Of a stretch of DNA of 64,000 nucleotides, positions 1 through 64,000 are shown one piece after another. The notes beneath the pieces are model-generated. The model saw only the letters and a program-made list of their open reading frames with translations. It searched no databases and had not been told where the DNA came from. This DNA comes from Hericium rajendrae (lineage: Eukaryota; Basidiomycota; Agaricomycetes; Russulales; Hericiaceae): contig CM065880.1 of the NCBI GenBank assembly GCA_033439255.1, forward strand, positions 2,418,001 to 2,482,000. Reading direction: 5' to 3'. The position numbers and the translations under genes were made by a program. The stretch's first letter is position 1; each line of letters begins with the position of its first letter.

Positions 1-790
1 CATAGGAGACCCTTACGCCTAAAAGGGACTGGTCATGTTCTTTGTCGTATGTTTCCTGCACTCTGTCTTCGTCATGATGCTACATCACCTATGTTCTCTC
101 ATTTTCCTTCTGATTTGTTTGGTCTCTGACTCATACGTCTGAGCGTTGACTCATTATGACTCTTACCTTCGTTTGACTCTTCCTGACTCACTATCCTGAC
201 TGACTCATCTCCTAGTCACCTACTTCGACTCACCCTTACTATACATGACTAGGAATGACTCACTCATTTCATCTATCCCTTTTGATACATTTCTTACCCA
301 CGCAGCCATAGGAGCTCTTAGGGTATATAAAGGCTGTTCCTGTAACACCAAATTCAAGTATCTTTGCCCCCAGTTTGTACGTCAGAATCCTCTAAGGTTC
401 TCATCTACAATCAAATTCTGGTCAAGTTGCTTCACAAGCGCTTTCAATCCACGTTATTCTATGCATTCACATTGATGTCCAATCCACAAAGATACGAATC
501 CAAGCAGTTATCATTCCACGTATACGCACGCTCAGTCCAATCATCAATATTCACATCCTACGAGTCATCGTACTTTTGATCATTGTCCATCGAGTGACAG
601 TGTTCTACGAACTTCTTCATCGCATCACATACCCTCCACCTCTGTCTCTCACAGCCATAATCCTTGGCAAGTCGCATTCACACCAGAAGTAGAAGACAAA
701 TCCATCCCTCATCGAACAACTAGGAGTTCTCGGAAAAGTTACCGGAAAACTCAGACACCCCTAGGTCGGAAACCACTTTTCGGCGTGACA
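1..790. other. possible LTR remnant, 5' end outside window
   Basis: I see no credible gene. A TATATAAA box lies at 324-331 and is followed by pyrimidine-rich, mixed-composition DNA. The block stops abruptly at 790, in the bases TGACA, where very C-rich repeat DNA begins. TATA box, length and abrupt edge would fit a retrotransposon LTR that truncated the neighbouring CATCTGA element. No second copy is in the window, so this is inference. Short open frames here show no recognisable domain. Confidence 0.25.
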
Positions 791-2103
791 CCGCCATCTG
801 CACATTGTGTGTGTAGGCAATGTCGCAGCCTGCACTGTTGACGTCCACTGGTCACTGCATGGTAGTGTCCCATTGCTATGGCAATGGGACTCAGGACGTC
901 ATTCACATGCACGCTCAGCAACCTGCATGCACGTCCAGTACCCCGTGCCCATGCTCAATGCCCCACACACATGCTCGACACTCTGCACCTGCACTCGACG
1001 TGCAGCATCCACGCTCGATGTGCCACACCTCCTCGCAGCACCTCGTGCCCATGCTCAACACCCTGCACATGTGCTCAACGCCCTGCACACGTGCTTGATG
1101 CCCTGCACCTGCACTTGACGTGCAGCATCTGCGCTTGACATGCTGCACCTCCTCGCAGCACCTCGTGCCTGTGCTCAACACCCCGCATGTGTGCTCAATG
1201 GGTCGCACATGCACTCAATGCCCTGCACATGCACTTGACGCCTCGCACACATGCTCGACACCCCACACACATGCTCTGCCCCACACATGCACTCGATGCA
1301 CAGCATCTGTGCTCGATGTGCTGCACCTCTCCGCAGCACCTCACGCCCGTGCTCAATGCCCTGCACACATGCTCAACACCCTGCATGTGCGCTTGACGCC
1401 CTGCACAATGCTCGATGCCCTGCACACATGCTCAATGCCCCGCACCTGCACTCGACGTGCAGCATCCGTGCTTGATGTGCCGCACTTCCCCGCAGCATCC
1501 CGTGCACATGTATAATGCCCCAACATGCACGCTCAATGACTCGCATGCAGCTCCATATGCCACATGCATGTGCAGCATGCCGTGCATACCCAATGTCCTG
1601 CGCACATATCCAACGACCTGCACGCATACCCAACAACCCGCGCCCATGTTCAATGACCCGCACCCATGCTCAATGTGCTGCACCTGCAGTCGATGTGCTG
1701 CATGTGCGCGCAGCACTCGCGTGGAGGTAGAATGCCCCCAGACGCTTCTTGAAGACTCCGCGTGTGCATACGATGTGCTTATTATATACCTTATATACCT
1801 TGTCATAATGTAATGGCCTCGAATATAATTTTTTTTTGGACTTGATCACTCTGGTATCTAGATGGCTTACTATAGGAATCATGGTGACCAAAGCTGCCTA
1901 TAGGGACCCTATAGCATTCTATAGTATTCATAGTGCCCTCTTACAAGTACATAGCTCTATATATGTTGCACTTCCTGCTATGGCAACTATCATAGTCTAC
2001 ATAGCTCTACATAGCTAAATAGGCCAGCCACATAGCACACATAGGACTCTCATAGCACACATAGTCTGCCTTTTGACTATATAAAATTTCAATTTTTCAG
2101 ATG
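791..2103 (-). mobile_element. CATCTGA element EL, GC-exon half only
   Basis: Right-hand part of a CATCTGA element. Positions 791-1790 are a C-rich, degenerate tandem array whose unit resembles CCCTGCACATGCTCAACG, equivalent to the GC-rich exon of the complete copies. Positions 1795-2103 are the AT-rich subterminal block with repeated ATAGC/CTATAG words, ending TATATAAAATTTC then TTTTTCAGATG, the shared terminus in reverse complement. The promoter and micro-exon half is missing, apparently replaced by the LTR-like DNA at 1-790. The array is open in several frames because of composition, so I do not call a protein. Confidence 0.6.
867..890. promoter_or_regulatory. RFX X-box-like palindrome (EL)
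   Basis: The core ATTGCTATGGCAAT (872-885) sits in a longer inverted repeat, GTCCC at one side and GGGAC at the other. It is one of seven related sites, all inside GC-rich exons of CATCTGA elements. The core matches the RFX-family X-box consensus at 11-12 of 14 positions. Confidence 0.5.
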
Positions 2104-2243
2104 CAATGCCCATGGTGCTATCACCAACTTCTACACCTGCCATCCACATGCACTCAAGGCTCCCAATCTTTGTGGAATCATCTACCTTGACCCTGTTCAT
2201 GCTCATCATGCACTCCAGGCAAAAGTGCATCTTAAAGAGGGGG
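2104..2243 (+). pseudogene. possible 3' end of a retroelement pol gene
   Basis: A short open stretch runs into a purine-rich tract (AAAGAGGGGG) just before an LTR-like TGATGTC start. Retroelement polyproteins commonly end this way, directly before the polypurine tract and 3' LTR. Nothing diagnostic such as an integrase or RNase H motif survives, and more than one frame is open. The left edge is the end of element EL. Inferred from position rather than from protein similarity. Confidence 0.25.
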
Positions 2244-2669
2244 TGATGTCATGGATTGCTCCATTTCTCTCTGCCTTCTTCTCTGCCATCAAGGTATCGC
2301 ATCGGTCATGTGCTCCAGCTGCCCCATCACATGTTCACTTTCTCACATGACCTGGGGCTATCCTTCACCCATGCCCTTGTTCCCCTTTGGGACATCCTAT
2401 TGTTCTCCCTTCCATTGTTCTCCATTTGGCCACCATTGTTCTCACTCTATTGTTCAACCCATTATAGTGTCCATTGTTCTTTTCCCATTGTTGCTCTAGT
2501 ACTTATAGGCTCCCTGTTGCTCATCTATTTTCCTAGATTGTCCATTTCATCTGTACCGTACTGTACCTCCAATACAGGTCACTGCACTGCTAGTCACTCT
2601 CTGCTCTCTTGCTCTCATCATTGTTGGTGACTTGGGTGGTTCTCTGCTGCCTACAACCGAGTCTTAACA
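2244..2669 (+). mobile_element. solo or orphan LTR, 426 bp
   Basis: Starts TGATGTC directly after a purine tract (2232-2243) and ends TCTTAACA, the usual TG...CA limits. The interior is pyrimidine-rich with many ATTGTTC words. No partner LTR is in the window. The following 114 bp (2670-2783) are C-rich and seem to continue into the GC-rich exon of E0 on the far side of E1. Confidence 0.4.
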
Positions 2670-4010
2670 CTTATGATGACGTGCTCCTTTGCATGCCTTG
2701 CAACGACATCATCCACTTCCCTCTTCCTTGCCCGTCCTGCTCAGCTTCACCTCAGCTGCACCAAGTCTGCCCACCATGACGTTCATCTGAGAAAATGGAA
2801 ATTTATATAGCAACAAGTCCTATTATGGATCCTATGGGTAAGCTATAGATCCTATGTGGCTAAGCTATCCAGCTATGGAGAGCTATGGGAGCTATGGTAG
2901 TTATCATAGTATGTAGTGTCAAATACATAGGGTGACATAGCCTTCATAGCCAGGAGTGTCACATATATAGGATTATTATACTTAGTTAAGGAAGCTACAT
3001 GTACTATAGCTACTATAACCACTATCATAAGTCAGGTAGGCACACAAGACATGGAATCAAAATTGTATTATTTTCAAGGCTAGACTATGACAATGGGAGT
3101 ATGAACTCGAGCAGACTAGTAACTAAAGGTCCCGGTGTCGTCGGTTAATACATGCGCGTGGTCGCACATGGCCACGCGCGAGTCAGCGCAGTCGTGCGCG
3201 GCTGTGCGCACGTGCGCAGGATGGGCGGTCGTGTGGGCACCGTGTGCGGGGCGAAGCGTCGGGGCACGGGTCATGTGCGGGACGGGGCGGGATACGCGGG
3301 TCGTGCAGTGGCCTGCGCGCGAGCTGGCATGGCCGCGCGCGGACTCTGGACTGCGTGGTCACGAGCTTACATGCGGGAGCTGCCCGCGCCCTCGGTCCTC
3401 CCACGTGCCGTTGCGGGGAGGAGGGGGGAAGCGCACGTTCGCGGGGCTGGATGCAGTCACACACTCGCATGCGAGAGTGTATGCACGCGCTGGAGGCCAT
3501 TCGCCGCCTGCGCATGCAGTTAGGACCTCGCGCGGGCTTGCGACCGTGCGTGGCCGTGTGCGCCTTGCGTGGACATGCGTGGCACAGGCTAACGAGGCCA
3601 TTAGCGAGTGGCCGCGGGCTGTCGTTGATTGGCCGCGCGATGGCCAGCACACGCTGGCGTAGCCGTGCGAGGGCTGGTGCGCGCGTGGTCATGCGCAGTG
3701 CAAGGCGGAGCGGGCGGGTCGTGCTTGGCCGTGCGTGAACTTGCGTGGCTGTCTTGGAGACAGAGGCATCCTTGTAACCCATTATAAACCTGTACCAGTA
3801 ATAACAGGAGGGAAGGTTGCAAACTGTACCAATAATAAGGGAGGGTTCAGGACCCAATCTGAACCATTCAAATTGCTCATTATAAATCCAAAAAAAATCA
3901 TTATAAATATAATACAGTCTGGGCCGTACACTACTCGCTACGTGCGCTTAGCGTGCCTACTCAAGCGGCTCCGCTCGGCACCATCCACCGCCCTGCGCGC
4001 TTCCCGCCTC

Positions 4011-4135
4011 GGCTATGCGCATGCCGCCGCCCGTCCCGCCCGACCTCGGCTACGCGCATGCCGCCGCCCATCCCGCCCGACCTCGGTTACGCACACGCTG
4101 CTGCCCGCCTCGCCCGACCTCGTCAACGCACGCCG
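4011..4135 (+). repeat. 37-bp tandem repeat in M1
   Basis: About three copies of a 37-bp GC-rich unit beginning GGCTACGCGCATGCCGCCGC and ending CGACCTC, followed by shorter CGCACGCCGCTCGTT-type repeats to about 4300. The rest of 3960-4545 is similar GC-rich low-complexity DNA, open in several frames with no recognisable domain. Confidence 0.6.
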
Positions 4136-7023
4136 CCTGACCTCGGCTACCACGCTCGCTCGCATGCGCTTGCACCTGCCGCACGCCGCACGCCTCTCTT
4201 CCCCGCCGCATACCGCTCGCTCTCCGCCGCACACGCTCGTTCCTCGCCGCACGCCGCTTGTTCTCGCCGCACGCCGCTCGTTCCCCGCCGCCATCGCTCA
4301 CTCCCCGCACTGTTGCCGCGATGCGTGTCGTCAGCGCCGTTGGCGCTGCCGACGACGCCGCTGCTCATCGCGAGGGTGCATCGTGGACGTTGGGGGGCTG
4401 AGTGAGGGGGCCCGCGCGCCGTTGTTGTTGCGCGTAGGCAATGGGTATGCGACGCGGGGTGCTGGGCATGTGGTGCGGGTGCTGGGAGCCTGGCGCCATT
4501 GCTGGGGACGCGGGTCGTTGCTGGGGTGTGTGGGTTGCGGCTTGTGCATCTGAGAAAGTCCAAATTTATATAGCTATCAGCCATTATTATCTAAGCTACA
4601 TGAGCTATATACAAGTCTTATACAGATCTATAGATCTATAGTAGCTATATAGACTATATAGCTCTATATGCCACCTATGTATGCTATATAGCTCCTTAGC
4701 ATAGCTATGGGAACTATACACATGTCTCTGCATGCTATAGAGCCTATGTAACCTATGTCAAATATATTACCTTGTAAGGGTAAGCTATATGCTATGACAT
4801 CAATGAGATATACAGCAACTATACACATTATCCGAAGTATACATATGATGTAAGTCACACCAAGGTATAAGTCAAATCCATTTATTCATTTTCGTCATGA
4901 TTAAGTACAAAGTTACAAAAATCTAATTATGACTATGACGAGTGCCGGTGCCAGCGCCTGTTGACCGCACAGAGGGCGTAGGCGCGTGCGCGTGCGCGTG
5001 CGGGGTGGGGGGGATCGCGCGAGGGCGGAAATCGTGCGCGAGGGTGGGGATCGTGTGCGAGGACGGGGCGTGCAGGGTGGCGCGCGAGACCGTGGTGTTG
5101 GACACGGATACGGGGCATTCTGCGCGGGAGCAGGATGTTGAGCTACGTGCGCGGGATGTTGAGCGCGAGCGGGGCGAGGCGCGGGCGGGCGAGGCGTTTC
5201 GCGCACGCGATGGGCTTCAGGTGTGGATGCGGGTCATCGCGCGCGTTGCCGTCAACATGGGGCCGTGCGCGCACGTGGACGGGCGTTCATGCGGGCACGC
5301 GGGGTGTCAACTGGGCGTGCGGGGCGTTGTGCGTGCGCGGCAGTGCTGCGCAGGCGCGCGAGGGGTCGTGCAGGCGCGAGGGGCACCGAGGACCCGCGCG
5401 GGGCATTGGCCACGCGCGCAAGGGGTGTTCTGCACGCCCCCAGGGCCTTGAGCGAGCGTGCAGAGCGTTCTATGCGCGCGAAGGGCGTCAAACGGGCGCG
5501 CAGGGTGGTCGAGGGCGCGCGGGGGGCGGTGAGATGCATGGACAGGCGTGCTAGGCATAGTCACGCGCACGCCGGATGTCATGCACGCGCGCGCAGCCTG
5601 GAGTGCGCGCGTGGGGCCTTCATCTGAGAAAATGAAAATTTATATAGCAACAAGTCCTATTATGGATCCTATGGGTAAGCTATAGATCCTATGTGGCTAA
5701 CCTATCCAGCTATGGAGAGCTATGGGAGCTATGGTAGTTATCATAGTATGAAGTGTCAAATACATAGGGTGACATAGCCTTCATAGCCAGGAGTGTCACA
5801 TATATAGGACTATTATACTTAGTTAAGGAAGCTACATGTACTATAGCTACTATAACCACTATCATAAGTCAGGTAGGCACACAAGACATGGAATCAAAAT
5901 TGTATTATTTTCAAGGCTAGACTATGACAATGGGAGTATGAACTCGAGCAGACTAGTAACTAAAGGTCCTGGTGTCGTCGGTTAATACATGCGCGCGGTC
6001 GCACATGGCCACGCGCGAGTCAGCGCAGTCGTGCGCGGCTGTGCGCACGTGCGCAGGATGGGCGGTCGTGTGGGCGCCGTGTGCGGGGCGAAGCGTCGGG
6101 GCACGGGTCATGTGCGGGACGGGGCGGGATACGCGGGTCGTGCAGTGGCCTGCGCGCGAGCTGGCATGGCCGCGCGCGGACTCTGGACTGCGTGGTCGCG
6201 AGCTTACGTGCGGGAGCTGCCCGCGCCCTCGGTCCTCCCGCGCGCCGTTGCGGGGAGGAGGGGGGGAAGCGCGCGTTCGCGGGGCCGGACGCGGTCACAC
6301 ACTCGCATGCGAGAGTGTATGCACGCGCTGGAGGCCGTTCGCCGCCTGCGCATGCAGTTAGGACCTCGCGCGGGCTTGCGACCGTGCGTGGCCGTGTGCG
6401 CGCTTGCGTGGACATGCGTGGCGCGGGCTAACGAGGCCATTAGCGAGTGGCCGCGGGCTGTCGTCGATTGGCCGCGCGACGGCCAGCGCGCGCTGGCGTA
6501 GCCGTGCGAGGGCTGGTGCGCGCGTGGTCGTGCGCGGTGCAAGGCGGAGCGGGCGGGTCGTGCTTGGCCGTGCGCGAACTTGCGTGGCTGTCTTGGAGAC
6601 AGAAGGCGGTATGGCGGTCGAGCATGGGGCCGTGCGCGAGCTGGCGCAGTCGTGCGTGGCCGTGTGCGAGCTGATGATGTGGCCGTGCGCGCGCTCGTAT
6701 GGATCCGAAGGTCGCGAGCACATGCCCGCACCCTCCGTGCATGCGAGGGTGTGCCCACGCACGCGGAGCCTCAGTCCTCCTGCGCGCCGTTGCGGGGACA
6801 GGCGTGCAATCGCTGGGCCGGGCTTGGTCGTGCCTGGCGAGGCCATCCGCGGATGTGCTTGGCCGTGGGCGCCTAGCCACGTGTCGCGGCTGTGGGCTCG
6901 TTGTCGACGACGGGGATGTGCTGGTGCGCGGAGGTGGTGAGATGGTGGACCCTGTTGAGGGCATGCGCGGGTCGTTGAGGGGCTGCGAGGGCGCGAGAGG
7001 CCAGGCAAATGATGTCGTGCCCC

Positions 7024-7037
7024 GTCGCCATGGCAAC
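7024..7037. promoter_or_regulatory. RFX X-box-like palindrome (E2)
   Basis: GTCGCCATGGCAAC differs at one base from the perfect X-box GTTGCCATGGCAAC. It is extended by GTGCC/GGCAC arms. It lies about 125 bp from the hairpin at the splice acceptor, inside the GC-rich exon. Confidence 0.55.
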
Positions 7038-7161
7038 GAGGCACGACGACGCGAACGCAGACGGCGTCGTCGGGGGGACGGAGCGCTGCGGGCTCGTGGA
7101 TGTGGGCGCGAGGTCGAGGGGGAGGGGGGTGTAGCGCGCGCGGGTTGCGAGAAGGCAAACA

Positions 7162-7192
7162 CGAGTATCGCTCGTTGAACGAGCGATACTCG
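7162..7192. repeat. hairpin at splice acceptor (E2)
   Basis: A perfect inverted repeat of two 15-nt arms (CGAGTATCGCTCGTT) around one central base. On the minus strand it is the first sequence of the GC-rich exon, directly after the ACAG acceptor of the 7193-7236 intron. The same hairpin recurs in E1, E3, E4, E5 and E6. Confidence 0.75.
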
Positions 7193-7236
7193 CTGTGTTA
7201 GTACAAGAAACGAATGAAAGAGAGTTTTTTACTTAC
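7193..7236 (-). other. 44-nt intron upstream of GC-rich exon (E2)
   Basis: On the minus strand it starts GTAAGTAAAAAAC and ends TACTAACACAG, so donor, branch site and acceptor are all good fungal consensus. Introns of 43-46 nt sit at the same place in E1, E3 (8913-8955), E4 (24223-24267), E5 (50884-50929) and E6 (53966-54009). Called from motifs only; no transcript data. Confidence 0.6.
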
Positions 7237-7559
7237 CTATTAGCCCCCCAAGCCGTCTACTAAGCCCTTCCGAGTCTTGAAGACGCCGTGTATATGGAGA
7301 GAGAGGGAGACGAAGGAGGAGATGGAGGAAGTGTTGCAAAGACAGAAGTCGCGCAACGACTTCAGCCACAGCAGCATTCGACTCTCGCGTTTAGCGGTTT
7401 CGACTCTAACAAATCAAATAAAATCCATTTAATTCACGCAAAAAGTGGGAAGATATAGAACACCGGTAGAAATACAATGAATCAGCCATCTATGTAATTA
7501 CCATACAACACGCTCGCAGGTATGAAAATCCACTTAGTAGAATCTAACGGCCAGCCTCT

Positions 7560-7660
7560 GGCACGATGCCCGGCTATGCCCGGCCCGGTCTCGGCAAGCT
7601 GCATTTGACGCTCCGATCGCCACGTCTATATAAGACGTGCGCGACGCGCTTCCTCTCTCT
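7560..7660 (+). promoter_or_regulatory. divergent core promoter (E2), TATA box 7627-7634
   Basis: A GC-rich core with repeated GCCCGGC words is followed by TATATAAG and then a CT-rich leader (from 7648) typical of a fungal transcription start. Transcription to the right would enter the micro-exon ladder; transcription to the left would make the exon-intron-hairpin transcript. E1 has the same arrangement (TATA 14530-14537). Confidence 0.55.
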
Positions 7661-7728
7661 CCTCTTACCACTATCATCTCCCGTCTTTCGTCGCTCTCTC
7701 TTTTCCTGCCTCAACTCTCTGACGTTCG

Positions 7729-8000
7729 GTAAGTTGTTATACTGTTGCTATATTGTTTCATTGTTCACTAACCCTACTGTTCTTTATAGACTTCTACATT
7801 TTCGCTTTTATTATCTTAAGTAAGTCTTATGTTTTTTATATCTGTATCTTGTATACTAATTTGTTGACTTTGCCTTTAGATTATTTTCGCTTTTTCTTAT
7901 CTATGTAGTAAGTCTTATCTTATCTTACTTATCTATTCTTTTATCTTTCAGTTTTATCTTATCTCATCTTTGAATCTTATCTCATCTTATCTTGTATGTT
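7729..8000 (+). other. intron / micro-exon ladder (E2)
   Basis: Predicted introns at 7729-7789 (61 nt, branch CACTAAC) and 7820-7879 (60 nt) flank micro-exons 7790-7819 (30 nt) and 7880-7907 (28 nt). Both micro-exons contain TTTTCGCTTTT. Repeats of TAAGTCTTATC-type words follow to about 8000. The equivalent block in E1 is 14633-14930. The micro-exon lengths are not all multiples of three, so a coding role is doubtful. Confidence 0.5.
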
Positions 8001-8502
8001 TTGTTATCTTATCTTGAAGTGTTGGTTTTTGTAGTGTATTATAGATGTGTAGTGTCTGTAACTTTGTATTAAATTAAATGTGTTATAATTAAAATTTTTT
8101 GAAATATAATGCTTTTAAATTTTCGATGTTTTAAATGTTCTAGATGTAATAAGATTGGAATATATAATATATATGAGTATTTAAATATATTTTTAGTACT
8201 CTTAAGCAGCATACAAGACATAGGTGATATAGAGTAGATAGTAGCCCTACTAGCTAGACATGATATGATAACAGAGATATATTGCATAGCTGACATAGCT
8301 ATGATAGCCATTATATGCTATAGCAGCTATGAGAGCTATGATAGCTTATAGTCTATGCTATGATAGCTATGATGGCTATCATAGCTCTATATAGATAAAC
8401 TCACTACTATGGAGTAGCTATGTAGAAAAGAGGACTCCTATGGCCCTATCAGAGCTATGTAGGCTACATAGTGTCATATACCACTGGTCCTTTTCTCAGA
8501 TG
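8000..8502. repeat. AT-rich subterminal block with CTATAG palindromes (E2)
   Basis: No gene. From about 8210 the DNA is packed with ATAGC/GCTAT words in both orientations (TATAGCTATGATAGC and variants) up to the TTTTCTCAGATG terminus. Such subterminal palindromic words are typical transposase-binding regions in DNA transposons; that role is inferred here. Confidence 0.6.
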
Positions 8503-8888
8503 TTGAGCGGGCACGAGGGGCCTTGAACGGGCGCGTGGGGTGTTGAACACGCACGCGGGGTGTTGATCGAGTGCGCGGAGACGGGGCGATGACGTGGCCC
8601 GCGCGCACACGTCGTTGACGGCACGCAGACGGTACACAGATGGCGGGCATGGGGCGGGAGTGCGTATTCCGCCATCCTGCGCACATTGCTGTGGCGAAAG
8701 GCGGAGCGGGGGCGAGGGGTCATTTGGGGCTGCGGCCGGGCGTCGTGGCGTGTTGGAGTCACGCGCGGGACGTAGGAACTGCGGGTGAGGTGGGGACATC
8801 GCACAGATGGAGCGCGGAGGATGTAGTGGCGATATGGAGGGCGTGGAGGGGTCGTGGAGGGTCGAGGGAGGAAGTACAACGAGAGCAT
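8496..8888 (-). CDS. GC-exon open frame of E3, hypothetical Pro/Arg-rich protein
   Basis: A minus-strand frame of 130 codons opens in the hairpin and shares scattered residues with the same frame of E6: FLPRP, TTP, PTxHDxRPxPQ and NVRR occur in the same order. No known domain, signal peptide or membrane segment. It is cut at its far end by E2. Its ATG lies inside the hairpin because of a base change, so the real start is uncertain. It could equally be a non-coding exon whose DNA similarity gives the appearance of a conserved frame. Confidence 0.2.
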   Translation of the reverse strand: MLSLYFLPRPSTTPPRPPYRHYILRAPSVRCPHLTRSSYVPRVTPTRHDARPQPQMTPRPRSAFRHSNVRRMAEYALPPHARHLCTVCVPSTTCARGPRHRPVSAHSINTPRACSTPHAPVQGPSCPLNI

Positions 8889-8913
8889 CGCTCGAAAAAC
8901 GAGCGATACTCTC
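8881..8913. repeat. hairpin at splice acceptor (E3)
   Basis: Inverted repeat GAGAGCATCGCTCG / CGAGCGATACTCTC with a short A-rich loop and one mismatch. It borders the 43-nt minus-strand intron 8913-8955 (GTAAGC donor, CTAACAAAG acceptor). Confidence 0.7.
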
Positions 8914-9299
8914 TTTGTTAGTGCGAAAGCTGGAGAGATAATTTATTTTGCTTACCCGGTTATCCTCCGCCTGCTGCACAAGCCTTCAGCCTTCAAGATT
9001 GAGGACGATGGGCGAACGAGGGACGAGACAGCAAGGGAGCGAAGGAGATACGAGGAATGAGAGTGAGAGGGACAAATAATTATGAAGTCAACACGCGTTC
9101 GGTGCTTCAGCCACCGAACGAGCGAAGTTGCGTTGTTCGAGCCTCAACAAATCAAATAAAGTCGTATAAATTCAGAAAAAAAGGCAGCGATGACAGAGTA
9201 TACATTTAATCAGATTACATGAGACTACTATGGATATACTGCACCGTGAATCCCTGAGCGACAGCATCAACTTACTCAAGTCTGCCAGCCAGTCCCTCT

Positions 9300-9380
9300 C
9301 GGCAGCGCCCGGCAGCCACGATTCTCGGCTTCGCCCGGGATTCGTATATAAGGCTCGCGCGACGCGCCTTCCCTCTTGCT
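9300..9380 (+). promoter_or_regulatory. divergent core promoter (E3), TATA box 9345-9352
   Basis: Core CGGCAGCCACGATTCTCGGC, then GCCCGGGATTCG and TATATAAGG. CGATTCTCGGC and GCCCGGGATTCG are themselves a near inverted repeat. The same core is found in E4 (24640-24680) and, inverted, in E5 and E6. A leader rich in TCGTCG triplets follows (9405-9475). Confidence 0.6.
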
Positions 9381-9515
9381 CTTTAACCCCCACTATCTCG
9401 TGCCACGTCGACGCTGTCGTCGTTGTCGTTTGCTCGCTCGTCGTCGTTTGCTTCGTCGTCGTCGTCGTTCCCTCTGTCATCATCATTTCTTTCTCGTCGT
9501 TGCAATCTTTATAAG

Positions 9516-9800
9516 GTAAGCTTTTATTCTTTGTCTCTTATATCTTGTACTAATGTCTTCATATCTATTATGGTATCTTTGTATATTTACTAGGCAAGCT
9601 TTGTTATGTCTTGTACTAATGTCTTCATGTTGTTTTCAGATTTTCGCTTTTTTATTACTTTGGTAAGCTTTTATCTGTTATCTTTGGTATCTTCTAATAT
9701 TACTATTGTCTTTTTTTAATTAGATCTTCACTTTTTGTAGTCATTGTAAGTCTGTTTGTAGTTTTTTATATTGGTCTTAACTGATGTTTATATTTTTATA
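9516..9800 (+). other. intron / micro-exon ladder (E3)
   Basis: Predicted introns 9516-9639 and 9663-9723 surround micro-exons 9640-9662 (23 nt, ATTTTCGCTTTTTTATTACT...) and 9724-9745 (22 nt, ATCTTCACTTTTTGTAGTC...). Each intron has a GTAAG donor, a CTAAT branch word and a TTTCAG/TTAG acceptor. The region to 10300 is AT-rich subterminal DNA with ATAGCTAT words. Confidence 0.5.
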
Positions 9801-10300
9801 GAAGTTTTCTTTATATCTATCTTACATAATGTAGTGTAGTAATGTATCATGATATTGTGCTTAACTCTTGTTATGATGAATCTAATTGTGTTGTACTAGA
9901 ATGAAGCTTTATGTTCTAGTTAAGCTACAAATTTATATGATAAATGTATAATTTATAGATAGTACATAGTGAGCTAGTATAGTATGGACAAGGCAAGCTT
10001 TATAATGTACAGATAATACATAGTGAGCTAGCATAGTATATCTAATATAGACTTTGTAGTCTTTGTAGTAGAGTTAGACTACATAGCTCTTATAGCTAAG
10101 CCTATAGCTCTATAGTTATCATAGCTACCCTTGTAGCTCTATAGCTATCATAGCACTCTATAGCAGTCCCTAATAGCTATATAACACTATATAGACTAGG
10201 ACTCTCTATGGCCAGATATATACAAAAGAGGGTAGCTATGGAGCTATGCAACCTATATAAGATATAAAGCTCTCTATAGCTACCCGAAATTTCTCAGATG

Positions 10301-11804
10301 TGGGCCATGGGCCGTGGCTGGGCCGTCGCGGGTCTGTGCTACGCGTCGAGCAGACTGGCCACGCTGGGCCGTGCACGTCCTCCGCGTGCCCGTGCACATT
10401 CTTCCCGTGCTTGCGCGCGTCCTAACGCTCTGCGTACCGGTGCCGGAGTGCTGTGCGTTGCGCGCAGGGGTGTTGAGAGCCGCGCGGACGTGACATGCGG
10501 CATGTAGGGGTGCCGAGGACGCAATACGCGACGCGTAGGGGCCGGGCGGCTGCGCACGGTGTGTTGTCGTGGCCGTGAGTGCCTGCGCTGCGTGTGTACG
10601 ACCGCGGGTATCGGGTGCGCATCTGTGTCGTTGCACGCGTGTTCGTGCTGGTCCTGATCGACTTGCACGTGCTTCTATGCGTGTCCGAGGCACGTGGAAG
10701 AGGGCGGACGGCTGCTGGAAGCCGTGGAGGGCGTGGAGAGGCGTCCGGGAGGGCGGTGAATGGGTGGAAGCACGGGGAGCGGAGCGGAGTGGATACCGAG
10801 AGGTGCGAGGGGCGCAAAGAGCACGGAGATGCGCGTGAGTGCGAGGGTGAGAGAGTGAGGAGAATGAGTGCGAGGGCTAGGGAGTGAGGCGAGCCGCATA
10901 TGTGCTGTGATGCGTGCTGTGATGCGGCTCGGAAACTGCCGAGAATCGGCGACTGAGACCGAGGTGCCCGACGCTGGAGGAGGGGTGTTACCCCGCATGA
11001 CTTCTGGAATGTCTTCCCCATGATTGGAGAGATTATTATGTACCTATAGTATAACACATTGTATATACAAATTTTCGAATGATTTAGAGAATAATTCGAG
11101 CCACATTGAACGACTTATTGTAACCCTATAGTAACCCTAACTCGAATTCATGTAGCAGAGGCTTCACTTCGGAAACTCTTACCTATCTAGCTGTGCGGAA
11201 TCGTTTTTGATGCCCTCAATAATGTGTGTACGAGATTTGGAATTTTTTAGACTCGATCCCAGAGCTTGAGGCCCGAGATACGCACAAAATACAGCTCATG
11301 GAACCGAAAGTTCACGTATATTGCCAGATCCTAAACATCTATGCCACTTAAAATTACAATAAAGTCTAAGTACATTCGTTATATATATTTTAGTGCACTG
11401 TAATAAACCGATGCAGCATGGGAGCACGTTGCGCTGCACAATTGCAGCTCGAATCTTGTGCCCGGCGTGCCCGAGGCATCGATTCGAGCTTGACGCGTTT
11501 AGTCTTTATGCACATTTTAGACTTTCTTATCAATGGCTTGGGATTTTCTTTCCTCCATTGCATTCTTTCCTTACCAAACTTTGTATTTCATTGTATTCAT
11601 ACTATCTACACACTAGTTATTATTTCTACGGTTTAAGTAAATTTAGTTGTTCTTAAAATCCCTCTTCGACGACTTGGGACGAGGTACGTCGCCTAATTCG
11701 GCAACTTCCGAACCGTGCCACAATCTTGTTGGCCGAGGCTATCTCTGTTCCCTCCCTCCCTCAAGCGGGGCGCAGTAGTACGAGGCTCAATAGCCTCATA
11801 CCTC
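10301..11804. other. M1 right arm: GC-rich block and AT-rich spacer
   Basis: 10301-10990 is GC-rich low-complexity DNA continuing 3960-4546 on the other side of E3. 10990-11400 is AT-rich with no gene. 11425-11510 contains a GC-rich near-palindromic core (TCGAATCTTGTGCCC... CATCGATTCGAG) followed by CT-rich leader DNA, resembling the promoter core of the CATCTGA elements but without TATATAAG. Confidence 0.4.
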
Positions 11805-11865
11805 GTAAGTTCTTCTTTTCTTTTCTCCCATGTATATCTTTACTAACGAAGTTCGATTCCTTCAG
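11805..11865 (+). other. 61-nt intron upstream of the M1 GC-rich exon
   Basis: Donor GTAAGTTC, perfect TACTAAC branch site at 11841-11847 and acceptor TTCAG. It immediately precedes the C-rich block 11866-13270. The unrelated insertion M1 thus repeats the promoter, intron and GC-exon plan of the CATCTGA family. Confidence 0.5.
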
Positions 11866-13270
11866 CCTTGTACCGCGATGACGTGGCACGCTGCACGCAC
11901 CATGACGCCTCTGCCGCTCATCTACCCACTTCCATCGCGCTTCCAAACGCGCGTGCGACGACTCCCCGCGCCATGAAGGTGCAGTCGCCGGTGCACAAGA
12001 CCCCGCGTTCACAATCGCGCGCCGTCAAACTCACCCGAAGGCACGCGTGTACCAGCCCCCTGCCAGCCCCGTGCCCTGCGTCCCAACCCCGAGTCCCCGT
12101 GCGCCTCCCAGCCCCGCGCACCGTCCCACCACCATGACCGTATGCCCCAGCATCGCGCCCGCACCTCCAGCCCTGCACCTCCCAGCCCCACACCTCCCAG
12201 CTCAGCGTGTCCCAGCCCCACACCTCCCAGCCCCGCGCCCGTGCACCCCAGCGCCGTGACCCTGCATCCAAGCCCCCCGCATCCCAGCCCAGAGTCCCCG
12301 CGTCCATCTCCAGTCCCCGCGCGCCGTCCCCGAGATCCCGCGCGCATCTCCGAGCCCCCGCGCGCCATCCCCGAGCCCCCGCGCGCCATCCCTGAGCCCC
12401 CGCGCGCCGTCTCCAGCCTCCACATGCCTGTCTCCAGCCACCCCGTACCGTCTCCAGTCCCCCGCGCCGTCTCCAGCTCCCCCACGCCGTCTCCAGCTCC
12501 CCCGTGCCTGAATTCAGCCCCCTCGCGCCGTCTCCAGCCCCCGCGCGCCGTCTCCACCCCGCGCGCGCCGTGCCCATCCCCGCACACGCCGTCCCAGCGC
12601 CGTGCCCGCGCGCGTCCCAGCTCCACGCGTCTCAGCCCCCAGCCCCGTCTGCGCCATCCCAGCACCGCGGCCGCGCGCTGCAGCGTTGTGCCCGCGCTCT
12701 CCACCCCGCGTCCAGCCCGGTTCCCACACCCGCGATCCCAGTGCCGGGCCCACGTGCTCCAATGCCGAGCCCGCGCCCACGCACCAGCCCGAAGCCCGTG
12801 CTTCAGCACCGTCCCCGTGCGTCCCAGCCCTGAGCCCGCTCCACCCCGGCACCCGTGCGTGAATTCCGCCCGCGCACTCCACACGCGGGAGCCATCGGCG
12901 GTGCGCGGCGGACGTGCGGCGAGCGTAGGGGATGGTGCATGTGCGTGTACCAACCGCAGCGTGCATGCTCTGCAGCGGGCGTGCGGCGAACAGCGCGCGC
13001 AACCTGCGTGCAGCGCGTGCATAACCGTGTGGCGAGAGTGGGAACGGTATGTGGTAGGCGCCGGGGAGCGAGAGGGAAAGCGCGCGTGAAAGCGCCGGCA
13101 AGCGCGCGTGCAGCGCCGGTGAGCGCGAGGGAAAGCGCTGGCGAACGCGGGAGGAAGCACCGGCGAGCGCGGGAGGAAGCGCCGGCGAGCGCGAGGGGAA
13201 GCGCCGGCGAGCGCGAGGAAACACAAAGACAAGCGCCGGTGAGCGCGTGTGGAAGCGCCGGCGAGCCATA
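11866..13270 (+). repeat. C-rich then G-rich degenerate tandem repeats (M1 exon)
   Basis: 11866-12860 is built from degenerate CCCAGCCCCGCGCACCGT and TCTCCAGCCCCCGCGCGCC units. 13080-13270 is a second array with unit GAGGGAAAGCGCCGGCGAGC of about 30 bp. A 315-codon frame is open at 12142-13089, but other frames on both strands are open too, so the openness reflects composition. No domain is recognisable. Confidence 0.55.
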
Positions 13271-13926
13271 GGTAGTAATAGTAGCCGAGATCCTTAAGAT
13301 CTCGGCCAATATGTTTTTTTAAGAATATAATATGTTTTTTTGATATGTTGTACTATGAAAAACATATTCTATGCAAAACATATAAAGTTCCAAACATTGC
13401 ATTTAGCCCGAAAATACTCTTTATAGTGTTACTGGTACAGTTGGAACCCTCCCTCCTATTATTACTGGTATAGGTTGCAACTGATCTACAGGGTCTGGTG
13501 GGAGACAGAAGGCAGTATGGCGGTCGAGCATGGGGCCGTGCGCGAGCTGGCGCAGTCGTGCGTGGCCGTGTGCGAGCTGATGTGGCCGTGCGTGCGCTCG
13601 TATGGATCCGAAGGTCGCGAGCACATGCTCGCACCCTCCGTGCATGCGAGGGTGTGCCCACGCATGCGGAGCCTCAGTCCTCCTGCACGCCGTTGCGGGG
13701 ACAGGCATGCAATCGCTGGGCCGGGCTTGGTCGTGCCTGGCGAGGCCATCCGCGGATGTGCGTGGCCGTGGGCGCCTAGCCACGTGTCGCGGCTGTGGGC
13801 TCGTTGTCGACGACGGGGATGTGCTGGTGCGCGGAGGTGGTGAGATGGTGGACCCTGTTGAGGGCATGTGCGGGTCATTGAGGGGCTGCGAGGGCGCGAG
13901 AGGCCGGGCAAATGATGTCATGCCCC

Positions 13927-13940
13927 GTCGCCATGGCAAT
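13927..13940. promoter_or_regulatory. RFX X-box-like palindrome (E1)
   Basis: GTCGCCATGGCAAT, the counterpart of the E2 site at 7024-7037, at the same distance from the hairpin. Confidence 0.5.
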
Positions 13941-14064
13941 GAGGCACGACGATGCGAATGCAGACGGCGTCGTTGGGGGGACGGAGCGCTGCGGGCTTGT
14001 GGATGTGGGCGCGAGGTCGAGGGGGAGGGGGGTGTAGCGCGCGCGGGTTGCGAGAAGGCAAACA

Positions 14065-14095
14065 CGAGTATCGCTCGTTGAACGAGCGATACTCA
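14065..14095. repeat. hairpin at splice acceptor (E1)
   Basis: Same 31-nt inverted repeat as E2 with one terminal base changed. The divergent promoter follows, with TATATAAG at 14530-14537, then the micro-exon ladder 14633-14930 and subterminal block to 15417. Confidence 0.7.
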
Positions 14096-15417
14096 CTGTG
14101 TTAGTACAAGAAACAAATGAAAGAGAGTTTTTTACTTACCTATTAGCCCCCCAAGCCGTCTACTAAGCCCTTCTGAGTCTTGAAGACGCCGTGTATATGG
14201 AGAGAGAGGGAGACGAAGGAGGAGATGGAGGAAGTGTTGCAAAGACAGAAGTCGCACAACGACTTCAGCCACAGCAGCATTCGACTCTCGCGTTTAGCAG
14301 TTTCGACTCTAACAAATCAAATAAAATCCATTTAATTCACGCAAAAAGTGGGAAGATATAGAACACCGGTAGAAATACAATGAATCAGCCATCTATGTAA
14401 TTATCATACAACACGCTCGCAGGTATGAAAATCCACTTAGTAGAATCTAACGGCCAGCCTCTGGCACGATGCCCGGCTATGCCCGGCCCGGTCTCGGCAA
14501 GCTGCATTTGACGCTCTGATCGCCACGTCTATATAAGACGTGCGCGACGTGCTTCCTCTCTCTGCTCTTACCACTATCATCTCCCGTCTTTCGTCACTCT
14601 CTCTTTTCCTGCCTCAACTCTCTGATGTTCGGTAAGTTGTTATACTGTTGCTATATTGTTTCATTGTTCACTAACCCTACTGTTCTTTATAGACTTCTAC
14701 ATTTTTGCTTTTATTATCTTAAGTAAGTCTTATGTTTTTTATATCTGTATCTTGTATACTAATTTGTTGACTTTGCCTTTAGATTATTTTTGCTTTTTCT
14801 TATCTATGTAGTAAGTCTTATCTTATCTTATTTATCTGTTCTTTTATCTATTCTTTTATCTTTCAGTTTTATCTTATCTCATCTTTGAATCTTATCTCAT
14901 CTTATCTTGTATGTTTTGTTATCTTATCTTGAAGTGTTGGTTTTTGTAGTGTATTATAGATGTGTAATGTCTGTAACTTTGTATTAAATTAAATGTGTTA
15001 TAATAAATTTTTTTTGAAATATAATGCTTTTAAATATTCGATGTTTTAAATGTTCTAGATGTAATAAGATTGAAATATATAATATATATGAGTATTTAAA
15101 TATATTTTTAGTACTCTTAAGCAGCATACAAAACATAGGTGATATAGAGTAGATAGTAGCCCTACTAGCTAGACATGATATGATAACAGAGATATATTGC
15201 ATAGCTGACATAGCTATGATAGCCATTATATGCTATAGCAGCTATGAGAGCTATGATAGCTTATAGTCTATGCTATGATAGCTATCATAGCTATGATAGC
15301 TCTATATAGATAACCTCACTACTATGGAGTAGCTATGTAGAAAAGAGGACTCCTATGGCTCTATCAGAGCTATGTAGGCTACATAGTGTCATATACCACT
15401 GGTCCTTTTCTCAGATG

Positions 15418-15669
15418 TCTCTATCGCTCCCTTTGCCTTCAATCGCTCCCTCTGCCTTCCCAACGATGCCACAAACGCCCCCTGCTGCCTGCGCGCACAA
15501 CCCCAACATCTCACGCTCAAACCTCCCCATTACCAGCACCCCGGTACGCCCTTTCGCGTGCACAGCCACGAGTTATACACCCATGGTGCTCCATGCCCTC
15601 TGCGTGCTGTCAAGGATGTGCGCATGGGCCATGTCATGGCCCATGCCCTCGATGTGCACATGCCGTTGA
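15418..15669 (+). CDS. E0 frame conserved with E4, hypothetical
   Basis: In one frame the translation reads PSAFPTMPQTPPAA, then NPN, then FACTATSYT and HALCVLSRM. The corresponding E4 frame (minus strand, 24100-23900) reads PSAFPTTPPTPPAA, NPN, FACTATDYT, HAVCALSMM in the same order. Many differences between the two DNAs fall at third codon positions and are silent (for example CCT/CCC, TCC/TCT, GCT/GCC, TTT/TTC, TAC/TAT), which suggests past selection on a protein. No known domain or catalytic motif. The start is unknown because E1 interrupts the exon at 15417. Confidence 0.3.
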   Translation, partial: SLSLPLPSIAPSAFPTMPQTPPAACAHNPNISRSNLPITSTPVRPFACTATSYTPMVLHALCVLSRMCAWAMSWPMPSMCTCR

Positions 15670-15693
15670 GTCCCGTTGCCATGGCAATGGGAC
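15670..15693. promoter_or_regulatory. RFX X-box-like palindrome (E0)
   Basis: GTTGCCATGGCAAT at 15675-15688 is one base from a perfect X-box and is extended to a 24-bp palindrome by GTCCC/GGGAC arms. Confidence 0.6.
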
Positions 15694-16805
15694 CCAGTCG
15701 TCCTCCCTTCACGCTCGCCACATCTCAAGCAACCCCACTGGACCCTCGCCACATCCCCCCGCTGTGCCCCAGCTTCATGAACAGCTCCAGCCCACAGGAT
15801 CCATGCCCCACGCACTCACTGATGCTTTGCAACGCCCTGCGCTGGCAGCCCACATCTTGCATGTGTGCACATTGCCTCAAGCATGCAGCACACCCAGGAC
15901 ACGCGTGCAATGCTCCGGCTGCTCGTGCAATGTTGCGCATTCACGCACCATGACCAGCTCACATGCAGAATGCCTCGGACATGTGCACCATGGCCAGCCT
16001 GCGTGCGCAACAACCCTGGCACACGTTCCATGTCCAGCATGCATCCTCAATGTCCCACCCACCTGTTCAACGTCTTGCGTGCATGCAGGATCCCTCTCTC
16101 ACATACAGAATCCCTCACACACACACAAATGCCCTGCACATGCACCACAACACTCTGCACCCCACACGCCCGCACAGCCGCCCCTGCATATGCAGAACAC
16201 CCCATGCATGCAGAATGGTGCATGCGTGACAACACCCCACATCTGTGCCAACATCCCGCATCTGCATGCACACATGCACCATGCCCACTCAACACCCTGC
16301 ACGCCCAATAAGTGCCTTCACATGCACACGCACAATGCTCGCTGCACATGCAGCATGCCGGCGTATGCATCCTCACCTGCGCCTATGCCCTTTGTGCTCA
16401 ATAGGTGCCGGTGACTTAGTTAGATTATCTTTTACTTCTATAATTAGTTAAGACCGAAAATAATTTAATTTGATTTGACTCATGCTGTTGTGTGACTTAT
16501 ATAATCTCTATATTCTGGATAATGGGTATAATGCTTGTATATCTCATAGATGCTATAGCATATAGATTATACTTACCAGGTGATATAGGTGACATAGGTT
16601 ATATAGGCTCTATAGCAAGTAGGAACATGTCTATAGCTTTCATAGCTATGCTAACTAGCTATGTAGCCCTATATAGATGACATATAGAGCTATATAGTCT
16701 ATATAGCTGCTATAGACCTATATATCTGTATAAGTCATATATATAGCATCTCATAGCATAGATAATTATGGCTGATGGCTATATAAATTTGGGATTTTTC
16801 AGATG

Positions 16806-17690
16806 TGAGGGGCGGAATCTATGGAAACGAAAGGTGGCTGCGGGAGAGGAGGGTGGGAAGGATGCGAAGTAGCGCAAGACCTAATGGAAGCCCCTGTCAA
16901 TGTCATGTACTTACACATCAGAAGCACATCAGAATCAGAACTGCTGAGCGTGTAATATGACACATTTTCTCTGCGTGAAAAGAACCAAAGGGTCTTAGTA
17001 CACGCTCGAGAAAATGAAAGCGTTCACCTTATACTAGCCAGCAGAGGCAGAACAGCCAGTACGACTTAGCGACTTAGCCTCGAGCACAGTGTACTGACCG
17101 GATTTTGATGGAGGCACGCATGCTTATCCTCGATCGGGCAATGGAAGCAAATTTATCTGCAGTTCACATGCCCGAATGGATGCAATTCGATTATCGTCTG
17201 CATTATTATAATGTACCGGGAGTGGAAGATCGTAATCAAGAAATCAGATTGCACGATACATCCTAGTGCAGAGAACAAGCAGTGAGCAGTGCCAGCACAA
17301 GGGGCGAGGCATGGAAGGGGAGCAGGGTGATGCAGAGGGGTATGTGGGCTGGCGGTGGATGAATCAGATGTCCGGACTGGTGCATGGAGATGGCACGATG
17401 GACAAGAGTTCAGGCTTGCTGAGAGCAGATGACAGAAGGGCCAGGTGCAGGCATGCAGAAAGCCAGGCAAGGCAGCAGGGCAGCTGGGCAGAGTGGGGCG
17501 GGGCACGGGATGGGGCGGGGCAGCAGGGCGGGACAGGCCTGAGGGGAAGCGGATCAATAGCGGATCAGACACCGAGACACACCAAGTGATGCCGAATGAT
17601 GCCAGGAGCTCAAGCAAGCTGGCGGGATCAGCACAATGGTGAGCATCAGCAACGGCTGATGACTAGTGAGCCGAGCGCCCGGTGCCAACA
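16806..17690. other. no gene recognised
   Basis: Mixed-composition DNA following the end of E0. A GC-rich part (17290-17560) is rich in GGGGCGGGGCA and GGCAGCAGGGC words. Short open frames exist on both strands but none shows a recognisable domain or splice structure. Confidence 0.4.
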
Positions 17691-19457
17691 GTTTTTGAAT
17701 CGTGCCCCATCATCTCAGCCACATAGTGATCCTGCCACAGTATAGTGATCCCCAGAGCTCACTACATCATCACTATGGTGTATCACTAGCTTCTGGATAG
17801 TGATGAGTAGCTAAGGAGCAGCACATCACTAACTATGCCAGCATAGTGATTGCACTATAGGGTGGTCACTATGTAACTGCATTCATCACTTCATTGGCCC
17901 TGGTACTGTAGGGGTTTAGTTGACCTAAGGTGACCGACACAGTTGGAGATCCTCTGTTTTGATAGTATATTTGTCATTCTGGCTCTTATTTTTCATTTAA
18001 GCATTTGAAGTTTGGTATATACACTGTAGACTATCTAATATACCCTATTTTCTTCCCAGTTGCATGGAAAAGCTCTTCATAATACTCCCCTGGTCCTCCT
18101 CCTCAAGTTTTGGGCTGCTCAGGCTCAGCCACCGGGCCTTGGCAATTGCTGTTCAACCTGCTCACCCTCGTTCATCGTCCTTCCCTTGTCATTGTCCACC
18201 CTCTGGCCTTGCTCATGACCCTCGTGCTCACTCATGACCTCCCACACTCGCTCACGATTCCGAGATCCCACCCGACACCTCTCGTGTGCTGTTCAGTGCC
18301 TTTCCATAGCCTCTCATGCACACCAGCTCAGCACGCTGCGCGTGTGCTGAAGACCTTCCTGCACCCTGAAGATGACGAGCATGCCCCAGATTTGGTTAGA
18401 GGAGGGGCAACAGCAGTGGTGGATATGCATGGGCGAGGGAGCTGGGGTGTGACATGAGAGGTGCGAGGAACATTCATGCATCCACAACCCTGCAGGTATG
18501 TCCCACATTTATCATTTTGCCCTCCACCGCCCGTCTGTGCCCACTCTGCATTGCATGCATGTCCCACCCCACATCGTGCCCACGCCCTTGCACTAGGACT
18601 GCCCATTGCATGGCAGTCCATGCTTGCCAACAGGTTTCAGGTGCCGCCGGCCGTGAGCAATGGCCAACAGGGCAGCGATGAGCGCACAGCATGTGTGTAG
18701 TACATGCCATGTCCCGCATGCTGTAGCAGGTCCAGGCATGCCATCGGCATGGCGAACTGATGCAGGTGGGCATGGAGCGAGCAGGCTTGTCGTCCCACAA
18801 CCCATGAGTGGGTGCAGTGTGCCGATGTGCCAGTGTGAGTGAGGCGAGCTGGCACACGGGTGGGTGCAGCGAGCAGGGGGTTGGACACGCAGCAAGTGGG
18901 GCCCCACAAGGAGGCACGGTGGTGCATGACAAAGGAGCAGGCCCAGGTGCACACAGCGGGTGCAATGAGCAGGCGGGTGCATGCAGCAAGAAGGCAGGCC
19001 ATGGGCATGCATACAGGCACAGGAAGCGAGTGGCGGGTGACGTGAGCAGCAAGTGAGGGTGGGTGCACGTACAGCTGTGGTAGCCCGCCGGCAGGGGCGT
19101 GCAGCTGGTCATGTGGCAAAGGAGCACACAGGCACACAGCATGCAGCCGTGCGAGTGCACAGTGAGCAGGTGCATGAGCAGTCGTGCAGCGTGAAGTGAG
19201 CAGGTGGTGTGGCACACACACACAACGAGCGGATGGGCAGTCATGTGGTGAGCAAGCAGGCACACAGTAGCGGCACCAGCATGGGGACACAACCGAGACG
19301 GGAGGTGGCACCTCTTGGTGCGATAGATTACATCAATCAGGCACTACATTTAGCTAAATCCACACATAGCTAAATGTCTGGTAGCTTGTCATTGGTGAGT
19401 TACTGGTCATTTAGGTTTGTGTCCGGTGGCTACTACTGTACATTTAGCTAAGTGGCT
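17691..19457. other. unclassified repeat block with two subterminal-type motif clusters
   Basis: 17725-17890 is dense in ATAGTGAT/ATCACTAT words and 19345-19457 in TTTAGCTAAAT words, both resembling transposon subterminal regions but different from the CTATAG type. Between them lie an AT-rich stretch (17900-18060) and a C/G-rich, ORF-like low-complexity block (18460-19310). This repeats the subterminal, spacer and GC-rich plan of the CATCTGA elements, so it may be a third family. I could not establish matching inverted ends. Confidence 0.35.
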
Positions 19458-22400
19458 ACAGTTAGTGGTGCCAAGATGAACATGCTGCGCATGCGTGAAG
19501 GTTGCCGTGCTACTTGCTCGATGAAAATCGTATTTGCTGACTTGATGGGGCCCGTTAAACCAGAGTCTTTGGGAAAGAAGTCATACTCATTGAAACTTAT
19601 AGATGACGTCTTCGCTATGTCTTTTGTATTTATCCTTCACCAGAAATCTGAAGCTGTTTCTCCTTTCCACGCCTGGCATGCTAGTGCTGAACGTTCCTCT
19701 GGTCATCCTCTGGGCACCTTCTGCACCAACAATGGTGGTGAGTTTACCGCTGACGAATTCAAAGCCTACCTCACCAGTGAGGGCATTCTCCATCAAGTGT
19801 CTGCACCTTACACCTCAATCCACATAGGTCATGTTGAATGACTCCATCGCACCCTCATGGGCTGGGCCCGCACTATGCGCTCATCTGCAGACCTTCTGGA
19901 GAGTCTCTGGGGTGAGACCCTCCTCACGGCCTACTACTTGCACAATCGCATGCCCACCCACACGCTTCACAACTGCATGCCGTATGAGGCTTGGTATGGG
20001 GTCAAACCTGACCTTTCCTCTCTTCGTGAATTCAGCTGTCGGGTGTTCATTCTCACTCAGAATGTTCACAACCTGAAGGCTTTTGACTGCTCTACAGAGT
20101 GTGTCTTAGTTGGCTATTTGCCTGTTTCCAAGGCCTATCGCTGTTTTCATCGTGCATCCTGGCATGTTATCATTTCTCGGAATGTTGTTTTTATCGAGTC
20201 TCAGGATGATGTCACACACTCGCTTTTTCCTGGTTGGGTTATTGCCTCTCTTTCTCTTTTGTCTGGTTCCTCTATGCCACCTGGCTCTCCTTCTCTTTCA
20301 CCCTCACTTTCTTCTCTTTTGCCTGTTCTGTCTCTTCCACCATCCTCTATTTCTTCTCCTCTTCTTTCCAACAATGATCCGCTGCTTCTTTCCTCTATTT
20401 CTCCTGTTTCTTCTCATCCTTCAAGTCTGGTTTCTTTTTCTCCTGATCTGCCTTCTTCTTTGGCACCTTTTGTCTCTTCTGCACCTTTGCACCCTCCCTC
20501 TCCCCTGCCCTCTGCCGCATCTTTGGCACCTTCATTGCTTGTGCCCTTGCATCTTCCTTCTCTAGTGCTTCCTGCACCTGTGCTGGTACTTTCTCGGCCT
20601 TCTCAGCCTTCACGCTCATGCATTCCCACTCCAAAGCAGGTCATTTTATCTGGCATTCCTGTGCCTGCTTCACGTGTTGCTCGAGCAGTTACTGACTCCC
20701 GTGATGCTGGGCTTCATTGCCTGGCTGAACACCATTCTGCTCCCTCTCTTCGTGTTCAGGTCCCATCTGCATTGGACTCTGTCCCTTCACCCGGGCACCT
20801 GGCACTGCCTCTTCCATCCCCCGGTCTGTCGACGCCCTCCACAGGTGACTTTGAGCACATCCCTATGCTGTCCCCGGCCAGTTCGGATTTTGAGATGATG
20901 GCCTCTATTGATGCCTCTGCTGACAAACTGCGCACATGGGGTGATGCCCAGGCATCTGCATTCACTGCTGAATGGCATCAGGCCTATTTGGATGAACTTG
21001 CTTCCCTTCACCAGCACAAGGTGTGGGAGCTTGTCCCGCAGTCATCTGTTCCCTCCGGTCATCGAATTGTCAAGTGTCGCCCTGTGTTCAAGCTTAAGCA
21101 TGATGCAGCTGGCAATCCTGTACGTTTCAAGGCCCACCTCATTGTGAAAGGCTTCACCCAAGTTCCGGGTGTCGACTTCCATGAGACATACTCCTCTGTC
21201 ATGTGCCTCGAATCTCAGCACCTCGCGCTGCATATCAGGGTGACCCATGACTGGGAGATGGAGCAACTGGACATTAAGACTGCTTTTCTCCATGGCATCC
21301 TTGAGGAGAAGGTCTACATGGAACAGCCCCCTGGCTTCGCTGAACTGGGCAAGGAAGATTACATTTGTCGTCTTCTCAAAGGGCTTTACAGCTTGAAGCA
21401 GGGCGGGCATACCTGGAACCTTCTCTTCGACTCCGTCATGCAGAAGCTCGGCTACACATGTCTCGCCTGTGAGTGGTGCATTTACTCTCACAATCACTCT
21501 AGTGGCCATTCCATTGTTGTTGTTCATGTTGACGATATGAATATTGTTGCCAACAGCAAGGCCAAGATGGCCCGGGTCAAATCTGAGCTTCGCTCTCACT
21601 TCAACATTGTTGAGCTCGGTCCTGTCAGCTGGCTTGTTGGTTTCACGGTTACTCGTGACCATCCTGCCTGCACCGTCACCATCTCACAGACTGCCCTCAT
21701 TGACTTCATCATCACCCAGTTTGGCCTTCAAGATGTGCACCCGGTCTCCACCCCTCTTGACCCCAATGTCCACCTCACCCATGCCAACTGTCCTTCTGAT
21801 GATGTGTCCCATACCGAAATGGCCACCGTCCCTTATCATGAGCTCATTGGCTCCCTCATGTACCTCACCATCGGCACCTGCCCCGACATTGCCCACGCCA
21901 TCCAGCATCTCAGTCAATTCAATGCCAACCCTGGATGCAACCACTGGCATGGCGCCAAGCACGTCACTTGCTATCTCAAGGGCACCTGCATGCTCGGCCT
22001 TGTTCTTGGCAGCCCCCAACCACTTGCCCTCTCTGGCTTCTCTAACGCCAGCTTCGGTGGCCACCCCGGCCCCACTGGTGCTCATCGCTCAGTCAGTGGC
22101 TTCATTTTTACTCTCAGCAGTGGTGCTATATCCTGGAGCTCCAAATGTCAACCCATCATGGCCCTGTCAACTTGCAAGTCTGAGTATGCCACCACTGCCC
22201 ACACAGCACGTGAGGCTCTCTGGCTCTGCAATGTCCTCACGCTCCTGGACTTTGCCCCTTCTGGCCCTGTCCCCATCACCTGCGACAATCAGAGCACCAT
22301 CTGCCTGACTCAAGAACAATCCAGTCACTCCCGCTCCAAATATTTTGATCTCGATCACCACTTCCTCTGCGATCGTGTCACTCTGGGCCACATTTCTGTC

Positions 22401-22511
22401 CACTACGTCCCGACCCACGAGATGACAGCTGACGTCCTCATGAAATCTCTCTCCTGCACTCCGCACATCAAATTTCACTCTGCTCTCGGCCTTGTGCCTC
22501 CAGCTGCATGA
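19458..22511 (+). pseudogene. Ty1/copia pol relict: integrase, reverse transcriptase, RNase H
   Basis: Truncated copia polyprotein. It begins at the integrase catalytic core (FADLMGPVKPES with its Asp; TNNGGEFTADEF with the second Asp) and continues through a Ser/Pro-rich linker, the copia reverse transcriptase (LDIKTAFLHG, then HVDDMNIVANS with the catalytic DD) and RNase H to a final SKYFDLDHHFLCDRV block. Gag, protease and the integrase zinc finger are absent. A TGA at 19839-19841 interrupts the frame just after the catalytic Glu, where LHRTLM continues; an Arg codon CGA is the likely ancestor. The remaining 884-codon frame is open. RNase H reads SNAS where SDAD is usual (AAC at 22044) and CKSEY where an acidic residue is usual (AAG at 22176). 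The 3' LTR lies at 38076-38435, separated by E4. Confidence 0.85.
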
Positions 22512-23839
22512 TAAGGAGGAGATTGCCATGAAAGTGGCCTTGGATTGAGGAGGAGTTGAGGAGGAGTTGGGGAGGAACATCTGAAAAATCCCAAATTTAT
22601 ATAGCTATCAGCCACAATTATCTAAGCTATGAGATGCTATATATTCAACATATACAGATATATAGGTCTATATTAGCTATATAGACTATATAGCCATCTA
22701 TGCCATCTATGTAGGTCTATATAGCTAGCTAACACAGTTATGCCTTCTATGTAGGCCTACATAGCCAGTTAGCATAGCTATGGAGGCTATGAACATGTCT
22801 CTACTTGCTATAGAGTCTATGTAGCCTACATCCACTATATCACATTGTAAGTGTAAGCTATATGCTATGACATCTGTGAGATATACAGTGACTATACACA
22901 TTATCCAGAGTATAAACATGGTATAAGTCACACAAAGTGTAAGTCAAATCCATTTATATTTTTAGTCATAGCTACATAGATACAAAGGTTTAAAAAAAAA
23001 CTAATTATTACTATGTCGAGCACCGGCACCTGCCGTCAAGTGCCATCAGGAGCCGGCGCCCATTAAGTGCGCAGGCGCGGAGGGCGCGGAGGGCATGCGT
23101 GCGCGGGCGAGGCGTCACGCGCATACACGAGGGGTAGGCACGAGCGCGCCATGTTGCAGATGCGGGGCATCGCGCAAGCATGCGGGGCATTCTACGCACG
23201 CACCGAGCGACGTGCGCATGCATGCCGGGCGCTAAGCAGGCATGCGGGATGTTGAGTGGGTGTGTGGGCGTGTCAGGTGTGGCGCGCGTGTGCATGGGAA
23301 TGCGAGGTGTTGGACACGGATGCAGGGCATCATGCAGACCTGCAGGGCATCGTCGTGCGGGGGCGGGTATTGTGCATGCACGGGGACTTTGCACGCATGC
23401 GAGGGGTTGAGCAGGCAGGCAGGACATTGAGCAGGCGGGTGGGACGTTGAACGCGCATGCTGGCTTGTGCGCGTGCTGGCTTGGCATGGGCGTACGGGGT
23501 GTTGCGCACGCATGCGGGATGTTGCGTGCGCGGGCTCACTGTGGCGAATGTCCGAGGCGTTCCGCATGCGGGCTGGTTATGGTGCACGAGGGCGGGACAT
23601 TGCTCGCTGTTTGAGGCATTGTGCGCGAGTGCGGGCTGTTGTGCGCGTGTCTGGGGCGTAGGGCGTGAGCGCGGGGCGTGAGCGCACGCGTGGGGCTAAG
23701 GGCGTGCATGTGGGGCCATGCGGCACACGTGCTGCTTGTTGGGTGCGAGCGTGAGGCATTGTGCTCGTAGGCGGGGCATTGCGAGGGTGCCAGGTATTGG
23801 GCGAGCAGCGGGGCCGTAGGCAACGGGCACGGACGACGT

Positions 23840-24223
23840 TTAAGTCCCATTGCCAGGGCAACGGGACTTGACGGCACGCGCTTGCGGGGACGTGGAGGGC
23901 ACTGGCGACGAGTGGCTGGTGCAACACATCATTGACAATGCACAGACGGCGTGGAACGCCGCGGATGTGTAGTCCGTCGCCGTGCACGCGAAGGTGGGTG
24001 CCGGGGTGCCGGTGACGGGACAGTTTGGGCGTGGGGCATTGGGGTTGCGCACGGAGGCAGCAGGGGGAGTTGGTGGCGTTGTTGGAAAAGCGGAAGGGGG
24101 TGTTGACGGCGAAGATGGCGAAGGTGGCGACGGGGACGTGGGACGGGCGATGAGAGGCGCGAATGTGTCGATGGAGGGCTTGGGGGTGTCGAAAAGGCGA
24201 GTGTTGCTCGGAACGAGCGACAC
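23840..24223 (-). CDS. E4 GC-exon frame conserved with E0, hypothetical
   Basis: A minus-strand frame of 127 codons runs from the hairpin to just past the X-box. It is Pro/Ser/Thr/Ala-rich and holds the PSAFPT, TPPAA, NPN, TGTP and FACTAT blocks shared with E0 at 15418-15669. There is no ATG near the hairpin (the first codon in frame is GTG), so either translation starts in the upstream exon through the 24223-24267 intron or the exon is not coding. No domain recognised. The remainder of the exon (23030-23840) is degenerate GC-rich repeat. Confidence 0.3.
   Translation of the reverse strand: MSLVPSNTRLFDTPKPSIDTFAPLIARPTSPSPPSPSSPSTPPSAFPTTPPTPPAASVRNPNAPRPNCPVTGTPAPTFACTATDYTSAAFHAVCALSMMCCTSHSSPVPSTSPQARAVKSRCPGNGT
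23844..23867. promoter_or_regulatory. RFX X-box-like palindrome (E4)
   Basis: ATTGCCAGGGCAAC at 23849-23862 with GTCCC/GGGAC arms. The central CCATGG has become CCAGGG; otherwise as in E0. Confidence 0.5.
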
Positions 24224-24224
24224 T
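24200..24224. repeat. hairpin at splice acceptor (E4)
   Basis: AGTGTTGCTCG / CGAGCGACACT around a 3-nt loop. The sequence differs from the E2 hairpin (AGTATCGCTCG) at two positions, and one of these changes is matched in the other arm, so pairing is largely kept. On the minus strand it follows the intron 24223-24267 (GTGAGT donor). Confidence 0.65.
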
Positions 24225-24639
24225 TGATCAGTACGAAAAAACCTATATTAGTGTTTTTATTACTCACCTTCAGCCCCTCTACATTGCTTCCAAGCCCGCT
24301 GATACGTTCGAGTCGGTGAGAGAGAGGGAGACAAGCGGGAGGAGGAGAGGAAGAAGACCTGGAGGATGAGAGACGGAGAGGGTAAGAGTTGAGAACGTTG
24401 AGATCTGAGAAGTCTCAACGCACATTCGGTGCTTCAGCCACCGAATTCGCGAAGAGACATAACAAATCAAAGAAAATAGCTAAAAATACGAAACAAAGTG
24501 ACCAATTGTATTTTATGAGTTTCAATACAATACATGAGCCATATTTGTAGCAAGCATACAGTATTGTACTGGACAGCAAGGTCAAGATAACTAAGTCTAA
24601 TACCTAGCTTCTGACGCGGCGCTCGGCAATGCCCGGCAG

Positions 24640-24680
24640 CCACGATTCTCGGCTTCGCCCGGGATTCGTATATAAGGCTC
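24640..24680 (+). promoter_or_regulatory. divergent core promoter (E4)
   Basis: Same core as E3: CACGATTCTCGGCTTCGCCC followed by GGGATTCG and TATATAAGG (TATA 24669-24676), then a CT-rich leader with TCGTCG triplets and a first donor at 24841. Confidence 0.6.
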
Positions 24681-24940
24681 GCGCGACGTGCCTTGCCTCT
24701 TGCTCTTTATCCCCACCATGTCCTGCCACGTCGATGCTTCGTCATCGTCGCTTGTTTGCTCGTTGTCGTTGCTCGCTTACTCATCATCATTGCTCGCTCG
24801 CTCGTCACTGTTTGTTGCTCGTCATTGCTATCTTTATCAAGGTAAGCTTCCATTCTTAATCTCTTATGTCTTGTGCTAATGTCTCCATACTTGTTACAGT
24901 ACCTTTGTATGCTTACTAGGTAAGCTATCTTATGTCTTAT

Positions 24941-25509
24941 TGTAACGGACAATGGGAGTCACGCTACGACCGGAGGTTCACTATCGAGGGTCGGCGGGCG
25001 AGTACGGTGCAGAGGTGTCGAAGACCTCCTAGGGCGCAGGCTAGAGCGTCGTCGAGGATTCCTCGACGACAGAAACAAGGGTGATCGACCTTCGAGAGGA
25101 CCGCGCACGAGGATTCCTCGTACGCGGTCGTCGAGAGAGTGAGAGGAAAGAGGAGGCGAGCGATGCTCGCCACGTCGAATCCGAAAGCTGGAGCTTACCT
25201 AAGCGGAATGTCAATCGCGCCTTTGCGTCGTCGAAGACGAGAAAGGCGGGGCACTCGACTGATCGAGCTGTCGACGTCACACGAGGGAGAGAGCGAGAGA
25301 GGAAAAGAAAACAAGAAACGAGGTAATAGTCAAGAGTCAGTTAGATACATGAGAGCGCACGACTTATATACGTTTTCCTCCTCTCGCTTATCCTGCTCGG
25401 GTACCTCCCGGCCCGAGCCTGCTGACTCGTGCGCGTCGTCTGATCTCGCCCCGGTCGGTCCGTGCTGGCGCGTCTTGAGGCTCCTTCCCTATATGGACCG
25501 TCCGTCACA
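24941..25509 (-). repeat. gypsy LTR (3' LTR of the minus-strand element)
   Basis: Plus-strand limits TGTAACGGAC... and ...CCGTCCGTCACA, 569 bp, same length as the partner LTR 36770-37338. Confidence 0.95.
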
Positions 25510-25523
25510 AAGCCCCCCCAGCC

Positions 25524-28500
25524 TCAAGGTGCGATAGTACTTCCCGGAAGGGTGAGAAGGCCGAAAGGCTGTAAGGCCGGGTTGCCGGAAACCATGTTAG
25601 ATGCGAACGATTGAGAGCCCCGCGACGTATGGAGGCAGCGCAGAGGGTGAAAGAGCGAGTCACGCATGTGCGTTCGCCAGGCTGCGTGGAGCTGGCCCCC
25701 GTTTCGGAGACGTACGAGATTCCGCTGGAACCAGGCTTCGGCCTGGTCATTCCATTCCCCCGTCCAGAGCGCCGATACTTCGAATTGGGCGAAATCCGGC
25801 CACAGGCCACGACCGCTCACGTTGCCTACCAAGATGCGGTTTTCTTCCTCGGAGGGGCGGTCGCCGACGACGAGCCGAGGCACCGGATACGAGTCACCCT
25901 GCCGGAAGACCATGGCAGAGGAGGAGGGGCCCAGAAGAGCGTCCCGCACGATGTTGGGACCTCCGAACTCAATGGCGAGGCGCCATGCGAGGCCGCCGCG
26001 GAGGATAAAGTGTCGGGCGTGCGGCCGAGCTAGGATGGTGCGAACGGCGCGTTCCCAAGCGGCGAAGAGAGGCGCGGTCGTCGCGGGGCCTGTGTAGTGG
26101 AACCAATCACCGAGTGAGTGCCCGGCTTGCAGGTATTCCGGCATTTGGTGTGCGGGCAAGTCGGGTTCGGCGGAGGCGACGGCCCGACGCCATGTGAAGC
26201 CTGCGCCGCGCTGAACGAGCCACGGGATGAACTCGGCGTAGGACGCCTGCGGATTCCGCTGGCACCACGCGGCGGCACGAACGATGCTGCGCGAGTCCAA
26301 ATACAAGTACCCGTCTGCATGTGTCAGGTCGACACTGGGCAGTTGAAGGGGGGCGGGCAGGGAGGAGGAGGTCAGGCGAGGAGGCTCCGGAGGCGAGAGG
26401 GGAGCGATGAGCTCGGCCGCGGAGGCGAGGGGCAGGGCGGGGGCCATGGCGGGTGGAGGGAATGTGGCGACAGGGGCTGAAGGCGCGACGACCGGAGCGG
26501 GGGCAGGAGGCGCTGAAGGGTTAGGGGCCGGTGATGACGGCTCCGCGGATACCGCGGGAGCGTCCGGGTCATCTGTGATACGAAGCAGCAGGGATGGGGG
26601 CGAGGCGTCAACCGTGGAGAGGCGCTGCAATAGAGATAGCTGGGCTGATGCCGGGGTGGGCGGACCGGACGAGTCGGGCGAAGGCTGCGACCGCTGCGAG
26701 GACTCCTCGGAGATTCGGGAAAGCAGCGAATCAGAGATCCGGTCGGAGAGGGATAGCGCCGCTGTGCTGGGAAGGAGCGCAGCCGGGGATGAAGGCAGCG
26801 GCCGGGGCCCGTGGGGGCTAGGGCCGCGACGACGACGTTGAGGGGCGTGACGGCTATGATGAGGGGACGGAGAGCGGCCGCGGGGACGAGGCTGGCGACG
26901 AGGGGAGGGAGACGGCGACCGACGTGGGCGTTTGCGCCAGTGGGAGAGTTCCGCGCTGGAGTATGTCAGGCGGTACGAGTTCGATGGTGGAGGCGGCAGC
27001 TGGGAGGAGCTGGTCGAGGGTCCGCCTTGCGATGCGGCGGTTTCCAGGTCTCGACGGCGGCGAGCGTCTTCCCGGGAGGCAGCTGCTGCTGCGGCGAGGG
27101 CCCGTGCTTCGTCTTCGTCGGTGATGATCGGGTCCATGCGAAGGGGAGAGGGACTCGATCCCAGGGATACTGGAGGGTCGTCGTCCGGGGTCGTGGCCCT
27201 AGCCTTGCCTTTGCCCTTGTTACTGGCTGGCGCAGGAGACGGTGGCACCGGGGTTGGGGACGAGATATGCATGGGACTTTGAGCGGGCGGCGGCGTGATT
27301 GATCCCTGTGGAAGAGGAGTCATTGGCAGGGGTCCCATGTAAGCGTCGTGCTCGTCGAGCTGAAGGAGCTGAGCTGCGGATGGTTCAGGTGCAGGTTCGG
27401 GCGTAGGGGCCCTGGTCTCCGGCGGAGATGGCGGTGCGGGACCTAAGACGTTCAGGGCATGGATGGAATAGTCGGCCGGGCCAGAGAAGGGCTCCAGTGC
27501 CTCCGCGGATACCGCGGGGGTGACAGGAGGGCCAGGGATGATATCATAGCTGTGAGGGCCGCTGGCGAGATCGTCGTCGTCGTCGTCTTCGGGTGCTCGT
27601 AAACCTGCAATGCCCATTTCTTCTGGCAGCTCACCCGTTGCGATGACGCAGTGTCCTTTGGCTGGGTAATCCCAATAGAATACGTTGTTGCCGATGAACC
27701 CGTTCGTCTGTACTGATTTCCAATTGTAGCGCGTTTCTTCCGAGGTGTCGTTGCGCGTATACCGGGTGACAAACGACCAACGAAATTGGCGCGGCGGCTG
27801 TCCCGAGTTGATGCTGCTGGGTTTGTGTTGGCGAGGGCCGGAGGATGAGGCTGCCGAAGGGGACGGGCCCGTCGACGCAGTAACGGGAGGGGCCGGCGCG
27901 GGTTGAGAGGACGCGGATGCCGCAGTCCGTTCAGGTCGCGAAGGGGCCGCCTGAGCATTACGTTGACGTTGTCGTTCCTGTTGTCGAGCGCGTTTGAAAG
28001 CGCTCATCTCGGCACGGTGGGCGCGGAGCTGGGTACTGTCCCAGTCTCGCCCGTTGTGTCGAGCGGGATCTAGGCGAGCGACGGACGAGTTCCCGCGAGC
28101 TGCCTCGTCCCAAAGATACGCCACGGGGATGCGATGGCGAAGCATGAGGTCGACATCCGGGAGGCGCGCAGGACCTACCGCAGGATCGAGGTAGGTGCCC
28201 ACGTGGGCGAGGCTCATCCAAGGGGTGTCGCGGACGACGCTTCGCCAGTGTTCCGGTGCGGGCAGGAGCTCGGAGTAATTAGGCGGGCTATGAGCCAGTA
28301 TCCAACGTAGAAAACCCCACCATTCTAAGTATGATCCTCGGGCGCGGAATAAGAAAAGGCGTAGCTCTGCGGCTGAGCGGGCGCGGGGTGAAGGGGCATC
28401 CATGTCCATGGGAAAGTGACGGACGCCGAGCCCGTGAGCGATAGAAAGAGCGACACTTCGAAGCCGCGAATACTCATCCCAGATGGCGGTCCAGGCGTCG

Positions 28501-28982
28501 TGGTCCAAGACGTAACCTTCGCCCTGAGGATTACCTCGGAGGAGATTAAGTTCGCCGTTTTGGAACCAGGCCCAGTGGCCGCTCAGTCGTTCGTCGAAGA
28601 CGGGGCGGTACGGCATCCAGGGCAACGTGTTGTCATACCATACGGGGTACGCCGCATGGTCGGGTGTCGCAAGATACGGTGGCAGCAGGTAGCGACTGGA
28701 GGTGCTGCGCATATCCGAGGGCAAGGGTCCGAGGTTGTGATGTGGTTGAGGTGCAAAGTCGCCGAGGGAAACCCAGGTGCGCGCGCCGTCCACCGTAGTC
28801 CATGCATGAATGATTTGGCGGTCGGCGGAGACGAACGGCGCGTGTCCCTGCTCAGGGTCCCACGTAGTGGGAGTCGTGCCTTCGTCGATGCGGTCGGATA
28901 GCGCGGCAAGCGGAGGTATGGAGGAGTGGGACGCGGATCCCGCGGTCCCACGCGACGCTCGGTGCGCATTATTGGAAGACAT
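25524..28982 (-). CDS. accessory ORF of the gypsy element, 1152 aa, function unknown
   Basis: A large intact frame between pol and the 3' LTR, a position sometimes used for env-like or accessory genes. The first ATG (28980-28982) gives MSSNNAHRASRG. In order: a folded-looking N-terminal region rich in Trp and Tyr (residues 40-320), a basic stretch (RARQQERQRQR), a short conserved-looking region (about 400-455, RWSFVTRYTRNDTSEETRYN), a long Pro/Ser/Ala-rich linker with an Arg/Ser-rich segment (about 735-790, SPSPSPRRQPRPRG) and a second Trp-rich region (about 920-1140). I see no signal peptide, transmembrane segment or fusion motif, so an envelope protein is unlikely; nucleic-acid binding is a guess from the Arg/Ser segment. 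The frame stays open upstream to 29213, where a GTG overlaps the pol TGA, so a -1 frameshift fusion is formally possible. Confidence 0.75.
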   Translation of the reverse strand: MSSNNAHRASRGTAGSASHSSIPPLAALSDRIDEGTTPTTWDPEQGHAPFVSADRQIIHAWTTVDGARTWVSLGDFAPQPHHNLGPLPSDMRSTSSRYLLPPYLATPDHAAYPVWYDNTLPWMPYRPVFDERLSGHWAWFQNGELNLLRGNPQGEGYVLDHDAWTAIWDEYSRLRSVALSIAHGLGVRHFPMDMDAPSPRARSAAELRLFLFRARGSYLEWWGFLRWILAHSPPNYSELLPAPEHWRSVVRDTPWMSLAHVGTYLDPAVGPARLPDVDLMLRHRIPVAYLWDEAARGNSSVARLDPARHNGRDWDSTQLRAHRAEMSAFKRARQQERQRQRNAQAAPSRPERTAASASSQPAPAPPVTASTGPSPSAASSSGPRQHKPSSINSGQPPRQFRWSFVTRYTRNDTSEETRYNWKSVQTNGFIGNNVFYWDYPAKGHCVIATGELPEEMGIAGLRAPEDDDDDDLASGPHSYDIIPGPPVTPAVSAEALEPFSGPADYSIHALNVLGPAPPSPPETRAPTPEPAPEPSAAQLLQLDEHDAYMGPLPMTPLPQGSITPPPAQSPMHISSPTPVPPSPAPASNKGKGKARATTPDDDPPVSLGSSPSPLRMDPIITDEDEARALAAAAAASREDARRRRDLETAASQGGPSTSSSQLPPPPSNSYRLTYSSAELSHWRKRPRRSPSPSPRRQPRPRGRSPSPHHSRHAPQRRRRGPSPHGPRPLPSSPAALLPSTAALSLSDRISDSLLSRISEESSQRSQPSPDSSGPPTPASAQLSLLQRLSTVDASPPSLLLRITDDPDAPAVSAEPSSPAPNPSAPPAPAPVVAPSAPVATFPPPAMAPALPLASAAELIAPLSPPEPPRLTSSSLPAPLQLPSVDLTHADGYLYLDSRSIVRAAAWCQRNPQASYAEFIPWLVQRGAGFTWRRAVASAEPDLPAHQMPEYLQAGHSLGDWFHYTGPATTAPLFAAWERAVRTILARPHARHFILRGGLAWRLAIEFGGPNIVRDALLGPSSSAMVFRQGDSYPVPRLVVGDRPSEEENRILVGNVSGRGLWPDFAQFEVSALWTGEWNDQAEAWFQRNLVRLRNGGQLHAAWRTHMRDSLFHPLRCLHTSRGSQSFASNMVSGNPALQPFGLLTLPGSTIAP

Positions 28983-29209
28983 AGAGGAAAGAGAAGTGAA
29001 AGAAGAATAAAAGAGAAAACGGAATCGACGAGGATGCCTCGTCGATGTGGGATGAAGGGAAGAAGGAGAATGAAGAGCCCGCTTTCGAGGCGCGAGGTTA
29101 TATTTCAGCAGAGTTCGAATTAAGCTCGGGGCTAGCCGAAGCGAAGATAAGAGGAAGGATCGATAGATAAGTAGATAAGCGCATAGATAGGAAACGATCC
29201 TTCGGCGCG

Positions 29210-32200
29210 TCACAAACGATGCAGCGCTTTGTAAGGAAATAAAACACGAGGCACGTTGCGTAGATCACGGGCGGAAAGCCACAAATCATATTGCGGCGAG
29301 TATCCCGTCCATCGGACCAGGAATTCGGTGCGGCCTGAGCGTTTGTTAAAGCGATGGGCCACGATACGCTCGACCTGGTATTCTTCGGAAGCTATCTGAT
29401 GCGGGCGCGTGTCAGGCAGAACGGCACGGATTCCGTGCAGCTTGTCCGAACGAATATACGGCCGCAGATGTTCTAAGTTGAATACATTCGACCCTGAGAA
29501 TTTATCTGGGAGTTGCAGGCGATAGACTTTGGGGTTAATGCGTTCTAGGACGGGAAAGGGGCCGATGGCTCGTTGGGTGAGCTTGGCGCCTTCGCCCTTG
29601 GATTCCGACCACTCTAGGGAGTGAGGATTGACTAGAACGAGATCTCCGATTTCGAATTCTAGAGGCTTGCGCTTCTGGTTGTACGCTTCAGATTGTTTGA
29701 CTTGAGCCATGGCAATAGCAGTGCGCGCGCTCTCTCTATGGAAACGTAAGGCGTCAACGAATTCGCTCGCGTTCCCGTAAAGGAGCGCAGCTTGTGGGCT
29801 CGTTTCGTTCGCTTCGGAGAAGAAATCCAGCGTTCCTTTAGGTTTATACCCGAAAAGGACTTCGAATGGACTCATTCCCGTAGAGGCGTGAGGGGACGCG
29901 TTATAGGCGTGTTCCAACAGCGGCAGCCAATCGGACCAGGTGGATTTATCCTCAGCTACGTATGCACGTAGCATGGTTTCGACGCGACGATTGACGATTT
30001 CCGTTTGTCCGTCGTGTTGAGGGTGGTGAGATGAAGACAGGGACATCCTTGTCTTTAGGAATTTTGCTACTGCATTCCAGAAGTCGGATGTCCATCTGGG
30101 ATCGCGATCCGTAATGATGTTGTCGGGTATACCGAACCGGCAGACGACGTTTTTCACGAACAGCGTGGCGAATCCTTCGGCATCCAAACCCGTAGTGGTA
30201 GGAATGAATTGGGCGTGTTTGCTAAGGCGGTCCACGAATACGATGATCGCATTAAAGTCGTTAGACCACGTAAGTCCCGCGATCATGTCCATGGATATGG
30301 ACTCGTAAGGGCGTTTGGGGATCGGATTAGGAATCAGCATGCCGTATTGTCCGAAATTCGGATTCTTAGTTTTCTGGCAGACGTCACAAGAGGCGCAAAA
30401 CGCCTTGACGTCTTTGCGCATTCGGGGCCAGAAGAATTTCCCGCTGAGGATAGCCCAGAGCTTTTCGGGACCTGCGTGGGCTGACTCGTAAGCGCTTTCG
30501 TGTGCGTGTACCATAATATCGCTTCGGAGAGACTCCGGGATGCAAAGCCTAGGCTGGAAATCAGCATCCCTGAAGAAGAGAAGTCCTTCTTTGTCTTTGA
30601 AGTACCTAGCTCCCGGATTCCAGGAGCCAGGTGATTCTTCAGCTGCTGTCCAATGCCTGGCCAATGAGGGATCTTTCTTATAACCTTCGACTAGCTGGTG
30701 TCGGTATTCGGGTGAAGCGTGTACGAGAATGGTTGGAGGAGGATGGGTGCTCTCCCAGTTAGCCTGGATGTCGTAGGGACCTAAGGATTCCTCAGGTTCT
30801 ATCGACCTATCCATGGGTTCGTTCTCGAACTGAGCGATACCATCCCTAGCTCGACGAAGGCGTCTTGTTTTGGAAGAGCGTGGACGACGAGATGGTGGCG
30901 GACGAGGTGGCTTCGATTTGACAGTAGCAGCTGGTTGCCCCCCCTCACCTGCTGCTGGAGAGCCGTCATTGAGCAAGTGACGCACTGCGCGACGCGTGAG
31001 GACGGGGAAGGCGCTGCATGGTTCGACAACGTCAGCCCAGTCGATGATGGCGAATGCAGCGAATTTGGGAGCAGGAGCCTTCTGTGCGGCGGCCTCAGCG
31101 GATTCTGCGAGGTCGCGATTGCGGGTCAGACTCGGGGCGTCGTCGTCGGGAGGGGCGTGAAATGACGGAACGGGCGGGAGGAGGCGCGAGATGGGGTCCA
31201 CGTTAGAATGGACTCGGCCCGGTCGATGGACGATTTCGAGACCTGGTTTGAAGGCGGAAAAGATGGTGCCCCAAGCGGCGAGGCGACGATTACTATTTTC
31301 GTATGTCCGGGCCCATTGCAGGGCAGCATGATCTGTGATAAGAAGAATCTCCTCCCCCTCGATGAAAGGTAAGAATTTAACGAGTCCTTCTTTGGCACCA
31401 AGAGCCTCGCGCTCGGTGCCCGAGTAGTTGCGTTCGGCAGGTTTGAAGGTACGACTCCAATACGCGATTACGCGCTCGATCCAGACGAAGGAGGTGTCGA
31501 GGGAGGGACCCCACTTCTCTTCGTGTTGGTCGTCACGAATACGGTCGGAGAATTTAGCCACTAATTTGGGGACAGGCTTTCCTTCCGCGAAGTCGCGGGT
31601 AAGGCGGTCGTAGAGTTTCGTGCCTTTGAGATCGGCAACAGCGATGCGTTGGACCTGTTGCAGGGTGCAGCCTAAGCCGTCCGCTGAAGCGTCCGTGTAT
31701 AGGCGATACGGACGGCCCTGTTCGGGGTGCCCCAGAACGGGAGCCGATGCGAGGGCGGTCTTGATCGCGGAAAAGGATTCCTCCTCCGTGGCGGACCATG
31801 CCCAGCGAGCGCCTTTACGAGTAAGATGGAAGAGAGGCGCAGCCATAGATGCGTAATGGGGAAGAAAAGAAGAAAAGTAGACGGCCATGCCTAAGAACGT
31901 ACGAAGTTCGGGTACCGATGTCGGACGCGGCATGTCTAGGATTTTCTCGACCTTTGTTTTATGGGTGGACAGGCCGAGACGGGAGACTTTGTGGCCGAGA
32001 AGAATAATAGAGGAGTAGAACATGTGGCATTTGGAGGGTGAGAGTGTGATGCCGGCCTGTTCCACGGCGCCGAGTACCTTGTCGAGATGAGCGATGTGAT
32101 CTTCGTGAGTCTTGGAATATACGACGATGTCATCGATATATACCAGACAAAATAGCCAAAGGTAGGGAGCGAGAATGTGTTGCATTACCCGCTGGAAAAT

Positions 32201-35200
32201 AGACGGGCCGTTGCGCAACCCGAACGGCATGCGTTTGAACTGCCAGTGACCGGTGTGCGTACGAAAAGCCGTTTTCTCGATGTCGTCGGGCGACATTTCG
32301 AGCTGGGTGAAGCCAGACAGGGCATCCAGAGAGGATAATACTTGCGCGCCCGCGAGAGAACCCAGTATCTCGGATTGCCGAGGTATGGGAAACTCGTCGG
32401 GGATAGTGACAGCGTTAAGCTTGCGGTAATCGATGCAGAAGCGGGGCTTGTTATTGCGATAAACAATTACGACGGGCACGCTCCAGGGACTTTTCAATGG
32501 TTCAATGACGTCCTGCTCGAACCAGGACTGGAGTTGCTCCTCGATGACTTCGCGTTTGGCGGGGGAAGCTCCATACATGGGAACAGAGATAGGGACCTGG
32601 CCGTCCACCGTCCGAATGTGAACTTTCGACGGGTGGTGGCCCAGTCGTCCGTCAAATCCGAATGCACGTTGCCGTCGACGAAGCATGTCCCATGCTTGGT
32701 CGCGCAAATGGTCGGGAAGTTGTCCTACGTCCAATAATTCTTCCATTTGTGAAGAGGGATAAACCGTAGGGTCGGGAACTTCCGCCGTCTTGGGTCCCCA
32801 ATCCTCGTCCTCTGCGGATACCACGGAGGAAGGTGAGGTCGCGGCCGCAGTTGCCTCGATGAGCGCTTTAGTGCGATTTGCGTGTTCCTGGAGGCTGCGA
32901 AGATGGTCTTCGTCTCGGGGCTTATCTAACGCGGAGTCCGCGGGGAGCATGTGAGCTAGGGTATCACCCTTGCGCAGGTATCGAGGGTGTGACCCGCCGT
33001 TAGACACCGGGACAGTAGTGGCCGATCCTTTAAGGAGCATGTTTGGTACCATGAGCTCGGGTTGTCGTTTCTTAGAAAGGTCGGCGAAGGCGCTTTCGAT
33101 CATCCAAGTCGCGTCTTTGCTTCCCTTGGGTAGTTTGACGGGAACCATGCGTACCTGACCAGGCAGGATGCGTACGTCGGTGGCTACCCTTACTGCGTTG
33201 GTGAGAGATTGCACTTGAAGGGCTCGGCGGCGAGCCTTTTCTCGTTGGTGGGATTTAGCCTTGATGAAGCCTGCGAGCTTGAGGCCTTTCTTACGGACCA
33301 CTAGGGCGCTGTCCCGGGTTCGCGCGACTGAGCGTGCTTTGACGCGGTGGGGCGAGCCGCCAAAGGCGACTGTGGTCCCCTCAGGTGTAGAGCGGAGGAC
33401 GTCGATCTCGTAGGTAAGATGAAAGTCTTCGCCAAGGAGGAGAGGCACTGTCATGGAGGGTACTACGTAGGCTTCAGCTTCGAGGCAAAGAATCTCGCCA
33501 TTCGTGGATTCCACGAATATGGGCAAGGTCACGTAGCCGCGAATGGAAGCGTCTTTCGTTGTGAGCTGAAGCAGCTCGAGCTTCATGCCTTTCTTCAGTG
33601 GTGGCGGATGACGGAGGGATCGATAATATTCATCGGACAGCAGGGTAAGGTCCGCGCCTGAATCCAGGCGTAAGTCCAGCGGGGCACCTTCGCGGTGGAG
33701 TACGTGGCCAGTCATGGCTACGACAGAGATCCCTTTGGCGGACTCGCCCGGGAGAAAGGATCGTTTCTTTGATAAGTGGACGATCGGAGGTTGAGGCGCG
33801 GATACCGCTTCCTCTAATAATGCGCTAGACGACCAAGGGAGCTTGGGCTTTGAGGCGGCAGCAAGGTCGTCTTGGTCGTCGACTTCCTCCAGAACAGGGA
33901 CACGGCGGGAAGTGCAAACATGTTTAGCGGCGAGGCGTACTTCTCGAATCTTCTCCTCGAGCAGATCCTGGTCAACATAAGCGGAAGACTCGGATTTATT
34001 AAGGAGAGTTTCGTAGGCAGTAGAATACAGGTGTTCGTCGTCTAAGGGCCGTACTGTATCCGAGTGCCGTTCCAATCTATTAGCAGTCTTACGTGTCTCA
34101 TACTTCGAGTAATGGGGACACTCCCTGTCCCAGTGAAGCGCGCTACCGCACGCACGGCAAGGAGACGGAGGGGGACGGAAGGTAGACTTGACGTGGTCGG
34201 CTTTCGGAAAAGGGTAACCGTTCTTGGGAGGCGGCCGCTGACGACGGTTCTTATTGAGGACGGCGTAGGCCTCGACGATTTCGGGTTCGTCGTATAACTG
34301 CTCGTCGTCCTGTATAACGTCAGGTTGTTGGAGCTCCTCTTCGTCTCCCAGTAGGTCAGGGGTTTCGGTACTGTCGACGATATTTGCTTCGACCCGCGGA
34401 TACCGCGGGTTTCGATAGGAGCGATAGGATTTGAGCTTATCGGAAACTGCACGTTCTACTAGTGCTTGGATGTCTCGTTCGGAGAACCGGGCAGACGAGA
34501 CCGTGGTGGCTAGTAGTTGTTGTTCGTACAGCCGGAAACGGTTGATGAGTTCGTCGACAGAACGGACCTCGCCGATGGAGATGACATTTTGCCATTCGGG
34601 TGTAGTGTTACGCATGAGGACGCGGACTTCCTCGATTCCTCCGGGTCGCACAGCGTTGAGCATGCGTGAATACGTGATGCGTCGGAGGAGGTATTCGAGG
34701 GGCTTTTCGTGTTTATGTCCGTCTTGTCGGAAGTGCTGGTGCGTAAACTCGACGCCGATGTCAAAGATCCATTGTCGACCGAGCCAGTAAGCTCGGATAC
34801 CATTGATCCAGCAAGTATAGTCTTGTTTCATGTAGACCTTCAGCTCGTCCGAGATATTGGACCACCAATCTCTTATGCCGGATCCTTCCTTAAAACGCAT
34901 CCAAAGCCACGCGGCCATTTCAACGGGGACCGCCCCCCCAAACTTTGCGACTTCTTGGATGTCCATGAAGTAGCGGATGGCGGTCTTGAAGGATCCATCC
35001 CATCCTGGAAGATTTTCGGGCCTGATTTCTTGTTTGATCCGGGGACCGGTCGCGTTAGCAGGCTGGCGGATTCCGCCGGCCGGTGCCGCGCCTTGTGCTG
35101 GTTGTCCTGGACTGGGAGGTTGGAACGGATTGTTAGGAGACCGACGTGCATTAGCCGGAGCCGGATTGGGCGCAGGGCCGTGGATTTGGTAGAACACGGG

Positions 35201-36715
35201 TTGACCTACGACTGGGGGAAGGCCCGCGGCTGCTTGAGCGACCGGATGCGCAGGCAGAGTCTGTACTGGAGGAGCGTATTGTTGGAACGCGGGCTGCGCT
35301 TGCGTGGGCGCCGCTTGCCCCCCCTCGCCTTGTGGGACCTGCTCGTGAGGGTACCCATGGCCTTGTAAGATCGGCATAGGCATCCTTGCGGGCTGGGGCC
35401 CCTGATCTTGGACAGGTGGTACCTCAACTGGTCGCAGCTGGTCGGGCGGTAGCTCAGGAGGCGGTTGTCCCGCGGAATCCGCAGGGACAGAAGCGGCCGC
35501 TTCGACGGTCGTATTGGCCGTCGGGTACGCGTTCATGGTCAACCACGGGTCATCGGTTAGGTTATGCAGGACGTTGTTTCCTGTGCCGGCCATGGAAGAC
35601 CGTGGCATAATGGCACGAATGTGCGGAGGTGTGTCTCGCCTATAAGCTGCAGGAGTAAAGGAGACGTTGGCAGGACCCGGAGTAGCAGTGATGAGATTCC
35701 ATCCCGGGGTCGTAGAGTAGACTTGATGAGACCTTCTCTCAGGGCGAGAGAGCCTTTGCGACTGATCCGCGATGGTGAACGCAGACGCATCTGCTTGCGC
35801 GTTTGAGTTGTCTTGTCTAACAGTCCCGGACTCGTGCTGGGCTGAGGAATCCTCGGCCCGCGAGCTCTGGTCCTGGTAATGAGGAAGGGACATGTTGAGA
35901 GCGCGCGACAGTCCTTCTTCTTCGAATTGAAGGAGATCGTTAGGAAGGGAAAACACTTGATGCACAGGTTCGCCGGCTTCGAGACGTTCTCGTTCGTTTG
36001 CTGTTAGGCTGGCATGGAACCTCGGGGTATTTACGTATTCTAAGATTCGTTCTTGCGGGGTTAAACCCGTCCCAGCATCAGAAAGAAGTCCTGGGGCGGT
36101 AGATACTGGCGACGAAGGGTACGCGCTTTCTTGAAAGGCGCGAATATACTTGAAGAAGAACTTCTCTGCATCGAGGAGACGAGATCCTAACACTCGCCAG
36201 GCCCATGCGATGTCGTGTAGACTGGGTGAACCCCTCAGGGTTTGTACGAATAGGGCTTCGCGATCGATTATGAAAGGTTCATGTCCCTCGACTATGCCTT
36301 CGACCGTTAAGACTTCGAAGGCGCGGTTAACCATGAGTTGCATTTCGAGAATGAGTAGTCGAACATTTTCTAAGAGATCGGGGTGAAGTTGATAACGAGG
36401 TCTCCCGCTCTCAATGCCGTTGTCTATGATGCCGTCGGGGCTTAGCGTGGTACCGGCGATGCTTCGCATTCGATCAGCCAAAGCGGCCAGTCCAGCGTGA
36501 GGTTGGCGATATCGCCTGGTGAGACTGGCTATCCTTTGTGATGGGGACGTATCGAGGGAGCGCGAGTTGTCGTTCCACTCATGTTGACTTGTGGATCGAG
36601 AGCTGCCGACAAGCTGAGGAGTGCTGGAGGCATTGGGCGGAACATCGAATCCCGATGATAAAGTGGATGAGGTAGGGCGCGACGAGGGCGTGACGTTCCT
36701 CGACGTGGATGCCAT
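29210..36715 (-). CDS. Ty3/gypsy Gag-Pol polyprotein with chromodomain, 2501 aa
   Basis: Single uninterrupted frame from ATG 36713-36715. Gag: variable N-terminus, then the retrotransposon capsid region (about residues 570-735) and one CCHC knuckle (CRACGSALHWDREC, about 852-865). Protease: LDSGADLTLL with the DSG aspartate near 1017. Reverse transcriptase about 1390-1600 with FCIDYRKLN, FKRMPFGLRNG and YIDDIVVYS (near 1525). RNase H about 1665-1840 (YTDASADG, the Glu of GTEREAL, TDHAAL), with a long insert (1688-1745) before the third strand. Integrase: HHCC finger (HAHE...CASC..C, about 2070-2112), then DDE core with Asp 2142 (SMDMIAG), TDRD near 2202 and Glu near 2238 (DGQTEIVNR). C-terminal chromodomain about 2443-2500 (VERIVAHR, FLVRWTGYSPQYDLWL), which in chromoviruses steers integration to modified histones. 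All catalytic residues are present. Gag and Pol are fused in one frame, so no frameshift is needed between them. Confidence 0.97.
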   Translation of the reverse strand: MASTSRNVTPSSRPTSSTLSSGFDVPPNASSTPQLVGSSRSTSQHEWNDNSRSLDTSPSQRIASLTRRYRQPHAGLAALADRMRSIAGTTLSPDGIIDNGIESGRPRYQLHPDLLENVRLLILEMQLMVNRAFEVLTVEGIVEGHEPFIIDREALFVQTLRGSPSLHDIAWAWRVLGSRLLDAEKFFFKYIRAFQESAYPSSPVSTAPGLLSDAGTGLTPQERILEYVNTPRFHASLTANERERLEAGEPVHQVFSLPNDLLQFEEEGLSRALNMSLPHYQDQSSRAEDSSAQHESGTVRQDNSNAQADASAFTIADQSQRLSRPERRSHQVYSTTPGWNLITATPGPANVSFTPAAYRRDTPPHIRAIMPRSSMAGTGNNVLHNLTDDPWLTMNAYPTANTTVEAAASVPADSAGQPPPELPPDQLRPVEVPPVQDQGPQPARMPMPILQGHGYPHEQVPQGEGGQAAPTQAQPAFQQYAPPVQTLPAHPVAQAAAGLPPVVGQPVFYQIHGPAPNPAPANARRSPNNPFQPPSPGQPAQGAAPAGGIRQPANATGPRIKQEIRPENLPGWDGSFKTAIRYFMDIQEVAKFGGAVPVEMAAWLWMRFKEGSGIRDWWSNISDELKVYMKQDYTCWINGIRAYWLGRQWIFDIGVEFTHQHFRQDGHKHEKPLEYLLRRITYSRMLNAVRPGGIEEVRVLMRNTTPEWQNVISIGEVRSVDELINRFRLYEQQLLATTVSSARFSERDIQALVERAVSDKLKSYRSYRNPRYPRVEANIVDSTETPDLLGDEEELQQPDVIQDDEQLYDEPEIVEAYAVLNKNRRQRPPPKNGYPFPKADHVKSTFRPPPSPCRACGSALHWDRECPHYSKYETRKTANRLERHSDTVRPLDDEHLYSTAYETLLNKSESSAYVDQDLLEEKIREVRLAAKHVCTSRRVPVLEEVDDQDDLAAASKPKLPWSSSALLEEAVSAPQPPIVHLSKKRSFLPGESAKGISVVAMTGHVLHREGAPLDLRLDSGADLTLLSDEYYRSLRHPPPLKKGMKLELLQLTTKDASIRGYVTLPIFVESTNGEILCLEAEAYVVPSMTVPLLLGEDFHLTYEIDVLRSTPEGTTVAFGGSPHRVKARSVARTRDSALVVRKKGLKLAGFIKAKSHQREKARRRALQVQSLTNAVRVATDVRILPGQVRMVPVKLPKGSKDATWMIESAFADLSKKRQPELMVPNMLLKGSATTVPVSNGGSHPRYLRKGDTLAHMLPADSALDKPRDEDHLRSLQEHANRTKALIEATAAATSPSSVVSAEDEDWGPKTAEVPDPTVYPSSQMEELLDVGQLPDHLRDQAWDMLRRRQRAFGFDGRLGHHPSKVHIRTVDGQVPISVPMYGASPAKREVIEEQLQSWFEQDVIEPLKSPWSVPVVIVYRNNKPRFCIDYRKLNAVTIPDEFPIPRQSEILGSLAGAQVLSSLDALSGFTQLEMSPDDIEKTAFRTHTGHWQFKRMPFGLRNGPSIFQRVMQHILAPYLWLFCLVYIDDIVVYSKTHEDHIAHLDKVLGAVEQAGITLSPSKCHMFYSSIILLGHKVSRLGLSTHKTKVEKILDMPRPTSVPELRTFLGMAVYFSSFLPHYASMAAPLFHLTRKGARWAWSATEEESFSAIKTALASAPVLGHPEQGRPYRLYTDASADGLGCTLQQVQRIAVADLKGTKLYDRLTRDFAEGKPVPKLVAKFSDRIRDDQHEEKWGPSLDTSFVWIERVIAYWSRTFKPAERNYSGTEREALGAKEGLVKFLPFIEGEEILLITDHAALQWARTYENSNRRLAAWGTIFSAFKPGLEIVHRPGRVHSNVDPISRLLPPVPSFHAPPDDDAPSLTRNRDLAESAEAAAQKAPAPKFAAFAIIDWADVVEPCSAFPVLTRRAVRHLLNDGSPAAGEGGQPAATVKSKPPRPPPSRRPRSSKTRRLRRARDGIAQFENEPMDRSIEPEESLGPYDIQANWESTHPPPTILVHASPEYRHQLVEGYKKDPSLARHWTAAEESPGSWNPGARYFKDKEGLLFFRDADFQPRLCIPESLRSDIMVHAHESAYESAHAGPEKLWAILSGKFFWPRMRKDVKAFCASCDVCQKTKNPNFGQYGMLIPNPIPKRPYESISMDMIAGLTWSNDFNAIIVFVDRLSKHAQFIPTTTGLDAEGFATLFVKNVVCRFGIPDNIITDRDPRWTSDFWNAVAKFLKTRMSLSSSHHPQHDGQTEIVNRRVETMLRAYVAEDKSTWSDWLPLLEHAYNASPHASTGMSPFEVLFGYKPKGTLDFFSEANETSPQAALLYGNASEFVDALRFHRESARTAIAMAQVKQSEAYNQKRKPLEFEIGDLVLVNPHSLEWSESKGEGAKLTQRAIGPFPVLERINPKVYRLQLPDKFSGSNVFNLEHLRPYIRSDKLHGIRAVLPDTRPHQIASEEYQVERIVAHRFNKRSGRTEFLVRWTGYSPQYDLWLSARDLRNVPRVLFPYKALHRL

Positions 36716-36769
36716 GTCGAGGACGTACTAGTCGGCCGAATGATAGTGGATTCCGGATGTATCCACCTC

Positions 36770-37338
36770 TGTAACGGACGATGGGAGTCACGCTACGACC
36801 GGAGGTTCACTATCGAGGGTCGGCGGGCGAGTACGGTGCAGAGGTGTCGAAGACCTCCTAGGGCGCAGGCTAGAGCGTCGTCGAGGATTCCTCGACGACA
36901 GAAACAAGGGTGATCGACCTTCGAGAGGACCGCGCGCGAGGATTCCTCGTACGCGGTCGTCGAGAGAGTGAGAGGAAAGAGGAGGCGAGCGATGCTCGCC
37001 ACGTCGAATCCGAAAGCTGGAGCTTACCTAAGCGGAACGTCAATCGCGCCTTTGCGTCGTCGAAGACGAGAAAGGCGGGGCACTCGACTGATCGAGCTGT
37101 CGACGTCACACGAGGGAGAGAGCGAGAGAGGAAAAGAAAACAAGAAACGAGGTAATAGTCAAGAGTCAGTTAGATACATGAGAGCGCACGACTTATATAC
37201 GTTTTCCTCCTCTCGCTTATCCTGCTCGGGTACCTCCCGGCCCGAGCCTGCTGACTCGTGCGCGTCGTCTGATCTCGCCCCGGTCGGTCCGTGCTGGCGC
37301 GTCTTGAGGCTCCTTCCCTATATGGACCGTCCGTCACA
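36770..37338 (-). repeat. gypsy LTR (5' LTR of the minus-strand element)
   Basis: 569 bp, TGTAACGGAC...GTCACA, nearly identical to 24941-25509. The promoter for Gag-Pol should lie here; on the minus strand transcription would run towards the ATG at 36715, which is 55 bp inside the LTR edge. Confidence 0.95.
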
Positions 37339-37343
37339 CTTAT

Positions 37344-38029
37344 ACTAATGTCTTCACATTGTCTTGTAGGTTTTCGCTTTTTTGTTAGTTTGGTAAGCTT
37401 TTATATATTATCTTTGTTATCTTCTAATATTAATATCTTCTTTTTTTCCTAGAAAATTTTGCTTTTTTGTAGTAATGGTAAGTCTTATAGTGTTTCATAT
37501 TAATCTTGACTAATGTTCATGTTATTTTAGAGTTTTAAATATTTAGTTTGTTGTGTTATATATTGTTGTAGTGTATTATCATGTTGTAATTAGTCAATAA
37601 AATATCTTGCTCTTCTTTATCTTTTGTGTGATCTTTGTGAATGGTTTATTTTATCAATATGTAGATATTTATAAAGTCATATGAAGTCTAGTATGACTAT
37701 AAATTCCAATTAAAACATTGTAGTCTATCAAAAATATATAGAGTACTCAGCTAATTGTAACCACCAGAGCATTTATGACATCTGTAGCAAATATATTCTG
37801 CATAATGTGTATAGTGAATGTATTCTATATACCTACTCTCATAGCTTTATAGCTATGTCTTGTAGCTCTATAGCTATCATAGCACTCTATAGCTATCCTA
37901 AGTAGCTCTATAGCACTCTATAGATGACCCCCTTCTATGGCCATCTATAGAATAGGTGGCATAGCTATGGCCCTATGACATTTATATAATCTATATAGAG
38001 CTCTATAGCCATGTGGATTTTCTCAGATG
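37344..38029 (+). other. E4 micro-exon ladder (continued) and right subterminal block
   Basis: Micro-exons at 37370-37392 (23 nt, GTTTTCGCTTTTTTTGTTAG...) and 37453-37477 (25 nt), separated by the 60-nt intron 37393-37452. From 37850 CTATAGCT/AGCTATAG words accumulate up to the TTTTCTCAGATG end. The ladder started at 24841; gypsy landed inside its first intron. Confidence 0.5.
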
Positions 38030-38075
38030 AACTTCTCCTTCAGGAGGAGTCTTCGCATCTCCCTGCGAGGAGGAG

Positions 38076-38435
38076 TGTTGGAATCGCATGTTGTCTGCTG
38101 GGCGACACGAATCTCTCTTTGTCCCAATTTAGTTCTCTCATGTCTGCTTTCATTCCTTCTCTGTCTACTCATGATGTCACGTTCATACCTCATGTATTGT
38201 CCCACCAGCCTCTGTCTCATCAGTACTTATACTGTATGATTACCACCTCCCTCCCTCAGTCATTCTTTTCCCCCGTCTACAACTGAGGTGAGCTGTCTTT
38301 CCTTTTACCTTACGTTTGGATTGTTATGCTCATGTACCTTACCCGATAGACTTACTGGGTTGTTCAGGTACATAATACAGTCGTTCTTTTCCCCCATCTA
38401 TGACTGAGACTTATCAGGTTGTTCAGTTTCTAACA
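38076..38435 (+). repeat. copia 3' LTR, 360 bp
   Basis: Begins TGTTGGAATC after GAGGAGGAG purine tracts and ends TTTCTAACA, classic copia LTR limits. The purine-rich DNA 22517-22575 after the pol stop codon and 38030-38075 were contiguous before E4 inserted. No 5' LTR is in the window. Confidence 0.6.
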
Positions 38436-40026
38436 CTCTCGATGTTCTCAATTAAGTAATACCAATTTCACTGGCACTCGCAGAGCACTTGTGGTCTTTT
38501 TGTATCGTGGTCTCTCTTAAGCTGAAGCACTAAAATTTCTTCGCTTCTTCTCATTGGCAAGTTCAGCGAACCGCCAATACGAGCTGCCGGTCTTGAAAAT
38601 CCTCCGGATGAGAACACAGCTGAGAATAGATATGATGGAACTCTTGACAAGATATGGTACCCACTCTGTGTGGAAGTTGGTCAAGTACTTCGATACTTAT
38701 GGTCAACTTGCAGTGCACTGACTATGTTCCATGCATTAGTAGGGCTTATTCGTCTCATTTTCGGAATTATGAGCACCATCCTTTAATTGTTGCATTTCAT
38801 TTAGATTGAAGCCACCCAAGCTGGAAATCAAGGTTGATGAATGTTTGAATGTTCGCCTCGCCATGGAGTAGTGTGACCAGTCACAGGTGCCTGTGATTGC
38901 TGTCACATATTGGCCATTCCTCGACCGCCGACATGGAATAAGCTCTTGAAATGTAAGGCCTTCTACTGATGTCTTACAGGACAAATGTCTTTATGACCTC
39001 TGGGTGCAATCATCTTATTCTTTTCTATGTTCCATCTGAGACTGGCTGCATCTGAGCTCAGTACTGGCTTTCCTTGGGACCTGGTCTCACTCTTGAGAAA
39101 AAGGCTGTCTCTGATGGCCGGAGAGCAGGCATTAATGTCGCATGCAGGTCATTTTTGGGTGCAGGCATATGGTATCTTTGTTATTGTACACTGTCTTGCA
39201 GGCAGCAGAAGCATGCTGCTTCCATGATTGGGCAAGGTGAGTCTCAGATTGCCCTTTGTCTGCTGCAAACGTGCCCTGGCAAATATGCAAAGGCCAGATC
39301 CCAGGTCAAATCCAGGTGCCCAGACAGATCTTGAACATGAGAGTAAGTGCGCCCGAGTCCTAAGTCCTGTCATGTTTACTGAACTGACTTGGCTGCAGAC
39401 ATTCGACATCACCAGTCATGGCACCGATGCCGCCTTTGATGCCTTCTCCTTCCATTTGACATCAGCACCCATGATGCCTTTCTGTTTCGATTCAACTTTC
39501 CTTGTCGCAGGTGCCTACATTCCCCATTAATCCGTACAATCCTGACACAGTTGCCGGCTAACATATGATTCAATGGCACGACGACCCAGGATATCCGACC
39601 CCCCTCGATCAGTGGATTCAAGCTAACATAAGTAGCTGGGTGCGAGCAGATCCTAGACTCCCTACTACAAGCTTTTTTCCCGAGGAGGTGCTTTGTCGAC
39701 TGAAGAAGGTCCGTCGTCCAGTGCATTTATTCTTTACTGCCATATATAACATTTACTCATTAAATCGTAGAGCAAACTGGACGTGAACAAGCTCTTCACT
39801 GTTGATATCGATAACTCCATCCTCCTCCTCACCATTTCCTTGCCTCCTGAATCAGGTGTACTTGTGTGGTGGTAGGAGAGAAATTCAAACTGGTGCCAAC
39901 ATATGATGTAAGCAGTGGGGCCACGTGATTAGAATGCATTACCACGCACCATGCAACGTGCTCCTCGTCGTCGTTACCCTTGACCCTGTATCCTCCTCCT
40001 CTTGTAGTTTTTAATCGTAACATACC
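38436..40026. other. no gene recognised; upstream region of the MULE relict
   Basis: Mixed-composition DNA with short open frames on both strands and no recognisable domain. The last part (39940-40026) is CT-rich and leads to the ATG at 40027, so it may include the transposase promoter and one end of the element. Confidence 0.35.
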
Positions 40027-41493
40027 ATGGCTACAATTCAAGATTATTTTGCACCCTCTAAAAGTACTGCCAAGCCTCCTCCTGCAAGAGCACCACCACC
40101 TCCTGCAAGAAAAGCACCAAATTCGAACACTGCCCAAACATTGAATAAACCACTCAACGGGCTCAAGCTCATGCCAGCCTCGAAAGAAGCATTTCAGCAT
40201 CACCTTGATCTGGTTGGCTATGAAGGCCAATCATTCTTCCAGGCCAAGCCATTGCAAGGTAAGTAGCTACCAGACTGTATGCAATTACCTAATGACCGAA
40301 TCCTCAGAATCAGTTCATGCGTTCACACTTTTCGGCCAATTAGGCCTCTATATGCCGGATGAGATTCATCGGTCGGCAAACTCGAAGCTTGTTATCGCGA
40401 AGAGTGGATCTCGAGGCATTGGCGAGAAGCCCTTTGTCTACAAGCGATGGACACGCATTTTCCAGTGCATGAGTGGCATCGAAGATCCCGCAGAATCGAA
40501 CTTCACCAATGCATCAACGGAGTCAGAAGCTACATCAAACAATGGATCATCAACCAGCGGAGAAGCGGCACCATCAAAAAGCAGCAAACTGAAGAAGCGC
40601 CAGCGTCTGCTTCCATACCTCGGGTGCTGTTTCTGTGTCCGTCTCATAACGACACATCTGGCAATGGACAAAGGTCAGGATTCCTAAAATAGGGGATTGC
40701 TTTGTTACTAATTCAAGATTAGGACAAAAAATTGAATACATTGACGAGATTACAGGCATTTTCGATCACTGTGCCGACTGCAAGAATCTAGAAGAGATGC
40801 CAGACACACCTAGAATCCCCCCCCATCCTGAACTCCATGATTTCGCCCTCGCTTGCGTCGAAAATGACAACATGACACCACAGCAACTGGCGAAGCGATG
40901 CCATGAGTGGGCCGAAGACAAATGGGGAAAGAACTACCCACCTGGCGACAAATCTCATTGGTATCTGCTTACCTCACATGACCGGACAAGCATCTATCGC
41001 ATGATTGCAGCTCGGACAGGGGTTCCATAGTGCTCGGCTGCTGAGTCAAATCTAGATCTTTGGTTCCGATCCAACTCGCCGGCTCCACCTTCTGCAGTTC
41101 TCTTGGAATCTGTCTTGCACTATGAGCCATTTGTCGAGGGTGAATCAGATCAGTTTGTGCTCATACTCAGTCATCCCGAGGAGCAAAAATTTGCTGAAAG
41201 CATCATGCACAATGGTCAAGTTGACTTCGACATCACCTTCAGTTTCTCAAGTGCGCGGGCCAGTCTCATGAACTTGGGGGAAGAGGGCCGATGCTCTGCA
41301 CGGCAATACGATTCCTTTTGAATTGTTCTAACTTTGTAGTGTTATGCTCATAGAATTAATAAGATAACAGAGAATTGAATATACTAGTATTGTAATGCTG
41401 CAAAACTCTCCATCTTCAAAGTATATTGTTTTACACTTATCTCTTATTTTTAAACTTTGTTACCAGCAAGAGTTGAACTAATGACAAAATAAT

Positions 41494-41541
41494 GGTCACA
41501 TGCAACAGCGAGCCCGGTCAGCCTCACTGTTGCACGTGACC
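41494..41541. repeat. foldback, 15-bp arms
   Basis: GGTCACATGCAACAG pairs with CTGTTGCACGTGACC at 14 of 15 positions around an 18-nt loop. Confidence 0.65.
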
Positions 41542-41854
41542 TCTCAAAAATTGTGTTTACATTTATGAAGTACATAAGTGTGGCCTTTGAAGGTCTGTCA
41601 ACTGTTGTATGTTGCCTAGATTGATTTTATTTTTGCCTTCTAGGGGTCTGAATCAGTAATTTGGCTATATCTCTGTCAGTTCTCTAGCTATGAATATAAA
41701 CTCAAGTGTTTCAGAATAGGACTATCAATGACTATATTAATACGATTTTTACTGATTTTTTTACACTACTCAGTATGTGCCTATTCTCAGATGATTTGAT
41801 GATTTGCCCTTAGACTTGAATGATTTTTTCGATTTTTTCCTGCTTATAAATTGC

Positions 41855-41954
41855 TTATGTAATCCGCAGCACGGCCAAAATGACGTACTCCCGTCCCTCT
41901 CATGATGTCATGGGATGGGAGTATGTCATTTTGCCCATGCTGCGGATTATGTAA
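41855..41954. repeat. 100-bp foldback with CpG-decayed arms
   Basis: The arms, about 45 bp each, include AATCCGCAGCA and AAAATGACGTACTCCC. Several mismatches between them are CpG in the left arm against TpG/CpA in the right arm (ACGT/ACAT, CCGT/CCAT, CACGG/CATGG). Confidence 0.75.
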
Positions 41955-42209
41955 AACCTTGAAAATAGTCAAATAGGAGGCTTTGTGATAATTCGAGTGT
42001 ACCTCCTTAAGTACTGGAGATATCATCGGTCCCTTGATTGCATCAGAAAGATCTCCATTACACCTTTTCAACAACGCTAGGTACACTACAATTGGATGAG
42101 TCGATAAAAAGATATGGCCTCAACAAGTTTGCCCCTGCCTCTAACACCAACCCTTCAGTAATCGCTACCGCGTTTTCTCAATACGTATCCGATCGTCTTG
42201 TATAATATG

Positions 42210-42244
42210 CCGTTGGAAAGGTACGAATCAGACCTTTCCAATGG
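42210..42244. repeat. foldback, 13-bp arms
   Basis: CCGTTGGAAAGGT pairs with ACCTTTCCAATGG, one mismatch, again CpG against CpA. Confidence 0.6.
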
Positions 42245-44283
42245 TATCTTTAGCGTGTAAATAGCGCCACTCATTGCTCCACTACAATGCAATCACTATG
42301 ATCTCCTTCTCAAGGATATCTTTTGAAGTGATTTGCTCATATCTCAGTCATTTCTGGATCTATTGTTATGAAAACAAATGTTCTGAGGAGGTAAAATTTG
42401 CTCGCATTATATTACCACACATCACACTCACTTATATCAATAAAAAGATACAGACTTTACTATGAAGTACATTTATCCACTATCTTGTAACAAGTTTGCA
42501 CTTTTTCATACTGAGAACTTCTGGTCCTAATATGACTAGCATTGACTTAAATATGCATATAGTCTAACAATGATTTAGTTAGATTTAGAAGACTGAATAT
42601 CTCTAAGAAATATCCAAAATTTTAAGAATGGCAATTGGTAGAATCAAACTTATAACCTCACTTTATATGAGAAATTAGTTAGAGTAAATGATTCCAAGAA
42701 ATTATAATGAGATATAAATGTTATGTATAATGATTGTGAACAGTGACAGTGAGATATGTTGATTGTAAAATGAAATAAAAGAATTCAAGGTTGAACTGGA
42801 ATTGAACCTGCAAACTCGTCACATTGTTAACTTGTGATTATATAAGCCAACTGCCAAATGGGGATGGTCATCATTTTGGTGTCGTTTTCGATAGGAAAAG
42901 CCGGTATAGAGTAAATGTGTCTAAGGAATCGTAACATTGTTGCTATTGATCATCGGAACAATTCTGGAGTTCCGATCGGCCACATCATATATACGGCATG
43001 CCCATCTGCCAAGGCTGTTCACGGAGATTATAAACGGAGATTATAACACAGCGCTTCTCACTCGGCTGATCAGACTTTTCAACGAGCAGCTATGCGAGCG
43101 GCTAGGCATCAATTTTACCATTTGTGTGGCCAACACGGACAACGATTCTTGGGAGCACACTGCCTTGACAACGACGTGGAACGGTGTGCACCTCATGCTT
43201 TGCATGTTCCATATTTGGCAGGCCTGGTGCAACAAACTCAGATTGTGCCTGCAGTCAGTTCCCATAGGCGAGGCATGCAAAACAACTAGATCTGATCTGA
43301 CACAATTCTCGATGCAGCTTCTGAAGGATGTGAAGACACACATGGAAGCAACCACGGCGTTCAATGACATTCTTGCATGTTACCAGGCACTCGAGCTACA
43401 GCCGGATGAGATCTCGAAGAAGCGAGCTCAAGCTGGGATGACTTACTTGGCTTATTTCCGAGGTTATCTCAAGGAGCCGGCATTCTGGAAAGCATGGTCA
43501 CCTGCCGGTGCTGTTGAAGCTGCCGAGAAGCTCGGCATACTCCTGGAGAAGGTCGCACACACGACAAATCATGTAGAGTATTTCAATCATCTCATCAAAG
43601 GGCCACTCTTTGCTATGTTCGAGAGAGGTGGGTGGCACCCTCGGCTGGACATATGGGTCCTTACCCTGCTCACCGAGATTCTTCCCAGCTTCTTCCGCGA
43701 GAAAGCGCAAAGGGGGCAGATGAATGATTTTCGACAGGAAATGAGGCAGTTGCACCCGACGCAGTTGTGCCTGACATCATCTAGCAACGAAGGTAATTAA
43801 AATTTGATGTCCACCATTGGTGCGCTAATTATAAACAACAGAAGCGCACAACGTCGTGAAAAATTTTGATGACCCGGAACAATGGCTTGCCGATGCTATC
43901 TGTGCTGTCAATGAGGATGATGACAAAGTTCTTTGCCGTGACGATCCCGACACATTGCTCATTGAAGGTTATGGACTGCCCTTAGACGACGACTTTGCAT
44001 TTGAAGATGCCTGAGAATCAATAGATATCTTACTGGACCTCTCGCGTGAAGCAGAAGCTGTGTCTGATTCTGAAGGTTCAACTCTGGGCCCAATGTTCCT
44101 GCAGGATCTCGGCATCATCAAAAGCACCCAGGAATGTAACGAAAGTGGCCATACATCACGGCAACAGGCTATTCTTGCGACCGGTCTGTCTATGATCCAG
44201 AAGGCCGAGGACATGCTTTGCGATGCCATCAAGATGTGCCAGTCAGCTGGTCCATCAGGAAAAACCGGAGTTTCACTAAATCA

Positions 44284-44350
44284 GATGATGTGCCTATAGA
44301 AGCACTGATGTGCCTATAGAAGCACTGATGTAGATATAGAAGCACTGATG
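44284..44350. repeat. ~21-bp tandem repeat, three copies
   Basis: ATGTGCCTATAGAAGCACTG is repeated twice perfectly and a third time with changes, directly at the end of the MULE relict. Confidence 0.7.
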
Positions 44351-44739
44351 GTAGCTACCGGTGTTTTCCAGCTGATCCTGTAGCTCTTCTATTACATACT
44401 GTATGACTGCATTCAGGTCCCATAGCTTGTCTTGTCCTACCGTAGTCTCCTGTAGTTTTCTGTAGTGACACTGTCTTTTTAATCCATTATATTGCTCAAA
44501 AGTCTTTCAAAAGTGATGTGAGGCTTGTATTTCATCATATGATCTGCCAGTTTTGATTACTAATGTGCTATCACCACTAGTAACATGTTACGCACACATA
44601 TGTGCCTCTAAGCAAGTCCTGCTCATACTGTGTGTCTGCATTTTTTTGCGGTTCCAAGGCAAGCAGGAAATAACTCAGAACAAATGTGAGTGTATCAAAA
44701 TACTCTTGACTAACACTTTTCAACAAGTCTAGGATAACA

Positions 44740-45500
44740 CCCTTGCATAGACGACTTCAAGTTTCAAAAGGTATGTGTGGCTGACGCTTTGACACCATAG
44801 ATTTTGATGTTATGCACCAAGCACTGCACCGATTTGCATGTATGTACATGTGTTCGAAAGCTACTGATTGCCGCTTTCTGGAACACCAGAAATGTTGCCA
44901 GTGCGTTCACTCGTTGTAAAGATAACCTCAAAACATGTTCTTGCTGACAGTTTCAGAGATTCTGTTGTAGTGCCTCGAGTTTTTCACCCATCAGGGCGCA
45001 CGATAACTCGTTCGAAAGCTCTTGATGAGCTCCTTTTAACGAGGTAAAGATTTTCGTGGTATGTCCAATATTTGTCATGATATATCCAATTTTCGCTCAA
45101 AGGGACGATTTTTAAATCTTCTCGGATCAGGTTGTGTAGGGCACCGTTCGAAAGCTATGCTCAACCGCGTTCAGGAATGTCTGAAACGTCAGCGGTGCAT
45201 GTTCTCGTTGTGAAGATATGCCAAAACTGCTGTTTGACCTCCATTTTCAGAGATTTTGCCACTAGTGCACGAGTTCTGCACCTAACGTAGCGTATGAGGG
45301 CTTGTTTGGAAGCTACGAATAAGAACATTCAGATGAGCCAAAAAGATATGTGGTGCGTGCAATATTCATAAAGTTATATCACTTTTTGTATCTACTAAAT
45401 GTCACTTACAGCATTCTGGCCATAGCGCCTTTAATATCCAACAGATCATGGCGTACAAGGCATCGTTCGAAAGCGACGATTTGTCTGGCTTGGCCAGTAC
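44740..45500. repeat. degenerate ~160-bp tandem repeat with GTTCGAAAGCT anchor
   Basis: GTTCGAAAGCT or a close variant occurs near 44853, 45011, 45149, 45309 and 45467, intervals of about 158, 138, 160 and 158 bp. Each unit continues with related words such as TCGTTGTRAAGATA and TTTTCAGAGAT. No coding frame is kept. Nothing else is recognisable between 44350 and 44740. Confidence 0.55.
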
Positions 45501-45755
45501 TAGGTACATGTTAATCAGATGAAAACTGATGTTTGTAGCAGAGAAATGCAGAACTCTCCAGGGGACCCAGATACTCTCCCACGCTCCTTGCAGCTAAGAC
45601 GCACAACAGGGCAGAACACAGATGGCCATATCTGGCAATCTGATTTCTGCCAGCATTGGACAAGTGTAAGTCAGTGTAGAGTTCATATCTATAAACACTG
45701 AAGGAAATTTTGTTAGTAATGTAACTTGCAATGTTTTTATTTTTCGTGCAGGAGC

Positions 45756-45793
45756 CAGAAACCAGATTGCCAAATATGGCAATCTGGTTTCTG
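45756..45793. repeat. perfect palindrome, 17-bp arms
   Basis: CAGAAACCAGATTGCCA, a 4-nt AATA loop, then its exact complement. A related half, TGGCAATCTGATTTCTG, lies at 45633-45649. Confidence 0.8.
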
Positions 45794-46039
45794 CCTTTGG
45801 TGTTGTTTGGCCTCAGGATTTGCCAGCAGCGCGTCGTCTTTGCCACTCTTTCTAAGTCTCTTCTCTCTCACTCTCTCACTCTCTTACTTCTCTCTCTCTT
45901 GTTTTATTGTAAGTCTGTTATTCTTTTGTTCTCATCTCTTTTCAGGTTAGAAGGGTGTAAGAGAAGGCTAGAAGAGTGATACTGGTACATTGTATGTATG
46001 TTTGTTTTTATTTTATTGGTTGTTTCAGTGCTGACATGC

Positions 46040-46375
46040 TTGCTCATCTGCCTCCTACCTGCCCGCTCACCCATGCAACCATCCACATGCATGCCTGCCT
46101 GCTTGCCTGCTCACTTGCCTGATGGCTTGTCCGCTTGCCCGATGGCTTGCCCACTTGCCCGATGGCTCGTCTGCTTGCCTGATGGCTTGCCCACAATCTG
46201 CTTGCCTGTCTGCTCATCTGCACACCTGCCTGCTCACCTATGTACCTTTCCACTTGTTCACATGCTCGTCTGCTCACCTGCTTGTTTGCATGCTCGTCCA
46301 CTCACCTGCTTGCCTACATGCCCACCTGCTCACTCACATGCCCACCTGCTCACTTGCATGTCTGTCTGACCTACG
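46040..46375 (+). repeat. C-rich minisatellite
   Basis: Degenerate units of GCTTGCCTGATGGCTTGCCC and GCTCACCTGCTTGC type. Several frames are open because stop codons are rare in this composition. Confidence 0.7.
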
Positions 46376-46767
46376 TATGTACTACAGTAGAGGGGACTGG
46401 TGTTTATATATCTGTGAGATGACAGCACAAGTGGCCTAATGTAGTACGGAGTAGTAATTAGCTAGCTCATGTTATGTAGTTATTCTTAAATAAAGTTTTT
46501 GAATGTTCTGATATATTGCAATTGAGTGAAATATAAGGATATCAACAGTTGTTTATACAAATTGTATAACTACTGTAAAGAGATTCATTGCTACAGTAGA
46601 GACATATTCACTACAGGTCACTACGGCTCACTATCGGAGCCACGGTAGTAGGGGGGGGTCCTACGAGTACTACAGGAGCTATGGGAGCTACAGGTCACTA
46701 CGGTAAGATTCTGATCACTACTGTAGCTCATGGTAGCCCACTGTAGCTCTTCCTGTTTTTCCAGATG

Positions 46768-47240
46768 TCAGTCAGACTTTGATGCCGAGTACTACCAGAG
46801 CGACAGCTTGCGAGATCAAGATGACAGCAAACCTATGCCATTCAAAGTTCACGTTGCACAAAGTGAGGGGAGGATCTCGATGTCACCTCCACTACTCCTG
46901 GGGCCATCTCGGCATGAAAACCAGGTACTCGGCACACTCGAGCGGCAAAAGAAGGCGAAGCGAATTCAGTCGTATGGCATTCGATAAGCATGCGGAGCAC
47001 AATGTAAACATAGTTTGTATTATTAGTAAATAACATTGAGTCATGAAAACCTGAGCTGCGCGCAGTGCGGGGGGGTTTGGGGGGGAACGCCCCAATGGGG
47101 GTCCAGGAGGGGACTCCCTGGTCGCTGCAGCTGATGCCGCAAACAATCCATGCCAAAAAAAAAAAAAAACATTCGTATTATGTGCTACTATACACACACG
47201 ACATGACGCACACCACGCACTGCGCCGACTACGACAAATG
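46768..47240. other. unassigned DNA with a G-tract and A-tract
   Basis: A frame at 46770-46987 is open but unrecognised. 47065-47125 is G-rich (GGGGGGGTTTGGGGGGG, GGGGGTCCAGGAGGGG) and a run of 14-15 A follows at about 47156. This could be the 3' end of a LINE or SINE, but I see no reverse transcriptase or RNA polymerase III boxes. Confidence 0.3.
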
Positions 47241-49605
47241 CCTCGCGCCCATCTTACGAGGTGCGGCATTGTTGGTGGCACTTACGTCAGCCCGCCTTCC
47301 CATTCTGGCCAATGTTGGCACAGGTTTGATCTCTGGCAGGAGAGCCTGGCTGCCATCCTCAAGCGCTATGAGGGTTACTATAATGACATTTTTGCCCCAG
47401 ACTGGTACAAGAGTATGGAGAATGGTGAGGAGATCACCTTCAAGCAGCCAAGAGGTATAATTTCAGATCTCTTTGCCTGGCTGGCTATGGAACCAATCAA
47501 CATCAATGAGGTCAGTGTGTCTCACTGTAGTAAATGATACAATACTTAATCATGTTAATTTCCCAGGGGTTATCAGAGCCAATGCTCCGTTGGTCAGAAG
47601 CAGTCTCGGTATGATCCAATTTATGTATCAAACGAGCAGCTTCAGACAACTAACATGCTGATTATTCTGCCCAGGTCACCCGATATGCTCGCCTGGCTAT
47701 TAAGGTGGGCATGTCGTATTCACGTCTCACGATGCATATTGGTCCGAGGCTGCCTCGCACGCCTTCTCACTGAACTGCATGGCCCTATGAATACACCGAG
47801 CAGACCCGATGTCATCACTGCTCTGACAATGAGTGGTCATTGTATATTACAGAGAGACTTAGTGCTATAGAGTTCAGCAAGCCAGGCATAGATTCAGAAT
47901 GAAGGCTGCCTGTATTTTCTATGCCGACATGGCTTCCACTTGCCCGTTCACCCAGCATCATTCACACTTCTGTGCTGTCGCGCATTCTCACTGTACAAAA
48001 TTTGGTCATAGATCTATTACAAAATATATCTCTTACTTTCTATCTCAGTTTCTCCCTGCTAGCACTGAGCAGTCAGCGCTACTTGCACGTGGGTGCAGCC
48101 CCAAGGCAGTGTGTTATGTAGGACCATATTTGTCCATGTTTGGCACAGCTTCAGGATTTGCTGAGTCGGTTCAACGTGTTCAGCGCTGCTCGTGCTCAAG
48201 TGCTCACCATTCACTATATGCTAGACCAGGCCATGATACAGAGAAGCATAAATATCTTCCCACTTTTCTATGTCCGATGCACTGCAAATTGCCAGTATCC
48301 CCCACCGTGATGCTGAACAGAACACCCCAAAGCAGCCGTGCAGGCATGTCCATCACATTGCCCAACTCATGGCTATGAAGCTGCAGCAATAGCCTCATGA
48401 CACACATCACCACTGGCATCTAGATGGACAACAGTTGCCTGTTGACACCTGGATTTGTGAGCACGACACGTTCTTCACTGCGGGTGAGCTCCTTTGACAC
48501 TCCATGCAGCCTCGCTGACAGCCAGCCTGCACCCATCGCTGACAAGACATGAGGAGCTGGCGCTGGAGAAGGTCAAGCACATATTTCATCTTCTGTTGCA
48601 TGTCATATATGTGAGTTGCTGACAGAGTCACAAGGAGCACTAACCCTGCACTCGAGAAGCAGATGAAGGCCGTTGCAGAGGGTGGTCACCGAAGCAGTGC
48701 CACTGCGAATTTGACGATCACGGTGCACTTACCCTTCCCCCTCCTACCTTTTCTAGGCTGATTGGCCTGTGGGAATACAGCAAAGAACACAGTGATGCAT
48801 GCATTCTACAAGATGTACCAGGCCAGGCACATGGGCCACTGTGTGGAGTTTCCGCACTTGACCCAGGATGCAGTGGATACGGATGCAGATGATGAGGAAG
48901 ATGGTGCACTATGCGAGAAGCTGCGGGAGCTCATGCGGTAGGAAGGTACACTGGCACCACAGTCAGACATGCAACAATGCACTGAAGCAGGCAACACGAG
49001 CACACCTCCATGGACCTAATGGACAGTGTGGCTCAAGTGTGATGACAATGACAATGACATGCTCAGCTCGCTCAAGTTCTGCGAGATCGAAGGCAATGCG
49101 TGGAGACTTTCATGATACCGGTCTGGCCATGCAGAATCCAACGAGGTGCATCTTTCCACTCTGTTAACATGCAGTCCAGAACAGTGAGTACATCATTGAC
49201 ACGATGCAGCTCCACTGTAGGCCAGAGATAAATGAGCATGACCGTGCATGTATGGCATTGTGGCTCAAGGAGAAGAGTTTGTCCTGCATTGCAGGACCAG
49301 GGTGCAGAGGCACAGATGCATTGGTAGGGGGCATTGGGTGCACAAGCAAGGCATCAGGCTGAGGAACCCAGTGCATGCAGTATCGCATGGTCTGTGGGTG
49401 TGCCAATGCAGAGGCAGAGGAAATAGAGGACGGCGAGGATAGGGCACTGCGTGAGATTGCAGTGTGGACAGTGCATGAAAAGCTGCGAAAGCTTGTCCAT
49501 CATGCAAAGGTAAGCTGACACTCGAGTTTGAGGTATCACTGTCATGTGCTGAGAGACAGGCAGCAGGAGCTTACCTCCATGCACAGACATCTGGGCTTGT
49601 GCCCA
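47240..49605 (+). other. degenerate coding-like relics, not recognised
   Basis: Part of the block looks like decayed protein-coding sequence: a frame at 47300-47530 reads LWQESLAAILKRYEGYYNDI and ends FAWLAMEPININEV, and after an intron-like gap a frame near 47580-47750 reads RWSEAVSVTRYARLAIKVGM. Frames beyond 48,000 are short and full of stops; 48,860-49,150 shows an acidic stretch. I do not recognise the family. A transposon-encoded origin is likely given the setting. Confidence 0.3.
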
Positions 49606-50476
49606 CATCTGAAAAATTTGCAGGTCCTACATAGTTCTACATATCTTATATAGAAGTCATAGGCCCATAGCACCTCCCTTTACTACATAGCCCTCATAGC
49701 TCAAAGGGAGAGCTATGAAGTGCTATGAGATGCTATAGAGCTGAAGGGGGTGCTATGAACTACTATCATGACTATCATAGTTAACTATGAAGCTATCATA
49801 GGGTGCCTAGCTATTAAATCTATCAGAGCTATATTACCTACTTATGCTATACTCAATATATAAACTTAGCACATCTATCAAAGTAATAAGATTTATTAGA
49901 ACTATCTAAACTATCAAATTTTTGGTCTAACTATAAAGCAAATCTTATATTCATCATTAATACTGAAAGATCATATCAAAACATTATTTTATAAGTGATT
50001 ATTTAAATTTCATATTATATTAATCAGTCTAATATATTACAACATGATAAACTATTATAATCTAATAATAGACTTGATAATTTACAACAATATGCACTCA
50101 CAGCTCAAAAAGATAACAAATTAATGAAACCTACCTTTATCAAAAAAGCAAAAATCTATTAATCAAAGATATTAGATAACAAAGATGTAGAGACAAAGAA
50201 AGTAAAAAGATCAGCCCACCTTTACTTGAGAAGATAACAAAGATATAGATAGAGGGAACATTAGTAAAGAACATAGAACATTTAACTAAAGTCAACACAC
50301 CTTAAAGATAATTGGGCAAAGAAACAACGAGCAAAGAAAGAACAACGACGAGCAAAAAAATAACAACGACGAGCAAAGAAGGAGCAACGGCGAGCAAGCA
50401 ACAATGACAATGACGACGCCGACGTGGCGAGAGATGGTGGGTGTTAGAGAGCAAGAGGCAATGTGCGTCGCGCGAG

Positions 50477-50540
50477 CCTTATATACGAATCCCGGGCGAA
50501 GCCGAGAATCGTGGCTGCCGGGCACTGCCGAGCGCCGCGC
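50477..50540 (-). promoter_or_regulatory. divergent core promoter (E5), TATA box 50478-50485
   Basis: Minus strand: CACGATTCTCGGCTTCGCCC, GGGATTCG, TATATAAGG, as in E3 and E4. Confidence 0.6.
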
Positions 50541-50925
50541 CAGAGGCTAAGTGATAGATTTTGTTAACTTGTGTTTGCTGCTCAGTAGCGCACAGTATAT
50601 TAGTTAGACAAGTAGCACATACAATCGAATGGTATGAAAAAGTTATACGTAGTATCTTTTTTTCTGAATTATAACGATTTGATTTGATTAATGAAGTTCG
50701 AAACATTTGAACTCGCGCTTTCGATCGCTCAAGCACTAAGGCGCGTCGTTCGACTTGTCCTTGTTCTCACTCAGTCCCTCGACAGCTCCCCCTCGTCTCT
50801 GCACCCCGTTTTCCTCCTCCTTCCCCTTGCTTTTTGTCACCCCGAAGATCGGCAGGATCGGTAAGAGGTTCAAAGGGCTCAAGGTAAGTAAAAAAAATCT
50901 GTATTCGTGCTTCTCGTACTAATTC

Positions 50926-50960
50926 CGAGAGTATCGCTCGGATAACGAGCGATACTCTCG
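50926..50960. repeat. hairpin at splice acceptor (E5)
   Basis: CGAGAGTATCGCTCG and CGAGCGATACTCTCG, perfect 15-bp arms with a 5-nt loop. The intron 50884-50929 (GTAAGTA donor, CTAAT branch) ends at its first bases. Confidence 0.75.
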
Positions 50961-51960
50961 TTGTTACTCGTTCTTTCGTGCCTCCACGCCCCCATCGCCG
51001 CCCTTTCCCCATTCCCGTCCTCCTCGCATCTTCGCCGCATCCATCCCCCGCATCGCTGTCGCGTCGCCGCAACACGCGACGTTCTCTGCGTGTGGCTCCG
51101 ACGCCCCCGGTGTCACCTCAACCTCCCGCGCATGGCTTCAGCAGCCCGCGCCTGCTCTCGCGCCCGCCGGTGTCTGCCCTCCACGCCGAGCACGCCCTCC
51201 ACGCCGCCCTAACGGTCCACACACCTTCTCAACAACCCCACATGGCCAGGACAACGACACGACAACGACTATCGGGTCTCGTTGCCGTGGCGACGAGACT
51301 CGGTGTGTCGTGCTGCGCCCCTGCGCTCGTTTCCCGCACCCTGCGCACCGTATCTACGTCCTCCGCGCGGCCTCCGCACCCTCGCACACCCTCTACGCCG
51401 TCCGCGTAACCTCTGCGCCGTCCACGCACTCTCCACGCCGTCCGCGCACTCTTCACGCCGTCCGCGCCGCCTCCACGCCATCCGCGCCGCCTCCACGCCA
51501 TCCGCGCATCCTCCACGCCTTCCGCGCAGCCTCCTTGCCCTCCGCGCAGCCTCCTGCCTTCCGCGTCACCTCCCTGCCTTCCGCGCCGCCTCAACGCCGT
51601 CCGCGCCACTCCACGCCTTCCCCGCTGCCTCCATGTCTTTCGCGCCGCGTCCTCGCCCTCCGCGCTGCATCCCCGCCCCCTGTTCCACATCCACGCATTC
51701 CGCGCCGTCATCCCGCCCTCTGCGCCGCCTCCCCGCCCTCTGCGCTGCGTCCACGCGCTCCGCGCCGTTCAGCGCCGTGGCTTCGCCTCTCCGCACTCCT
51801 CGCCGCTTCTCCGCGCTCTGCGCACCTCGCGCACGTCGTCATCTACGCGCGACTATAATGCCACGTGCACGGACCCCAGGAGCCTGTACGCGACCCCGCC
51901 GTCGCAGATAGGGTGTTGACGCCACGCGCACGGCATCAATACCGCGCGCGCGACATCAGT
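50961..51960 (+). repeat. GC-rich exon of E5, degenerate CGCGCCGCCTC tandem units
   Basis: From 51350 to 51830 the exon is a degenerate tandem array with unit close to CTCCACGCCGTCCGCGC (about 18 bp). Long frames are open on both strands (for example 51282-51911), so I do not call a protein. Confidence 0.55.
51276..51299. promoter_or_regulatory. RFX X-box-like palindrome (E5)
   Basis: GTTGCCGTGGCGAC at 51281-51294 inside a GTCTC/GAGAC-armed palindrome. Confidence 0.5.
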
Positions 51961-52337
51961 AGCCCACGCATGGCCGCCACATGATTGCAGCATCATGGCT
52001 GCCTGGATTATGTTTTTAATTACATTTTCGTAGATAGATGCCTTGTACCAATCATGACTCTGATATAATAAAAATAAAAATTTTGACTTCTAATTATGGA
52101 GTCTACCATATCTGACATAGGGCTGATAGAGTCCATAGCAAGGCTATGATAGTACATAGCTCTGATAGTAATGGCTTACAGGTACATAGGTCTATATACC
52201 TTCTGCCTGCTGCTATGAAGGCTATCATAGTGTGCATAGCTCTGTATAGATGCAAGGGTGACTATATAGATCCCATAGCACTATGCTAGGACACATACTT
52301 TAGTACTGAGCTATATAAAATTCTAATTTTTCAGATG

Positions 52338-52547
52338 CATGGTGGAGAATGACGTGCTCACACTGGCAGATGCGGGGAGTCTCGTACTGCACTCGTTTGG
52401 CTTAATGAAGTACTTCACACCAGCAACATTGTTGGCAAGTATGCTTGGCGAGTGAGGACTCTCACAGGCTGAAATATGGTGCAGTAACATTTATTTGGAA
52501 CAAATCAAGAATGCATTTTACTATGTATTCTGAACTTCAGCTGCCAC
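52338..52547. other. 210-bp spacer between E5 and E6
   Basis: Mixed-composition DNA with no gene or repeat that I recognise. Confidence 0.5.
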
Positions 52548-53009
52548 CATCTGAGAAATTTACTACTGGTATATAAGGCTATGTTGACTATATAGCTTTC
52601 CTAGGTCCATAGCTGTCCTCTTTTATACATAGCAGTCTCATAGCAGTCAAGCAATCTATGCTAAGCTATCATAGCTTGCCATAGCTGCCATAGCATAAGG
52701 CATAAGCTATTATAGCTACTGTAGCTACCATAGCATAGAGCATAAGCTATCATAGCTGACCTAGCCATTGTAGTATAGGATAACTATAAAAGCTATGCCA
52801 ATTATATGTGATATGTCTATCATGATATTATATCTAGCTAATATGGTTTATATTTACTCTATATTATCTCTATCAGATATGTTATTTTAGCACATAACAG
52901 AAAAATACTACAAGCCTAATAACCATGCTCTAAAGTCACAAACATCGAAAAGTGAGAAGCATTATTTATTTCATGTAATTTTATTACATAATGTTACTAT
53001 ACTACAAAG

Positions 53010-53290
53010 ATTACCAAACAACTATAGAAGATAATAAATTTACAATGACTGCAAAAAGCGAAAATATAAACATAAAAAGAAGATACTAACATTAGAACAT
53101 AACAAAGATGATAACAAGAGAAAGAAACTTACCAAACTGACAAAAAAAAAAGCGGAAACCTACAAGGCAATACAAAGACATCAGTGTTAAGATATGACAC
53201 TTACCTAGTAAGCCTACAAAAGTACTGTAACGAAGTACAAAGTCATTAGCATTAGACATGAGAGAAAGAATAAACACATACCTTAACGGA
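53010..53290 (-). other. intron / micro-exon ladder (E6)
   Basis: On the minus strand a GTATGT donor at about 53283 follows GCCATCTCCGTTAAG. A micro-exon at 53133-53159 (27 nt, GTTTCCGCTTTTTTTT...) lies between a TTGTAG acceptor and a GTAAG donor. Another TTTTCGCTTTTTGCAG unit follows towards 53050. Confidence 0.45.
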
Positions 53291-53552
53291 GATGGCGACG
53301 ACGAGGAAGCAACTGACGACAACGACGAGGGAGCGACTGACAACGTTAAGAGAGCAGGCGATGACGTTGAGAGAGCGTGGCGACGAATGAGGGAGTGACG
53401 ACGAATGAAGGAGCGACGACAGCGAGCGACGATGACGAGTGAGTGACGACGACGAGAGCGAAGACGACGACGACGAGCGAGCGACGACGTGTCGACGTGG
53501 CAAGAGATTGGTGGGAGTTAAAGAGTAAGAGATAATGCGCGTCGTGCATGCC

Positions 53553-53625
53553 TTATATACGAATCCCGGCCGGAGCCGGGATTTGTGGTTGCCGGGCGCT
53601 TGCCGAGAGTCGCATCAGAGACTGG
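53553..53625 (-). promoter_or_regulatory. divergent core promoter (E6), TATA box 53553-53560
   Basis: Minus strand: CCGGGATTCG then TATATAAGG preceded by GCCGGGCGCTTGCC words; a slightly diverged version of the E3/E4/E5 core. Confidence 0.55.
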
Positions 53626-54009
53626 GCGCCAGACTTAATTAGATAGATTTCGCTACCTAGGGATGCAGCGTGTAGTACATAGCTTGAAGCCTCATTGCTT
53701 TTAGTTGTATGTACAATAGATAGCTTTCTCCTTTTTCATCTAATTTATGCGATTTTATTCGATTTGCGGGGGCTCGAAAACCAATGCTTCGCTCGTTCGG
53801 TGGCTGAAGCACCGAACGCGCTTCGACTTCGACAGTTCATCCCATACTCTGTCTCTCGTCCCTCCTCGTTGTCCTCTCCGTTCCCTCGCCACTCCCTCCA
53901 CTATTCTCTCCGAGGTCATCAAACTCGAAGGTCGGGGGGCTTAGTAGTAAGTAGAGGGCCTCGAGGTAAGTAAAAACAACTTCTCTTCGTCGTTTCTGCA
54001 CTAATACAG

Positions 54010-54040
54010 AGAGTATCGCTCGGTTTTCGAGCGATACTCT
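54010..54040. repeat. hairpin at splice acceptor (E6)
   Basis: AGAGTATCGCTCG / CGAGCGATACTCT, perfect 13-bp arms with a 5-nt loop, starting at the first base after the CTAATACAG acceptor of intron 53966-54009. Confidence 0.75.
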
Positions 54041-54042
54041 CG

Positions 54043-55365
54043 ATGCGCTTCCTCCCTCGACCCTTCACGACCCCTTCATGCCCTCCACGACCTCTTCGCG
54101 CCCTCCGCGCCCACGCCGCGCCCTTCTCGTCCTTCCACGCCATGCCGACGCCCCCGCTCAGCCCGCGCACGACTCCAACACTGCACGACACCCGCCCGCG
54201 ACCTCAAACGACACGCACGGCCCCCGTCCCGTCTTTCGCGCAGACCAACGTGCGCAGGGCCGTCAGCCACGTACGCACACCCCACGCACGCTGCCTGCGC
54301 GCTATCAACGCGCGTCGTAGAGTCCCGCCGTTGCCGTGGCAATGGGACTCAAACGTCGCCCCATTTGCGATCGCTGTGCCTCAACACCCAGCGAGCCTCC
54401 CCGTGCACCATCGCCACTTCCTTACGCCTCACGTCTCCGCCCCACGCCCCGCACGCGCGCGCTCAATGCCCTCACGCCCGCACGACATCCTGCAACCCAG
54501 GCAACGTCTCTCAGCGCGCAGACACCAGGATACGACCGTGCATGGCCCGCACGACCCCGATAACGTGTGCAGGCCGTGTACGGCCCCATCAACGCCCCGC
54601 CCGCCTGCCTCGCGCGCAGATCTGCTATCACGCACGGGTCTGTCGTGTCATACACGGCCTCCGGCCTTCTGCACCTTGCGCACGCGCCCGCCGCACTTCA
54701 ACCCCGCACGCGCGGACCTCTTGCCTCGCGCCCGCCCGCCCCGCCTCGTGCACCCCGCCACGTCTCGTGCACGCTCGCCACGCCTCGTATACGCCCCAAT
54801 GCATCGTGCCCGGCACCTGTATCCCCGCACACGCCTCAACCACACCCGCCGCGCCCCGCGCACGCCTCCCGCGTGCCCCGCGCCCATCCCTCGCGCCTCA
54901 CGCACGGGATCGCCGTCCGCGCACCTTGTCCACACCGTACACACCCGCTGCAGAATGGCGCCCGGCGCGCGGGACTCCGCGCCTCGCGCACGAACCCTAC
55001 GGCTCCGTACGAGCCCGCGACAGCCTCGCGCATGGATCCCGGGCCCCGCGTTTCCCCGCGCGCAGGCCCGCTCTATTCTGCACGTGCTTGGCTTCGCGCG
55101 CGACCATCGCGCCTCGCACGCAGAAGTGCCGTGTCGCGCACATCAGCCGCGTGTACGCACCTTGTCACGCCCCGCGAGCGCGCGTGCCGGCCTGCCTGTG
55201 CACGCCGCGCGTGATGTAATATACTCGATTGTACTTGTAATAACAATGAATATAATCAAGTTTGTTCTGGAATCTTTCGTACCTACCAGACTTCTAATAG
55301 TAATCATAGCTCACCTGACTAAGTATGATAATGCTATAGAAGCTATGATAGCATCATATAGCTGA
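54043..55365 (+). CDS. GC-exon ORF of E6, 440 aa, hypothetical Pro/Arg/Ala-rich protein
   Basis: An ATG three bases after the hairpin opens a 440-codon frame through the whole GC-rich exon and into the AT-rich subterminal block. Composition is Pro, Arg, Ala, His and Thr throughout, with no recognisable domain, signal peptide or membrane segment until a hydrophobic C-terminus encoded by AT-rich DNA. The first ~80 residues share FLPRP, TTP, PTxHDxRPxPQ and NVRR with E3. Stop codons are improbable at this GC content and other frames are also open (for example 54365-55219), so the length alone is weak evidence. It may be a real element-encoded protein or a structural exon. Confidence 0.3.
   Translation: MRFLPRPFTTPSCPPRPLRALRAHAAPFSSFHAMPTPPLSPRTTPTLHDTRPRPQTTRTAPVPSFAQTNVRRAVSHVRTPHARCLRAINARRRVPPLPWQWDSNVAPFAIAVPQHPASLPVHHRHFLTPHVSAPRPARARSMPSRPHDILQPRQRLSARRHQDTTVHGPHDPDNVCRPCTAPSTPRPPASRADLLSRTGLSCHTRPPAFCTLRTRPPHFNPARADLLPRARPPRLVHPATSRARSPRLVYAPMHRARHLYPRTRLNHTRRAPRTPPACPAPIPRASRTGSPSAHLVHTVHTRCRMAPGARDSAPRARTLRLRTSPRQPRAWIPGPAFPRAQARSILHVLGFARDHRASHAEVPCRAHQPRVRTLSRPASARAGLPVHAARDVIYSIVLVITMNIIKFVLESFVPTRLLIVIIAHLTKYDNAIEAMIASYS
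54321..54349. promoter_or_regulatory. RFX X-box-like palindrome (E6)
   Basis: GTTGCCGTGGCAAT at 54330-54343 with AGTCCC/GGGACT arms, about 280 bp past the hairpin. Confidence 0.55.
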
Positions 55366-55569
55366 CACTACCAGCTATGGAAGCTATGATAGCATCATAT
55401 AGCTGGCACTATCAGCTATGAAAGCTATGGAAGCCCTCATAGCTCTACATAGCTGGATAAGCAAACTTCATAGCTCTAATAGCTCAATGATAGCACCTAT
55501 AATGTAACCTGCAGCTATATAAAATTCAGATTTCTCAGATGACCTCATTGTCAGCTGGACCTGCATGGG

Positions 55570-58500
55570 CCCTCTTCCGAGCATCGCACTCTTTGTGCTT
55601 CATCTTTCATATCTCCTGTAAGGTTTTGGCTATCTCAGCATGTTTTGAATGCTGCTCATTTTCGGCAAAGACAGGTATCGGAGCTGTAAGTAATCGAGGG
55701 AGGATGCGGCGCACAAGATGTGCATTGTGCAGAGCATGAAGATTGAGAATATACTGTTCCAATGATTGATGTTCAATGTACGCTTCTAGTTTGTCCATCT
55801 CTGTGTGCTCTTGCCTTGTCGGTCGAGATCCTGAAGCTGAACACTTTGCAGCTTGACAGTCATGCTGAACATTGACATTGAACTGAATAAGCTAATTGTC
55901 CAGGTCATATGTATCATTCACCAAATGTTAAATAAGAGTAATTGTGTAACACACCTTTGTCTGCACAATCAGAATCTGTTTCTCTCCGAAGTATTGTATA
56001 AGCCTTGGCATGTCAAAGATTGGATGTTGCTCGGATGCCACTTGAAAGACATCAAGAACAACAATGCTATGAGTCTTGTTATGATTACACAGAATTTCAA
56101 GTATTTGACCTAAAATGGTCTCTGCCTTGAAGGTTATCAAAATGTGATGATATAATACAAATATGACTTATAAATACATACTGAGGTTGAAGTAGGTGAT
56201 GTAGCAAATATCCAAGATCCAACAAAACACTTGTCTTGAGCTCCAGAGATGACATAAGATCCAGGTGTCCAAACATCATTCACATCTTGAAATGATAATG
56301 CATTGACTGCCTTTGAGGCCTGTGACTGAGACCATTTCACTTGTGGTACTGATTTTGTAGCTTTATCAACTGGTTGAAGCTGAATAAAACCTACCCATTT
56401 GTTATAAAGCAAGTGAGTTATACTGTAACACTGAAAAAATAATATTTTACTCACCAGGAACAGCATCCTTTGCTTCTGACCATCCAAGGTGATTTTGAAG
56501 TATAGGATGTTGATGAAGAAAGTCCTGTATGCTAGAACTTGGATGGACCCACTCATAGTCAGACTCAGATGTTGGCCACCATCCTCCAGTAATGAGATGC
56601 TTTAAGCCTTCTTGATCTGCCAATTGAAGTGCAATATCATGGCTTGGTGATTGGTAATTTGAAAGAATGGAGCACATGCGAAAGATTGCATTGTAGCATT
56701 CATAGATTTCAGTAGACATACCAATGAGAGGTCCAAATTGATGTGTATCATCTGGTATGTGAACAAGGAGATGCAGCTTGACCTTGGAAAGAATCTTTGT
56801 TGGATCAATCAAAGCAAACACATCCATAATGTTTGCCACAGCAATCCTGAGATCATTCTATTTTATCATTAGCTTAAAAATAAATCTATGAGAAAAAAGG
56901 ACTTACCATATGGGTTGTCATATCATCAATTTCTGGCACCCAAAGTAATGCCATCAATGTTCCAGTAGCCTTTCACAAGTCAAAAAGATGTGGATCAACA
57001 AGATCATGGACATGAAAGATTGAGGTTTGTCCAACAGTCTTCAGTTGCTAGCCAATCAAAGAATTAGCATACTGCATAATGTAGCCAGCTCAGATTGGAG
57101 GAATTGTTAGCCCATCTGTGTTGGTAGCTTGAAGCTGTAGTGAATATAATCTCTTTGAATCAGGAGACCAGTTGGAATGAGACAGAAACCATGTATACTT
57201 GACAATGCCAAGTAGAATAACATGGAGGATCTCAATGGGTGTATCACGATTGACATCAAATCCTTGAAGTCCAAACATCCAATCAGTATTGATTATAAAA
57301 CTAAACAGTCAAACAAATGCACATGCCTTTCATTTGGAGATTTCCATTGTATATAATCTCCTCATTGTCCTTGACCCAACTTTTTAACTCTTGATAAACC
57401 TCCTCTCAAGTCTTTTTCTCATCCAGCTTTACTCGAGCCAGCTTAATGAGCTTATCAATCCATGGCTGTGTATAACTGTCCTTTACCCCAGAAGCAGTCT
57501 GCATCTCTTGAACATGCTTTGCAATGCCTTTGCAGGCTGCATCTACCTGCTGCTGAACATCCACAAGAGTTCCTTGAGCACTCTTTAGAATAGCTGGCTG
57601 ATATAATTATAAAGTAGATTAGAAATAAGCAGGAGATAAACATACTGTTTCATACCTCAAAAAGGCTATGAAACCCAAAATCAGTAGCCTTATGTTCTTC
57701 ATTTCCACCAACATAGCACTTGTGACAGTTGCAATTTGCATGCACACCAATGTGTCCAGCCTCTTCACTTTGCATCGGGTTGTCGGATGGCTCTGCATTT
57801 AAGAACAGACAAAACTGTACATTCTCACCTGTAGAAGCATCATAGACCTTGATTGGATTTTCCTGTGTTGATCTATACTCATGTCAGTCTGATCATAAAA
57901 TATTGAGTGTTAAAACTCACTCAATCAGTTCTTTGAAAGCCTGAATCTGTTCACTGACTGTAGCATTGGGAGAAGTTGACAAGAAATGAACATGAAACTC
58001 TTGCTGAAGAAGGTGATGAGGTAAATTGTGATGAGTAAAGTATGTATTCCAGTGCTTGTTCCAGGACTTGGAGCGATTTCCAGAGACATCATTCCCAAAA
58101 AGATCAATAAAGCTTGTATATAGTGGATCACCACCAGCCTTTGCACGTAGTAAATTAGGCATCTTTGCTGACCATGCTTCTGCACTAGATGCTACATGGG
58201 AAAAAAATCAGCACTTAAAGTTTATGATCATATAAACAAAATAAACTTGCCAACAAGACAGAGAATTGAATGTTCATCTTCCAAGTCTATAAAATTCTGA
58301 ACAAGATCACTTGCACAAATCAAGATCTGATTTTCCTCCTCAACAACATATTTGTCCTGTCACATCAAGATTATGTTAGTATATATTCTCAAAATACAGA
58401 TTTTCTATTATCACTATAGAATTTCCTCTTAACATGTATCCATCTGCATACATTTTGCCCTTCGATCGAAGCCAGCAAATAGGCAAGACATACTGTCCAT

Positions 58501-58590
58501 TCCACATGAAACAGTCACTTAGTGCATTGAGGTAATGCCAGGCGAACCTGACAAAGTGCCATTGTTGATTGGCCATCCCGCGCCGGCCCG
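55570..58590 (-). pseudogene. Plavaka-type (CACTA-like) transposase pseudogene
   Basis: Minus-strand fragments in the order expected for an agaricomycete Plavaka transposase. N-terminal side: WHFVRFAWHYLNALSD (about 58550), [20 protein letters not shown] and [11 protein letters not shown] (about 58150-58030). Centre: FGLQGFDVNRDTPIEILHVI with LLGIVKYTW (about 57280-57190). Catalytic-side block: KLHLLVHIPDDTHQFGP, STEIYECYNAIFRMCSILSN and ADQEGLKHLITGGWW (about 56780-56580). C-terminal side: VLDVFQVASEQHPIFDMP (about 56080) and QYILNLHALHNAHLVRRILP (about 55780). Short introns are likely between blocks. In-frame stops near 57090, 57050 and 56990 disable it. No zinc-finger N-terminus is visible; that end has been replaced by satellite DNA. 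The other end abuts E6. Confidence 0.75.
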
Positions 58591-60560
58591 TCGGTCACAA
58601 TGTAGCAGTTACTCAATGACAGGCCTGCTCCCCTTATGTACCAATAAGTCATTGTCTGGCCTCTGGTCATTTAATCTGTAGTGTCCATTTATCATTGACT
58701 GGCCTGGTTCACTATGTACCAATGGGTCATTGTCTGGCCCACTGGATGTGGTGGGAGGTCATTGGCTGGCCCGTACTCATGAAGTATCTACTATCCATTT
58801 CCCATTGACGGGCCTGTAGTATATACCAATGCATCATTGACGGGCCGGTTCTCTTACAATACCGCTGTACATTCATCATTCACCGGCCTGTCCTCTGACG
58901 TCCATTGGATCATTGACCGGCCCATTCCATCCTGCGGGTTGTCAATTGCTCGGCTCGTCCTCCAACGTCCATTGGGTCATTGGCCGGCCGGTCCTTCTAT
59001 AATACCACTGTACATTCATCATTGACTGGCCCGTCCTCCAACGTCCATTGGGTCATTGGCTGGCCGGTCCTCTTACAACACCGCTGTACATTCATCATTC
59101 ACCGGCCTGTCCTCTGACGTCCATTGGATCATTGACCGGCCCATTCCATCCTGCGGGTTGTCAATTGCTCGGCTCGTCCTCCAACGTCCATTGGGTCATT
59201 GGCCGGCCGGTCCTTCTATAATACCACTGTACATTCATCATTGACTGGCCCGTCCTCCAACGTCCATTGGGTCATTGGCTGGCCGGTCCTCTTACAACAC
59301 CGCTGTACATTCATCATTCACCGGCCTGTCCTCTGACGTCCATTGGATCATTGACCGGCCCATTCCATCCTGCGGGTTGTCAATTGCTCGGCTCGTCCTC
59401 CAACGTCCATTGGGTCATTGGCCGGCCAGTCCTCTTACAATACCGCTGTACATTCATCATTGACTGGCCCGTCCTCCAACGTCCATTGGGTCATTGACAG
59501 GCCCATCCTCTCATATCACCACTGTTCATTCATCATTCACCGGCCCGTCCTCCAACGTCCATTGGGTCATTGACAGGCCCATTCCATCCCGCGGGTTGTC
59601 AATTGCTCGGCCCGTCCTCCAACATCCATTGGGTCATTGGCCGGCCAGTCCTCTTACAATACCGCTGTACATTCATCATTCACCGGCCCGTCCTCCAACG
59701 TCCATTGGGTCATTGACCGGCCCATCCTCTCACAATTTCTACTATCAATTCCCCATTGACGGGCCTGCAGTATATACAAATGGGTCATTGATGGGCCCGT
59801 CCTCTTAGAATATACCATTGTACATTCATCATTGACCGGCCCACTCGATCCCGCGGCATCACAATTGCTCGGCCCGTCCTGTACCGTCCATCGGGTCATT
59901 GACGGGCCCGTCCTCTCACAATAACACTGTACATTGGGTCATTGGCCGGCCCGTCCTTGTACAATGTCTCCTGTACATTCATCATTGACGGGCCCGTCCT
60001 CCACCATCCAATGGGTCATTGGCTGGCCTGTCCTCCTACCATTTTTACCGTTTATTCATCATTGACGGGCCCGTCCTCTACCATCCATTGGATCATTAAC
60101 GGGCCGGTTCTCTCACAATGTCTACTGTACATTCATCATTCACCGGCCTGTCCTCTGACATTCATTGGGTCATTGACAGGCCCATTCCATCCTGCGGGTT
60201 GTCAATTGCTCGGCCCGTCCTCCAACATCCATTGGGTCATTGGCCGGCCGGTCCTCTTACAATACCGCTGTACATTCATCATTCACCGGCCCGTCCTCCA
60301 ACGTCCATTGGATCATTGACAGGCCCGTTCCATCCCGCGGGTTGTCAATTGCTCGGCCCGTCCTCCAACATCCATTGGGTCATTGGCCGGCCGGTCCTCT
60401 TACAATACCGCTGTACATTCATCATTCACCGGCCCGTCCTCCAACGTCCATTGGATCATTGACCAGCCCATCCTCTCATAACACCACTGTTCATTCATCA
60501 TTCACCGGCCCGTCCTCCAACGTCCATTGGGTCATTGACAGGCCAGTTCTCTTATAATAC
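58590..60560. repeat. satellite block A (ATTGACNGGCCCGTCC), with 219-bp higher-order unit
   Basis: Basic motif of roughly 35-50 bp: CATTGACNGGCCCGTCCTC, then CCATTGGGTCATTGG. A 219-bp higher-order unit is repeated almost perfectly three times from about 58837 (next copies at about 59056 and 59275). The block is rich in GGCCGGCC and CCCGCGGG palindromes. Open frames are periodic artefacts of the repeat. Confidence 0.9.
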
Positions 60561-61091
60561 CAAAGTGCACGCTCGTTACTGGGGTGAAGGTGGGTGATAC
60601 CGTGTTAATATATTCCATGAGATACAATGGAATTGCATGAATTTTGGAACCTAATGAGACAAGTGCGACATCATGGAAACATAAATTAGAACGCAGCAGG
60701 CTGCTCCTGGTCCGTGGGTAAGGCAGGGACAACCCACCTAGCCGCGGGTAAGGCAGGGACAACCCACCTGCCGCGGATAAGGCAGGGACAGCTAAGGCAG
60801 GGACAACCCACTTGCCGCCCACCTGCCAAGGCAAGGACAACCCCACCTGCCACGGGTAAGGCAGGGACAGCCCACCTCCCGCGGGTAGGGCAGGGACAAC
60901 CCACTTGCCGTGGGTAAGGCAGGGACAACCCCACTTGCCGTGGGTAAGGCAGGGACAACCCACCTGCCGTGGGTAAGGCAGGGACAACCCCACCTGCCGC
61001 GGGTAAGGCAGGGACAGCCCACCTCCCGCGGATAAGGCAGGGACAACCCACCTCCCGCGGGTAATCAGCCGCCGCCGGTGATTGATATATC

Positions 61092-61144
61092 CTGTGAGAT
61101 ACAATGGAATCTAATGAGACAAGTGCGACATGATGGAAACATAC
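61092..61144 (-). other. 53-nt intron in RPS3-derived cassette
   Basis: Minus strand GTATGTTTCC...TCTCACAG, directly after the uS3 exon codons for Gly-Gln-Pro. The same intron follows the other two exon copies. Confidence 0.6.
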
Positions 61145-61270
61145 TGGCTGACCGGAGTGGATCATGAAGCCGTCGGTGAACTTCATCGACTTGGCACGGG
61201 CAGCACAAAGCTTGCCGGAAACAACGACTTCGCAACCCTTGGCACTGGACTCCATAACGAAGCGGAGCAC
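61145..61270 (-). pseudogene. RPS3: ribosomal protein uS3 exon fragment, copy 1
   Basis: 42 codons: [31 protein letters not shown] and [11 protein letters not shown]. This is the strongly conserved second half of eukaryotic uS3 (40S subunit; family sequence has [19 protein letters not shown]). All three copies have Cys where Arg is conserved (CGT to TGT), so the change preceded amplification. The rest of the gene is absent; minisatellite DNA replaces both sides, so it cannot encode a functional protein. Confidence 0.85.
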
Positions 61271-61696
61271 ACAGCAGGGACAACCCCACCTGCCGCGGGT
61301 AAGGCAGGGACAGCCCACCTCCCGCGGATAAGGCAGGGACAGCTAAGGCAGGGACAACCCACTTGCCGCCCACCTGCCAAGGCAAGGACAACCCCACCTG
61401 CCGCGGGTAAGGCAGGGACAGCCCACCTCCCGCGGGTAAGGCAGGGACAACCCACTTGCCGTGGGTAAGGCAGGGACAACCCACCTGCCGCGGATAAGGC
61501 AGGGACAACCCCACCTGCCGTGGGTAAGGCAGGGACAGCCCACCTCCCGCGGGTAAGGCAGGGACAGCCCACCTCCCGCGGATAAGGCAGGGACAACCCA
61601 CCTCCCGCGGGTAATCAGCCGCCGCCGGTGATTGATATATCCTGTGAGATACAATGGAATCTAATGAGACAAGTGCGACATGATGGAAACATAAAT

Positions 61697-61792
61697 TAGA
61701 ACGCAGCAGGCTGCTCCTGGTAGGCAGCTGGCTGCTCAAATGCGGGGTCAGCCGCCTGGTACGCAGGCTCCTCAGCCGCCGCCGGTGATTGA
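61697..61792 (-). pseudogene. probable C-terminal tail fragment of RPS3
   Basis: Downstream of the cassette intron the minus strand reads [20 protein letters not shown], then [10 protein letters not shown] and a stop. Fungal uS3 proteins can end in such an Ala/Glu/Pro/Tyr-rich tail, so this may be the original last exon; that link is inference. Partial repeats of the last codons (EQPAAF) lie near 60690 and 62800. Confidence 0.45.
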
Positions 61793-61851
61793 TATATCCT
61801 GTGAGATACAATGGAATTTAATGAGACAAGTGCGACATGATGGAAACATAC

Positions 61852-61977
61852 CGGCTGACCAGAGTGGATCATGAAGCCGTCGGTGAACTTCATCGACTTG
61901 GCACGGGCAGCACAAAGCTTGCCGGAAACAACGACTTCGCAACCCTTGGCACTGGACTCCATAACGAAGCGGAGCAC
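61852..61977 (-). pseudogene. RPS3: ribosomal protein uS3 exon fragment, copy 2
   Basis: Same 42-codon exon and same R-to-C change as copy 1, followed by a CCG|GTATGT donor. One base near its 3' end differs (CTGACCAGAG for CTGACCGGAG on the plus strand). Confidence 0.85.
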
Positions 61978-62270
61978 ACAGCAGGGACAACCCCACTTGC
62001 CGCGGGTAAGGCAGGGACAACCCCACCTGCCGCGGGTAAGGCAGGGACAGCCCACCTCCCGCGGATAAGGCAGGGACAACCCACTTGCCGCCCACCTGCC
62101 AAGGCAAGGACAACCCCACCTGCCGCGGGTAAGGCAGGGACAGCCCACCTCCCGCGGATAAGGCAGGGACAACCCACCTCCCGCGGGTAATCAGCCGCCG
62201 CCGGTGATTGATATATCCTGTGAGATACAATGGAATCTAATGAGACAAGTGCGACATGATGGAAACATAC

Positions 62271-62396
62271 CGGCTGACCGGAGTGGATCATGAAGCCGTC
62301 GGTGAACTTCATCGACTTGGCACGGGCAGCACAAAGCTTGCCGGAAACAACGACTTCGCAACCCTTGGCACCGGACTCCATAACGAAGCGGAGCAC
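62271..62396 (-). pseudogene. RPS3: ribosomal protein uS3 exon fragment, copy 3
   Basis: Same exon; this copy retains Gly in [11 protein letters not shown] where copies 1 and 2 have Ser, so it is the closest of the three to the conserved uS3 sequence. Confidence 0.85.
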
Positions 62397-62916
62397 ACAG
62401 CAGGGACAACCCCACCTGCCGCGGGTAAGGCAGGGACAACCCACCTGCCGCGGATAAGGCAGGGACAGCTAAGGCAGGGACAACCCACTTGCCGCCCACC
62501 TGCCAAGGCAAGGACAACCCCACCTGCCCCGGGTAAGGCAGGGACAGCCCACCTCCCGCGGGTAAGGCAGGGACAACCCACTTGCCGTGGGTAAGGCAGG
62601 GACAACCCCACTTGCCGCGGGTAAGGCAGGGACAACCCCACCTCCCGCGGGTAAGGCAGGGACAGCCCACCTCCCGCGGATAAGGCAGGGACAACCCACC
62701 TCCCGCGGGTAATCAGCCGCCGCCGGTGATTGATATATCCTGTGAGATACAATGGAACCTAATGAGACAAGTGCGACATGATGGAGACATAAATCAGAGT
62801 GCAGCAGGCTGCTCCTGGTCCGCCGGTAAGGCAAGAACAACCCCACCTGCCGTGGGTAAGGGGTGGGTGTAGGTTGGGGAGCTGGCCGTTACCGAGCACC
62901 TTGCTGAATGTGGAGT

Positions 62917-64000
62917 ATGTTCAGTCACTTAGTGCATTGAGGGAATGCCAGGCGAGCTTGACAAAGTGCCATTGTTGATTGGCCATCCTGTGCTGGCCCG
63001 TCCGTCACAATGTAGCAGTCATCCAATGACAGGCCTGCCCTTCCTATGTACCAATGGGTCATTGTCCGGCCTCTAGTCATTTAATCTGTAGTGTCCATTC
63101 ATCATTGACCGGCCTGTCCTCTGATGTCCATTGGATCATTGGCTGGCCCACTTGATCCCGCGGGATATCAGTTGCTCGGCCCGTCCTCTACCATCCATTG
63201 GGTCATTGGCTGGCCCATCCCCTTATAATGTCTACTGGTCATTCATCATTGATGGGCCCGTCCTCTGATGTCCATTGGATCATTGGCTGGCCCATTTGAT
63301 CCCGCGGGATATCAGTTGCTCGGCCCGTCCTCTACCATCTATTGGGTCATCAACGGGCCTGTCCCCTTATAATGTCTACTGGTCATTCATCATTGATGGG
63401 CCCATCCTCTGATGTCCGATGGGTCATTGACTGGCCCTCTCGATCCCGCGGGATATCAGTTGCTCGGCCTGTCCTCTACCGTCCATTGGGTCATTAGCTG
63501 GCCCATCTCCTTATAATGTCTACTGGTCATTCATCATTGACCGGCCTGTCCTCTGACATCCATTGGATCATTGGCTGGCCCTCTCGATCCCGCGGAATGT
63601 CAATTGCTCGGCCGGTTCTCTACCATCCATTGGGTCATCGACGGGCCTGTCCCCTTATAATGTCTACTGGTCATTCATCATTGACGGGCCCATCATCTGA
63701 TGTCCGATGGGTCATTGGCTGGCCCTCTCGATCCCGCGGGATATCAGTTGCTCGGCCCATCCTCTACCGTCCATTGGATCATTGACAGGCCCGTCCTCTT
63801 ACAATTTCTACTGGTCATTGGGTCATTGGCTGGCCCATCCTCTTACAATACCACTGCATATTCATCATTGACTGGCCTGTCCTCTGACATCCAATGGGTC
63901 ATTGGCTGGCCTGTCCTTTAACAATGTCTACTGTACATTCATCATTGACGGGCCCATTCTCCACTGTCTAATGGGTCATTGGCTGGTCCACTTGATCCTA
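62917..64000. repeat. satellite block B, continuing past the window
   Basis: Begins with a near copy (62920-63110) of 58507-58700, including the last ~60 bp of Plavaka-derived sequence (AGTCACTTAGTGCATTGAGG...). The satellite then resumes with a slightly different unit containing CGATCCCGCGGGATATCAGT and TCTACTGGTCATTCATCATT. Confidence 0.85.

Follow-up and report, generated by a model that had tools for sequence, protein, structure and literature searches.

The genome of Hericium rajendrae carries a large family of non-autonomous cut-and-paste DNA transposons. A CACTA-like (CMCT) enzyme, most likely one of the PlavakaB kind, probably mobilises them in trans. The family is real, high-copy and, judging by sequence identity, recently active, and its mechanism appears ordinary. 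What sets the family apart is that it has retained a non-coding core with structure.

Both ends of the family were searched for in the whole genome (46.8 Mb, 19 contigs). The A end (CATCTGARAAA-N8-TTATATAG) has 545 matches at up to two mismatches versus two for the reversed control. The B end, the continuation of which is unlike that of the A end, has 615 matches at up to one mismatch versus none for the control. A chance origin of the family termini is excluded by these counts. The share of the family in the genome is estimated at ~3%, from ~2.9 kb multiplied by 545 ends. The pairing of A and B ends took in 89 of 100 listed A ends (545 in all) and 96 of 100 listed B ends (615 in all), on contigs C1-C3; rows from C4 were left out. 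Among the matches listed for these contigs, 66 of the 89 A ends have a facing B end no more than 16 kb away, versus 23/89 for the wrong-side control and 19/89 for the same-strand control over the same range. The genome search for paired ends that had been proposed in the initial annotation gave 48 pairs spaced 2.6-3.5 kb among the 66 listed, and 17 spaced more than 4 kb, some of which are nested mis-pairings.

The A and B ends differ in sequence and each element is therefore oriented. E1 to E4 run from A to B on the plus strand, E5 and E6 run from A to B on the minus strand, and both half elements (ending at 2103 and 16805) terminate in A ends. The features of the window, which is the whole stretch of 64,000 nucleotides that was analysed, are listed in Table 1.

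Table 1. Family copies, core features and associated sequences in the window.
Feature	Position	Strand	Remarks
Partial copy, A end	2077..2103	-	end match
E1	2784..15417 (2784-3764 + 13510-15417)	+	2889 bp; flanks TT/TC, no TSD match
Insertion inside E1, not family	3765..13500	.	9-bp duplication GGAGACAGA at 3756-3764 and 13501-13509
E3	4547..10300	+	2870 bp without E2; TSD TG
E2	5621..8502	+	intact, 2882 bp, inside E3; TSD TT
Partial copy, A end at 16805	15418..16805	-	abuts E1 right end; left limit inferred
E4	22578..38029	+	~3.05 kb once LTR retrotransposon set aside; TSD AA
E5	49606..52337	-	2732 bp, A end at 52337; TSD CA
E6	52548..55541	-	2994 bp, A end at 55541; TSD AC
E2 intron-like segment then hairpin	7163..7238	-	hairpin 7164-7190
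E3 intron-like segment then hairpin	8881..8957	-	one G-U pair
E1 intron-like segment then hairpin	14066..14141	-	hairpin 14067-14093
E5 intron-like segment then hairpin	50883..50957	+	hairpin 50930-50956
E6 intron-like segment then hairpin	53965..54039	+	hairpin 54012-54038
E2 TATA-box motif	7627..7646	+	towards B end
E5 TATA-box motif	50479..50495	-	towards B end
E6 TATA-box motif	53553..53569	-	towards B end
Relict transposase-like pieces	55607..58594	-	proposed in the initial annotation as mobiliser

All 14 termini reported in the initial annotation were found at their coordinates, and the dinucleotides that flank the elements match in five of the six (E2-E6; E1 has TT/TC). The six copies had been described as complete. 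Their ends are genuine, but E1 and E4 are interrupted by foreign insertions and the two ends of an element are not equivalent. E1 had been given as one element of 12.6 kb and is actually a much shorter one, split by the insertion with the 9-bp duplication. Both E1 pieces are 97% identical to E2. The insertion holds E3 and E3 holds E2, which makes four nesting levels with E1. Without E3, the insertion consists of ~4 kb of unrelated DNA with CTGTACCAGTAATAANAGGAGGG-like repeats at both ends. By the length of its target duplication it looks Mutator-like. E4 is split by an LTR retrotransposon of 12.4 kb (24941-37338) that has 99.5% identical LTRs and CTTAT on both sides. This retrotransposon has reverse transcriptase, RNase H, integrase zinc-binding and chromo domains, and the 1229-aa ORF beside its pol has no Pfam match. 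Elsewhere in the window, an 884-aa ORF with an RVT_2 (Copia-type) reverse transcriptase domain lies at 19857-22511, and interleaved tandem-repeat families (units of ~29, 76, 143-144 bp and longer) lie at 58400-64000.

The 2-bp target duplication (TSD) of variable sequence described for the window also holds outside it. A 2-bp TSD is present in 21 of the 26 A-B pairs overall, a tally that combines the window (5/6), the fetched loci (17/20) and one copy on C7, with E2 counted once. The fetched loci that miss the TSD are L005, L007 and L015, and one nested mis-pair in L001 was left out of their count. The L015 pairing probably joins an end to a neighbouring element, as does that of L026, and the dinucleotide match of L026 may be due to chance. 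The C7 copy, which was read across two loci, also misses (flanks GA/TT). A 3-bp TSD was found in none of the 20 fetched-locus pairs. The duplicated dinucleotides seen are TT, TG, AA, CA, AC, CT, GC, TC, GA, and AT. The TA-specific Tc1/mariner and TTAA-specific piggyBac transposases are rejected as mobilisers because the TSD sequence is free, as had been argued from the window copies.

Five dispersed copies are 98.9-99.6% identical and have different flanks. L005 and L007, which have no TSD, belong to this set and are 99.4% identical to each other. The search for empty sites that had been suggested gave one for E2 in the paralogue L018, across a single TT, where the local alignment is gappy. 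With E2 removed, E3 and L018 can be aligned over their full length, at 80% identity. The C7 copy sits inside a Plavaka copy of which L039 is the counterpart without the C7 copy; the target TT is present in L039, with two extra bases (GA) on one side.

The elements exhibit the same order of base composition: an AT-rich A end, a GC-rich zone and an AT-rich B half. The GC content of the GC-rich zone is ~0.7 in four of the five profiled elements and 0.62 in L018. AGCTAT/CTATGA-type hexamers crowd the outer 300 bp of both A and B ends (638 were counted in the 32 ends of 16 elements; shuffled sequences gave 17 on average and 34 at most).

The core shared by many diverged copies consists of GTAAG[TC], 43-51 nt, and then a hairpin (GAGTATCGCTCG-loop-CGAGCGATACTC) with a stem of 12-14 bp. 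A CTAAY-like branch site and an AG often lie between GTAAG[TC] and the hairpin. The intron survey comprised 17 core rows and the hairpin survey 26 rows that represent 22 distinct hairpins. The hairpin is present in 15 of the 20 loci L011-L030 and in five of the six window elements, and it was not found at the search thresholds in E4, L011, L019, L020, L021, and L023. L010 has one candidate intron without a clean AG. A sister copy (L012 2440-5135) has the same hairpin core with CATCAG-type instead of CATCTG-type ends. The hairpin palindrome occurs at 112 places in the genome at up to two mismatches versus none for the control, and at all 50 places among the matches listed the stem is perfect, whereas the loop varies. 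The hairpin arms have a mean identity of 92% versus 47% for the adjacent intron, a figure biased by the search rule (up to three mismatches per arm). In the stem alignment, 304 of 312 cells pair. Three stem positions show compensated two-sided changes (in L014, L022, and L026). The other stem changes are one-sided, and seven of these break a pair (one of the seven appears in the rows twice). The folds of four window hairpins have z of -4.8 to -7.8. Rfam gave only three weak matches in 49500-55600, far under the gathering score.

A TATA motif that faces away from the hairpin is present in the five window elements scanned (E2-E6) and in 16 of the 20 loci L011-L030. The core would be a predicted promoter region, and the A-ward RNA would be spliced just ahead of the strong hairpin. 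Short repeated TTTTCGCTTTT segments were seen by eye in the B halves of E2, E3, and E6 (e.g. 7700-7950 and 9500-9780). Their position between GTAAG-like and AG-like signals suggests several tiny exons and introns of a B-ward transcript.

No transposase was recognised in the family copies examined, and the elements are apparently non-autonomous as the initial annotation had claimed. The longer relative with the same ends and a transposase that it had asked for was sought among the listed A-B intervals, where PF18759 (Plavaka) has no match in 66 and PF02992 has no match in the 17 that exceed 4 kb. Ten ORFs of 158-284 aa from E1-E6 have no Pfam match, nor do the other scanned ORFs of the GC-rich zone, including one of 440 aa in E6. 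The 613-aa ORF of a 5.3-kb copy (L023) was rejected as a captured host gene since its 112 genome matches mark it as repetitive; its only kin found among 8000 candidates scored are three Hericium alpestre proteins. The PIF1-helicase ORF of L027 is taken as part of a nested Helitron-like insertion.

The zone from the hairpin to the A end is variable among copies and holds a host gene fragment in one of them. This copy (L017, 3304 bp) contains a 545-bp piece that is 87% identical to C15:157890-158441, its sole other genomic match, which means that the sister copy L016 is without the piece. The piece retains the intron of the parental locus and reads as a putative exon-intron-exon of a Snf7-like host gene; its 67-aa translated part has no Pfam match. 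Sequence of non-TE origin that lies between the TIRs and can be traced to a parental locus, as in Pack-TIR elements (PMC8277862), was found in L017 only. The family differs from Pack-TIR, Pack-MULE and Pack-CACTA elements in that one captured fragment has been identified and most cargo zones are GC-rich DNA.

The copies may be replacement or deletion derivatives of an extinct or unseen autonomous element, a reading that we hold possible but short of probable, where the core is the old 5' region of the transposase gene kept by recent descent. Predicted introns and a TATA box are normal gene features, young copies exist, and no transposase-bearing copy occurs among the 66 listed intervals, all of which this reading would accommodate. 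However, the hairpin recurs elsewhere in subfamilies that are ~70-80% alike, next to an intron with the (biased) identity given above, its stem changes are compensated, and the 50 listed stems are perfect with varied loops. Because the core is kept in diverged copies with nothing recognisable encoded, we think that it serves the element (in expression, chromatin state, RNA stability or as a cis signal) and is not a leftover transposase promoter. A more specific proposal, which we put forward tentatively and regard as rather doubtful, is that this protein-less family retains a unit that is functional as RNA or in cis, made of a divergent promoter and an A-ward miniature intron that ends at a structurally conserved hairpin.

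Regarding the mobilising enzyme, the TSD size, the free target sequence and the CA..TG ends indicate the CMCT clade. We commit to a Plavaka-like CMCT enzyme that would act in trans, and do not name the exact enzyme. This transposase would recognise CATCTGARAAA and the subterminal repeats, cut both element ends and insert the element at a 2-bp staggered cut. In the portion of the source available, CMCT elements mostly have CA..TG ends and 2-5-bp TSDs, and PlavakaB elements have CATCA..TGATG ends and 2-3-bp TSDs (PMC12730594). The family resembles PlavakaB in its CATC.. ends and variable 2-bp TSD (2 bp in the 21 pairs above, where PlavakaB has 2 or 3 bp), and a Plavaka group in this genome ends in CATCTGGAAAAA. 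The family differs from PlavakaB in that the copies examined have no transposase, most ends are CATCTG (T for A; CATCTG..CAGATG versus CATCA..TGATG), and the Plavaka ends tested showed no AGCTAT-type arrays. One PF18759 element here also ends in CATCTG.

The genome has 132 segments that match PF18759 (123 of 166 candidates scored). Plavaka group X ends in CATCTGGAAAAAGTGTTTTTTGA in four copies, with an end CATCTGGAAAAAGTG of the CATCTG type. Three of its copies are ~100% identical over 779 bp, and the flanks of three differ just outside CAGATG. From such identity, Plavaka X appears recently copied in the host genome. A C48-protease-like gene lies upstream, and the left end of Plavaka X was sought upstream and not reached. 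Plavaka group Z ends in ..GCTGATG. Ends that start with CATCAGGAAAAAGTG share ~67-75% of the Plavaka X subterminal DNA; close relatives thus switch between CATCTG and CATCAG. The likeness of ends was assessed as the best match to 27 distinct A ends compared with shuffles that keep CATC or CATCTG. The Plavaka X end is more like the A ends than the shuffles (p 0.0009 keeping CATC and 0.006 keeping CATCTG), the Plavaka Z end is so more weakly (p 0.007 and 0.016), and a MITE end has no excess likeness to the A ends (p 0.42 and 0.54). Plavaka X and the A ends have the first six bases and the pattern of A/T runs in common. The last 300-600 nt of Plavaka X have 0-1 AGCTAT-type motifs and thus lack the family subterminal repeats, so that its enzyme is a candidate for the cognate one. 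The nearest proteins to one Plavaka transposase and to the repetitive ORF are from Hericium alpestre and Dentipellis.

Two other kinds of ends were observed. Inverted pairs of CATCAGGAAAAAGTGTTTTTTGA ends lie 14-15 kb apart at C9:1470233-1485258 and C2:1810067-1824229, and are possibly large Plavaka-like elements. Genuine palindromic MITE-type elements of 211-222 bp, with CATCAG inverted-repeat ends and 2-bp duplications, are located in Plavaka loci (L033 2622-2832, L034 3227-3448, and L038 1259-1480).

CACTA/EnSpm elements and their internal-deletion derivatives have CA..TG ends, short TIRs, subterminal repeat arrays and, typically, 2-3-bp TSDs. The family is similar in its CA..TG ends, its short TSD, and the short TIR and subterminal arrays at both ends, and differs in that its ends are not CACTA/CACTG. 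An EnSpm/CACTA (PF02992) transposase instead of Plavaka is nonetheless an unlikely mobiliser. PF02992 has 31 genome matches, some of them beside family ends. One of these (C2:4510991) lies 19 bp from the B end C2:4510972, yet beyond that end and not within the element, and PF02992 is missing from all 17 listed intervals above 4 kb. Furthermore, fungal EnSpm elements have CAC..GTG ends and 3-bp TSDs in the portion of PMC12730594 available, which are absent in the family (CATC and 2 bp).

The initial annotation had proposed a Plavaka-type enzyme such as the relict beside E6 as the mobiliser. A CACTA/Plavaka-like enzyme remains the most likely class, given the CATCA..TGATG ends of PlavakaB, but the relict itself is a most improbable mobiliser. 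It adjoins E6 and its pieces look transposase-like by eye, the C-terminal piece resembling Plavaka (KLHxLVH..FG..TExxE), and the Plavaka-type label may be right at a distance. Against this, four of its pieces have no Pfam match, PF18759 reports nothing there (123 of 166 candidates scored), one piece has nine genome matches including itself, and CATCWGARAAA ends were not found around its three closest relatives, for each of which 9.9 kb was examined. Least credible is that the ends are internal to a larger known element or a segmental duplication, as the dense nesting in the window and the 17 of 66 listed pairings above 4 kb might suggest; this is refuted for the examined copies by TSDs at the ends, ends that bound units with a peak at 2.6-3.5 kb, near-identical copies that have different flanks, and the empty site.

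The family is similar to MITEs in its high copy number, its non-coding nature and its reliance on the transposase of another element. It differs from MITEs, which are short (less than ~600 bp), in being ten times longer (2.6-3.3 kb), not palindromic and in having a structured core. Among the listed papers that mention Plavaka, no title or abstract opening has such a family, and the papers listed for fungal non-autonomous non-coding families and Hericium TEs had nothing on point.

Non-autonomous elements are usually taken to need their ends only. The findings in this work suggest that the non-coding middle does something for these elements, where promoter, intron-like signals and hairpin are preserved in many diverged members of the family. 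A family that has over 500 ends of either type and a preserved core is a natural test of whether passengers have functional non-coding parts. The recently copied CATCTG-ended Plavaka in the same genome makes the little-studied Plavaka reaction testable, and L017 represents a host gene fragment captured by a CMCT-like element in a fungus. If the reading of the core as an RNA or cis unit is true, these passenger elements would have their own function, e.g. evasion of silencing or a signal to the borrowed transposase, and the family would be selfish DNA with RNA, not protein, as its product.
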